DNA of 64,000 nt, taken from Echinostoma caproni. Lineage: Eukaryota; Platyhelminthes; Trematoda; Plagiorchiida; Echinostomatidae. Position numbers and translations under genes: made by a program. Below, piece after piece: positions 1-64,000 of this stretch. The first letter of the stretch is position 1; each line of letters starts with the position of its first letter. The notes beneath the pieces were generated by a model, which was not told the DNA's origin, ran no database searches, and saw only the letters and a list, made by a program, of their open reading frames with translations. Location of the stretch: contig UZAN01039473.1 in NCBI GenBank assembly GCA_900618425.1, forward strand, positions 68,059 to 132,058. The letters run 5' to 3'.

Positions 1-32
1 AATCCATTGATCGAACTGAGAGTTGTTTCTAG

Positions 33-80
33 GGACGCGAATTTTAAAACCCCTGATCTTACTGGTAGCTGTTCAGACAC
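33..80 (+). CDS. Candidate exon, 48 nt (hydrophobic)
   Basis: A TTGTTTCTAG acceptor is followed 48 nt later by GTAAGC. In phase 1 it is open and reads TRILKPLILLVAVQT. Length and phase fit the other exons and it would join exon 654-674 through a Leu codon. Its hydrophobic core differs from the charged peptides downstream, and the donor is weaker than most, so this is the least certain exon listed. Confidence 0.4.
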
Positions 81-653
81 GTAAGCTAATGTAGGTATTG
101 ACCTCAAAACAGCCACTGTGTGTTCAGCTTCCTCCCTTAATTCTGGCCATTGTCGCTTGAATTTCGGAGCATCTGGAGACAACAATTAGCTGCCTAATGT
201 GTTCGCACGTCAAATACTTTGACAGCCATTTCACTCAGCAACTAAATCCCAGGAAAAATATTGCAAATATACATCATTCAAGATAAGTGTTGTGTAGGAT
301 AGTTCATCAAATGTTGGCGAATCTCTAGTGAACAAACTGAAACTAAATGTCATCGCGTAACCTTTCGTCTTAATCATGAAAAACAGTTATGAAGACCTAA
401 ACAATCCTTCTTAGTTCTAGGAGTTTATCCTTGTAGGTGTTATCAACACAGATCGCTACAATGTTCGTGTCATCGATGAACCTCCTTTCAATGAATACCG
501 CTGATATTCTATTATGTACCTCTAGGACAATAATATTTATGTTTGGGACTGATCAATGATGGATGAGTAAACATACAAACTATGAGATTAAACAGCAATG
601 ACTATGGTTTCTTATTTCAAATAACGCTATTGATCTTTTCTATTATCGTCTAG

Positions 654-674
654 TCAATGCTTACTTCGACGCTG
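654..674 (+). CDS. Micro-exon A1, 21 nt
   Basis: The acceptor TTTTCTATTATCGTCTAG is followed by 21 nt and then GTGAGT. Phase-1 reading is NAYFDA plus a split codon that becomes Val with the next exon. It is the first member of cassette A. It matches exon 16322-16342 at 17 of 21 bases and gives NAYFDA against NAYFNA, which strongly supports both as coding. Confidence 0.88.
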
Positions 675-1490
675 GTGAGTTTCGATATCAATCACGTCTT
701 GACCGTGCCATTGCATATGATGAACTTTAAGTTTGGAATCAATGAAAATATTGAATGTGGCATGGCAACGGTGGATGGTTCAACTGACTACCACCTGTGA
801 AACGTGCTTGGATACGTCAAATCGTCTTTATCGCAGCCAAATAAAATTACAGCGATACAGTAAAACCGGTACAAGTGTTCTGCATACTTCTAATAGAAGT
901 TTAAATTTGGCTGGAAAACGGTGGTTAGAGATAAATTCAATACCTTGAATGCTAAGCTGAGACAAGTAGAGCCAGTTTTTAATTTCAGTATATCATTAGG
1001 TTTCATGATCAGATAGATACACCAATACAATACAATGTAATACAATCTGTCGATGAGTGAATCACCCTAATTTAGGCTTGAATGAATGATTTGCCAAAAA
1101 TTTCAATAAATCTTCCGAGTGGTTGTGGTTTCGAGTTCCACCTTCCCTTCTGGACTAATGCTAATTCCTCCCACAGCCTCTAAGTGACCGCTTCGTTCTG
1201 TCCTGTAAAGCAGACTATTAAACTGAATTAGCATGACGTGCAAGATTGATGAAATTATTACTATTGTTATTATTGTTAATATTGTTGTTACTTCGAATGC
1301 GTTTTTACTTGAAAATCCCACACAACATGTGGAAAAGGTATAAAAGCAAGAGAAACAGGAAAATATCAGAGAAAGCCAAGAAAGCGAACATTTTGGTGGG
1401 TCAGAAAACCCTAGTCAATATCGAAAACTAACAAAAGTTACAATGTTTGGCTAATTTCGTAAATCTGGTTGTTTCTACTTTGATCTGCAG

Positions 1491-1511
1491 TGACTGATGA
1501 CCGGCCATATT
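1491..1511 (+). CDS. Micro-exon A2, 21 nt
   Basis: The acceptor TTTCTACTTTGATCTGCAG and donor GTGAGT enclose 21 nt reading TDDRPY in phase 1. The counterpart in cassette B (17567-17587) has the same length and reads LNEPTY, and both are joined to the preceding exon through a GTG (Val) codon. The exon ends in T, so skipping the next exon would create TAA with 2991-3014. Confidence 0.82.
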
Positions 1512-2118
1512 GTGAGTTCAATTAAGACGAAAGTGTTAAAAAAGCTCGTAAAAGTTGGTCCAAGTGGCTATGAACTTCTTAGATCGTTAAGGTTCATTAC
1601 CCTTAGATAATCAAAGCCTCGGGATATGTTTTATTACTAACTGGTTAACCGCGCAGAAATGTATCTTATGTATATGTGTAAAAAAGTATCATGTTACCAT
1701 TTCATCAAATTTATCTAGAGCTTAAAAAATAAAAGTCTGAGATGTAATATGAGTTAAATCATCTTCTGAGAAAATCATTTTTATATTCCAGGTTATTACC
1801 ATGTCAGCCTAAATCTCTTGGTTACTGTGTGGAACATTCTTTGAATATTTATGCAATTAATGCATGTTAAAAATAACGGTTCCAGAGGATTCTTTCAGTG
1901 AAAAGAAGTTAAAATAAAATGGTTTGCAAATTGCACATCTCTCGATTGAATCAATGTTAGGAAACGTTCAGGAATGTGCAATATCGCAGTCGAATATATC
2001 CAACAATCGGGTAAACGTGCGTCTATAATTTTTCCTTCATAAAATGAATGTTGTCACATGTTAGTAAATGTAAAGAACGAGCACACCAGTGTTTAATCTG
2101 ATCAGTGAATGTATGAAT

Positions 2119-2155
2119 CAACCACCACCACCACCACCAACACCATCACCACCAT
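2119..2155. repeat. (ACC)n simple repeat
   Basis: An imperfect ACC/CAC trinucleotide run. It produces the poly-Gly and poly-Val ends of overlapping minus-strand frames, which are not genes. Confidence 0.9.
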
Positions 2156-2814
2156 GAACAACAAAAACCAGAAAAACGTCAACAACTGACACTGACTGTG
2201 TCATTTTCCTGTGGAGAATGGATAAAATAGAGGTTCGGGATGGTTGTGTAGTGGTTGCCATTGAGCGACCTGTTCTTGCGTGTCGAATAGGCTTGGGAAT
2301 TATTTCTCGAATTCTTGTGTACGACATGGCGAACAGGAAGAAATAAGCCAGCAAAACCTCTTTTTTGTATATATGGACTCGTGTTGGCTTCTGAGGCACT
2401 GATAAAAGAAGCTTGAATGCCTTCGATAGAAAACCCTGAGAGATTAGGCTCACAGAACCGGGCACATGTTTCGAAATATTCACCGTTTTCTAGTACGTGC
2501 ACACTCTCAGTAAACTAAAATGACAGGAAACTAGACAGTCATTCAATGAATAGGAAAACCTATGAATGTTTGTTCAACATTTCATCTTCAGATTTACGTG
2601 TTTTGCCGCACATCATTAAATAATCTTCGGTGCTTTGTTTGACACCGGATATAAAACCCTCACAGTATATGCTACATAAGCTCCTGTGTGAAAATACGAA
2701 TGTATTCCGTAGTTAAGAACAATATATTTAAAATAGAAACAACCAAACGCATTTTAGTGCTTCCCAAACTAATATATCTTTTAATTCATTTCATGTTTGC
2801 TTTCATTTAAACAG

Positions 2815-2853
2815 ATATGGAACAAAAGGAAGTACTAGACTTGGTGCCTTCTG
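2815..2853 (+). CDS. Exon A3, 39 nt
   Basis: A long pyrimidine-rich tract ending TTTAAACAG precedes the exon and GTGAGT follows. Phase-1 reading is MEQKEVLDLVPS. Exon 18519-18557 in cassette B has the same length and reads EERNTLANAVPS, sharing the terminal VPS. Frame 0 contains a stop, and the other open frame (phase 2) gives a reading with no match in cassette B. The intron to the next exon is only 137 nt, the shortest in the window. Confidence 0.9.
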
Positions 2854-2990
2854 GTGAGTTGTTTACACAGTTTTATGAAAAAAGGAATGCGATTGAGCGG
2901 TTGGAAAAAATGAATCTCGCTTTGCATTTGTAACTTCTTTTTGAATAAGACACAATGTTTACATTATTAACCGCTTCTTCTCGATCACAG

Positions 2991-3014
2991 AAACGAAGGA
3001 AGCTGTTATTCAAG
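2991..3014 (+). CDS. Micro-exon A4, 24 nt
   Basis: The acceptor CTTCTTCTCGATCACAG and donor GTAAGT enclose 24 nt reading TKEAVIQ in phase 1. It is joined to the 39-nt exon through a GAA (Glu) codon, as is its counterpart 19475-19498 (RKRRLFE) in cassette B. Confidence 0.88.
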
Positions 3015-3059
3015 GTAAGTTTTCTTGTTTAACAAACGCTTTCAACATATCTTGCAATA

Positions 3060-3245
3060 CAATTATTCTGTCCAATGAGAAAAATTTCATGAAGGTAAGA
3101 AGAAGCATCCTGATCACAGGATGTGTTGAACTCAACCAAACATGATCCGAATATATGTACACAGCTGATGAGGTTACGACGAAATCGTTGAATTCAACAC
3201 ATCCTGTGGTCATAATGCTTCTCCTTGTTCTCATTAAAGTGTTAA
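3060..3245. repeat. Short inverted repeat in intron
   Basis: A left arm near 3092-3139 (AGAAGCAT...CACAGGATGTGTTGAA) recurs inverted near 3187-3235 (TTCAACACATCCTGTGGTCAT...GCTTCTCC). The spacer is about 45 nt. The arms match over at least 35 bases with a few differences. It is consistent with a small palindromic non-autonomous element. The GTAAGA at the edge of the left arm is probably not a splice donor. Confidence 0.6.
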
Positions 3246-4779
3246 AGGGAACTGTTTGCTATCAGAATACGTTGTTTTACTACTGTCATAAAAACCTTTT
3301 CTCTGGAAGCTACCCGATCTTAGTACACTTATACACCGTCTCGTACAAAGTCCACACAATTGCAGATAGCATCCGTTCCATGATTGTTTGTAAAACGGTA
3401 GGTTCCCTCGGTTGGTTTGGAAACGTTTGCACGCTCGGCGAACAGGCGAACAGGACACTGGAGCAACAACAACTGATTGTTGCTTCTTTTAGTAAAATTC
3501 GTTTTTACTGCATTCATTCTCGATTTTGCATGCGAGTAGTGGCGCTTCAGTTGTGAGATATCGAAGCCTCCGTAGATACAAACAATAATAAATAGTAATA
3601 AAATTAGAAACCGACGTGACGCAGATATTGTACTATGCGTTTTGCAATGCTCGTGCAGTCCTTTATTGTTCATCATTTGGGGCAATTGTTTTGGCATGGG
3701 GTGCATCAGTCTAACTAGTAAATTGCGATTGCCATTTTATCTTGTGGGTGAAGCACTATAAATAAATATTACTCTAGAGTGAGGTCACTGTCTTTAACTC
3801 AGGTAGAACTTTTCCGATTATATGAGAATCCTGGCTGCTGGGTGACAATTGAGTGAATTCGACTTTGCGATGTGTGGAATAGCACACAAGTGAGATTTAA
3901 ATGATTGCTATCCCGAATCTCATGTGGAGTACGACAAAGAGCTCCATCTGCAGGAAGTATGGTTTTTTGGAGAGTCTTACAAGCATCGTGGTCACCAAAA
4001 GGGTGATTGGTCCATGCAATAAATGTCGCAAGGCACTGTGCAATCCAGCTTTCCAAGGGAACAATGAATCACATAAAATTTGATCAAATTCAATCAGCCA
4101 TAGTGAGATTAAGAATGCGTCCGGGATGCAAGTGCTCTGAAGGTAAATCTTTATTGAATATTGTTGTTGTGCTTCACCCGGGTTTACTCAAAAAGAAAAC
4201 TAACTAATATATAACCGTGGCTTTCTACATTGGTTCTGTTGCACAGTAGATTAGGACAGCTAAAATGCAGGTCCAAGATTCGTGCTCCACCACCCAACTT
4301 TGGTGGTAGGCAGCATTTTTGTTACCCGGTTCGATACCACGTCTAACCCAGCAGGGTTTTTTGTGATTCGCCTCACTAAGTCCAGGAGATCAGGTTGCCG
4401 GTTATCATTATTGAGCAGCAGGTCTTTGTGAAGATGGGGTTCGCCCCGTCTAGTGTTCATCACAAACCGATGTGAAATGCGAAAGGCAGAATAATTCCGA
4501 TTTAATCCCTTCGGGGATCATGTTAAACAAAGATAAGACCTTAGAACACAGCTAGTCTCGCGGGGTCAACCTCGCTGCGTTGAGGATTGATAAGCTCCTT
4601 GTAGCTATCAACATTGGCCAGTCACTGCGTCAGATCAGAAATCCACTGAAATGACTTCGCATTCTTTACCACACTTAATTCTGTATCAACAGTACTGATG
4701 AATTATTTTACTTGTAAACAAATGAGAAACATGTTTTGCAACTGGCATGCCTGTGTTTTTCTTGGGGTATTTTAATCAG

Positions 4780-4800
4780 CCATGACGACCTTCGAAAGTA
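4780..4800 (+). CDS. Micro-exon A5, 21 nt
   Basis: The acceptor GGTATTTTAATCAG and donor GTAAGT enclose 21 nt reading MTTFES in phase 1. The counterpart 20551-20571 in cassette B reads MVAFES and matches at 14 of 21 bases, followed by the same GTAAGTCAT donor. This is one of the clearest duplicate pairs. Confidence 0.88.
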
Positions 4801-5265
4801 GTAAGTCATAATGTACATGCGCAAACATAATCAAAAGACGCTGAAACAAGTTGGAGCTATTTTGTGGCTAACGTTTGTGCATATTCTATTGTACAATATG
4901 AAAAACAGGTACCATAATCCTATCAGAGTTATTTTGGTGTGTTATGAAATCGTTAGTAGCACAACTGAACACCACACATCGAAGAGGACGTTCATAACTG
5001 GCACTGACTTAAGTAGAAATAAGCCAAATGATCGATAAACCTGGCTATGCCTTATTTAAAAAACACATAGATCACAATATGTGTACAGTGATACCCTCGT
5101 GGAACCTGAAGGTTTCTGTGCAAACATACGAGGTTGATGCAGTTCAATCAGTAGGTGCAGCCGTTACCATAGCTTACACAATAAGTTTACTTTGCGAATA
5201 TTGACCCATTTGATTTCGTTCTTCAAGTTGCTGTGGAATTATTAAATATTGAATATTTTTTCCAG

Positions 5266-5289
5266 GAACTCATAGAATGCGGTTATTGG
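5266..5289 (+). CDS. Micro-exon A6, 24 nt
   Basis: The acceptor GAATATTTTTTCCAG and donor GTGAGT enclose 24 nt reading THRMRLL in phase 1. It corresponds by order and length to 22286-22309 (NRQLKEI) in cassette B. It joins the next exon through a GGT (Gly) codon, as the counterpart does. Confidence 0.85.
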
Positions 5290-7229
5290 GTGAGTTCATT
5301 GTAAATAATGTTCGAGAATAAGAAAAGCATTTATCATAGAACGGCCAAAACTGTAATTCAATGATCTTGCCTGAGCCGCACAATACATATGGAATTGACC
5401 AAACCAGGTGACCCGATCCGTATGTGCTAGTTGTGTTTCAGTATTCTGTGATGAAAAAACCTGCAAATGAAGATGAATGCTAAGAACAAAGACCTGGTCC
5501 ATAGAGCGATCTCACCTGTTCATACAATCGACCACACACTTAAGTGATAGCGTAGGAAAAGCAGAAAACACTGTTTCAATATCTGAAAGTACGTGCAGCA
5601 TGCAGTGGATATATGGAGCGAGTTTGGCAACTTGAAATGGCTTTAGAATGCAGACAGCGCCCTAACCACCTGTTATCCTGTATTTTAAACGTATTATAAA
5701 CATTAGAAGGCTTCGAGGCAAAAGATTCAATTAAAAAATACTTTATCGGCTTCATTGTGCTCGGGCGAGAATTTAAGTGGATGTGCAACCAGTCACAATA
5801 TAATCAACATACTTACAAGTAACATAGTTCCGGGGAATGAACAGATTCAGTGTGTATATACAAATGACAACTCGGAAAATGATCCCAGTCGTTATTTATA
5901 GAACTCGGCGCTGTCACAATAAATGCAATCCGGATGATGAATGGTCGAAATTAAGAGAAACGTAGTTTATTACTTGCAAGTAGTTACTCAAATCCATAGT
6001 TTACTTGAAAAGAAATATAATAGAATTTATCCTAGCCCATTTGCGCACAGAGACGAGACGTATACTGCAAACAATTTTTTTTACTTTTTACTGCTTTAAA
6101 TGGCCTGATTTCAGAAGTGGTTTATCATTCAACGACAAAATAATCTGCCGAATTTTCAATTTGCTGTTCAAGTGACCTGATGATCACGTACGATTCGCGT
6201 TTACTAAATATGTGTAGGAACTCCAGCACTCAGCATAACCTACGCGGTGACAACTAACTCTTTGGATAGCCACTTCCCAAACCCATCTGATATAGTATTC
6301 TTAATTCCACGTGTTTCGTTACCGAATTCATCTCTTCGCTCTGTCAAACTATTCGGAGAATCAGTGTATAGGGGTTGGTTCAAAATGGAGTGAATCACTA
6401 TAGCATGACGCAATATGAAGTAACAGGACATATTAAAGGTTCTTATGTGAAAGCAATCCATTCTTGCTTTTCACAATCAGATTCACCCGCTCAGCCTAAT
6501 CGGACTGAGTAGATTCGGTCAGCGAGAATTCGAGCTTTTTCAATAATCTTTGATTTCACGTGTGGTTTGGCAAACAGTAGTGCGTACTAGACATCCCAAC
6601 CAAACAAGGTGTGGGTTCCGGTCACCTGTGTGTGTTTGATCTCTGACGATGCGAAAGGAACAAATCGGAGCGCTATTCTCCCCGTCACTTTGACGTTTTG
6701 TATGACACGAGTGAATCAAATCATACTTGTGACGGTATTTGGAATGTGAAGACATGTGCACAGCTGTTTTCACATACAATTTTCCTTTACCGATTTTGTC
6801 GGATTCCAAAACAGCATGACTACTCGAGTGGCTCACTTCGAAGATTCTGAGCTATCTCCGAATATAAGAACTTTAAATTGAAAAAAGCTGTAAGAACCAT
6901 AACGGTTCTCTGAGCCAGTAATCATTCAACCAGGTAAAATCCAGCCGAAGGTAATGATTTATTTTTCGATTCAACGCTGGAAAATGAGAGCAACTAGTGC
7001 GTTCAGCGGACCCACGGTTACAATCCTATCCTTACACGGCCAGATTTACCACGAAGTCTGTTTTGCATTTTTATCTATTTCTGGTCTGCGGTGATGATGT
7101 CTCATAGGCTTGCTGAATTCTAAGAAACAAGCGGTCTTTTTCGGGTGATCAACCAAAACTCTTGAATTTCCGTGGATTTCTGTGTCTACAGAACTAAATC
7201 TCCCACTTACTATCATTTTCCCATTTCAG
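5290..7229 (+). other. Intron
   Basis: AT-rich sequence without a supportable exon or recognisable element. Short open frames on the minus strand (for example 6540-6836) have no family resemblance that I can see. AG/GT pairs near 6930-6950 lack a pyrimidine tract. Confidence 0.6.
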
Positions 7230-7253
7230 GTTCCAATCCCAAAACACGTGAAC
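7230..7253 (+). CDS. Micro-exon A7, 24 nt
   Basis: The acceptor ATCATTTTCCCATTTCAG and donor GTGAGT enclose 24 nt reading SNPKTRE in phase 1. The counterpart 23503-23526 reads IPANERM. Both start GT and complete a Gly codon from the preceding exon. An internal GTGAAC is a weaker alternative donor. Confidence 0.85.
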
Positions 7254-8141
7254 GTGAGTGCATTTCCAAACATTAGAATTGGTTACACATAAGCTGTTCG
7301 AGTTTCAGACCTATTATTCGTTCGACACGGTATTGCAAATCGAGTAGCGTGAAAGGAATGAAAATGGAAAGGTAATATGTGAAGGGCTTTCAGTGGTTGG
7401 AGCCGGGATAAGTCCGGTGCAATATTCTTTCGACGGATAGTCCCCATTAGTTTTGCCAAATAGGTTGTTCAACATCCGATGCTGTTTTGATTCAATCACG
7501 TTTACTTTTTCCGTGACTTGCATGATTCTCTTTCTCGTATACGAGCGAAACTCGAGTCTAGTACTTCCGAGTGTGTCTGACTGGATGAACTGATGGATGT
7601 GCATGAAGGTGAAGTCCGAATGATAGTCACTTCAAATCGATCAATATCAATCATCTCACAGTACCACTCACACCTATCTACCAGTTGAATACCAGTTCTC
7701 CTTTTCCGTGAGGAGGAAACATTTACAGTGCATTCAAAACTGATTCCAAGAACTGTCTAACCGAACTGCAATGCACCGTTAAAGCTCAGGACACATAGCG
7801 GTGAGAACGTCCTACTCATTGTAAAAATCACAATGAAAAATGTCAACTGCATTCTTGTAGTTTTAGAAACATTTTGTGATTCGGGAAACATATACATGAT
7901 ACTGCAAAATGTAGGCTAATTAAAAAGCGAACTGGAAGATGGCATGTGTTTTCCGGCAAGATTACTGTTTATTCCTAAACTGGACTCTATTCATTACAAA
8001 ATACTCAAGAAAATCACTTGTATTACGGCTTCGTGACCTGCAAAAATATGAAATCAAAAATGATTTTACCACTAGTGCTAGCTTTATATGTACAAACTGG
8101 TAACACAACCGTGTTTTTCTCCGTTCCAAATGTTCTTTCAG

Positions 8142-8153
8142 TAAACAGACAAG
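8142..8153 (+). CDS. Micro-exon A8, 12 nt (cassette A only)
   Basis: The pyrimidine-rich acceptor TCCAAATGTTCTTTCAG is followed by 12 nt (TAAACAGACAAG) and GTATGT. Phase-1 reading is NRQ between two split codons. No equivalent was found in cassette B between 23527 and 26602, so it may be gained, lost or optional. Confidence 0.75.
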
Positions 8154-9173
8154 GTATGTTTTCCAAAAAATAACAGTCAAATAAACACATTCATTTTTAT
8201 CCCCGGATTGATAGACTTTCGAATCGATAACCTTCTACGAAACCTGTTAAGAAAAGATATGTTAGTTTATCATGAACTATCATAATTTATTTATATTGTA
8301 ATAAATATAATATAATAACATTCAAACTATTCATTATTGGTAATATGATTGGTTTTCACATACTACGGAACACCATTTTTTTTGAGAGATAAGATTAAGG
8401 AAAGTGATAGCCAGATACTTTCTTCTACAGAATAAGTATGTACGTATTCTCCACCACATGCCGTAGTATCCCAATAGGGCATGGCAGAAACGAGCCAATA
8501 CCCGCAAAGAGTGCAATTCGGTCCCAGGTGCAGTGCTTGACCGTGTAAACGCGGCGAGATCAAGGACAGCGCTAAAAACGCTAAATTCGTTCTCAAACTT
8601 TTGGATACAAAAGGAATTACACATCATGAACCAACTGTTCTCACGATAGTGGTTTATGATCAGCCCAAAAAAGGAGGAGACGCAAAGCATCCAAACCTAG
8701 GATTACTCTTTGCATTCAATGCCCACTGATATCGGTTTGATATTCAACAGAGTAGGTTAAAGTTGGAATGGATATTTTAGGTTTTCATCGCAACATAGTG
8801 TATTACCTTGCGGGATGGACGAATAGCTCGCCAATGGCTGCAGCAACTCATTATGTTTATATTAACTTTAGTATGCGCTTTAGCAGACTCGGTTCAGATA
8901 TTCGGGAAACAACGTGATATTGATGTTGTGCTCTTTGTGCAATGCATCTGATTGAACTTCGCGTGCGACGTTATTATTTATGCTCACGGTATGCTCAATT
9001 AATTGGCATTCGCAAGTCAGTCCTCCCCGTCAAGTAACAGAAAACTGCACTGTCCCCGCTCCAATAAATCCTTATTTACCAAATGGGCAACAATATTTAC
9101 TCTATCTTACGCATTTGTAACTGGATTTGACAGTGTCAAAAATTAAATTTGCATAAACATTCCGCTTCTAAAG

Positions 9174-9197
9174 AAATCAGGGATTTGGTCACCCGTG
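9174..9197 (+). CDS. Micro-exon A9, 24 nt
   Basis: The acceptor CATTCCGCTTCTAAAG and donor GTGAGT enclose 24 nt reading IRDLVTR in phase 1. The counterpart 26603-26626 reads IQNIVFS; both begin AA then Ile. A nearer AG inside the exon would give 17 nt and break the frame. Confidence 0.75.
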
Positions 9198-11139
9198 GTG
9201 AGTTGATGATCTCGTTCAGGTGTTCCTGATGAAATGCTTATTTTTAAAAATTTTTCACATGAGTTTCCATTCATCATGCTACGACTGGAGTGCTTTCCAT
9301 TTCGAGAAGCAATATTGGGTTCTTCCAGAGGTGGAAACATTTGCCATTCCAACTACACGTTTGAATGGATAATCAACCGCTGTACGAGAAATCTGCACAG
9401 GGTCAATGACCAGTTGTCTAAGGAAATGTAAGTAAAGATTGGATCAGTTCTTTGCACTATAATAGTTTAACTTGCATTCACTAACCTGAGGTCAGTTAAT
9501 TCTTCATGAGAAAACAAACACATGAGTATCGGAAACGCATTCCTGATGAGCAACAACAGATGAGCTTGAACATATTCTAAATGCAAACTTGTTTATCAAA
9601 ATCAGTGCTAAGATTATTCTTCTTCATTTAATCGGCACTGGTTGGTAGTGCGAACTTACGAGTAGGTCAAGTGATGCCAGCATACAGTCAGTTTGAAATG
9701 TTGTACAAAATCAAGACTAACATTCTAAATCCTTAAAACCGACAAGAAAATGTGCGGTTATAAACAGAAAACAGTGAACAATTTTTGAGTAAATAACCGT
9801 TAAACTTTTGAACGCAGTCATTTGACATACAATACCAGTGTGGCGCGATAATAGAATGTTGTCATTTAGAACCAGTGTACTCAAATATCAACTGCATTCA
9901 AAGTGAAAATACTGAAAAATCCAAATCTCTTTTCATTTCAATTACATTTTTTTGTTTCGCCATATATTTTATGTTCATAAACTGATTGATTGCATTGCGT
10001 CTTAACAATTAAGTCGATGAGGTTTTCAATCTACTAATTCAGTCGCTATTCACGGTTCAAGTTAGTGCAGGTTTACCTCACCTTTCATGTTTTCCAGCGG
10101 TAATGCTGGTCGATGACTCTTACTTTACCAGACGGCAATCAGTTCGAGGCGTGCATTATTTCGATTCTCATGTGGAGAAAACTCTGTGGACTATGACTCA
10201 TAAATTTGCAGCTTTTGCATGGACTATAGGGAAAACTTCCTACAACTATTGAGGGAATTCTTGCACCAATCAACAGCATTATCACTCCACAAGTGCACTA
10301 CACATGATCCTTCAGTATCAGTTCGATAAGACAGAAGCAACCTGGTTTATCAGCGTCTCGAGTATCAATTTTACTACCCTGACGGCTCGCAGCTGGGTTC
10401 TTCAGAGGCCTTACCAACCGAAATTTCGTTCCGTGCGAACTCACTCGGGAACTCGGAAACATCAATACGCTTATAGCTCCTTAGGCCTTCTTTATCCAAG
10501 CATACTCCTGTTATTGTTTTTCGGCACATTCTGACAGAAACGGTTCAGTTAAATTTGTAAGCTGGTTCTCGCTAAAACTAAGACATGCTACCTCGAAGTG
10601 GTGGTGCCTTTAATTTGTTACCACTGCCACCTAGAGACAGAACAGTTCAGAATAGATTTGAGTATCAAAATGGAGCAGCCAGTAGCTGAGAAAAGTGGAT
10701 ATTGCTGACAGAAATGCAGCTCAAAAGTGCAAACTGGACCTCACAGCCAGAACGGACAACACACAAGTCGGATAAACAAAAAGGGAAGGAATAGATTCAA
10801 ACTCAATTCTACATCTCTTATTGAGGTTTATAGTTACGGCCAAACTTTGAAAGCAAGACCATTGCTTATAAAAGGCACTACGGTTTTTCAAGAAGCCACC
10901 CGATAAATAAATTCGCTAATCTGCTTCGAATGGGCATAGTTAAATCTACTGTGAGGTAACAAATATTAGACTTTGAAGCCATTCGCTTGGAACTATGAGG
11001 TTTATTTACGGTTGTTCCTGCCATAGAGGTAACATCTCCAGGACTTCAGTTGCCTGTAAAGGATATCCTCAGATATCTTCAGTAGTCTATAAACATTCCC
11101 AGTGACTGATTATGGTTTGCATACAAGCCTAATAGATCC

Positions 11140-11800
11140 ACCTTGGAAGCAAGCTCCACCCTTATTCATTTTATCGCTAAGTCTTTCAGCAACTCTGTTA
11201 CGTCCGTTTGGTGTGTTTTTCTTGAATACTGTTCAGTAGTTGACTTCGTTCCTCAATCAAGGTTGTTACAAAATCTGGAATCGTTTGCATGCTCCATGCT
11301 ATTGATAGCTAGGCTATACAACTAGCTTTCTGATAGAGAACAAACCAGTAGATTGGGGAAAGCTTCATCTGAAGCCTTGGTCAAAAACTCCAGGGTTATT
11401 TAGGGAGCTGTGCTATAATCATGCTCGGCTTCCACCTACATTTACAAATGCATTACATTTTACCCGTACGAGTTTTTAACTATGTAAGTGATGTTCTACT
11501 GTGCGAATCCATTTCTTCTTCCTTCTATATGGAATACTCCATCCCCGTTTTGGTCGAATTCCGTCATTCTCAAATACATCAGATCCATTAAACAGCTTGA
11601 ATGTTTGTATACTTCCATGCGCTCTCCATACCCAAAAGACCTCACAGTAACAAACAACAAGGCTTTTGTTAGGGTATACTCTGTAAAATATCTTGGTTTA
11701 ATCATAAACAGCAATTTTCTTTGGTCTACCGTCATACTTGGTTGCATTTGTAAACTGCAAGTCCTACCATTTCAAATTCGAAAGCGCAGCCAGTTTCACG
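11140..11800 (+). mobile_element. CR1/Jockey-like LINE relic (reverse transcriptase fragment)
   Basis: The plus-strand translation shows scattered reverse-transcriptase blocks in different frames: DFVPQSRLLQNLES and a degenerate LSDREQTS near 11240-11345, then YSVKYLGLIINSNFLWST near 11670-11730. The last resembles the conserved 'K-LG-I-S--L-WS-H' block of CR1/Jockey-type elements. Stops and frameshifts interrupt it and the catalytic YADD region is not recognisable. It is a dead insertion in an intron. Confidence 0.65.
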
Positions 11801-14239
11801 CCCCATAGTCCGTTATTTCTACCTTTGTTTATAAGTGTGTTTTACCCATCTTACTTTATTGATCCCCAGTTATTTTTTCTGACTTACTTAAAGAGGATTT
11901 CATAGTATTGCACAGCTATTGAACCACTATTAACCTTGTCAGCCGCGTGTGAAATTTGCGGAGTAGATTCTCACAGATCCTGATCACCTATTACAAGCAG
12001 AACTGACAGGTGTTTTCCTCATTCTTCCACACGCTCCCGATTCCACCAAATTCTAGCTCGCGTGAACGCTTATCAAAATCCACATAACCGTGTCTTTCAC
12101 TTTCACTCACAAACAAAGAGAGAACAACAAAAGAAAACNACGAAATGTTCCTATGCTGTCTGCGAACCTATTTTCCCCGTTGAATACATTCTCTGCGACG
12201 ATTGGCGTAAATAATTCTGTAACTGAAATTCGAGCTTTAGCGATCGCAAATATTATACACATTAGCATACAAAACACCACTAAATAAAAAAATGAGTCAA
12301 CTGGAAGTGACGTTATTCACTATTTTGTAATATCGATGAAATATGTTATTTCTGTTATGGTCAAAGCGTTATTGGTAGCTGCAAATATGGCCGGAATACC
12401 GAAATGTTGCTGTGAAAAAACACTATCTTGGTTAGATAAAAACGTAGTGAAAGGAAAGATAATTACCGGTACCCATATATCAGAAATCGAACTTGGTCGA
12501 TTATGATGGCTGATGGACAACATTTAGAGATGTCTAATTGAATCGGTTTGTTGGTAGCCAAATGAGTTACAACATGGTGCTCCTACGATTGTTTCCAGCA
12601 GACGGAACTGATCTGATCAATAAGTACTGTTCACAGTTGGATCCTCAATAGGATCAAGAGAAATATGCATCTTATATCATTCCAAAATACGGCCAAACAG
12701 GTGCTTAGTGACTCCTAACATTTCGATCCTATGTTTACGTGCTGTACGTACGACAAAATTAAACTTGATCCATGATATCCACCGAACCGATTTACCTCCA
12801 CTTCAATTTTGAGTGCTCTAAAATGATCCATCGCGATGAGAATGAGACAGCCTTACCGTTTTCTCCTTCCCCTACCTCTGCTTTTTCTGAAATTCAGGTA
12901 GTAGTCCTACTACGTCGCGACGGAACCTACCAACACAGTCCTCAACACAATTGGACCTGGAAGGTGATTCTCAGTTACACGTTTGCGTTTTCAACCACAG
13001 ATAACTCTTTTGTTCCAATTGAACACAACCATATACTTGGACAGTGGAGGAAGTCATCTACTATTTCACCGAAGAAAATAAACGTTTATGAGGCAAAACA
13101 CACCGAAGGAGAGACGTATCTCAATGATCATAGTAAAACAAACACACGGGAGCCTCACGACTGAAGTAAATAGCTGGCAACCCTATTTTCGGCCGTTTCC
13201 TCATTCCTGAAAGTTTTATCATTCTTTTTTCCATAAGAGAAAATAAAAACGAAAGAAACATGAAACGTTGCCCAATATTTTTTTCTTTAAGCTAGTCTTC
13301 TATCTCGGAATTCTATTTTGTCAATTTTGAAAGCTCCAAAGTGAATTGGTCGATCAAGCCAGAAAGGTTGTGGTATATCTGGATTTCACAAATTGTAGCA
13401 CTTCACCAAGCTGCTTATCAGTACTATGCATGTTTTCTACCTTCAGTGCGCGTGGTTACGTGTGTGCTTTTTGATTTTAAACATGCTATACAAGATAAGC
13501 AGCAAAAGTGGAGCCATTCACAGTGATATGAATTAACTAAAGTACTTGACTTCAGTTAGAAGGCACACATTGCACACAACTCCTATTGTGGTCTACACGG
13601 GGGAGCGTGCATCTGTGCTCGTGGCTCCATCACGTTACATCTTTGAGATAAGATAGGAACAGTTGTTTTCGTCTTTCGAAATTGTTCAAAGCATCACGGA
13701 GTGCTTCGCAGCTCTTCAGTTCAAACTCGCCAAAACTGTCATCCGGAACAGTGGATTTGTGTCGTTGGAATAGATTATGGAACACCCCGTTTATGCAATG
13801 TGTTCGTGGAAACCATTTATTGATTGGCTATCTTGATTTACACATGATTTCAAAATTCATCTAAAAGGTTTGTTTGTTGCTTTTCGCATCGTACAATGTC
13901 CGGTTTATTTGTTTACCATACTTACTGGTGTTATTTATATCATCCTCCCTCCCGTTCTCAAACCAGCAAAGCGTAAGTGAAAACTCGGTTGCATGTTTCC
14001 CGCATTAAGTGTCCCCCTGTTTGTATTCCATACAGTTCATTAAGAGTCTCTAAATCGATCCATGACGACACCTATTGTACATGTATGAAACTAGGATACA
14101 CACCAGAGCAGATCTCTGTGCTTTGAATTATTTGCATCAGAGGCACAGTTGCCCCTCCACCTACTCACCCTACTCTACTGTGGTTCTGTGTTCATGCCTG
14201 GATGCATTTCACCAAAACCTGTCATTTGGGATGAGACTG

Positions 14240-14345
14240 TATTCTAAAATGCGTAGACGGCGTCCATGCGTGGGTTTGAANGGTTTGAATCGCACCGAGG
14301 CTACTGAAAGTTTCACAATCTAGACATGTAAAACTTCAGTCTGCC
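14240..14345 (+). mobile_element. SINE relic, same family as 39885-40012
   Basis: The segment GCGTGGGTTTGAA...GCTACTGAAAGTTTCACAAT...CAGTCTGCC matches the copy near 39940-40010 in order and spacing (CGTGGGTCCAAAG, GCTACTCAACATTTCACAATTTT, CAATCTGCC). Only the part from the tRNA B-box region onward is clear here. One base is ambiguous (n at 14281). Confidence 0.55.
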
Positions 14346-15564
14346 CAAAAACAATTTGAAACATCGTTTACTACCTAAATCATTTCGAACTCCTGATCAC
14401 TTTGATCATATAATGAGGTGTGATATAGGGCAATATCAAATGCTAGTTCTGGATTTTATCGATAATGAAACCAGTCTTCAAAGGTCAATGGAATAAATAC
14501 ATTCATTGTATCTTGAAGGCTGGCAAGTGACCTTAGCAGTTTTTACGTTTTCGGCCTTCTGCATCTGTTCATCAAACTAATAGCATTTGAACCGATTTGG
14601 GCCAAATAGGACCCCTCGAGCTACTGACAGTCGTGCATTTCCAGCCTTCTCGGGGAGTTTCTAAACAGGTGAACAACACACAGAGCAAGCAGAACATTCA
14701 ACTGAAAACCAGACCGAATTGCCGATGGTTTCACTCAATGAATACTCCAATAAGCCTTCCATTTGTGTATTTAAGGCTGAACGATAGGCGAACATAAGTT
14801 TTCCGGCCCAACATGGCAGATATTTGTGGTACTCCTCGTGTTCCAATTCGATTTTGGTTGTCGTGTTACCCACTTGAAAACCCGATTTGTAAACATTGCA
14901 TTAGTGTAAATGGTAATAGATGAGGTAATGATCACATTTTGCTTCACAAGCTTCACTTTCTCTGTTGCCGGGGGGATCAAAGTTGATCACTTTTAGTCGA
15001 ACAACGTCTAAATATAGCTATATTTTGATAAGTTGCCGGATCGTAACATGCAGCCTAGATTCAGCAAACTCATTTAAGTTGAAAAGTGGCCTGGAGACAT
15101 CAGCAGAGCTATAAAACACTCTAATGAAAACTATTTAGCATGAGCACATGAAGCATACTCCTTCGTGCATTAAAAGGCGTAATTGAAGAACCCTACAGTG
15201 TGCACATGAATCTGAGGTATCTGAGGCATCTGAGGAAAAAAGGCTTGAGAAATATGAGTAAGTGTGTTCGTTCTTTCACCATAAGACCACGGTGGCATCG
15301 TATTTCACTTTCGTCCAGCCGATTGCATCATCATTCTTAGGTAAACCATTTACTTTGTTTGAAATGATGTTACCTAGCATGACTAAGAAACGCCTGAAAA
15401 CAACACATCCAGCTCGAAGAACTCACCCACACCAGCAGCCGTTTGCTATTTCACAAAATGTTGTCGGAGGGCACTCTACTAAGGCGACTAAAACCTCAAT
15501 GTAAGCATTTGGATCCGATGATGAATGGTAAACAGCACTGGGCAGTTCTTTTACCCCGGTTGAG

Positions 15565-15983
15565 NNNNNNNNNNNNNNNNNNNNNNNNNNNNNNNNNNNN
15601 NNNNNNNNNNNNNNNNNNNNNNNNNNNNNNNNNNNNNNNNNNNNNNNNNNNNNNNNNNNNNNNNNNNNNNNNNNNNNNNNNNNNNNNNNNNNNNNNNNNN
15701 NNNNNNNNNNNNNNNNNNNNNNNNNNNNNNNNNNNNNNNNNNNNNNNNNNNNNNNNNNNNNNNNNNNNNNNNNNNNNNNNNNNNNNNNNNNNNNNNNNNN
15801 NNNNNNNNNNNNNNNNNNNNNNNNNNNNNNNNNNNNNNNNNNNNNNNNNNNNNNNNNNNNNNNNNNNNNNNNNNNNNNNNNNNNNNNNNNNNNNNNNNNN
15901 NNNNNNNNNNNNNNNNNNNNNNNNNNNNNNNNNNNNNNNNNNNNNNNNNNNNNNNNNNNNNNNNNNNNNNNNNNNNNNNNNNN
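15565..15983. other. Assembly gap (N run)
   Basis: About 420 unresolved bases lie just upstream of cassette B. An extra micro-exon could be hidden here. Open frames spanning it are artefacts of translating N. Confidence 0.99.
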
Positions 15984-16321
15984 AGAATTTGCGCTGTCGT
16001 ATCAACTGGTCCAATCTGATTTTGAAATGGATCCTTTTGTTGACGTAGGGTGCTGTAGTTTTTATATATTAATTTTAGTCACTAGGTCCCTTTCTGCTAA
16101 ATCGTTCTGCAATATTGTTCCTTGAACCGCAGAAAACATCCCCNCCCCACAGGAACCTTTCCTCTAAAATTGAGATTATTCGAATGAGCCTTCGAATTTG
16201 AGATTCCCTTTTTTAAAGCTAACGAATATCGGACTGAAACACTATGGAAACGACTGCTTTCAATTGAATTTAGCCGCCTACGGTTTTATGTAACAATTCA
16301 ATGTCTCATCACTTCACACAG

Positions 16322-16342
16322 TTAACGCTTATTTCAACGCTG
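16322..16342 (+). CDS. Micro-exon B1, 21 nt
   Basis: The acceptor TCATCACTTCACACAG and donor GTAAGT enclose 21 nt reading NAYFNA in phase 1. It is the duplicate of 654-674. If spliced directly to 9174-9197 it reads on from IRDLVTR through a Val codon. Confidence 0.88.
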
Positions 16343-17566
16343 GTAAGTGGATTTGATTGAAACGCGTTTATGCTCTACGAACCAGTAGAAATCGATAAAA
16401 ACATGAAAGATGAAAAATAGATAAGAAACCTTACGAATGTTTTTTAATGTTTTGTCGCATATCAGTTAGCGCTAAACAGATAACAGATAAACCATATTAA
16501 TACGAGTACCTGTCATGTAATTCGGCTAGGCGGAAGCGTATTCTGTGGGATATATAGTAGAAAAGCCATCCTATTTTCAATAGGTCGGGTTTGATATTTA
16601 ACCGGATGACAGTGTATTTGCCTCTCGTGGTGTTCAATAAATTCAGGCGTTGCATTTTGGTTCGTCCGAGATGTGAATTCTGTCCAACAAAATGAGAACC
16701 AGCAAATAAGACGACAACGTGAGTTTGCATTGGATTTCACTGCCGATGACTGACGAGTTGAAGATTTGGGGAACACATGACGCACGGCAGTCACCGCTCA
16801 TAGGATGAGTTGTGATCATTCGATATTACGGTGCAATGAAACATCAAAAGTGATCAAAACCCTGAAGACTTTGGTATGCATCAAAGGTGATTGTGAGGTG
16901 GGATACCACATTAAGACGTGCGTTGCCCATTGCATGATCACCCTCACTTTCAGCTCGCCTTCTTCAGTGTGTTGATATTTCCACAAATCTCCTGATTTTG
17001 CCGTTCCTACTTCCGAGCACTTGATTTTAGAAGCGATACACTCGATGGGCATCAACTCATTTCCTGTTCTTGAAGGTTGTTCAAAGTTGAATTTTATCAA
17101 TCCGTGAAAACGTTCTCAGGAGTGGAGATAAATTTGAAAATAACGCAAAATGGTGCTGTCGTTTCACCTCCACGCCCAAAAGTTCTCTGTTGGATTCAAT
17201 CGTTCTGGCACAGTAGACAAAGTTCTTGTAGCAGCACTCCAGTATGATTTTACTGTTTTCGGTCTCTCGATTCCTCCTTGTAATCATTTATTTACACTGA
17301 AGAAAAGGCTTTAGTCGTCAACTTGTATGAACGATATCAGCTGACCACAATTCAGCAATTTGCACAAAATGCACGTGTTCAGCTAGGAAACATTTCTACT
17401 CGTACTCTTATCAACAAACTTGTTTTTTCGTAGGGAAGGAGGCCCTGTAGCAATTCGTTAGTTGCGTGATCGAATGAGTTGTCTTTCGGAAATTCAGCTT
17501 GTAGTAATAATATAAGAGGTTAATGCAGCGAACGTGATACAACTGGTTGTTTTTCGATATTTTCAG

Positions 17567-17587
17567 TGCTTAATGAACCAACATACA
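17567..17587 (+). CDS. Micro-exon B2, 21 nt
   Basis: The acceptor GTTGTTTTTCGATATTTTCAG and donor GTAAGA enclose 21 nt reading LNEPTY in phase 1. It is the counterpart of 1491-1511 (TDDRPY), with the same TG start and Val junction codon. It ends in A, so unlike A2 it does not make a stop if the next exon is skipped. Confidence 0.8.
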
Positions 17588-18518
17588 GTAAGATTTACCG
17601 TGACCTTATTTATCCAAATCGTATTAAAATTGAATTGTTGTTCTTCTAGTTGACCGAACTGATATTCCTCACTCAATTAGTCGAGTCGGAAAATTTTCCC
17701 CCAAAACCGACACGGTATCTTTGAGGGCCATACTAGTTAACTGCGAATGGAAACCGTTCGTGTTTGCGATCCAATTTGATTGAACCAAGTGATGAGAAAA
17801 GAATAATCATAATCCAGTTGTTAGCGTGGATAAAACCATTTGCATTTAAAAATCTGCTTTGCTTCTCTTGAGTAAAGCATAACCCCATGCAGTCTTAATC
17901 CTCGATCCAGTTACCAAAAAACGTAACGAAAAAGTACACCAAATATTCCATCGGCATGCTTGCTTAATGAACAACTAATTGATATATTTTAACCGGATGG
18001 TTTCCAGTTCCTTTTAAAAACTGCCATAGTTAACCATTTATTGTTTCATACTCTTTATTTTGATCACATAAGCTCGGTAGAGAAGCAAAATGCTGATATC
18101 CTTTACCTGAAAAACTATCACATGACGGTGGGATCAAGAGGAAAAAGAAAGTTGCAAAAGGAAAATGACATATAGAAACAGAATGTAATAGCTGAGTAAA
18201 ACAATAATTTTATCCAGGGGAAACAGCTGGTTCACGATTGCAATGCGTCAGATGGAGGCGAACATCAGGGCTCTGCCGATGCATACCTGATACGACGAAT
18301 CGACTTCGACACTCAGCAGATTGGCAGACCGGTTAGCTTTAAAGTGAAGCAAATAAGGAAGGATCTGGTTGGAACTGATAGTTGATTTAGTCACTTCCTG
18401 TTATAACCACAGTGGCTGTGTTTGGACACATGCTTGCCATGTACACTGTTTGATTACTTCAGGACAAACATAATTTCAGCCTCTGATTTATTTTCCCCAT
18501 TCCTCTCCAAATAAAAAG

Positions 18519-18557
18519 CCGAAGAGCGCAATACACTGGCAAATGCAGTACCTTCAG
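18519..18557 (+). CDS. Exon B3, 39 nt
   Basis: The tract TTTTCCCCATTCCTCTCC precedes the acceptor AAAAAG, and GTGAGT follows 39 nt later. Phase-1 reading is EERNTLANAVPS. It is the counterpart of 2815-2853. A later AG would give a 9-nt exon (TACCTTCAG) in the same frame, so a tandem acceptor is possible. Confidence 0.82.
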
Positions 18558-19474
18558 GTGAGTTTTTGCCATTCGTTAATAAGTCAAATGACAAGGTTTA
18601 TCGATCACCTAAAACATTGAATCAAGCACTCCCACCCATTCATGTTGTGATTTCCCAACAACTCTATTGGGATATCCGTAAACATTCTTCGCTCACTTAA
18701 TTTTAGAAAATCTCCAAGTGTTGTGTCTTACTCACATTTGTGATTAGTCTGACTGGATAGCGAAAAAGAATGTGATTGTCTGTTTCTCCTCATGATCGAA
18801 AATGAACAATAGAACGATACACTGTGTTGAAAATGGTAATTACGGAGCGTTCCACTTAATATTATATGTACTAGAGATAATTATGATTACATGTACCTAA
18901 ATGAGACATCTTGTTTTGCTTATGCATTCCCCTCAGTGTCATTCGTAACAAACAATTCTCCTCAAGCCAGCTCTAGTCTTTTCTAAGCATACCACTAGTA
19001 TACAAAGAGTTTTATCTCAATTTAGCTTATCCAAATACAATTTTTCGTGCCCTGAATTCCCAGTTACCTCGATAAACGTAATAACCGCTGGAAAGCTAAC
19101 TACGAAGAATAAGTTCATAAACATACCTACGGTGAATGTTCTGCATGATTCACGTTCAATTCCTGTGCTCCTGTGTTTCAGTAATAATGTTATACCTAGT
19201 TATTTACCCACAAGGGATTACGTTAGTTTAAGAAAAAAACAAAAAATCTAGCCATCTTACAGCACTAGTTAGGTATTGCTCTTCATTCTTATAGCCATTA
19301 GTTCAATTTGTAACTTTTACAATGATGCGGTTAAGGTGTGTGTTCTCTTTCAGGCAAACCATAAGACAAATTTCGACTCTAATGCTCTCTTGAGTTCAAC
19401 AAATGCATAACCGTGAAAAATCGATCTCCTTTGAACGGTTGGCTACTTTGAGCATTGATCTTTCTCCTTTGCAG

Positions 19475-19498
19475 AACGAAAAAGGCGGTTGTTTGAAG
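19475..19498 (+). CDS. Micro-exon B4, 24 nt
   Basis: The acceptor CTTTCTCCTTTGCAG and donor GTCAGT enclose 24 nt reading RKRRLFE in phase 1. It is the counterpart of 2991-3014 (TKEAVIQ), joined upstream through GAA in both cassettes. Confidence 0.83.
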
Positions 19499-20550
19499 GT
19501 CAGTTGGTGATGATCACTGGAGCAACAGTTTATCGCAAAGACTGCTTAATTTAAGTGATTGTGCCATACAATTAAAAGGCGAAATATATTTGTGTTCTAG
19601 AGATTTTTTCATTGAACGGTATAATTCAAGCTAGGTGCATTCTACTCGCTTTCACCAAAGCTAAAGTTGCTGCTTGTAACCTTATTAAACCAAATACAGA
19701 CTTCTAGCAGATCACTAGTAATGCAACTGATGTAAGAGGTTCATTAATCGATTATTGAATAATCTTCAAATTATAATGATTCCTAATTTTGAAGTTTGGA
19801 ATTTCGACTTTGAGAGAAGTCAGATCGATTTGTTGATAACTCTGGATCATAAGTTGTTCTATGATGGAGTTTAACCTCGGTCATAACGGATTTCATTCCG
19901 GGTACACAAACAGTAAACACTGGCGTAACTAAGATGATTTACCAATTTCGCTCCTCAGTTTCACATTACTCAACCCAAATAGCATTATTCATAAACGAAA
20001 ATGCGATTAACACAGGATTGCAATTATTGTCTAATCCGTACAGAGATTGCACAAGAAATTTTAAAGTTGCAGTAAAAACTGGAAAATGATGAGATAAGAA
20101 ACTTCGTGTTGCCTCTAAAGCAGTTGATGATGTGAACTGGGCTATATGACCGCTATTCTGCGTGAAATATCAAACCTTGTGGCTTCACAAAAGGTGTCTC
20201 TTTTTTCCTGATATCCACGGCCGATATTTATTGCTAATTATTGCATTTTCACCCCAATCGGGGTGCCCAAAATTTATACTTGACTTGAATTGACATGCTG
20301 TCAATTCTCAAATTCACATGATATTTACCGGGGCAAAACGTTCGGAGAACCACCCGAATTGCACTACATATTTTCACCGGGATCCTGTTTGCCACAGAGA
20401 GAGAAAATTGGCCTTTGTATGTTAAAATATCTCAACTGATAACGAAATACTCAGTTTTACACCTCACGTCTTGTTTGACCAATTCACAAAATGAAATGAA
20501 AAACTCTGTTCAATCGTATTTTTGGTCCATCGTGGGATTTCGTAAATCAG

Positions 20551-20571
20551 AAATGGTGGCCTTCGAGAGCA
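20551..20571 (+). CDS. Micro-exon B5, 21 nt
   Basis: The acceptor GATTTCGTAAATCAG and donor GTAAGT enclose 21 nt reading MVAFES in phase 1. It is the counterpart of 4780-4800 (MTTFES). The acceptor tract is weak, but similarity to the other copy carries the call. Confidence 0.83.
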
Positions 20572-22285
20572 GTAAGTCATCACATAACCCTGAAACCTAT
20601 GCGCACCACAAACTTGATTTACAAAGCTGTCCTCGATTTTTCGTAAGAGCTTTAAATGACCATTACACAAAGAGAACTAAACCAGCTGTCCTGCTGTGCA
20701 ATAGCGCAAAGATAATTCATTGAAATAGTTCGTTATTATTGAAAACTGTGCACGATGAACTTTTATCATACTCATCATCGTGAACATCATCACTGCACAG
20801 CGAATACAGTGGAGTAAGCTTCACTGACGGGTAATAAGGATAAGGATTGGGTTCATTCTTAGGGACCGGAAGAGAAAGGGAACCTCTGTGGCCAACACGC
20901 AGAGTAAACAGTCCAATCGTGAATGCAAACTACTTCAAGCATTCTGATCTGATAAGAAGTGGCAGCAAGAATGACAATGCTGTCTTTTTGCTGCCATGAC
21001 CTTCAGTGTCTCCAACCCCATATTGAGAATTTACATTTTCTTTTTGTATAATTGATCGTCTTTGTCAAACGGTGCATGATATTTGTAGCAGAAAAATGTA
21101 AAGTGGCTCTGTGTGGTGCTGTTTTTAGGGGCATTTGTCCATCAAACAGCATGAGAATTATCCAAGAGAGCAAGATAAAAGAGAATAGTTGCGGAAGATA
21201 TTAAGCTACCGTGATGTTTTTCTGTTAGATAGTGATCCGAGAACACTTTTTGTTGAAAGTATTAGGGGAACAGAATTCGTCATACTATTCAGAATTACAT
21301 CTTCCCAACTCGCCGAAGTTTTAGGGACTTTTTTTCTTTCACTCACCACTTTTTTCATCATCCATATTTTTGTATTTGACAAACGGCTGAAAAACATAAT
21401 TGTATATACGGAGTTAGTACAGTATGTTTATTACAATTTGCCTCAATAATAAAACTCAAAAATGTTTCTATGGCGAAATCAATTATTTTTGAATAGAATT
21501 CAGGTTCCTTTGTCATCTCTACTGATTTAAAGTCACCAATTTAAAAATGTATACTGCTCACATCGTTCAAATCAGTTGGCAGGAAATCCAGCTTTTTGAT
21601 GGGATATTGAGTTGTGCAAGTATTTTTTTAATAGAGAAATAGAAATTATATAAAAATTTCGAATATGCTCGTCTCTGACAAGGCAACCCAAATAACATGA
21701 CAAACGAAGGTAATTTAGTGGAATACATGGAGGCCTTTCAAGTTCGAAGAACAACCCAAATCCTCGAATGGGGGAATTGGTTCAAGGGATTCTCAGTCGG
21801 CTGTGGAAACTCACCGTCAGAAGTATTGAAAAATTAGCAAAAACTTGTGGTATGCATCACAATGATTCGGTTGTTAAAGCTATCCAGGTTTACTTGCTTT
21901 TGGTCATGCAAATTATCAACACAAAGGTGAAGGAAACGGAATCCCGTTTCATCGAAAGTTGATACAGATGAAACGGACCAAAAGACAACTATTGTTAATG
22001 TAATGTTAATTGGGAACGAATGATATCTTGAATGCGATAGGTACGATACATTGCCATAACCAGTCGGTAATGTCGGATGAAACGAATCAGTCAGGAATGG
22101 GGAGTACTCCTTCATGAGTTCACTGTCATGTTCTGAAGGGCACTAATCTGTTGTGTTACTGTGTGCGTATTAACCGACTTTTAAACCACATTTTTTAAAA
22201 TATTTTTTGCTCATGAGATAAATTCCCTCTACCTTGGTTGTAGTAAATTGATTCATGTTTATACGCACAAAAAAACCTTTTACAG
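20572..22285 (+). other. Intron
   Basis: No supportable exon or repeat was seen. The open frame at 21189-21449 is AT-rich and hydrophobic by composition and matches nothing that I recognise. Confidence 0.6.
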
Positions 22286-22309
22286 AAAACAGGCAACTCA
22301 AAGAAATTG
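22286..22309 (+). CDS. Micro-exon B6, 24 nt
   Basis: The acceptor AAAAAACCTTTTACAG and donor GTACGT enclose 24 nt reading NRQLKEI in phase 1. It is the counterpart of 5266-5289. The joining codon to the next exon is GGT (Gly), as in cassette A. Confidence 0.87.
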
Positions 22310-23502
22310 GTACGTGCTACGATAAGAAAATCATCCAAAGCCACTGAGTTATTTCACAAGTTTTAACCCATCCGCATGTTGTCACCCAAACAGGGAGTAT
22401 TCCCGTCGGAATTGAAAGATCTGGTTCTTCTTCAACTTTATTTTACACTTGAGAATAGGTGTTGAACCATAGACGATCTCCACCAGATTACTCCTAAGGC
22501 CTGCTACGCCTCTCCGAGCAAACTCTCTTCTCTTTACGAGAACTGCATAACTGGAGAACATTATTCCATCGGTCGAAATTTTTCTCTTTCCGTTATTTCT
22601 TCACATCCGTTGGCGGTGGCGGCCAAGTGGTTAGGCACCAATTGTGACCCGATTTTGGCTGATCATTGTGATTTGTTTCTCTGCCACGGTCATGGTTGTC
22701 AATCAGTAGAGTACCAAACATAATGTTCATGGAGCTCTCTTTATAGAATTCAAACCTTCTTGTGCCTTGAATGGTTTGTAATATAGACTGAGTACGTGAG
22801 CAGCATGGTTTGGAAAGGCAATATTGATCATCCTCTCCTCCGTCATAAAACAACTCACTGTGGTGTTTAATCAACTGGAATTATACTCCTCTCACAATGT
22901 AACTGTGTTTCGATGATCTACACATGTTAGCAGACGAAAGGATGAAAACAACCGTTGGAAGCTGAGAATATGTTCCCATGTCGTAACAAGCATATTCTGA
23001 AATTTTAAAAGAATTATCTTACTTTACATTAAAAACAGCTTTAGAATGACAGCGCACGAATCGTCGCACGACATAATTTGTTTTTATCTATCGAGATAAG
23101 TTGTTTGTGCACATGAGTTGAGACAAACCACTTTGCGATCAATATCTATCGATAACACTGAATGGCACAACTGCAGTGTTATCTAGCATGAAGTAAGTGG
23201 GATGTCGGGATCTGGAAACATTTCATTGGCTGACTGTTTTTGTCTGGCTATCTTTTGACCAAATTTCGACTCCCCCTTCCCTCAGTTCATCTGGAGACAC
23301 GGATCGTTTAATCAAATTCTGCGACATTTGGCCATCCCTGAGTTAGCACAATCATTATCAAAGAAACAAAAGTATACTGAGATTGGTTTATATTCAATTT
23401 TGTTTCATTTCACGTGTCAACTGGTTCATTAGATGACATAACATATACAATAAGTGAGGCTATAGAAATATTTATTCCTTTGTTCTGATTTCCTGATTTC
23501 AG

Positions 23503-23526
23503 GTATTCCAGCGAACGAACGTATGA
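23503..23526 (+). CDS. Micro-exon B7, 24 nt
   Basis: The acceptor TTCTGATTTCCTGATTTCAG and donor GTAAGA enclose 24 nt reading IPANERM in phase 1. It is the counterpart of 7230-7253 (SNPKTRE). Confidence 0.86.
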   Translation, partial: VFQRTNV

Positions 23527-26500
23527 GTAAGAGAAACATATCAATATCCACACATGCATTGCCTCTTTGGAATATAACAAAAATTATATAACACGTCAAA
23601 TGGGAGAACGAAATATTTGTTGGAAGAAAAATCTAGAAGCTCGTCCTCCTACTTCCTTCCACTGATACGTGCAAAACGTTGCAAACGTTTTTCGTTTTGT
23701 GTCTGACAAAAGGATTTTTTCTCCTCAACATCGATCCTCAGTGAGATGAAAACTCTAGAAAACTTCGGAATACTGTTCATATGAAAGTGCCGCGTGTATA
23801 CAGAGGCCCATTTGCAATTACCATGAGCCCTACGAAGCGTCTTCAAGAAGCAAATGTGTCCGGAATGGCATAGCAAACACAGATAGGAACAAGTGAATTA
23901 TTCAGAGTACGTCGGTTATATAATATGATCCGCAAGCGGAATTATAAAGCATTTATATTTGTTGCTTTTTTCTAAAGTGGCAATCAAACAAAATTTTATA
24001 CTGGAATTAGACAAGACATGTCTTAAATATTAGGACTTATTAATCCCGTTTGATACTACTGGTAAAAATACACGTCTGAGACCGGGCTGCGTGCCAAACA
24101 AATCATTTTACTGTACTCTGCATGAAAAAGAAAACCTTGCATGATTTGTTCGAGAGCGCGATACTGCCAGGTTGCCCAGGTCAAGGAAGGTGAATTTTAC
24201 TGGGCAATTCAGCAAAAGCCTGATCCGGAAAGTAGTGTGAAAGACAGAATCCATTGGGGGGACGCTGTTCACTTTATCGGATCCTACGAACTTAAAACTA
24301 TGTCAAGCGCCCAAGCTGCCCAATATACCTCGATGCCCGATCGAACAAGAGATGACTGCTAAAACCAAAGTGTAGACTTGTGCTTGGCACGTACGCCTCT
24401 ACTTAGTTCTTTTGAAATTGGAGTTTTTAGGCGGCCCCACTAACTGTACTGCTGGTGGTTCACCAACCTGCTTATGAACTCGGATGTCTGCTCGTCATTC
24501 TCTCACTCTCTGAGAGGTAAAAACCTCCACAACGGGAAGGTAGGCAGTAGAGCATCCTCGGTAGAGGTTTTCGAAACATTTGGTTGCATAGTTGCATTTC
24601 ATTAGATCAAAGGAAGGGTTGACCTGCCTTTACTGGGCAAATCTTCTCCAGCGATTATGACGAGGCTTGTAGAGACTTAAGGCTGGTAAATAATTATACT
24701 TAATTTATGCTGTATCATAAATTTCAAATAATTTTTACGGAATGGATGAACATGTCTATACTCTAATTCATTCACCTTGCCCATTAAGTTGACCGGAGGC
24801 GTGAGTTGTTTCTTATTATCAGCCTCATATTTTGATTGTGTTACTGTTAATCGAATAATGGCTTTGCTTTCATTTTTGAAACGAGTGAAAATCATGATTG
24901 TTAGAAAACGAAAAGAAGAAAAGGCTACAGCATCTCTTACATCCTACTTTAGACCGTGTCCGTCCATATTTCTAGTTGTGTTCCACGATAACAAAGGACA
25001 GTTGTAATCAAATTCGCGCTTGCTGAACAGCTATGCTATTTTGTGATCACTGTCTGCGAGACTTGATCATATCGATTAAAAAAGTATGAATATTTTTGTT
25101 ATCCATTTCCATGTGATCGCCTATATGGATCAAGATACTATGGAATTTTGATGAGTGATTTTCATGTCTACAGTTGCATTTGGGCAAAATGAAAACTTTT
25201 GTTTTGTTCTCAGATGAGAGCTTCATGTGTCATGAATTCTTCAAGTTTTACTAATTTCGTAAACATTAAATGCTTTTGAATAATCTAGATTGTTCAGAAC
25301 TATAGTTTCGTTTTATACACGTTTCGATAATGCATCTAAATCTCAAATCTCAACTATCTTTCACAGTTTTCTGCTCCATTACTTCATATAGGATGATGGA
25401 CCATGGATGTTTCGTTTGCTTGTCCACTACACCAACACTGCTCGTATAGGTTCAGTATAGGTCTTCCGAATGGACCGATTTAAGTTTTGTCCCCCACTAG
25501 GTTGTCCGTTGTCACTGTTTGAAAGATAATTATTCGTCCAACTTACTGAAAAACGATTTGCAACAAGAAATAACTGTATTTCCTTCATTTTCGACCGAGC
25601 ATTCGCGTCGTGAAATGCACGGATCAGAACGAATAAATAACTCACCTGTGAATACCGGACATCAGGTTGACAAGGACGCATTTCGAATCATCTATCGAGT
25701 AACACCGAACCCTTCGAAAGTCGCCCATCGATGTCGTCCCGCAACATCCGAAGCCGTGGTCATTCGATTATCAACCCCATCGCTTTGTTCTCCAAAGCGA
25801 TTCATACAATCACTCAGACTGCCTTGGCCACAACTAGACACGTATCCTAGAAATAGAAATAACCTTTCCCATGACCACGCAACCCGAACACGTGATAACA
25901 CGTCCAAACCCTAATCGTTTTCCGAACCGTGTTACGACCACATCCTCCTTACCCGCACCCTTCCCAACCACACACCAAAAACAATCAAGAAACACGAATC
26001 ACAAACATTGATGAACATTTTGATTTTAATTTGACTGTATAACTGTATTAGCCCGATGAAGAAGTTGTCGAAAACAAGATTTTCTGCTAGAACCACAATG
26101 CCTACATAGTGGGATCCTTCTCTTATCTATTGTTTCCTGGGTGTAAATATATGAACATACCGGCTGTATACCTAAACGAGCAAAGGGAACAGCAATTTGC
26201 TGCTTTCAGTTCATGTACTATAAGATGAACACTCTTTGTAACTGCACTTCTACTTTTTTTAAACAACGTTGACCAGACATGATTATTCCTTTTTACGTTA
26301 TATTTATATATTTACATATGTGTATATTTAGATTTATATTATTTTATAGTTTCCTTGAATTAAAACCAACTATTTTAAATAAAGAACACAACGCATAAAT
26401 GAGCATTTGTAGACCTTCATTTTACCCTGATCTGTATTATCGATAAATATTTGATGATTAGCTTCCAGCCGCTTGTTTCAAACGAGGTATCAATTGGCGA

Positions 26501-26602
26501 GAATTATGAAATATAGTTTGAGTGTTATAGTGACGGCAAGGGTTTGCTTTAGGATTTAATTTTGTCAAGAACTGTAATTTGCCTTTGATTTCTCTTTCAC
26601 AG
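23527..26602 (+). other. Intron with possible retroelement fragment
   Basis: No counterpart of the 12-nt exon 8142-8153 was found here. The plus-strand open frame 25519-25914 contains AFRIIYRVTPNPSK, then SEAVVIRLSTPSLCSPKRFI. This has the flavour of a retroelement C-terminal region, but I cannot assign it to a family with confidence. Confidence 0.45.
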
Positions 26603-26626
26603 AAATTCAGAACATCGTTTTCAGCG
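26603..26626 (+). CDS. Micro-exon B8, 24 nt
   Basis: The acceptor TTTGATTTCTCTTTCACAG and donor GTGAGT enclose 24 nt reading IQNIVFS in phase 1. It is the counterpart of 9174-9197 (IRDLVTR) and the last exon of the duplicated block. Confidence 0.88.
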
Positions 26627-28698
26627 GTGAGTCTGCTTTCTTCTGATGGCAGAGAAAAGACCGTCAAAATCTAGATAATTGCCCTGCCTAAGGTCCAGTT
26701 ATGATACTAGATTTTGGTATACGTAGATGATCGCGTCGATATCCTCATTTTTATGTTTGTACTCCCCTAAAATTTAATGATAAGTAACCTTGTGTTCTGA
26801 TCTGGGGAGCTGCACTTTAATACGCATGTAAACCAATGCCACATGGTCGTCAGAATGGTTTACTAATCCATTAAGTTACTTGCATCAAATTTGGTTCCTC
26901 GTAACAAGCACTTTGAAACGGTTAGTCAGCAAAATTACAACAGCGCTGTATTGATCCAAGGATCTATAAACGCCCCGGTCAGAGGGCTCTGTGTTATAGC
27001 TTTACGATCAACATCCCTTTGATTAATATTGTATTCAACGTGAGACATTCGCAAAACGTTTGATTGAGAGATCGATGAATACATGATCCATGTTATCCAA
27101 GTGTATCTTTTATATAGTCTTTCGAAAGAAAATCTCTTGATAAGCTAGGCTGATGCTGTATTCAGCGTTTGATGTTCACAGAAAGATTATTTGAAATAAC
27201 CGAGTCGTTTGTTCATAATCAGTTTTGCTAACAGCGCGGTTTGCATCGACAAATGCATACCTCGGGTCGGAACACTATATGATTCGTAACGTTTCAATAT
27301 GTTCCGTATATCCCTCATTTAGAACACAATCAAACCTGAAAATCATGAATACGATCTAAAATTGCAGTATTTTACCCCACAGAAGAAATTCCATGGAATA
27401 CAATCGAATTATGAATATTTTGAAACAAAAACGAGGTGACAAATTGCCGTGAGAAGGAGGTCTATGTGTGAAACTGCTGGATTAGGACAAATTTATTTCC
27501 CGTTATTGAGATCTGCATTGACAATCTCCAAACAAGCAGAAACAGTAGGGTCGTGATAGATGAATAGAGGCCAATCAGATCAATGCACCTCTAGAAAAAG
27601 CAATCCATCTCTGTCCTATCTGATTGATTCAGGTAGATCTCAGGAAATCAAATGAAACTATGAAAGCGCGAGCGTCTTGAGGCGCAAGCCAGTGGGAAAG
27701 GTAACTTTTGCTCAAATAGATTTGTTCCGCAATAATTTTTAGAGCCTAAATATGAATACCTCTAATCAATCAAAGGTGTTCCGAATACGGATCACAAATT
27801 GAGGAGCAGCTGTGCGAACAAAATATTGCAGACAAATGCACAACTAACCACGTTTGACAAAAGTAACATGACACTCAATGGATGACTATTAAAGGTGGGT
27901 GACCAGGATATGATCTATTGAGGTAGTAACAATCGCAATCAAAAACGTAACAATGTGGTTTGATTTCAGGGGTTAATTTATAGCAGTCTGACATGCTCCA
28001 TTAAGTGGGTTCGAAAATGAATCCGGTGTGTGAAGTTCTGCACTGCTGCCTAGACCTAGAGGACAACAACTGCACGAAAGTTTGGTGTTTAATTCCAGCA
28101 AAAGACCATGTTTTTGTAGTTGGATTTCGCTAGTGGAATTAAACGTCTGCTACACACAGAGTATCTGTCAGTAATGCAGTTAATTGGTCAATAACCAGGG
28201 AAGTTTGCTTGACTTACTAAAATAGTCAACGATATTTTCAACGATGAATAGCTTGCTGTTTCCAGTAGGTAAAAGAGAGCATCGCAGAGCATTTCGAGAC
28301 AATATGGCTGCAAATCAAGTGGTATTGCCGAAAAAAGCGAACTGGAGTGGAAATGAAATCCATGACGGGGAATAAGTTTTCAAGTGACCGTACCGATAAA
28401 TTTGGTTCAGGTAATAGTGGGTCAAATTAGTCATACGAAAAACCGGATAATAGAATGAGCGAACAAGGGAAAAAACATTTCGCCTGCTGGAATAAATCGA
28501 TAAATGTCCGTCATTCCTAAAATATCCGAGAACCCTCTATTGGTATGTTTCACTGGCGGCGTGGTTTTTCCAAAAGCGTCGTCTCCGGTGATAACTATTG
28601 ACTGAAAGAAGTGCAAAATTACAAAAATCACTTCTAGGGTTAGTCTTGCACAGATTTAATCATAAGGTTTCCGTTTCACTGATCATTTACAATTGCAG
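26627..28698 (+). other. Intron
   Basis: No exon with acceptable splice sites was found. A TAG triplet between a good acceptor and GTAAAA near 28266 would be a 3-nt exon, which I do not accept. No repeat was recognised. Confidence 0.6.
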
Positions 28699-28722
28699 GC
28701 GCAACCGGACGCCTGCCTTCAG
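28699..28722 (+). CDS. Micro-exon, 24 nt (start of linker)
   Basis: The acceptor ATCATTTACAATTGCAG and donor GTAATA enclose 24 nt reading ATGRLPS in phase 1. It has no counterpart in cassette A. With the following exons it opens a Gly/Ser/Pro-rich stretch. Confidence 0.78.
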
Positions 28723-30318
28723 GTAATAACACGCATAACGTTACATAATTATCTTTTGTTTTTTTTAAACAACTCTTAATGAAAGGAACGAACATGTCTA
28801 TCCTATTGAATGCTTCGGTGAGGCACCGCTACTGTGCCGCAATACTTAAATCTTGCATAGTTGATTATCTATTCCGTCTACAGGTCAGATGGATACGTTA
28901 AATGCTTTTCTCAAACACTGTTGACTGATGCTATGCCTGAGAGTATTACTATCAAATGCTGCGTGATTTGTCCATGGTTTTGTGCGGTTCAGCGTTTCTT
29001 AGGTATTGAACCATCAGACACAGGAAACTATGCTCAGCTGAACAAATCTATTTTTGGTCGGCAAAGATTACGTTCTACCTGGGGGTTCATCTGAACGCAG
29101 AACCACATGCTCATCGTTCACATTTGTCTCACTTTAGATTGAATTACCGCTACTTTTGCCCCGAATCCCCAGAGATCTTCCTGCAAAAACGTCCTTCACA
29201 GAACATGTGTCGCTGGACTGGTGCTGAGTTTTCTTTGAAAACCATGGTGACCAACGCTCGATGTCCACCTGGCTATTACAGCTTGCCGCGAGAGTTTATG
29301 ATTTCAAATTCTCTAGATTTCGCATGTTATTCCCTTAGTTTAGTAAAATGTACTGTTATACGGCCGATGGATACCGCATTCGGGGCTCAATTCTATGGAT
29401 CACCCAACCAATGAATGGGTAATCGTTTTTGTGAATCGGGATTCAATGAAATATATACACCCAATCCTCTTTCTACTGCGAACGAACTCATGGCGAAAAG
29501 AGAGCATACGTCAGGTAGCGGAACAAACTATTGCGTATATGTGATTTTGGAACAGGTGAAATCGTCATATATCTTATGAAGCTCAAAATAGTTGTGAACT
29601 AACCCTTGGCTGTAAATTTTCCCTCAGTAGAATGCGCAATATTGGCAACAGTCAGGTGGTTCATTCAAAAGGTCAAAATCAAATTACCTTTCGGCTGTGG
29701 TCATTATAATTGAATATTCGTTGGCAGTATGGGGATGCGCTAGTGCAGTCTTTAATAAAAGCCGGTTCAATTCACAAGTAGGCTTTTCTGCCAACGTGAT
29801 CTCATGTCGTCAATGGAACCTATAAATTAGCGCAGAGATGGTTAGTTTGATTAGATTCACTGAGTCCTTTCTTCCTTCAGCTTTCCACTAGTTGCAGCTC
29901 TGTTCACCAACATCCACTGTGCTCTGCATATGATGACTCTCCTCGTGCATTTAAATCCAAACATCAACTACTCTTTATCTCTCTCAATACTATGCAATCA
30001 TTTTGAATCTCAGAGGCGGTCCTGAAGTAAAACCTACTCCCAGTATTCTACAGCGTGAATCCTCGAGCGTTCAGGACTGAGATGGACTGCGATCGGATTC
30101 CAGTCTGCATCATAGTCAACCGATGTAAAGAAATGGACTTTGGTAGTGATGTCTTAATGTTTAAGTTGTTTTATAAATGATAAAGTACAGTTGATACACA
30201 TTTTGTTTCTTTTTTCCTCATAGCAAATTAGTTTGTTCTTATGGTAGTAGAGTGTGATAACGAAAGGCCTTTATTTTAAACGTATTTCGTCGGTCCCACA
30301 TTTTTGTACTCCCTCTAG
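28723..30318 (+). other. Intron
   Basis: No supportable exon was seen. The plus-strand open frame 29124-29414 (96 codons) is not recognised; its Cys and Trp content is unlike the micro-exon gene. Confidence 0.55.
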
Positions 30319-30393
30319 CTGGCGTTTCTACTGAATCACGACCATCCTCAGTATCACCAACACCAAAACGCAAGGAACGATTGCATCCGCTAT
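30319..30393 (+). CDS. Linker exon, 75 nt (Ser/Pro/basic)
   Basis: The acceptor TTTTTGTACTCCCTCTAG and donor GTGAGC enclose 75 nt, open in phase 1, beginning GVSTESRPSSVSPTPKRKE. Length and phase fit the gene. The frame stays open to a TAA at 30489-30491, and a GTAAAG at 30448 would give a 129-nt exon also in frame. The 75-nt form is preferred because the longer forms introduce Cys, otherwise absent from the gene. A terminal-exon variant is possible. Confidence 0.65.
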
Positions 30394-32277
30394 GTGAGCA
30401 ACCAGGATTACGTAATCAAATTTGCGTTGTAAATATCCCTGTTACTTGTAAAGGACGGCCTTGTGCCGAAATCCTCGGATATAGAGTGTAATGGATAAAC
30501 GCAGTGTGAATATCAGTTGGACCATTCTCACATAGTAATTTAAAGATTTGGACCTCAATAGAACCACAGTGGCCGTTAATCATTGTTACGAATCACCATA
30601 CTTTTTTATGATTTAACAGACAACCGTATTAACCTGTTTGTTCGACTTTTAATAGCTTGCTGCATTGCATTTATGAGGGCTTGGATATGATCCTACTCAC
30701 TATGTTATTGAGATTTGTCCTTCACAGTGATGATGTCTATGATTCAATTCACCCCATTATACAAAAGATAGAGATCAAGCAAACATTAGTTTGTTCATTG
30801 GAGTTATTACGCTGCTGCACTGAGGAAATCAAACCAAAGGCGCTTAGACCTTAGGTTTTCGATGTATCCAATGAATAAATGATGAAAACCGAAGGTTATG
30901 AAATAACGCGTTCAAGTAAACTGATGGAAAATCTCTTCACTTAGCAAAAAAGGGGAGTTAATTCAAAAAGTAAATATAGAGCTTATTATGCACCAATCTA
31001 AAACAAGTGGTCACAAATCCATATTCCTGATCCAGACCCTTTTTAAAGCTAGGATATGAAGTGTTCTGCATACTGTACCGGACACAAATAGAAAGCGTTC
31101 ATAACATTAGAACCGGGCGGTAGTGGCCCGGTGGTAACGTCACCAATTATCACCCCGGAGGATGAGTGTTCGAATCCCATCAGCACCGCCTGACTTCCCC
31201 ATTTGTGTATTCTATGTGTATTCTATGCAGCGCTTTGATTGAACTCTCCCCCCTTCCTGAAATTTGTATCTTTGTGCATTCAATAAAAAAGGAAGTAGAA
31301 TGAAAAAAAGAAAGAGAAAAGAAGCAAATACCAACTTACAGGACCAATTCCTGAATCATATGGCTGATTGCGGTGTGCGGTTCTATGTGTTTCATGTGTC
31401 CGTTAGGCCGAAAAGATGACTTATCTTTGTTCAAATGTATGATCTCAAACAAGAGTAAACGAAAGGTAACGAAATTGAACAATTGGAACAGAGCCAATGC
31501 AAAGATTATATAAAACCTTCACCTTCAAGCACTAGCGCTACCTCGAAGCACTGAATTGTTTGTTAATACTCCAAACCGCCCTGCAAAATACCAATCCTAT
31601 CAATAACGTTAAGTCTTTCATATCTGAGGGAATTATTGGACTGTTAATTTGTCTGTTATTATTACAACCGTTGTAGTGTGAGCTCGAAATTAGATATCAG
31701 CGTTACATTTGTGGACAGTGCTCGGATTCCACAATCAAGACAAGACAAGCTATAACCCAGGGCAGTTGGCCTCAACGAGCATATCAATGGAGCTCTGGTC
31801 GACCGGGCTTATCAAGTAATCAAATAGTTTGCCTGTAACGGAGATCATTTGTTGGAACCAAATGACCACTGAATACCATTTTCTATTTTTCTGTCATTAG
31901 AGAACTCTTTGATTAGCCGTTTATCGTATCCAGAATGTTGTTGGGAAATTAGGCTTTCCGTGTAACAAATGTGTTTGTTTCGTCGGTGATTTTCCGTGGG
32001 GGTAGATACCAGTTTAGATGAAATGAGTCCTCCTGGTATATATGCTCAAAGTGGATACATCAATGAGACACTGTTGCAATATTGTATCCTAATATGAACC
32101 CGAAAATCATGATGCATTGAACCCAAATAACCCATTGCATAGTTTTAATTGTATCTGTAGCGCGCATCACGTTTTCCACGCTTCTTGTGAATTACCTTAA
32201 ATATGCCAAAATTTCCCACCTTTTATTTTCTTGTACCCGCTTCCCCTGTATTTTCTTCCTTTTCGTGTATCCTAAAG
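30394..32277 (+). other. Intron with tRNA-derived SINE
   Basis: It contains the tRNA-like element at 31116-31320. The remainder is AT-rich sequence with no acceptable exon; a 12-nt AG-GT pair at 31454 has a stop in phase 1. Confidence 0.6.
31116..31320 (+). mobile_element. tRNA-derived SINE or tRNA pseudogene
   Basis: Bases 31116-31190 are tRNA-like: GGCGGT at the start pairs with ACCGCC at the end, with an A-box-like TGGCCCGGTGG and a B-box-like GTGTTCGAATCCC. The T-arm and anticodon arm pair poorly, so it is not a functional tRNA. A unique tail follows with AATAAA near 31282 and then A/G-rich sequence, as expected for a SINE. Confidence 0.6.
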
Positions 32278-32349
32278 TGGCTGGTGGCCTTCCACCAGCA
32301 GGCGGCATCCGGAAAGCCTCATCTGCAGAATCACTAACAACGACAAGAG
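32278..32349 (+). CDS. Linker exon, 72 nt (Gly/Ser/Thr)
   Basis: A long pyrimidine tract (CCCTGTATTTTCTTCCTTTT) precedes acceptor CCTAAAG, and donor GTAATT follows 72 nt later. Phase-1 reading begins AGGLPPAGGIRKASS and ends TTTR. An internal CTGCAG acceptor would give a 21-nt exon (SLTTTR) in the same frame, so tandem acceptor use is possible. Low complexity and basic residues suggest a disordered linker. Confidence 0.68.
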
Positions 32350-33459
32350 GTAATTCAGAAACAATTTTTCATTCGTAACCCTTCATTTTCCATTCGCTAC
32401 TCATGTGAGCACATCTATTTGCCCTTGAATGGTTAGTTGAATGGTTATGTTAGACCCTAATATGGTTTTAGGCAACCATCATGGAATCAGTCGTATACCG
32501 AGGTATACCGAGTGCCTCCGTTTTCTGCTAAGGAGGATTTTGAAAATCGCCAAATTTGACGGATACCGATACTCCGAGATTATGCGTTCGTATATTGTGT
32601 TTCATCCCCATTAGATCGGACTGGTTTTCAAAGAATTTAGTCGAAGTATCGACGATCTGATCCCATACATATCCTTTAAATCAATAGGTTATCGTAGTAA
32701 TCTATCTGAGTGGTTATATCCCCATAATATGCCAGTTGCAAATAGATCAGCAATGTAATAATTCTTTGTGAATACAGAGGTTTGTTGCAGAAAATCACTG
32801 CACTGTCCGCGAACATCCATAGAAGAAGGCAGTTACATAAAGTTTTGCTTACGTATCTCAAACTTGATCACAAAATGTTTTTTGCCTGACTTTATAAGCG
32901 ACTTAAGTATTAGAATGTTTGCTGCATTACACTGGTGAAAGTTCTTTTGTTTCTTTTCTAATTTAATATCGGTTTGTTCTTCCCCACAAATCAATATGAT
33001 ATCAAGGATTACCCTTGAATGCACAAAGTGTTTCCTGACTCACTGGGTTGAACTCAACTTTATGGATGTGAATTTTCTCCAGGTCAATGGATATCTGAAG
33101 TCAATGGTTTTGTAGACAGCTCACACAAAGCCTAGTGACACATGGTTGTACCTACTTGAGTATATAAGGAAACCTCCGAGGAGTAAGAAAAATATAATCA
33201 AAACGACAGAAAAACGATTAATGTGCGTAAATGGTCGATCGGTTTCATCAGTAGTTTCTAGAGTAAGGGAGTAAAGCACACGTTTGGGTCAACTATGGGT
33301 ATACGGTTATCGGATGACGAACAAAGGGATTAAGCGAAGAGACTATTTCAGCCCAAATATCGGAAACTTTGCTTGCGTTACAGGAATGAATTTCGATTTT
33401 ACGTCCTCTCTGTAGTGCTATGGTTACCCTTCATTGCCTGCATTTGCTTTTCCCGCTAG

Positions 33460-33513
33460 GTGATTCTCCACGCTTCGCGCGAAAGAATCAGGACCCGTCA
33501 CCATCTGCGCAAG
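33460..33513 (+). CDS. Linker exon, 54 nt
   Basis: The acceptor CATTTGCTTTTCCCGCTAG and donor GTAATG enclose 54 nt reading DSPRFARKNQDPSPSAQ in phase 1. It is Ser/Pro-rich and basic, like the neighbouring exons. Confidence 0.8.
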
Positions 33514-34934
33514 GTAATGAATGAATATCAATTTAAGCTCAGTTTCACACATTTCTGTTTGAGTTATGCCAATTTCGATACATGAGGTGAAGGGTGCTAC
33601 GCGGTCTCGTTCACGTAACTTAGCCCTTAAATTTGCAGTCAACCCTTCGCGCGGTAGGTTGATTAGTTTAGGCCAGTACTAGAAACATATCCTTTATTCT
33701 AAAACTCTCAATTCCAGTGAACAAGTGCGCCTAGAACTGGTTGATCACATCTTACAAAGCATGACTTCGTCGATTGTTCACATAGAACTGTATCGTGATC
33801 ATAAACAACAACCCAACTGGGTAAATTTTGTAAGCATGAAACGAAATTTACACATCACGTTGTTCATCAATGTTATCGCAGTTACTTAACTTTGCGCTCT
33901 GGGGTTTTCTTATTTCAAAGAAAACACCATGGCTAAAATTGACATTCATCTTAATTGCCTCAAAAACTGAAGCTTTCCAACTATATTGTAAAATAATCAA
34001 GTTGGCTTTAAACTAGAATAATGTCTACCGCAAACTACAGCCAGTCATCATCACCAACTGCATCGCTCAGAAAAATGCCTTCTGAGTATCCAGTTGATTA
34101 TGGTGATAACGTCTAGCCATCTCCACCTGTCAAAATGCTTTTATAAAATTGTGCTTGATGCCGGTTTAGAAACACGATCTCTGGTGTTAAGCGTATTTTC
34201 AGGTTATCAACAATCTCCACTAATCGTCCCGGATTATTCTGGTTACTCTGTCACTCTGCACGTAGTAACAATTGACTGAGTTATCTATTGTTGTGTGTGG
34301 TTTTTTTTTGAGTTAAGTGGCTGCTGCAAAATGTTCATGCCTCAGTGGAAAAAAGCAATTATCTGCATCTCAGTGACTTCTACAATGTTTAGTCACAATG
34401 CTACCTGCGTCTGATCCAGTTACTTGGCCGGTAAACCGCTTGTTCATTGAATGATTCTCACGGAAGATGATCGTGATCAGAAGAGCACGGGCATTTTCCA
34501 TCCACCGATGATTTCAGAATGAGCTGGTTAGGGCAGGTATACATCAGCCAATGAATAACTACACTCATACGCTTTGCCTTCTGGGATCATTGTGTGGCAC
34601 TTATTTTTCAGGTGCATTTCCATTTTGTGATTGTCACGCAAAATGTGACGGGACGACGTATTTATTGGTACGAAATGAATATTTATTATAATTGGAGATT
34701 ACAAATTGTCGGGAAGTGAAATTTGAGACACAGAACAATGTGCAAAAATTAAATGCCAAATCAAATATAAGGTAATTGAGTGAGAGCAAATGAATAAGGC
34801 AGTATATCAAACGTTAATATAAAGTGTCTCGGATCAGTATTATACATGAACTAAAAATCTGTTTTTTTCCTGCTGTTAAATTGCTTACCTTACAAAATCT
34901 TTAAAACCACTTAATGTTGACCCTTCTATTTTAG

Positions 34935-34979
34935 GACCACTTGGCTCTCCGTCCCCACCACCAGTGCCGCCCAGAATGT
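34935..34979 (+). CDS. Linker exon, 45 nt, with SH3-ligand-like PPPVPPR
   Basis: The acceptor GACCCTTCTATTTTAG and donor GTAATT enclose 45 nt reading PLGSPSPPPVPPRM in phase 1. The PPPVPPR core fits a class II-type SH3 ligand (PxxPxR). A GTGTAA two bases upstream would break the frame. The intron frame stays open for some distance, so retention is conceivable. Confidence 0.72.
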
Positions 34980-35212
34980 GTAATTGTGCAGTAATCATCT
35001 TTATTTCACTAATTATAAATACAGAAGTTTCTTTTATTCATTTGATCACTCAAACCAAACAATTTAGGGAAGAACGTGAACAACTCAGCTCCATATGACG
35101 ACAGATTGAACCGTTTTACTGAACCTAATAGGCAGCTTTCCCATCACAGTTTTGATGCATTTGATTGAAACTGATAAAATTGCTTTTCGTGTTTTTTTTT
35201 TCAAAACAACAG

Positions 35213-35388
35213 ATGATTACCCTGAATTGTGTTACTCATCGGAGGCTGAATTAGTAGTAGAACACGTAATGGGTGTTTATGTGACCCTGATGCAACATAC
35301 CGAGATGATAACTATAGAAAATGTAAATGAACGTCTAACCCACCGGTATGAAACAGCTGTATGGATTGTTAAAAGATTCACTTCTTAG
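35213..35388 (+). other. Unexplained open stretch after a strong acceptor
   Basis: A T-run (about 35188-35201) leads to acceptor AAAACAACAG. Entered in phase 1, the frame is open for 57 codons to a TAG at 35386, starting DDYPELCYSSEAELVVEH. No donor gives a length divisible by three with a good GT site. It could be an alternative terminal exon or chance; its Cys and Trp content argue against it. Confidence 0.25.
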
Positions 35389-35505
35389 AACCTTCATAAT
35401 AGCAACATTATGCTTACGGAGCATTCTTTCGTATTCGTTAGTTCGACGATAGGCCGGCACGCCTTCTCCCTTTACAAATCCACTCATCTGTCTACTTAAT
35501 TGCAG

Positions 35506-35520
35506 CGCACCCAGTATCAG
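35506..35520 (+). CDS. Micro-exon, 15 nt
   Basis: The acceptor GTCTACTTAATTGCAG and donor GTATGT enclose 15 nt (CGCACCCAGTATCAG) reading HPVS in phase 1. Confidence 0.78.
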
Positions 35521-36164
35521 GTATGTTTAATGAGAGAAAACCTGCACGGTTGATGGGAACCAAATGTTACTTTGTCTTGTATCACATGCAACCAAGCTTT
35601 ATTCGATCCACTAATGGAAACACACCGTTCCAACAATGAAGTTCAATCATCCAAGTGCTTTTCCAATTATTCGTGACCGGCAAACAGTAACGCCAAACAC
35701 ACATTTTGCTGACATTATCCATCATCAATCATCCAACTTCATTACCGAAATCACCCTCATATGTTTGCAAAAAAATAACGTTCGGAAGCCCGTTTGATTG
35801 ATAACTGAACAGTTTATTGAGGGCAACCTGACTTTCTATTTATTGGAGAAGTGCTCCACAAATACTACAAGTGAATTATGCAATATGCATAGTGTTATTC
35901 TTGACTGGTTCTCAATCCCATATCTAGCACACCGCTATTGAGCGTGGGTGTCCACTAAAGCATTGATGCCTTTCTTGGATTGTTTTTCTCTCTAAACGTT
36001 ACGGTTTCTGCATATCAGTTGCCTCTAGCCCGGTATTGGTATTGGGTGCGACTTCAGCAGGAGAATAGCCGAACGGAACAAACCCAAACCTGTGCTCATG
36101 CCCAGTTTTGGTTTCAGGAGATCGACTTTTTCTCATTCATCTGCATGAATTTCTCCACTATCAG

Positions 36165-36194
36165 CATTTGCTCCTCTTGAAATCCTCCAGAAAT
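36165..36194 (+). CDS. Micro-exon, 30 nt
   Basis: The acceptor TGAATTTCTCCACTATCAG and donor GTAAGT enclose 30 nt reading FAPLEILQK in phase 1. A later AG (TCCTCCAG) would give 4 nt and break the frame. Confidence 0.75.
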
Positions 36195-38261
36195 GTAAGT
36201 CTTTGCAGATTTTACCCTTTTGCATTAGGGGAACATTTGAGCAAAATTCCCTTTTTATTTGTTAGCACCTATAATTATAAAATACAGAACATGCATAAAC
36301 TAGCAAGATCAACAACATTAATCATCTAATATTTTTATGAAATTGAAGAAAGTATAATTTTTGAACAGTTCTAAGCTGCCGATACAAGAAGGAATTAGAA
36401 CAGGTGCATTGTCATTGCGGAACCCGGCAAGAGCTTCGTTGTGGTACTATAAGACGGTGCAGACTATAGGAATAAGATTATAAACATTTTCGGAGATAGG
36501 CGACATCTGCTTCGCTCAAGCCCCTAAGACAGCACAATTTCATGTCTAAGGCAGCATATGAACAAATGAGACCGTGAGGAAACTTCGTTCATCGGCTTTG
36601 CGGTTCACCTAAACTTTACAAGCTCGGACGAGCTCTACGACTTATTTTACACATGAGCTCTGCATTTTACCATTCAGGTTCACGATCGTTCTTGAGTGTT
36701 TAGGAACCTGTTAGCAGACAGATGTCTCACCTCAGTCTGAAGGGTACATTCAGATCTGTCGAACGTATATGAGGATGACGCAAGATTGGCTTATCTATGT
36801 CATTATTAATTGTAACATCGTTGTTCACCAATGTTACTTTGAGGAGATACAATACACCATTCATGAGAATACATCACGGACCATGGGATAAACATCGGTT
36901 ATCCATTATCTAACTTCAGAGGGCTTCACCTACGGTGTAATCTCAGCATTTAGGTCAGCCTTGACGCAGAAGTTTATATGCGGAAGAAAGGAATTGCAAC
37001 CGTACCACCTCTGGGCCCACGTTTTGACTGGCATGTTTGTCGCAAATTTGGAAAACCCGGAAATTCGAAATACCATAAAAGGCTTAGAGTATCACTCTTG
37101 GATTAGCCCATTCGTTTGTTCAGGGCGCCAGACACTCTTGATGGTCTTCGGTGTGGGTTTCAGTCCTTGGGAGATCGTTAATTTCTTACTAGGTAACACA
37201 CTCATATGCGATGGAAATGTTTGTGATAACCGACAAATAGCGCTGGACAGCTTTTTCGTCCTGTTTGGGGCCGCGCTCAATTTCACGTAGGAAAGAGAAA
37301 TGGCCTTTGCATCCCATTATCCAGCTGTTACCTTTACTACGAGCTAGGATGGAACAATTAGTATATCAGTCTAAAGAAACTCCACATGGGCAGGTTAACA
37401 GACCCACTTCTCCTTCTTCTTATATCGTTAAGATGGAAGCAAAACCCCACCCGATCTCAAGCAGCTTGCATTAAAAATAGATGTTTTGCGAAAAAACTGC
37501 GGTCAGGATCGAATCAGCTAAGGTTGACACTACCGAAAACGCCTCACCAAATCGATATCTTCCGATGGAGGGATATACATTTGGACATTATTTGTTGCAC
37601 ATCCGTTCATTTCATAAACTTGTATATAAATGACTGTATTGTTCAGAGGAATAAGTTATCAAAAACGAGCTTATTCGATACGAGTGTTGTTCCGTCAATG
37701 TCATGACAGGACAACGCAAGGAGTCAGGGAGGTTTTAGTATCATATTAAAGTCTTGACTGAATTTTAAGAACCATTGTGGGTCTTCCACATAAAATATTT
37801 TTATGTATATCGATTCATGATTGATTCGACAAAACTTCTCAGAGGCAAAAGAACAATTTCCTTGGTGCGCATCAGGCATGCGCATCAGGTAATCTTTTGT
37901 TTTGATATCGCTGAACGTGAACTCGCGATAAATAAGTCAATGCAAACGTCATTTTCAGCGCGGGAAAATGATTTGAGATGAACAAGCCTCGAAGAATCAT
38001 TGCGATTATTCTTTATTTTTATATTATATTCCAGGACCGAACTACAGATATTACATAGATATACGATTGTCCATTTAGCATCGTCGGGAGGAACCAATAT
38101 TGCGGACGGTGGCATCAGGATTTGATAAAATTATGCAAAGATGTGAAAGTAAAATGTAAGACAAAGGAACAGATTACCACAACTAAAAAAATAATTACAT
38201 CACATGTTGGGCAGACGTTGACCATTTTTACATCGTTTTGTGTTTTTCATTTTGAATTTAG
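36195..38261 (+). other. Intron
   Basis: No acceptable exon was found. A strong acceptor at 38034 (TTATATTATATTCCAG) has no donor at an in-frame length before a phase-1 stop. The open frame 36961-37290 is not recognised. Confidence 0.55.
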
Positions 38262-38282
38262 TCAAGAGAATTGTAAAGATCG
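38262..38282 (+). CDS. Micro-exon C1, 21 nt
   Basis: The acceptor GTTTTTCATTTTGAATTTAG and donor GTGAGT enclose 21 nt reading KRIVKI in phase 1. It opens the charged, probably helical third block and follows the Pro-rich linker through a Phe codon. Confidence 0.85.
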
Positions 38283-40159
38283 GTGAGTCTTTATTATCAA
38301 TATCACGTCATTTATTTTTCATGACACAGTTGCTAACGGAAAGTTCTTAGCATCGTCAAATAATTTTGTGTGAGAAATTTCTTTCGAATACTACCTCCTT
38401 TGAGAAGATTTTTAGAAAATGGACAAACTTAAGGCCGAAATTTGATAGACATTGTGATTGGCATACGCTTAGCTGTTCGCGTTTTGGAAATAAATACCTG
38501 TATAATATATTTCTAAAAGGTTTACCTTAAAGAATTGAAAGACTGATCGGTGGTACGCATGGGTGGGACCGTTCGGTAGGCAGGGTTTATGGTGATCCTA
38601 CTTCAAGTCATCTGTTTCAGAGATTTGTATGCGAATAACAACCGGCTAGTCCAGAACTCACCGCAATTTCGCTGGCGGTTGCTTACTCGCGTCTGGTGCA
38701 ACACGGACAAAAATCCGAGTATTCCTGATGGCGAAAAAACTGAATTATTCGACATCAATTGTGCTCAAGGGTATACCCTAGCTTAAGCTCAAAAACAACC
38801 CACGATACCATATTCTATGCTCCTTGCTCTGATATATATTTTTAATGTATATGGCTAGTAGTGGTATGCAATTTGGGGAATATCTAAAAGGAAAACCTTT
38901 CCCTTCATATTGCACAGTGATTGCCAACAGATTTTCTACTCACGACCGAGTACACCTTTTGCCACAGCCGAACTTAGGACTGTGGACAGCATATTCGTGA
39001 TTACTAATGGATTCCCGAGGTTTCTGGGACGGATGGAGTAATGAGCCCATTTTGCACATAAATCGGTTATCACGAAATCAGGATGAAATCTGTTGCGGCC
39101 GTATCACTTGCAATAATACGACTGAATGCATCAATTGAGCTTCCAAGTTTCTAATGCTTCTAAAACGCGACTAAGAACAATATAACCTTGAAAAAATAAA
39201 CATAAAACGTTTTAAGTGATTCATGAACATGCAAGCGCAGCAAAACATTGCTATGTTATCGGTTTGTATTACTGAGTTGAGTCATTCCAAAACTGTTGTA
39301 CAGTTCAAATGAATCGATTTCTCTCACCTACTAAACATCGCATTGGAAAACCTCTCAATCAAGCCGTTTAGGTGATTGACAACTAGCTATTCGACGAATG
39401 TAATTTATTGGGTAAACAGTTATGTTGGTTGCTATATCCATCTGATATGAACCAATATATTGGAAAAACATTATTACAATATTCATAACAGACACCTTGA
39501 AATGCACATCGATCAAGCTAGTTAAGCACAATAATCGGTTGTTCCCTTGATTAGAATATCATGTAAGTGAATTCCTAGTTTAACCTTAAGAATTGGCGGC
39601 ATTATGAAGAGCTGGTCTTCCTGGCAGGAAAGGTAACTGTGCATCATGGTAGGTTATGTGGAATGTTCTCAGTGAGATCGGGGAATCCTGATGTTGCTCA
39701 CTATGAAGCTTCGAATACCAAACATTAGAATATTTCCTTGATAGAGCTAACATTCACATTTATCGAAACCACTGCTAGAGCCTGTGACTGTTGGCTCTGG
39801 CCTCAGCAAGAGTGAAAACTTTTGAATCTACCCTACAAGTTGGATCGGTGATTCGAATGTGAAAACAACAGTACTATCGGCGTGACCTCGTAGCCCAGAT
39901 GGTAGAGCATGCGTTGCTCGAAAGCGTAGGCGGCGTGCTCGCGTGGGTCCAAAGCCCACGGAAGCTACTCAACATTTCACAATTTTAACTTAAGAATTCA
40001 ATCTGCCATAAAAGAATGTGCCATATTTGGTGAAATGTTTAAAAGAATATGTAAGATGCAGTTTGTACAAATAATTCATAGAGATTATCTTTGCTAATTT
40101 GCTCTCTGAATACTCATTATCACAACTTTCTGGTCCTAATTCTGTGGCAAAAAATATAG
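38283..40159 (+). other. Intron with SINE
   Basis: It holds a tRNA-derived SINE copy from about 39885. A 21-nt AG-GT pair at 39628-39648 (KVTVHH, donor GTAGGT) is open in phase 1 but has a weaker donor than the exon at 40160-40180, so I left it out. Confidence 0.55.
39885..40012 (+). mobile_element. tRNA-derived SINE
   Basis: An A-box-like TAGCCCAGATGGTAGAGC and a B-box-like GGGTCCAAAGCC lie in a well-formed T-arm (CGTGGG stem, 7-nt loop, CCCACG). The downstream body, GCTACTCAACATTTCACAAT and on to CAATCTGCC, matches the SINE relic at 14240-14345. It is a Pol III-type short retroposon rather than a tRNA gene. Confidence 0.65.
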
Positions 40160-40180
40160 CGAAACAAGTACCTAAAGGAA
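40160..40180 (+). CDS. Micro-exon C2, 21 nt
   Basis: A tract containing ACTTTCTGGTCCTAATTCT leads to acceptor AAATATAG, and donor GTGAGT follows 21 nt later. Phase-1 reading is KQVPKG. A later AAG would give a 12-nt exon (PKG) in the same frame, so the acceptor is not certain. Confidence 0.65.
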
Positions 40181-42090
40181 GTGAGTTGCTCATTCAGAGT
40201 TTTACAGTAGTTAATTTACATACCATTAACATATGAGAAACCAGTTTTCAATCTAGGCGACGAAATGTGGAAAAGAGGAATCCGGGAATGGATTGAACAG
40301 CAACCAGCTTGATTCATAACATGCATTTTAAGGCAATGGCAGAACTAGTTATATCCATTTCGCCATTAAAATCATCGAGAATGAACGAAATACTAGGAGT
40401 AAGACAAATACCCAAAAATATTTGACTATTATTACACAGATGGTTGGTGATCGGCAAATGTATTTAAATGAATTTAAACACAATGTAAGTTTTACTTCAA
40501 ATAATGATTTGAGAAAAATATTTCAGTTATTACATGTTTTTCTTTAATCAGAAAGTAAACGCATTGAAATCCCTTTCCCCTATAGGAAACAAAAATTACA
40601 GCGTTTAAAGGTTAAACTCCGAGTACACTTCTTTGTATACATTTTGAGTGACTGAAGTGCAGACTGCGAGCGTTGCTCTCGCAGGTTTCTTCGAGTAGTA
40701 AAAAGTGTTCGAAGATATTTCGTAGCCCGGTCTACGCAACACCATCAGCGTTGACTGGTGAAGGCGAAAATTCTTAGCGTGATTGAAGCAACATAAGTTT
40801 TTGATTTTGTTTTCTGCACCCTTTCAACCTTATTGATCAAATCCGTCTACCGGTTGCCAGTTAAATATCTCGTTGGTTGCCCTGGTTATCCACACCCTTG
40901 TATTCATGTGCCCGTTAGATGTCTTGGTTCCACTTGAGATCAACTAAAACTCGGTTTCAAAATTGTTTGAAGCTGTCCAAAATCGCCAGTGCTTTCTTTG
41001 ATAGTGATACACGGGTTGCGTTTTCATCAGCCTGCTTATATTGTTACACCCAGTGTACTCCGTTTCTAATTTTCTATGAAAATGTCTGCCAATAATGATC
41101 CCAATTGCTAACCCATGGCCATTCTTTCGTCATTAGGACGACTTTGATCTAACACCATGCGTAACTTGCACCAAGGTATTTATGCATTGACTTTTTTGTT
41201 CCTCGCCCCATCACTTTTGCATCGATCACTTCGGAAGCACGATCTCCAGCATCCGTGGGAAATAAACTCGGCTACTTCTCCTCAAGTATTTAACTATCCG
41301 TATGTGTTCGTGTAAAAATGTTCAAAGTTTTCAAGTGGTCGGTTCGACCGAGTATCTCTCACTGTCTCGGTCTCTTTGACGGACCTAACTTCTACCGGTT
41401 CATCATTAGAGTTTGGCAAGAAAGCCTATATCTTCTGTGCAACCAAGTTTCTGATGGCTATAAGAATGTGGTGTCCAGTACCAATACTGTTTTGGTATCA
41501 AGCACCTTCTGATCGCACATTTCTGGCTCCTCCAGGAGTTTTGGTTCTCGTGTTCTTTTAGCGCGTCGTTCGTAAGCAGCGGTGGTCCATGGATATCTGA
41601 TACGTGGAAACACCTAAAATTCGAGTTTGTGCATAAATTTGAATTCGATCAGCGCTGCAGTGTCTCCATTCGTCTGTAATATGTTTTTACTCAGCGTATT
41701 TCGTGCACCAGTTGTTGGTTCCTCCAGAAGCTCAGAATCGAATTGTAGGTTAGTATCCGGTAGACGGCGTATTTCAGTTGACTATTTTCACGTCGTTTAA
41801 CTAATGTTTTCAGGAATGGTACTTCTTTCGTTTTTTCGTCCAAGATGAATTCCATTGCAGCAAACACATTGTTGATCAAACAGTGCATCTTGACTCGGTT
41901 ACCGATCATCTGTAATCATCAATTCTTGCTAGGAGAGCTCACCAAAATAACAATACCAACACCACCATCATCATAAACAAGAACATACTGATCATTTTTC
42001 CACGGAACGGCTGATCAAACCACTGCATTAACTAGTTGATGATACAGTTTCACCGGTCTATCACATTTTTATATTTCTATTCTATTCAAG
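40181..42090 (+). other. Intron with Penelope-like relic
   Basis: It holds an antisense Penelope-like reverse-transcriptase relic. A 45-nt AG-GT pair at 40440-40484 is open only in phase 0 and was rejected for this gene. Confidence 0.55.
41230..41910 (-). mobile_element. Penelope-like element relic
   Basis: On the minus strand the 41909-41691 frame reads CLINNVFAAMEFILDEKTK, then EVPFLKTLVKRRENSQLKYA and VYRILTYNSILSFWRNQQLVHE. This resembles the Penelope-like RT segment with 'PFLD-LV-R---G-L---VYRK-T-T---L-F-S-HP--HK'. A stop follows and later frames (to about 41230) are broken. The C-terminal GIY-YIG region may extend to about 40800 but is not clear. Confidence 0.6.
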
Positions 42091-42111
42091 TGAAACTCAA
42101 CAAAGGCTTCA
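42091..42111 (+). CDS. Micro-exon C3, 21 nt
   Basis: The strong acceptor TATTTCTATTCTATTCAAG and donor GTAAGT enclose 21 nt reading KLNKGF in phase 1. An inner AAG would give a 6-nt exon in the same frame. Confidence 0.82.
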
Positions 42112-42389
42112 GTAAGTAATTCAATATGCGTCGAATCAGGTGCTTCTCATCTCATATCCTTTTTTGCGTTGCTCAAACGCTTTCGGTAAACTTTTGAGCT
42201 ACTTATTCCGATTCTAATTCTAGGAAATATCTTAAGTTACAGCTTACAACCATTGTTTCACAACCTGGTTGGCTTTTGTGTACTAAGTGAATTCGTGATT
42301 GAGGCTGCTGTTGTGGTCGTGGGTCGTTGGAATTTTATAAATACTCTCAAGAAACAGCGCTCCCCATGAACTTTCATAAGTATTTGGAT

Positions 42390-42804
42390 NNNNNNNNNNN
42401 NNNNNNNNNNNNNNNNNNNNNNNNNNNNNNNNNNNNNNNNNNNNNNNNNNNNNNNNNNNNNNNNNNNNNNNNNNNNNNNNNNNNNNNNNNNNNNNNNNNN
42501 NNNNNNNNNNNNNNNNNNNNNNNNNNNNNNNNNNNNNNNNNNNNNNNNNNNNNNNNNNNNNNNNNNNNNNNNNNNNNNNNNNNNNNNNNNNNNNNNNNNN
42601 NNNNNNNNNNNNNNNNNNNNNNNNNNNNNNNNNNNNNNNNNNNNNNNNNNNNNNNNNNNNNNNNNNNNNNNNNNNNNNNNNNNNNNNNNNNNNNNNNNNN
42701 NNNNNNNNNNNNNNNNNNNNNNNNNNNNNNNNNNNNNNNNNNNNNNNNNNNNNNNNNNNNNNNNNNNNNNNNNNNNNNNNNNNNNNNNNNNNNNNNNNNN
42801 NNNN
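42390..42804. other. Assembly gap (N run)
   Basis: About 415 unresolved bases lie in the intron between 42112 and 43695, so a missing micro-exon here cannot be excluded. Confidence 0.99.
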
Positions 42805-43695
42805 CGGGTAGCTAGCAGACTGGCGCGGAATTCTCCAGCTTTACGGGGTACGTTGGTGCGTAAACGCAAGAGAATTATACTGTATTGTATTGAAGCTTTA
42901 GCGAGTTATATACTAGCTTTCAGCAAAAAAAATAGATCACCATTACAATTTTATAAAAAAGAGTGAAAAGGTGGGGCTTAGAAGGTGCACAAATATGAGT
43001 TAATTACCAGGTTCCTTAGAAAGCACAGAACGAACACTGTCCTTGTCGGTCAGTATCCGGACAAGATAGGGTACCAAAGGTTTCTGTATGCAGATATGCA
43101 AGACGGGATAAGTTTGTATTTAGAGAGAGTTGGAGATTTGCATGCGCACAAATCAATGTGTGGAGGATAGGTACAATCAGATAGAATATTGTCAGCAAAC
43201 TTTAAGCACGCTTCAATAAGGGCAGTACACATATTGCGCAGCCGTTCAAGGTCCCACATCGACAGTTCCAGTTTTGCTATTCCGATTCACCAACAACCTC
43301 AAACGTATTGAAAAGGATAGATGTGGTTCGAGTTGACCGAGTAATGTGAAACCTCGTAGTGCACTGAATCACAAAAACGTCTTCATTCAAGACTTTTAAA
43401 CCAAATCACGCCCATCCTTCACAAGTTGCTCGAATGTTCAGTCATCGTTCATTGGGATAACAGACCAGTCCGTCAACAAACCCACCATATAATCTAAACT
43501 TCAACTAGCACAAAATATGAAAAACTCACCTGCGAAATAAAAGACTATGAGAATTGATTCTTTAAACTTTGAAGCTGGTCTGATGATGTTTATTAAAAGT
43601 GCAAAACATGCTAAAGCTTTCACGAATCGTGGTATAAACTAATTATTTGGTGAAATATTTACAACTCTGGCTTGATCACATTACTTTTCTTATAG

Positions 43696-43734
43696 AAATC
43701 CTGAAAGACGTAGTCACCGCTGTTCAAAATAATG
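43696..43734 (+). CDS. Exon C4, 39 nt
   Basis: The acceptor TCACATTACTTTTCTTATAG and donor GTGAGT enclose 39 nt reading ILKDVVTAVQNN in phase 1. It is the third 39-nt exon of the window. Its hydrophobic spacing is like MEQKEVLDLVPS and EERNTLANAVPS, but the similarity is too weak to call homologous. Confidence 0.9.
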
Positions 43735-43895
43735 GTGAGTGCAAAATTTTTCTTCCATTTTCCGATGATAAAACCAGTAATATTTTATGGTTTCTAAACA
43801 ATAACAAATAAAGAAGTTTAAAACTGAAATATACCCAAAAAGGACTGCGCAATCAATCATTTTTGAATTCCGGTTTCATTGATGATCTCGTTCAG

Positions 43896-43925
43896 AAGTG
43901 CAATTCCAATATGACCCCGGTTTCG
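43896..43925 (+). CDS. Micro-exon C5, 30 nt
   Basis: The acceptor TTGATGATCTCGTTCAG and donor GTGAGT enclose 30 nt reading VQFQYDPGF in phase 1. The preceding intron is only 161 nt. Confidence 0.78.
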
Positions 43926-45989
43926 GTGAGTTAAAGTGAATTTCGAGGTGGCAGGTTTTCTCCGTGCGCATTCGAAACAAATGCGAAAATACTTTATGAC
44001 GTATTATACAAATGCAATCAGACACGGTCAAATAAACTACCTGATAACTTCCTGACTTCAGGACTAATGTTGACTAGATGAAATAATGAAATAATATTTC
44101 TCATGATCAACTGGTTAAATTAAATGAGGGTTGCAATTGTAACTGTTCACGATCGCATTACTACAGTGTCTCTGAGAAACACTTCTGTATTTGGTATCAC
44201 CTTGCATCGGGTCTTCTACAGGATTTCGTATTGCACAATTATGAGCCTTACAAAAAAAATCCGGTTTGTATCTACGCTTCGCTATTACCTCAAATTGCAT
44301 CACTTTGCAATAGTTTTGTGCAGTGAATATTTAATTGGCTCCAATGACCTATTGAGACTAGATACTTCAACTGTGAGCAATTTACATCAATTCAGATATT
44401 ATTAATAATGAAGAAAAATGAGTTTTCCAAACCTGTTTGTTCCCATGTATATTTGGCTTTGACGGCTTGAGTAGTTCAAACAAACATTTTGATTTGCAGA
44501 AATTCTTGTTGAATGGATGACAATGATGAATTCAAATGGTATGTCCGGAAAAAGACGTTTACAATAATGATCTGTTTTGAAACTAAATGTCAGCCTGCTA
44601 ATCACTGTGATTATTTCGCATGATGTTAGTGCATTCATTTCAAGCAGCTTTGTTTGAGGGCTACATGTATTGCATACTAGAAATCTCACCAAATTGTCGG
44701 AGATGCTCAATATCTACCACTGCTACGAATGAATTTCTAGAACATTCAAGGTGCTAAATTCTCAACTCTGGACCTGACTTACGTTCCAGTGGCATCATTA
44801 CCTCGTAGTAGTGAATAAAAAGAAAACAGCATGTTTTCATGTATTCGCTCTCAAAATCCAACCTGCAGTGAAATCAGACTATGAGGAGTTGGTGTGTTCT
44901 ATATCATTCAACTTGAAAGTGACCGTCTTGATGCACACGCGTGCGAGGAAACCGAGACACACGCGAAGAAACCTAGCGTATTATTACAAACACCGCAAGG
45001 TGCAACGTGTGGCATAAGCCGTTCTCAGGCTATCGGGCATTTTGAATGTAATTAAATGACATATACACCTGAATAGTAAAACTGTTGGACAAGAGTTAGT
45101 GATAACCCAGCGGTTTCAAAAGTGAAACGTCAATCACATGAACATCAGAAAAAACTCTGATCGGATTTCAACGCTCATCCATGTCTTCTTAAGCAGACTT
45201 CTGAGAATATTCATTCGACGCTCATTCAAGTGTTTCTTCGACTTATATTCAAATATACCGACATTCTCTATTTTAACTTAGTCAAAACAATTCTCTTTTG
45301 ATGAACCACTGCACACGGGAATGAAAAATGAGCTGCCGAATGTAATAGATACAAACTCGAAGAACGATATTGGTGGCTCTGATATATTACATGGAAAGAC
45401 TTGGTTGGATTTGTACACGTATGATAAATTTGTGCTTCGGGATGTTCCATCCAAAAACTTGTGGTTTCAAAAAACCACTTTGATCAGTCTGAAGAATCTT
45501 ATTCCTATGGGTTTGCACTGGGTACATCAGATTCCATATCCCGCTTATTCCGCTGTATCTAAATCAGATACAATTGTATTGGTGTCTGAAACCACCCTGT
45601 TGGATCACAGAATAAAGTTGTTCCTATTACCCTTAGATTCTCGAAGTACGATGTGGCTTAAATAAGCTTTCACGCACGAATTTAATTAGCTTTGGTATTC
45701 TGTGTACGTTCCTGTGCATCAACCCGTGTGCGGTAACTTCTACGTGATATTTTGGTAGCAAATATAGATAGAGAGTGAGTGACATTTTGTTCATTGTGGG
45801 TGTATATGTTACGTGATATTTACCCTGAGCGTTACTAATCCAACTCAACCTAATATAGCGATGAAAATCTCCCGGGAAATTGTGGCAGTGCATAAGACTG
45901 ATGCCAGTTTCATTGTCAGGCACCAACTAAATTGTTGTGCTGTTGTCTGTTATCAGCTAATCCTTTATCCCTTTGATCCCCCGTTACAG
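43926..45989 (+). other. Intron
   Basis: No supportable exon or element was seen. Overlapping open frames on both strands (for example 44124-44405 and 45321-45665) look like chance. Confidence 0.55.
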
Positions 45990-46025
45990 AAATGACTAGA
46001 CAGCTGCATCAATACCTGATTCGAG
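45990..46025 (+). CDS. Micro-exon C6, 36 nt
   Basis: The acceptor CCTTTGATCCCCCGTTACAG and donor GTACGT enclose 36 nt reading MTRQLHQYLIR in phase 1. It is amphipathic and likely helical. Confidence 0.87.
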
Positions 46026-46406
46026 GTACGTTTTACTAATGCAAAAATGTGACCAATTCAGGTAACCAATTGGAGGCTATAAAACTATGACCTAGTTGAA
46101 CAACATTTACTGTGTCAGAATTCTTGAGTGTGAGTTTTACTGTTCGTTATCCAACTGAGTGTTAGTTCTTGTTTTGAAAGATGATCATCGTTTGTCAGGA
46201 TTCTTCCACTGATTAGTTACGCAAAACTGATTTTACAAGGCTTCTTTATTATTTTTCAGAACCAAAACTGGCATTGCAGTTGTATCCAATGTGCAATGAA
46301 TTATTTATTATTAGCTAGTTTATCGAAGTCGTTCCCTAACTTACTGCAACTCAATCCTGTTATTTGATGTATCTATAAAATTGATTTACGGCGTTGTATC
46401 AAACAG

Positions 46407-46427
46407 CAATTCCGAGGTACTTACATG
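46407..46427 (+). CDS. Micro-exon C7, 21 nt
   Basis: The acceptor GTTGTATCAAACAG and donor GTGAGT enclose 21 nt reading IPRYLH in phase 1. The acceptor tract is modest, while the donor and frame are good. Confidence 0.7.
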
Positions 46428-46675
46428 GTGAGTAACATGTATTCTGTGCCCTATTATAAACGGTAAGACAAAAAACCTGTTGTTGATTCTCACATTAAAC
46501 TTAAGCAATGGCTTAGACTATTCGATTCCAACATTTAACTATAATGTGCCTCATTTTAGAATGTTAGATGAAAAACACGAGATGCGCTCATTTTCAGGTG
46601 TTGTAATTCCAGTTGAAAACAATACCAAATTGTAATTTACAGTATTGTCCTGTTTACATTTATTATGATTACCAG

Positions 46676-46693
46676 CGCTTCAAGAGGCTCATG
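46676..46693 (+). CDS. Micro-exon C8, 18 nt
   Basis: The acceptor TTTATTATGATTACCAG is followed by 18 nt (CGCTTCAAGAGGCTCATG) and GTGAGT. Phase-1 reading is LQEAH. Confidence 0.83.
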
Positions 46694-48284
46694 GTGAGTT
46701 TTTCCAAAGCTCGTTTTATTATATCGGGATTTCTAGTGTCATCTACTTGCTTAGACCTATGAACGCCCGATTGGTTTAACAATACATTAGTTTATTCTGC
46801 CACCGCCGTTTACGCTGCGCATTTCGTTATTTCTCCAGGCAGCGTTTGTATGCTCTTGTCTCGCTGCCTGAAAATTTTCTATAATCTGAAAACAAAAATA
46901 AAGTAGAGCTGAATATATATATGTGTGTGTTTCAGCCATCATCGGTTTAACTCAGAAATGATAAAGAGTATCCTTTCTTAAAGGCAATGACAAAGCACTG
47001 TTGCTTAGAATGCCGCAGAAGAGCTGTGGTTATTGTTACCAAACCATTTGACAAAGTATCTCCATGAAAAAAGCTCAGAGCAAATAACAACAGTAAACCT
47101 CTTTTTGATGAGGATTTTGAAGGTGATTCTGTGTGCAACTCGAATCATAATCACAGCAGTGAATTTCAAACCCGCCTGCTTGTACGGTCGATGTGAACGG
47201 AAATTTGCCGAGCAATTTATCTTAAGCAGAAAAGGCGAATTATTTATATCACTACCGATCCCTTTGGAATCTTCAAATTTCAGTTGCACCATACGACGAA
47301 AATTGTACGTTCAAACGCTGGCTCGGACAACTATGTGATCTTTTTATACATTCACCAATTCGCAAATATTGCTCACACAAATTAGGTTTCTTGAAGTTGG
47401 AAAGATTATTTATGATTTTTATTTTCTTTGTTCGTTTGTTGTAAGTCATTTTCAAAATAGCGATGATCTCTAGAGCTCACTTGTCGGACCGGCAGAGGTA
47501 CTTCGATTCGCACATAAATACAGTTGTCTTAAATCTTCATCAGATATCCACCACGGAGTTTAGTTAATTATTGTGTTGTTTACAAACGAATGTATCAGTC
47601 TGTATGCTGTCTATATGAGCCGTAGTTGTATCCGATCGACCATGCATGGTCATAAAAAAATGACCAGTCCAATAATTTTACTTGACAAATTCTCGTTTGT
47701 GTAATTGATGGTTTGGCAGATTGAAGTTTTATGTTGAGATTATGAATAGTTCAGCTAAGCTACGAAGACACACCAAAAGCACTGATCTTTCCACATTCGA
47801 ATTACTCACCTAACTCAAAGATGTATGTGGCATGTGACAGGTGAAATCACTCATACTAGGTATATAAGAGTGAGTAGGGTAGACTCAAACCATGACCAGA
47901 CTGCCATCGTCAGTTTTGAACGTGAAAACGAATGCACTTTAGAATGCTTCCAGAAAAAGTGAAATATCCTTTTATCTTAACCAAATGGTTTTCTCTCTGG
48001 GAGACTACGATAAATATCGCCAGTGAAATATCGAACCCAGTGTAATCAGCTTTGCGGAAACAGCCGGAACACAATTTGAACAGCATTCATTCCTCTGTTG
48101 CTTTCATCTGTGCGGAATTTATTTGTCAATATTTCTCTTTATTGATAATAGGGTGCATTCATTCCTGCAATTCTGTGCATAAGTCATTTATAAATGTAAC
48201 GCATTGCAAACAAATCAAAAACAATTCATCATCAGAAATCACCGAACGAATTCACGTAGCTTCTAAATTTGTCACCCGTTCTAG
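46694..48284 (+). other. Intron
   Basis: A 9-nt AG-GT pair at 46839-46847 (GCAGCGTTT, donor GTATGC) is open in phase 1 but weak. Nothing else supportable was found. Confidence 0.5.
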
Positions 48285-48299
48285 TCAAAAATGCTAAGG
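48285..48299 (+). CDS. Micro-exon C9, 15 nt
   Basis: The acceptor GTCACCCGTTCTAG is followed by 15 nt (TCAAAAATGCTAAGG) and GTAAGT. Phase-1 reading is KNAK. Confidence 0.8.
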
Positions 48300-50509
48300 G
48301 TAAGTTTCCATATTGTAAGTTCTCGTGAAACGTTGCCAGAGAAAATTATTGCATATTGAGTAGGATCGAGTTTTCTGGCTTTGCAGAGCGTTTGTAAATC
48401 TCGTGCACACAGATGCACACAGGTTTGAAATTACGCGGTTTTGCTTATTTGAGACATACTCGTGAGAGAAGATCTTTTGTCATTGAGTCTATTCGATCAG
48501 CCTGGATGAATTGTTCCTGACTGCCTGAACGATCCTGAGTACATGGAATCTGTAATGTGATGATAACTTGCTTCAGCATAAAAGATTCCCCGACTCACAT
48601 AACCCTTTTTCACCTTAGTATAGCAGCATCAGTAAACATTTGTCACTGGGCAATGTCCTGAAATCCCCGCTTCATATCATTTGTATTGCGATTGCTCAAT
48701 GTAATTGGCTTGGCATCTATCATGATTTGGAAAAATCCTTAAATACATTGCGTTTTTATCAATTAGCACTATGATTTTTAGGGTGGTCTTGTACATGTTT
48801 TACATTTCAGGGGCAAATTTCCTAATGATTACGTTACAATGTTTTCCAGTAATTCTGCAGCTTAAGACAAATTCACCACTAGACTATCTGTATCACTCAT
48901 CCCTCTTCTTTTAGCCATCGTTATTTTGGAAAACTGATATCATGATACAATTTTAAAACATAAAATTCCGTGCTTTTAATGAATTTACATGCTGTCATTC
49001 TTTGTGGCACAGTCAGATGTATTTACGCTCCCACAACACCGATTTTGGATTCAATCATTTACACGGAAATCCCATCAGAGAGCAACTTAACGAATTTCAG
49101 TTTATCACAGAGGTACACCTGTCTTCCTCAATGACAGACTCAACAGGATTTGTGCGCAATAGGGCATTTATCTACCGCAACGTGGAGCGCACAGCAAATG
49201 CACCTAGCAGTCCAGATATCAGGTCACATGGTTGTAGCGTGTTTGTATTTTCCACCAATGGAGAAGTCAATGGCGGCCTCTCACAACAGAACAGAATTGG
49301 TGAATATATAAATCACCTCATGATTTTCCGTGACATACACAGATGGCCTACAATGTATCTATAGGTTTACAATGTGTATGTATTTGTAAGTAGCCTGAAG
49401 TAGGGATTGAAAACTGTTTTTTGGTCCAGATAAACAGGTCTTCCCATGATTTTTGGTTATGTTACTCGATGAAAAAGATTGCGCAGAAGAAGGTTTTCTT
49501 ATTTGAGAAATCTCTCGGACAAAATTTGTCGATACCAAACGTTTCCTAGAAAGGGTATCCTTTCATTGTGAGTGCACTGTATGATGAGAAAAATACGCAT
49601 TCGTCAATGTGATTGAGACTATTCGACCTGCAATAAATAAATATGCCTCTCTGGTTCCACTTTACCCGGTAACAAGATCTAACACAAACTCTACCAATCC
49701 CTTGTAGATTGCGCCGCAATTTTGCAAATCTAACATTAGAACACGTTTTTGTCGTCCTAATAACTGGCATGTATGATTCCGATGATGCGCTTAAATTATA
49801 GATATATTTATCCTTAGATAACACACTCAATAGCAGCTTTGTTTTTTTGGCAAAATTTGCATTCCAATTGATCCGTATAGATCAAGAGCTAGAAGAGCAC
49901 GTTAAAATGAAAGTGTAAACAAATGAGTTCCTTCAGATTGTTCGGGATAAAAATTATGGGATGCATTTCTGGAACGTCTTCATTTCAACAACTCGTGAGA
50001 TTTGACAACGGTGATTCATTCTGATAATACTGCTGAACACTTGTAAATTTCCAATCATACGATCTGATCTCAGATTTTCTTTCATAGGGAGTATTGACAC
50101 AAGCGCTCCGTAAACGAAGATCCCTATGTGGAGCTCAGCGTGCACTAACGTTGATGACGTTTTAGTTGGTCACTCGATAATAATCATAATAATAATAATC
50201 AATACGGTCAATAGCAACCACCAGAAAAACAACTGGTTTGACATCAAGGGACTTTATAGAACTGTTAAAACGTGGACCGTTTACTTCGCTAATTTGACTC
50301 GTAATTTCCAAACAACTCAACTGTAGGCATCATGTCACTTCCACCCTTGAAGTCACTTCTTAGTTAATCCATAATTTTGCTCTCTTTATTCTGTTTCCTT
50401 TGAAATTCACCCTCTCTGTCTCAAATGCATAACTTAGTCAAGCAATTTAGTAATATTGAACGAGTTATTTTCACACACTCCTTTTATGCCACCGATTATT
50501 CTAAAACAG
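48300..50509 (+). other. Intron
   Basis: A 21-nt AG-GT pair at 49365-49385 is open in phase 1 but reads LQCVCI, unlike the Cys-free gene, and was not accepted. The open frame 49002-49364 is unrecognised. An (ATA/ATC)n run lies near 50177-50203. Confidence 0.5.
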
Positions 50510-50521
50510 AAATCCAGAAGG
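50510..50521 (+). CDS. Micro-exon C10, 12 nt
   Basis: The acceptor CCGATTATTCTAAAACAG is followed by AAATCCAGAAGG and donor GTGAGT. Phase-1 reading is IQK between Glu junction codons. It is nearly identical to the next exon (AAATACAAAATG), implying a recent single-exon duplication. Confidence 0.82.
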
Positions 50522-51409
50522 GTGAGTGAACGGTTGCTATTAACGTAAAAACACTGCTTTCATGTACGCAGCGGTTGGCACATCGATGTTGCTCAAGAAA
50601 TAGACTAAATGTGTGCTCATGACAACAGTAATCCAACCACAAAGATTATTTTTAGCTGGATTTCAGTGGATTGGTCACAAAGTAGCGTTTCTGTAGAAAA
50701 TTAAATCAATTACCGGACCCTGCGGTTTCATTCTGTGAATACTAATTTACTTGTTCCAAGGGATCGGCGTACATAAGCCGCACTTTCAGGCAACTGTCCG
50801 AACGGATTCGTGAACATCACCCTGCATGGCTGACCACCGGAAGGATTAAGTCACTCACCAGTGCTGTCATTCTACACCTAGCTGGAACAAATCACACTTT
50901 GAACGTATCTGAGGCTTTCTGCTCGCTGTATAATGTTCGTGGTCGATAATCCAGGCTGGCTGCAGCAGAAGCGGTGGGGATTCGTTTGCACACTTCCCCC
51001 CCTCCTCCCACTGAGTGCTCGAAAACAAGTTGTGCAAGCGCTAGTTCTTCTCTGGCTCACCTCAACCCCCACACCGTATCACGAGTAATCTCGATAATCG
51101 GATGAGTGGACAAACAAATATGTGATGGTGATAAAGTCGATTTCCGGTCTCACGATGAAGTCGTTTCTACTAATCTGTGATTTTATCAAAATTTTCGGAA
51201 ATAGATTTACGTATAGAGATGTATTGGCATAAATATGAATTTCTGAAAACGAGCTTGTTTGGTTTGAAATCGCTCAACGCCGGGTGCTCTCTGACCGTAT
51301 TTTGGTTCATTCATGTTTTGTATTTTTTTGGCAGTAGAAATTAAATGTGAAATATTTAGGTACATTTCACGTAACTGACTCGTTCCCGTGTATATTTACC
51401 AAAACACAG

Positions 51410-51421
51410 AAATACAAAATG
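51410..51421 (+). CDS. Micro-exon C11, 12 nt
   Basis: The acceptor TATTTACCAAAACACAG is followed by AAATACAAAATG and donor GTACGT. Phase-1 reading is IQN. It is the sister of 50510-50521, with shared AAAT start, IQ core and similar acceptor (AAAACAG/AAAACACAG). Confidence 0.82.
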
Positions 51422-52774
51422 GTACGTTATTCAACTATGATGCATAAAAGTGCCAATATTTACTGATTATAGATATACAGGTTCGTAACACATCATCGAA
51501 GGCAAAACATTACCGCGTGATTCAACTAAAACTCTCCGGTGTTTATTATGATCCGTGTTGAATTGCATTTTTTGAGGCGGCTAACATAGTACGTCTGTTC
51601 GCTTAAAACACTTTATTGAATGCACAGGTTACGTTCTGGTATTTGACTTGAATCGCAACTGAGCCAGAAAGTCAAGACAACAAACCGCTGGCAATATCGC
51701 AGCATTACGGGTTCAAGTAAACTATATGCTTCGTTTTCGGTGGTTCTTCTATTTGTACAGTTGTCTAATCACCGATTAAACGGTAAAATCTCGGGTATCT
51801 TCGGGGAGTTTATAAAATATCCATTCTTTCCTGTTTTCGGAGAAAATAATGACGACAAGTTCTTTCATAGAATAACGCAGTTGGCGTGTCAGATCAAGCC
51901 GTCAATCGCATGGTAATGTATTGTATTAAATCGTCGAAGGAGGAACGATTTAACGAACGGGCTTTTTGATGTAGTTTCGTCTTCACGGATTTACACTGCC
52001 CTATAGGAAGCAAACGTGATTGGTTCATCAGTTTGAGAGAGAAGATCATCAATGTTCTACAGGGGCACGTTGAGGAGGGAGGGGGGCGGGCGAGGTCAAT
52101 TCTGAAAATTTCCGGGAACAATTTTTTCCGTGTGTCAGGAAATAGTCACGTACTGTTTGTTCTTTTCATAACTAGGCGTGGGACCATACCAACAGCCAAC
52201 ATTTCGTTTGGCTTGCACGATGGTGATTTGAGGATTTCTTTGGCGGTTATTTCTGTCGTTGCCGGTCGCACTATTACTCAATTTGGAACGCATTGTGGAC
52301 GATCTTAAAAATATCTTTATATATCTGGTGCTCGCTGTCAGCAGGGTGAGCCACAATCACACTTTTTAATTGGTTGCTTGCATTACCTGCTTAGTAAGAC
52401 GGTTTTGCGTCCTGTAATTCATTGGGAAGCCTGTCTCATCGTTCAGCTTAAATTGCTGACTAAACATGAGTTTGATTTCTGTACGTGTTAATATGGTCCG
52501 AAAACGTATGATATTTCTGAGGTTTATTTTATGTATACATACCGTTAAACATTTGAAACTTTTACTCACTGGTTACAAATGGTACCTGGTATCCACCAAC
52601 ACCATTTTCGTTTGAGAAAACCTTTCTTGACTACAAATTGGACAAACCAAAACTACGTCACTCGTAAGGTGACTAAGTGACATCATTCGAGCTTGATCGA
52701 ACTGGGATTTTTACTATTTTATTTAATCCAAATGAAAATGTGTAATAATCAGACATATTCTACTTCTCCCGTAG

Positions 52775-52792
52775 TACTCAGCGGTGAAATGT
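52775..52792 (+). CDS. Micro-exon C12, 18 nt
   Basis: The acceptor TATTCTACTTCTCCCGTAG is followed by 18 nt (TACTCAGCGGTGAAATGT) and GTAAGT. Phase-1 reading is LSGEM. It ends in T, so joining to 54007-54024 by skipping the next exon would create TGA. Confidence 0.8.
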
Positions 52793-53778
52793 GTAAGTTG
52801 GTGATGATACTATTGTCGTATATTCTTTAGGTGCACATTAATTCTCAAACTAGCTGAACACTAGTTGATATGCACCCATAGCGAGCACATCGTTGGCAAA
52901 AGTTAAACCGCATCTCTGTCTCTAACGTCTATCATTTAGCCGATATTAGTTGAGGAAATGGAATTGATGGTATTACTGGCTGAAAAAGTTCCAAAAATTT
53001 AACCTCAATACTAATAATGTTGCCTCAGCATGAACTTTCTCTCTCTCCCTCTAAAACTATGCACAGACACAACTGCACGATTGTGGCTATACATTCGGAT
53101 CATCTTTTATGAAATGCCACCTGACATGTATACAAGCATATACACTCAACATAAAGCGAATAGGTTATCAACAGTGCATCGAGGAGGTGTCCAGGAACCA
53201 AGACTAATCAATGCCGAAAGAGTAGTCACACGAGCATGGTAGCTCAGGGGAGAAGGGCGAAATCTATTTGAGGTGGATCTTTAAAGGTGACATGACATAC
53301 AGCTGTGCATTTGTTTTGTTCAGACATATAGTTCGATTCAACTGTTTATATCTGACAGCACTTCATTTTCCGTTCGTGACACGTTTCACTGAAATGCCAG
53401 CATGTACATTAATAAAGTATACAGAAACAAATCCACTTCACTACTTCGCACAAAAAATGTTCACCTTTTGCTCATGTTAGTCTGGCTAACCAGATACGCT
53501 AGTTTGTTGGAGTATCACTCAGTCGCATCAATATTTCAAGGAATTGTGCGCGTATTCCTGTACAAACTGAAATCGAAGCATGATAGATTAAGATCGATAT
53601 TCAGGTCACAAGTCAGCGACTGCATCTCTGATAAGCATATCATGCTGCTAGGAAGTTGCCATATAAGCTTTATCTCTAGTGGAATCTAACCAAGTATGGT
53701 AATATTTTCAGATGCTCCCTTGAGAAAAATAACCTTGTTATCCTCTATTTCCTTCATGGATATTCTTACGCCTCACAG

Positions 53779-53796
53779 CCCAAGAAAAAGGATCAC
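53779..53796 (+). CDS. Micro-exon C13, 18 nt
   Basis: The acceptor TATTCTTACGCCTCACAG is followed by 18 nt (CCCAAGAAAAAGGATCAC) and GTGAGT. Phase-1 reading is QEKGS. Confidence 0.82.
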
Positions 53797-54006
53797 GTGA
53801 GTAACGGTGACCACTTTTCAAACTCGTACAGAAAACAGCACACATTAATCATTCATTATGCATCCATTATGTATGTTCACTGCATGTGCAGAGATGTGTG
53901 TTCCAACTGGATGGAAACACGATTGGCTTCGTACTCATGTACAATTTAAATCACGATACAAAATGAGGTATTCGTCCAAGCCTAATTTCATTTGGCCTTT
54001 TTACAG

Positions 54007-54024
54007 GAACACCTTATTACCAAG
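54007..54024 (+). CDS. Micro-exon C14, 18 nt
   Basis: The acceptor CATTTGGCCTTTTTACAG is followed by 18 nt (GAACACCTTATTACCAAG) and GTAAGT. Phase-1 reading is TPYYQ. Confidence 0.87.
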
Positions 54025-57000
54025 GTAAGTTGCTTTCAGTATTTTGTTTGTAGCTCACTAAAAAAGGGCACCAAATATCCGTTTTTCACCTGTTGGGACT
54101 GATCGACTTTGTTCAAAATTTCTATCCCCTTCATAGGGCACAGACTTCAATGTTTCAAGAAAATATATCAGTTCATTTGTGTTTGTATGTCTGTAATAGT
54201 TTGAGTGTTTATTGTACAACTTTCGGTTAGAATTAGGGATCAAAATACAGAAAAGTAATCCGCGTCGCAGTTGCACCTCTTAAAAGTGAGAGAGCTATGC
54301 ACATACATGTATGGGTTATTACCAAGAAATTCCCCTTGACTGAACGTATCAAGTGAAAATAAATCATATATATGGGATAATGAAAAATCGTCTGATGTGC
54401 ATTTTGAGAGGGTAACATTTTATTGAATTCCATGTTCTAGTAATACGATTCAAAAATCTTGTCCACTATGAATCAAAATGATTTCGCGTGCACAGTTTCT
54501 GGTTGAGTCTGATTAGGCGTTACGCACCCCAAAAGGTTGGGTTACAGCAGGCTCGACAAGTGACGATAAAGAAATTGCCTACATTCAACGTTTCCGAAAT
54601 GAAAACAAGCGGATAAGGTAGAAAGTTAATGGGATAGTCTTCAGTAACATTAGTTCCTCGATTGGCCAAGATGTGTACTAGATAAATGATATTGTCACAT
54701 GTGGTGGTACGTACAGAAAGAAACTTAAATTTCGGAAAAGAGACACAAATATATATTGAGATGGGAAGGGACAAGCAGTATTCTTCATTTGACAGTATTT
54801 AGCTGATAAATGTATCACATGAATCCAAATATTTGTACACAAGGAAATCACTCAAAACAGTACTGGAAATGCCAATTGAACGGGAAAGGAGTTTAAGAAA
54901 TCTGGAAAAGAGAACAGAGTCTTTCACTTTCAGAGCACGAGAAATGTTGAAGACCAGCATGAGCGATGTGAAAGAATACGTACTATCACAAATTTAACAA
55001 TCGACGTTGTGAGAACGGTTAGCTTTTCAATTATAGAAGCGCTAAATCATAAGCTACGAAACCAATGTGTTCCAATGCGTTCGGAACGAGTTGTTTGCAA
55101 ATCCGGTTTTGGGGAAGAAAGCACTGTTAGCATAAAGTTCAGGGTGCTTACTAAACGGAATATTTTAATGAGTGACTTTTGTGGGGCTAAAAGTAAAACC
55201 TGTCCACCTCTCGACATTGAGCATCAGGCCAACTACAAACTTGATTTAGACAGTATTATATTTGATGGAAACTGGTAGAATCAGTAAAGGTAAAACTAAC
55301 CACCGTGTCATTATCATATTTAAAGACGATGACCTTAAGATAGATGGGAAGGTTATTAACTTACAGTGCAAATAGGAATGGAAACAGAAACAGTACTCTC
55401 GAAAGCCCTAAAGCTTACTTCCAATAAGGAGGATGATTTACCCCTACAAACATGCATTGCGAGAAATAACTGATTAGTAAATTCGGCCCATCAGTTGCCA
55501 GATCGCAATCCAAAAGACGTTGAATGAGAATGCCACAACCCCTATTTTCGAAAGCGCTTGAATAATCAAGAATAATTAAACGGATAATGCCAGACCCTCT
55601 ATCCAATGAAAATCAGACGCGATAAACAAAGTAAATAACCATAAATCTATATATGAATTAATAGTCAGGGGGGAATTCTCTTCTGATGATCCTAGAGGTA
55701 AAACGTGTCATTTGGTGATGAAAATCTTTACCGTAAATTTTGGAATGCACAAAATAGAGCAATGGTCTGAGTTCGCTTACGGGAGTTCGCTATTCAATGA
55801 AAATGATTTCCGGATTGTTTACAATTATTGCATGATGTTGGACACGAAGCCACTTAGGAAAAATTACGAGTTTTGTTATGCTCAAGGTAATTGGAAAAGA
55901 GATATCAGAACAATTGAAACCATCAGCTGTAATGCAAACGGACTTTTCTAATGCTGTCGCTACTTGTGTGGAGGAGTCAAAAAACAAACAGATATTCAAG
56001 CTAGCCGTGTCGGAACCAATTCAAGTGTTAGCTAGTGTGGTATGATGAAAGCAACTGAGAAACCGGGCTTACATAAAACGAACACAATCAATCTTAGAAG
56101 TACCAAACCGAGAAAACAGATAAGCGTTTCTATAGCATTTTCTGTTGAAGTTGGTAACCACATTGCGACCTGTGTGAAAGGAATGCACATGCTGATCGTC
56201 TCAGAAGATTTCACAATTCACACAACGTTGTCTTCAAACTACGGATCTGGCGAACTTTCCTGTAGCAGAATTATTCCTACATTTTCCATTCATTATGGTG
56301 TACCTTGCTTTTGACATCTTTGCGTTTTCGCATAAGCTCACAGATGGTACTCGAAAAAATAGATGGAACGATCAAATTATCAAAGGTACACCGCCTGATT
56401 GCTACGCGCCGGCCACCATCGGGTGTATTATAGTATTATTGAACATTTTTCCAAATAGTTTGTAGCGGTTTCTCGCAGGATGGGCAAAATTCAGGAACTG
56501 ATGTATCAGCATGATTAACCTTAAAGATTTGAAAAACGAAACACCGTAGGGTAGCTTTTCATCTTGACCTGGTATTATCATTTTAATGGTGAAGTATCTG
56601 TGTGTGGGATCAGGAGGTCAGATTGTAGAATAACCTTGATTCATGTGATTCCGACAATTGGCGTCTAACTCAAAATCCGATGTGATCCTGGACCGTGTTT
56701 GCACCTGCTCATCTGTTCTATTCATGTTAGATGCTCTACATCCACATTCAAGTTGGTAAACCAAATGTGATTTGGAGGACAATGGTAGGGGTTACTTTCT
56801 ACTTGGAATGGTGATGTGTGTGGTTGTGTACAGAACAATTCAGTTGGTATCACCTTAAAAGTCGATTTTACTACGCCTTCAATGGGTCTTGGAAAATCCG
56901 GCTGATATCGTCGCCCTTGATGGGAAGTCAGATGTGGATCTTCCTCGTAGCGACGTAGTCGATTGAATTTCCTAATTAAAATGCTAGGGTAGCCGTTTTC

Positions 57001-57934
57001 GATAACAATCAATTAGAGAAGGTTCGACTCCGTTTGTTGTGGTGGTGGTGTTCGCTACCCCGATTCGCCCAACACTGAAACAGTCACTTTATTTTGTCAC
57101 TACTTTATGAGTGCAATATTCTCATTTGACTCAAATCGTCGCAATTTAAAGGGTCATTCTATTTCAGCAACATTGTTCCACTGATTGAACAACAGTCGCA
57201 CCTTTCCGTATCCCACTGGATATGTTTGCAACTGCTTCAACGTTTCTAATGCAATGCAAAATGCTGTCGCTTTCAACCTGATTTATTATTCTACTCAAAA
57301 TGCATGGTCTGTTTCTCCCTGGAACCGCCAACTGCCACTCGCTTTCGATTCTACCAATGGCACAGAAGACCAATAGCTTCAATCGCACGTTTCACCTTAA
57401 GTATTTGGTCGAACATGCAAGATAAAGGTCTTCTCTCCCTTTACGTTCATCTCGGGGAAAAAGTTTTTCTATTTTCTACCGGTTCATCTCTGGTGAAATA
57501 AGCGAAGACGTGGATTTATATCGAAAGTGGAACAGAATGACACACAATGCGGTGGACAGCCAATGTGGATGGTCAAATGGACTTCTTGAGCTTCACACTG
57601 ACGGATCTCAGATAGAAAAACGAGATCCTCCATTGAGGAAGAAGAATTGGTGCAATCTCGCAAAAAAAATGCAGTTGACATTGCATCCTATATGAAGGAC
57701 TGGAGTCTAGTGGTAGATAACACATGCGCAGATTTAACAATAAATACCATTCACGTAGTCTCGTATGATCACGAAATCTCCGACAAGACTCCTGGTTCCA
57801 GAAACAGAGTATCTCACTAAATATCAATTCTCTCATTCCTACTTGATAAAAATCAGTTTCCTCGTGATTGAATAGATAGATGTACAAGGAATGCACTCGT
57901 TTGTAACCAATCTACCCTGTTACCTCCATTCAAG
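54025..57934 (+). other. Long intron
   Basis: A 15-nt pair at 54271-54285 (APLK, donor GTGAGA) is open in phase 1 but lacks a pyrimidine tract. The open frames 55009-55278 and 56042-56314 are unrecognised. More exons may be missed here. Confidence 0.45.
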
Positions 57935-57943
57935 ATCGTTCCG
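57935..57943 (+). CDS. Micro-exon, 9 nt
   Basis: The strong tract ACCCTGTTACCTCCATTCAAG is followed by 9 nt (ATCGTTCCG) and donor GTAAGA. Phase-1 reading is RS between split codons. It is the smallest exon accepted. Confidence 0.55.
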
Positions 57944-60277
57944 GTAAGATCATTTAAAAGCGATTTTTTAATGAAATCAAAGCACTGAATTGCGTTAATA
58001 GGGAATGCAGTTGTTGAGTCAACCTCTCCCACAAACTCCATAATGATACAATATTTTAACGATAGATACTTAATCACAGCAAACAATAGACAACTCAGAA
58101 CTTCTTACACTGCTTTTGGAGTTCTGAAAAGGTCATTTAATCCGACAGTTCTATTTTCCTTCACATTTGTGGTCCACTGAATAAAAAAGCACATTGAAAT
58201 TGTTGTTCTTTTTCACATTCCGACTCCTAATTAGTTGGATCACCTCTAATCTTCCTAGTAACCTTCTCCGCAGGTGTCTTCTATTCAAATCCGTTCAATT
58301 CCGCACTAGTCAGTTTTCTCAGCCCGAGTTGTCTTCAATGGAACACAGTTCCTGAGTCATACTCTTTGGTGCAATGCCGGTTTTATTAGTCCGGTGACCT
58401 CTGATCCTTTTCTCTATTTTTATCAAAAAGTAACAAGTAAAATCCTGCAGTTTCAATGAGACCATTTCACAAACCAATGGACATTATTGCATTCAACTAA
58501 ACAGAAGTCTCATGGAAAAATGCTTTTCGGGAGGAAATATTTTTCAAAATTATTTCATAATAAAAGATACATTTGGCATTTCGACCGCACAATGGTTAAG
58601 TTGAACGATTCACTTAGGACACGAGAAGAATTTATAGGCACATAAACTACCACCTATATTATGGTTATTATTGTCCATGATGCACTATTTTACAGACTGG
58701 CTGCATCATTTGCGGCCTTTGAACTACTTAAAACATCAAGATTCTGCTAAATTATCTGATTCCAGTTGGTATTTTTCCATTCATTTTTGTGTAGTGATCT
58801 ATGATGAATTACGTTTTAATACAATTATGGAAATATTCATCCCCTCAACAGGACTAAAATTTCACTCGAAATGTTCAATTTGAACAGGAAAAACACGTTT
58901 GTGTTCGGGGATCAGATACGGCAACTTTCTGCCAGAAATACAAGAATTATTTTATTCGAAGCTTATTAGACAAAATCTAATCATATTTCCTACACAACAT
59001 TTTTCTGTGATACTTATCGCATCATCATCATCATCATCATCATCATCATTATTCGGTAAACATATCACGCAAGGAATACCACGGAAAGTCGGTTTAACGT
59101 TCCTAAAGAATAACCTAAATAAAACTGTAGCAGTGATTTGGGATGGTCATCACAGTGAGAAAAGCCCGTCGAAGTGGTTTCTAGATAAGTAGATCTTCCG
59201 TGTATGTCCGCAAAGTTTTGAAGGATAGGATCTAAACTGTTGGTAGCATCAAAAAGACTGGGTTCAAAATTGTTTTTGTCCGTACAATTCACTCGTTTAG
59301 CATGATCTCTAAGAGTACAATAAATTTAGAAATCATTCACTCTGACACCGTCTGAAAATCATGGCTGCTCAGTATGGTCACGTCGTTGTGGATGACTAGA
59401 AAAAAACGCAGAGATTTGGTCCTGCTAGATGCGGCGATTTTACTTTCGGATCGGATCGGGAATCCTGAATAAGCAAGGATCCAACAGCATATACACTGGA
59501 GGTTTCAGAGCTTTGCGACTGTTCAGCAACAACGCAAATCACCGTCATCGAGATCAAAGTTACACAAATTACACAAACAGAGCAGCTAAGATGAAATCTT
59601 TGATATCCAAATTTAAGGGCCGATTGAAAACGTTTCGTACATTGTTCTCGTGCTTACTATCATGCCGACGTCAGTTGCTACGTTTCCGAGCCATTCGGGT
59701 ATCTGCGACCTGCTCCAACACTTCAGTTGTTGAAATGATTGGTACTGAATTAGGCAAAGATACAATAATATCCTCTCATCTGACTTTTACCGTTAATCTG
59801 TCAAGCGTGTGTGTGTGATATCAACCGGAGAACATAATTTCACACGTAAAGCTCGAAAGCCAACCACGAATTTCGTGATATTCCCACTGATCACCTGTGC
59901 CTGACGGTTTCACATTTCGTGGTTAATTACCTCGTGCCTAGAGCAAAATAACTGTTAACTGAAAAGCTGGAAACTACAGAACAGCTGTTTTGAACTGGTT
60001 TGGTCTCATCTGCAGTGCAAATCGATGACCCGACTGAGGAGTGACCTCGGGACCCCACAAGTTGAACGCATGCAGAATAACCACTCATTCAGCCACCTAC
60101 TTGAGTACGAATATATCTCACAATATGTGGTGCAGTTCAGTATCTTTAGGAAAGCATGCGAAAAAAATACCATTTCTAAAATTATTTGTACATTTTTTGA
60201 TTCATGATATCGTTTTGGGAATGAGCATAAATGAAGAATGAATTTCCTTTTATTGTGTATATTCAATCTTTTTCAAG
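57944..60277 (+). other. Intron with simple repeat
   Basis: It contains an (ATC)n run near 59020-59049. A 21-nt pair at 59134-59154 (IWDGHH, donor GTGAGA) is open in phase 1 but has a poor acceptor and a Trp, and was not accepted. The open frame 59429-59818 is unrecognised. Confidence 0.5.
59020..59049. repeat. (ATC)n simple repeat
   Basis: About ten ATC repeats, giving the artificial poly-Ser of the frame at 58899-59192. Confidence 0.92.
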
Positions 60278-60298
60278 CTCCAACTCCAACCATGAAAA
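60278..60298 (+). CDS. Micro-exon, 21 nt
   Basis: The acceptor ATATTCAATCTTTTTCAAG and donor GTGAGT enclose 21 nt reading PTPTMK in phase 1. It continues a short Pro/Thr-rich segment after the helical block. Confidence 0.82.
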
Positions 60299-60549
60299 GT
60301 GAGTCGCATTTAATGGGCAGAAAATGTCTATTTTCTCCAATAGGTTTATAAAGTAAATGGAACATAAAAATCCACAATACAAGATCATTCAGAAAAACGA
60401 ACTGTGTAGGATTGGAAACTGGGAGCAAGATTTACCACACATACTTCAGTAATTCTGCAGGACAATGCTAAAACGTACATTCTAACATAAATGATTCTAT
60501 TGAAAGAAAATGCAAAGGCAGTTGAACAAGTATTCATATAGTCTATTGA

Positions 60550-61015
60550 TTAATGACTTCGGAGTTCTTCAAGGTGCTGTTCTTTCCCTCTAATTATTCA
60601 CTGATTGCCTTAGCGATGTATTTGTATTGTCACCTGTCTCAATTAGGAAATATGTAGGTGATGTTTATTGACTTGTGTCAAGCTGTTTCAAATCAGTGAG
60701 ACTTTCCTTTTGTCCCTGATAATCTCATTGCTGGTCGGGATGTTGTCCTGCAATGAAGTTCTATCCTGAAATTTATCCAAATGTTTTGAGAGTATCAACA
60801 AACTTTCTACATTCTCATGTCCCATTGAACTCGGGTGCAATAGCGTCTCTTGAGTTTGTCGAGTGGAGGCTATCAAGTCCCTTGGCGTTACCGCGAAAAA
60901 TAGTTGCAAATGGTCTACCTATATCCTAAGTACTGTTAGCAAACACATCAGGCTACTACAAATCCCAAAAATGGATCAACGGCTTGAACATTTGGCGGAA
61001 TAATTTCACAATCAG
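60550..61015 (+). mobile_element. CR1-like LINE relic
   Basis: Near 60555-60670 a frame reads DFGVLQGAVLS, a stop, then LFTDCLSDVFVLSPVSIRK and YVGDVY. This corresponds to the 'PQGSVLGP-LF--Y-NDL' block and the YADD position. Further on, near 60865-60945, EAIKSLGVTAKNSCKWST matches the 'K-LGV-----L-W--H' block. Stops show that it is dead. Confidence 0.7.
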
Positions 61016-61059
61016 TCCAGCTGACTTGGCGCTAACCAGATTTTCTCATCTGAAACTGA

Positions 61060-62560
61060 AATTCCGTTGGCAACAAGCAGAAGCATAATTTCAGTATTGG
61101 ACACAAGCTCTGCAGCGAGGAAACGCAGCAGTACCGGACGGGCTTTCTTGGTGGAAGTAAAAACCTCGCAATCTCTACTGCAAATTACTGTAATACATTT
61201 GAATGTGAGAGTGCATTACTTTATCTCGGAGCTAGTAACTGAGTTTTGCCATCTCCAGGATACGATCGCACAACGATTTTGCAAACCACCGTCGGACATG
61301 TTTGCTCCCGATAGTCATCAAAATGTTAAGCTCCGTCATACTTCGACGTCTGACTCCTTTAAGAAAGACCAACATCCATGGAGAGCCAGGCGGATTCCGA
61401 CTTGACCGTGAGTGTATGGATCAAATTCTTACGTTGCCTCAGGTTCTTGAGCTGCGTCACACCCACCGTCGACCAACGATCGCAGTGATCTTTAATATGA
61501 AAGGGGCTTTCGACGCAGTTGAGCGAGAAGCTCAGATGGTTCCCTCCTTCTAAAAGGAATACCTCAAAGGTACGTTAACTTATTGAGGTCACTGTACCCG
61601 CACATCTCTGGTCAAGCAAGGGTCTATGATGAACCAAACAGGCCGTTCATCACCAGTAGCGGTATCCGGCAAGGTTGTCCCCTCTCGCCATTCCTGTTTA
61701 ATTGCGTCGTAGACGAAATACTGGAGTGAGCACTTAGTGGTCTCCAAAACGTAGGCGTTGAATGGACAACGGAGAAAACTGTGCGATTTGGAGTACACAG
61801 ATGACGTCATTTTTCTGTTTGATTGTATGGAGAAAGCTCAAAGTGTACTTCATAGAGTTACATCTGCTATAACCCCATTCAGTATGTACATTTAACCTTC
61901 AAAGTATAAGTTATGCTGCAATACCTAGGAAAATGTATGAATAATAACGGTAGCGTATCAAATGAGATAACTACTCACATTTCTAAGGCTTGAGCAACAG
62001 ACGCAATAATGTTATTTCAGAAGACTGGTGCTAGCCGGAGGAAAGTTGTTTATTAAGATCCACAGCCGAAGTATAGGTAATTTGGCTTACAGATAACAGT
62101 AGATCTCATTTTAAACATGTTATCACGATTCCTGGAAACACAAATAATAATGAACGAAACAGTTTTTAGCTGACATTGTGAACACAGCATTTTGCTTTAC
62201 GAGGTTTGATCGTTTTTGACACTTAACAAAAACCATCAACCGCATTCTTTTGGATGCGGACCAACAGGACTGAAAAAGCTTTGGTGCAGACACGAATTTC
62301 CAATGAAGTTTAACAATTGTGTATATCGCGCTAGCGTTCGTTCAGTTCTGCCTTAAGTTTGCGAGATCTTGAATTTGCGAGCGGGAGATATCCATCAACT
62401 GGCAGTTCTAGATTATCGATGTTTATGTAGTGCAACCCATTTAGGATAATGCGAATGGCTTAGAAATCTGGAGGTAAGCACCCGTGTATATGGAAGTTTA
62501 TTTGCAATAAACTTGTTAGTTCATCGAATTCAAATTTGTAGAATTTGCTGGCTAGAGAAC
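61060..62560 (+). mobile_element. RTE-like LINE relic
   Basis: RT blocks in sequence but in changing frames are: GGFRLDRECMDQILTLPQVL near 61388-61450, with HRRPTIAVIFNMKGAFDAVE after it; SSGIRQGCPLSPFLFN near 61645-61695; EYTDDVIFLF near 61792; YLGKCMNNNGSVSNEITTHI near 61920-61985. The catalytic YADD is changed to YTDD here, and stops and frameshifts occur throughout. Family placement (RTE-type against other trematode LINEs) is from memory of motif order. Confidence 0.78.
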
Positions 62561-63895
62561 CGTATCGTGTTTTACTTGATGTTGTCTCTCCAGCTTGGAG
62601 GAACCCCCATGGATATCAACAGATGGTTTTGAGGTGAAACAAATAAATGCACCAAGCGATTAGGAAGAATAGGTGTCTCGTGCCTCCCAGTATCAGGCCT
62701 GAAGGACTCTGCCATTGGGTGTTTGGATATATTGAAGGATATGGCAGCGAACCAACAGTAGTGACGTACTCCTTATCACTTCTTATCCGGCTAAAATGCT
62801 TGAAACGATATGTATGCACAGATAGGTTGCGTATTCCGTCTGTTGACCATAGAAGTGCACCCTACTAAACTCCCTCGTACACAATTCATGCCCTAATCGC
62901 CTTACCTAATGCCACAAACATTTTATAAATTACGAACTTGATGGCAATCAGTAAATTCCCCCTCACTGTATTTCGCTGTGCAGTTATGATAATGTTGATT
63001 TTGCAGTAGGGCGATTTCGTGTGAACCTTTTGCTCACACAACCCATTTGGTTCATTCAAACTAATCACCATTTGGTTCACATCCTTTGACTAGGTTCGGT
63101 TTTCAATTTGTTCCAACGATATCTGGCATTTTTGAATATTCGCATATAAATCTCACAAGCATGGGTTGGCATAAAGTTGTCATGTCATTCCACCTGCACG
63201 TATGTATATGTGCCAACTGCAGTCGAACTGGCCTTCATGGTTACTCTTTCTTCATTAACTTACTCACAGTAAAATTCACTCTGACTGTAGTGTGCACATG
63301 TACCTATGCAGCCAAACGGTCGTAGATGAGTATGTGAATTTCTTACCCGGAACTGTGGAAGACAACCAGTGTTTTCAGTTTATTAAAAACTACCTTTTGC
63401 ATTGTTAGTCCGAATGTCTGTTGCTAAACAAGTATCAAACAACGTCTGATCGAACTGAATTACTTAGTAGACATCCCGTAATATATTCACACCATTTGAT
63501 GTTTCAAGGGAGGATGAAGATTGAGAGAACCCCACGGCACGTAATTCGGGAAGTTAGATTGATAGGCTGCTTCGAATTTGGGAATCTCAAACTCACTGAA
63601 TGGCGTTCAACCCCCTCCTCCTCCTTGAAGCAGACATATTTGGGATTTAACTGGTTTTGTTTATTCTACCATCCCTGTTTTAATTGTAAGCACTGCCTCG
63701 TAGTTATATCAGGAAACTACTAGACCTAAATGGCATTCAAAAATGGATTCCTCGCCGAATGTTGAAATGATATAATGAAAAACTATTGTAGTTTCGGTCT
63801 AATTTTTCAGGTTATCACGATTAAGTGCCATCTATCTTTTATCCTGAAATGCGCATATAAAGGTATTTCATTTGTTTACTCTTTTACCATAACAG

Positions 63896-63913
63896 TTGAC
63901 GATGATGGAGCTC
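63896..63913 (+). CDS. Micro-exon, 18 nt (last in window)
   Basis: The acceptor TACTCTTTTACCATAACAG is followed by 18 nt (TTGACGATGATGGAGCTC) and GTAAGT. Phase-1 reading is DDDGA. The donor shows that the gene continues beyond the window. Confidence 0.85.
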
Positions 63914-64000
63914 GTAAGTTTCTTACCAAATAATCTCCGCGAGCAGGCAAACTGGAAATAATCTGTTGCAAAAGTATTGAAAATCGGTTCTCGTAGCTCT

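Follow-up and report, generated by a model that had tools for sequence, protein, structure and literature searches.

The plus strand of the window, the 64,000-nucleotide stretch of DNA analysed here, raises the question of whether the dozens of tiny exons that can be drawn along it belong to a real gene or are chance intervals between splice-like sites. The original prediction was a single giant gene of 41 micro-exons; because these exons had been selected partly by length and phase, we reran the statistics without choosing on either. Non-overlapping best splice-site pairs enclosing 6–45 nt, scored with generic matrices at a cut of at least 14 bits (cuts from 12 to 20 bits were also tabulated), numbered 28 on the plus strand. 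Twenty-four of the 28 enclosed a multiple of three (binomial p=1.6e-8), and of these 24, 22 were open in phase 1, versus 16 in phase 0 and 15 in phase 2. The minus strand, used as a control, gave 19 pairs with seven multiples of three and six open in phase 1, while 200 order-3 Markov sequences averaged 16.9 pairs, 6.0 in frame and 3.9 open in phase 1 (maximum 29, 14 and 11). A matrix-free pattern, which carries a mild bias since it was composed after the first candidates were known, matched 17 plus-strand pairs, all 17 in frame and all 17 open in phase 1. On the minus strand it matched ten pairs (three in frame, two open in phase 1), and in 200 Markov sequences a mean of 7.0, 2.35 and 1.39, respectively (maximum 16, 7 and 7). 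When the matrices were refined on exons taken from the window itself, 40 of 42 strong plus-strand donors had an acceptor 6–100 nt upstream, and the best acceptor gave an in-frame, phase-1-open exon for 23; the minus-strand equivalents were 30 strong donors, 27 with an acceptor and three in-frame, phase-1-open exons. An in-frame array of phase-1 micro-exons on the plus strand is far above chance, as had been predicted. Intronic 6-mers near the exons gave no clear signal.

These statistics bear directly on the reading that the array is an artefact, made of chance AG..GT intervals in AT-rich DNA chosen for being in frame. About half of a set of 41 exons is indeed expected by chance (39+8 on the plus strand against 19+5 on the minus strand), but the unselected lengths and phases stand far above both the minus strand and the Markov sequences, and the duplicate exons and the amino-acid composition (no cysteine) also speak against an artefact, which we regard as very improbable. 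For the strong exons, the strand and Markov controls rule it out. The candidates are listed below with refined scores unless marked generic.

654–674, plus: micro-exon, 21 nt, VNAYFDA (matrix-free match, score 15.9, posterior 0.63; duplicate of 16322–16342)
2815–2853, plus: micro-exon, 39 nt, DMEQKEVLDLVPS (matrix-free match, score 20.4, posterior 0.98)
2991–3014, plus: micro-exon, 24 nt, ETKEAVIQ (matrix-free match, score 23.0, posterior 1.0)
5266–5289, plus: micro-exon, 24 nt, GTHRMRLL (matrix-free match, score 20.4, posterior 0.98)
7230–7253, plus: micro-exon, 24 nt, GSNPKTRE (score 21.4, posterior 0.99)
7861–7920 (ends approximate), plus: possible terminal exon (the acceptor is weak, at 6.6, and phase 1 stays open for 18 codons before a stop; ATTAAA at 7919)
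8048–8153, plus: possible exon, either alternative or first, that opens with a hydrophobic stretch, MKSKMILPLVLALYV... (ATG to donor of 9.9 bits, phase 1); alternatively a 12-nt micro-exon only, 8142–8153 (matrix-free match, posterior 0.58)
9174–9197, plus: micro-exon, 24 nt, EIRDLVTR (score 17.0, posterior 0.79)
12898–12963, plus: exon, 66 nt, Ser/Thr/Pro-rich (score 18.9, posterior 0.97)
16322–16342, plus: micro-exon, 21 nt, VNAYFNA (matrix-free match, score 17.3, posterior 0.81; duplicate of 654–674)
18463–18557, plus: 95-nt candidate for a terminal exon or for one that introduces a stop, every frame being closed (generic score 21.6, one of the top values for the strand); alternatively a 9-nt exon, 18549–18557 (posterior 0.56)
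19475–19498, plus: micro-exon, 24 nt, ERKRRLFE (score 23.5, posterior 1.0)
23503–23520, plus: possible micro-exon, 18 nt (posterior 0.55; outside the 33-exon model)
26603–26626, plus: micro-exon, 24 nt, EIQNIVFS (matrix-free match, score 24.3, posterior 1.0)
28699–28722, plus: micro-exon, 24 nt, GATGRLPS (score 17.1, posterior 0.80)
32302–32349, plus: exon, 48 nt, GGIRKASSAESLTTTR (score 16.2, posterior 0.79)
33460–33513, plus: doubtful exon, 54 nt, GDSPRFARKNQDPSPSAQ (generic score 14.6, refined 9.3, posterior 0.03)
33639–33653, plus: micro-exon, 15 nt, VNPSR (posterior 0.30; an alternative acceptor gives 33624–33653, a matrix-free match)
35506–35520, plus: micro-exon, 15 nt, AHPVS (matrix-free match, score 19.7, posterior 0.95)
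36165–36194, plus: possible micro-exon, 30 nt, AFAPLEILQK (score 15.1, posterior 0.54)
37124–37150, plus: possible micro-exon, 27 nt (posterior 0.62; outside the 33-exon model)
38262–38282, plus: possible micro-exon, 21 nt, FKRIVKI (matrix-free match but posterior 0.14)
39628–39648, plus: micro-exon, 21 nt, GKVTVHH (matrix-free match, score 17.8, posterior 0.86)
41728–41748, plus: possible micro-exon, 21 nt, EAQNRIV (score 15.4, posterior 0.54)
43696–43734, plus: micro-exon, 39 nt, EILKDVVTAVQNN (matrix-free match, score 19.6, posterior 0.97; resembles 44500–44538)
43896–43925, plus: micro-exon, 30 nt, EVQFQYDPGF (matrix-free match, score 17.8, posterior 0.88)
44500–44538, plus: micro-exon, 39 nt, EILVEWMTMMNSN (score 19.9, posterior 0.98; resembles 43696–43734)
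45990–46025, plus: micro-exon, 36 nt, EMTRQLHQYLIR (matrix-free match, score 16.1, posterior 0.73)
46407–46427, plus: possible micro-exon, 21 nt, AIPRYLH (score 14.3, posterior 0.36)
46676–46693, plus: micro-exon, 18 nt, ALQEAH (matrix-free match, score 17.2, posterior 0.80)
48285–48299, plus: possible micro-exon, 15 nt, VKNAK (matrix-free match but posterior 0.13)
50510–50521, plus: micro-exon, 12 nt, EIQK (score 18.2, posterior 0.87)
53779–53796, plus: micro-exon, 18 nt, AQEKGS (score 16.5, posterior 0.70)
54007–54024, plus: micro-exon, 18 nt, RTPYYQ, the last well-supported one (matrix-free match, score 23.2, posterior 1.0)
57935–57943, plus: weak candidate, 9 nt (posterior 0.13)
60238–60298, plus: weak candidate, either a 21-nt exon at 60278–60298 (micro-exon posterior 0.06) or a hydrophobic first exon, MNFLLLCIFNLFQA...
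63896–63913, plus: weak candidate, 18 nt, ending where the last exon of the original prediction ends (posterior 0.42)

Rebuilding the predicted set (first start 654, last end 63,913, 41 exons, 34 of at most 36 nt, 1.7% coding density) came closest with 42 exons totalling 1101 nt (1.74%), 35 of them at most 36 nt, and no stop. Posteriors, which are partly circular as 26 plus-strand exons from the window served to retrain their matrices, summed to 24.7 over this rebuild and, over all candidates, to 28.8 on the plus strand, 6.8 on the minus strand and 7.4 in 40 Markov sequences. Roughly 20–30 exons are therefore real, and the remainder of the list of about 41 is at chance level. The predicted extent likewise stands in part: the strongly supported stretch lies between 654 and 54,024, and the candidates beyond, at 57935, 60278 and 63896, have posteriors of 0.13, 0.06 and 0.42. 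A 33-exon model, with 27 exons of at most 36 nt and 30 of at most 39 nt, would as a single gene encode 281 aa and leaves 7.1 kb after 19,498 free of model exons. That no junction makes a stop is true of the 42-exon rebuild but nearly automatic, because a stop at a phase-1 junction needs a T and only one of the 33 model exons ends in T (28 end in G).

The exons themselves carry traces of duplication. Exons 654–674 and 16322–16342 share 17 of 21 bases between flanks that look unrelated, and they were the only pair to reach 15 identities among 72,390 AG-21-GT comparisons. By inspection, three of their four base differences are synonymous in phase 1. The two are clearly copies of one exon, and their mostly synonymous divergence shows constraint at the protein level. 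The second-best pair was 43696–43734 and 44500–44538, and the top pair and this one beat, rank for rank, the two leading pairs of all 1000 residue shuffles. Weak similarities between 2991 and 19475 and between 9174 and 26603 appear to run in the same order as 654/16322.

The peptide of the 33-exon model is charged and cysteine-free; none of 249 inner residues is a cysteine, compared with 3.5% for 1072 minus-strand control intervals (p=2.6e-4). The peptide search suggested with the original prediction, run against a collection of 5.8 billion proteins that includes trematode proteins, returned no homologue at E≤10 among 577 candidates for the joined 281-aa peptide or 3017 for a joined 366-aa peptide. 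Pfam gave nothing above cut-off for the whole peptide and three blocks (DUF577, at E=0.023, and IMPa_N_2, at E=0.095, came closest), and PDB gave no match for the whole peptide and one block. Aphid bicycle genes, which evolve rapidly in an insect lineage, are also assembled from many micro-exons, but their proteins have paired cysteine motifs, unlike the 281-aa and 366-aa models with zero and one cysteine.

We think it probable that the plus strand is the interior of a trematode-like flatworm micro-exon gene, most likely one gene, of the type of the VAL6 tail or of the schistosome MEGs. Such a gene would hold about 20–30 symmetric phase-1 coding exons, mostly 12–39 nt, between introns of about 0.1–7 kb; it would stretch from 654 to 54,024 and probably runs off the window's 5′ edge. 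Since each of its exons would both open and close in phase 1, any of them could be skipped without a frame shift; cassette splicing, by analogy with schistosome VAL6 and MEGs, where it is documented, may thus yield a disordered or helical tail in many versions that differ in length and sequence.

This gene design is rare, yet one large schistosome gene already provides a precedent (PMC2270263). Schistosoma mansoni VAL6 has 38 exons within 64,721 bp; 17 of them are shorter than 20 bp and the small ones are all in one phase, and the prediction's statement that known MEGs are much smaller is therefore not supported. VAL6 is also described as having alternative splicing, no signal peptide, phase 1/1 group-2 introns, about 295 aa of C-terminal extension, a pair of similar pentamer exons (KDDQY/KDEQY) and stop-containing exons, with no SMART domain reported besides CAP/SCP-TAPS (PMC2270263). 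Like the C-terminal micro-exon region of VAL6 (Smp_124050), the array here covers tens of kb with dozens of same-phase tiny exons, has a pair of similar exons and, assuming one gene, spends a long gene on a short product.

One form of the preferred reading, with overlapping odds, is that the window represents the 3′ portion of another trematode's VAL6 orthologue, with the CAP exons upstream. The 281 aa of the 33-exon model against an extension of about 295 aa, phase 1 in both, the duplicated exons beside VAL6's similar pentamers and the stop-containing 95-nt splice pair beside its stop-containing exons (PMC2270263) make orthology possible, if on balance improbable. VAL6's CAP/SCP-TAPS domain and KDDQY/KDEQY exons were, however, not found on the plus strand: none of the window's three plus-strand frames matched CAP (PF00188) at E≤0.1, although the domain could be encoded before base 1, and [DE][DEN]QY is absent from the plus strand, a result that speaks only to closeness to the S. 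mansoni gene. Patterns for K-[DE]-[DE]-QY and CAP-like motifs gave only short isolated matches, such as GENL at 5764 on the plus strand.

Schistosome MEGs carry most of their coding sequence in symmetric 6–36 nt exons between long introns (PMC5825161, PMC10526429), have 10–20 exons, a signal peptide and products of up to 189 aa (PMC10526429), and in MEG-26 show a reported internal duplication. MEGs are further marked by alternative splicing of their micro-exons and by a hydrophobic/aromatic motif directly after the signal peptide. The array resembles them in placing most of its coding region in short symmetric exons (plus-strand frame and phase statistics; 27 of 33 at most 36 nt) and differs in its roughly 20–30 exons over 53 kb, its charged, cysteine-free peptide (33-exon model) and the lack of a confirmed signal peptide, for which there are borderline hydrophobic start candidates, although the gene's real 5′ end may fall beyond the window.

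Searches for first and last exons within the window pinned down no gene end, and the claim of a single giant gene has to be relaxed, since start candidates at 8048 and 60238 and the possible terminal exon at 7861 allow tandem genes. Two or more secreted MEGs of ordinary size might lie in tandem, the first ending near 7.9 kb, the second starting at 8048–8153 and perhaps a third at 60238. Hydrophobic ATG-to-donor phase-1 exons (donor at least 8, hydropathy at least 2.5) numbered two on the plus strand, none on the minus strand and 0.2 per Markov sequence, with 0.07 expected per Markov sequence for the 8048 type (donor at least 9.5, hydropathy at least 2.5), and both candidates are borderline against chance. 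At a donor score of at least 8 and hydropathy of at least 2.2 the plus strand has three in phase 0 and three in phase 1, and at 2.5 one and two, with one phase-0 case on the minus strand; the start candidates show little phase preference and could be chance. The possible terminal exon, with its stop after 18 codons and ATTAAA at 7919, lies just upstream of the 8048 start, but acceptors as strong as its weak one are common, A[AT]TAAA occurs 82 times on the plus strand, and the exon may be chance. As MEGs have 10–20 exons and a signal peptide (PMC10526429), 25–30 exons would equal about two genes; the VNAYFDA/VNAYFNA exons could then be paralogous, and the 7.1 kb after 19,498 permits a break. 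Against this, the 2991/19475 and 9174/26603 similarities would place 9174 with 654 in one unit, across the supposed break, and a charged peptide without cysteine counts against secreted MEGs. Tandem genes are, in our judgement, rather unlikely.

It is also rather unlikely, though conceivable, that the array is a second, independent giant trematode micro-exon gene, neither related to VAL6 nor a secreted MEG, encoding a cytoplasmic scaffold-like protein whose whole body comes from 30 or more phase-1 micro-exons; cassette splicing could then yield a very large set of in-frame isoforms. Under the preferred reading of one gene, VAL6 would not be the sole case of the giant micro-exon design, provided that the array is not its orthologue, and a second locus would be available for testing how flukes recognise 9–40 nt exons in kilobase introns and what purpose an isoform repertoire serves. 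Ordinary gene finders struggle with micro-exon genes, whose relatives are often missed by sequence searches. Here, raw DNA statistics alone, in-frame length and shared phase against the opposite strand, recover the array with no need of transcripts or a homologue, and the same test could be applied across flatworm genomes to count such genes.

Across the window, Rfam at gathering scores and a tRNA search gave nothing, and no repeats of at least 60 nt were found. Pfam gave no match above cut-off for 10 of the 11 N-free plus-strand ORFs of at least 120 aa (best Nup188_N, E=0.0099) or for the 10 longest N-free minus-strand ORFs, to which the scan of that strand was confined (best GRXCR1-2_C, E=0.074). 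The window has two tandem repeats, both short. A decayed retrotransposon (RT) lies at 61.3–61.9 kb; because its two protein matches at E≤0.001 are both from Opisthorchis viverrini, the DNA is probably that of a trematode, independently supporting that part of the original prediction.

We searched both strands for non-overlapping AG..GT splice pairs of 6–45 nt scoring at least 14 bits, using generic metazoan matrices that were not trained on the window. The plus strand gave 28 pairs, of which 24 were multiples of three (binomial probability 1.6e-8) and 22 of these 24 were open in phase 1, versus 19 pairs, 7 multiples of three and 6 open in phase 1 on the minus strand. Two hundred order-3 Markov sequences averaged 16.9 pairs, 6.0 multiples of three and 3.9 open in phase 1, with maxima of 29, 14 and 11, and the trend between strands was unchanged for cuts from 12 to 20 bits. 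Because these unselected plus-strand pairs exceed both the minus-strand and the Markov controls, the in-frame, phase-1 array of the original prediction is not an artefact of its selection for in-frame lengths, and the micro-exon array is real. A matrix-free pattern, composed once the first candidates had been seen, matched 17 plus-strand pairs, all in frame and all open in phase 1 (17/17 each), versus 10 minus-strand pairs (3 in frame, 2 open in phase 1). After refining the matrices on 26 plus-strand exons from the window, which makes this test partly circular, we found that 40 of 42 strong plus-strand donors had an acceptor 6–100 nt upstream and 23 strong donors had a best acceptor yielding an in-frame phase-1 exon, versus 27 of 30 and 3 on the minus strand.

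The closest rebuild of the predicted set comprises 42 exons (1101 nt, 1.74% coding), whose posteriors, the per-exon probabilities from the refined matrices, add up to 24.7. Over all candidates the posterior sum was 28.8 on the plus strand, versus 6.8 on the minus strand and 7.4 in 40 Markov sequences; a loose cut retained 39+8 on the plus strand, 19+5 on the minus strand and 18.7+5.75 in Markov sequences, so that controls reached about half of the plus-strand count. From these sums and controls, real exons number roughly 20–30: an array of many in-frame exons stands, and the full 41 predicted is not confirmed. Nor is the predicted extent to 63,913 confirmed, as all 17 pattern matches and every posterior above 0.5 fall within 654–54,024, and the far-3' candidates, named like all exons by start position, carry posteriors of 0.13 (57935), 0.06 (60278) and 0.42 (63896). 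Individual exons listed beneath the strong ones can err in either direction, since pattern matches 38262 and 48285 have low posteriors (0.14 and 0.13) and exon 33460, part of a 33-exon model, has 0.03. Runs of N at 15565–15983 (419 N) and 42390–42804 (415 N), plus three single N, could conceal exons.

Coding evidence apart from splice scores came from similarity between exons and from residue composition. Exons 654–674 and 16322–16342 share 17/21 identical bases, the sole pair to reach 15/21 when AG-21 nt-GT intervals of both strands were compared (72,390 comparisons); convincing similarity was not found between their flanks. Of their four differences, a phase-1 reading makes three synonymous (in V, N and Y codons) and the fourth a D-to-N replacement. 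The second-best similar pair was EILKDVVTAVQNN (43696) and EILVEWMTMMNSN (44500), and the top and second-best exon-pair scores each lay above the corresponding score in every one of 1000 residue shuffles. Two weaker pairs, 2991/19475 and 9174/26603, are ordered like 654/16322, with 2991 scoring equally high with 9174. These three pairs, one strong and two weak, keep the same order, which hints at a possible ancient internal duplication spanning several exons (654–9197 versus 16322–26626, about 16–17 kb apart). Inner residues of the 33-exon model contained no Cys (0/249) versus 3.5% in 1072 minus-strand control intervals (p 2.6e-4), and Asp+Glu+Lys+Arg+Gln made up 32% versus 24% (p 0.003); neither Glu alone nor Lys alone differed from these controls.

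Judged by inspection of the sequence, the likely product would be a variable protein, charged in its N-terminal part and continuing in two blocks:
12898, 32302 and perhaps 33460, plus strand: Ser/Pro-rich basic middle
39628–50521, plus strand: longer helical-looking block

At E≤10, the protein collection searched yielded no relative for either joined peptide (281 aa from 33 exons, 366 aa from 42); the joined peptide also had none in the PDB and nothing over a cut-off in Pfam. Annotation of micro-exon genes is difficult, which makes this lack of database relatives a weak argument for novelty. Scanned against Pfam with stops as X, the three plus-strand frames of the window gave nothing at E≤0.1 apart from RVT_1:
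61284–61919, plus strand: decayed non-LTR-type reverse transcriptase (Pfam RVT_1, E 9.8e-8) with stops and frame changes

This element had only two matches at E≤0.001 among 822 candidates, both Opisthorchis viverrini proteins (identity 52 and 53%, query coverage 25% and 13%), showing that the collection contains trematode proteins and pointing to a probable trematode host.

The array had been thought larger than known micro-exon genes. Comparison with the literature reverses this: its architecture, size included, is already known. Part of VAL-6, a giant Schistosoma mansoni micro-exon gene with a CAP domain (PF00188), is described as MEG-like, and the idea of VAL-MEG recombination is cited (PMC4350168); Smval6 knockdown is reported to raise tegument permeability (PMC7957364). 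The schistosome micro-exon genes (MEGs) are described as 35 genes with 10–20 exons of 6–81 bp, products of up to 189 aa and a signal peptide (PMC10526429), and MEG-26 as having an internal duplication with exon lengths repeated (PMC5825161). By analogy, the array appears to work like a VAL6 tail or a MEG, within what may be one gene or more than one. Each strong exon is symmetric and phase 1 and can therefore be kept or skipped without frameshift; as in VAL6 and MEGs, cassette splicing of the micro-exons would yield product variants. One further splice pair is among its strand's highest scores:
18463–18557, plus strand: 95-nt pair, interrupted by stops in every reading frame

The pair could represent a terminal exon, a stop-bringing exon of the sort described for SmVAL6 (PMC2270263), or a decoy for an exon of 9 nt.

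Unlike VAL6, which has both features, the window showed no CAP domain at E≤0.1 in its plus-strand frames and, on the plus strand, no KDDQY-like exon; the domain could sit upstream of the window, and conservation of the motif outside SmVAL6 need not hold. We therefore did not file the array as VAL6, nor as a MEG, since a signal peptide exon is at most a candidate. The start candidates and a possible terminal exon are:
8048 and 60238, plus strand: hydrophobic start candidates, ATG-to-donor, phase 1, borderline versus chance
7861–7920, plus strand: possible terminal exon, with a weak acceptor at 7861 and ATTAAA at 7919

Phase-1 start candidates numbered 2 on the plus strand and 0 on the minus strand, versus 0.2 expected per Markov sequence; phase 0 gave 1 on each strand. 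Given the possible terminal exon and its ATTAAA, a gene break before 8048 would fit, and 7861–8153 is possibly such a boundary, or else chance, the 7861 acceptor being weak. Across this plus-strand interval, the possible terminal exon precedes a hydrophobic stretch that opens with an ATG and runs to a good phase-1 donor.
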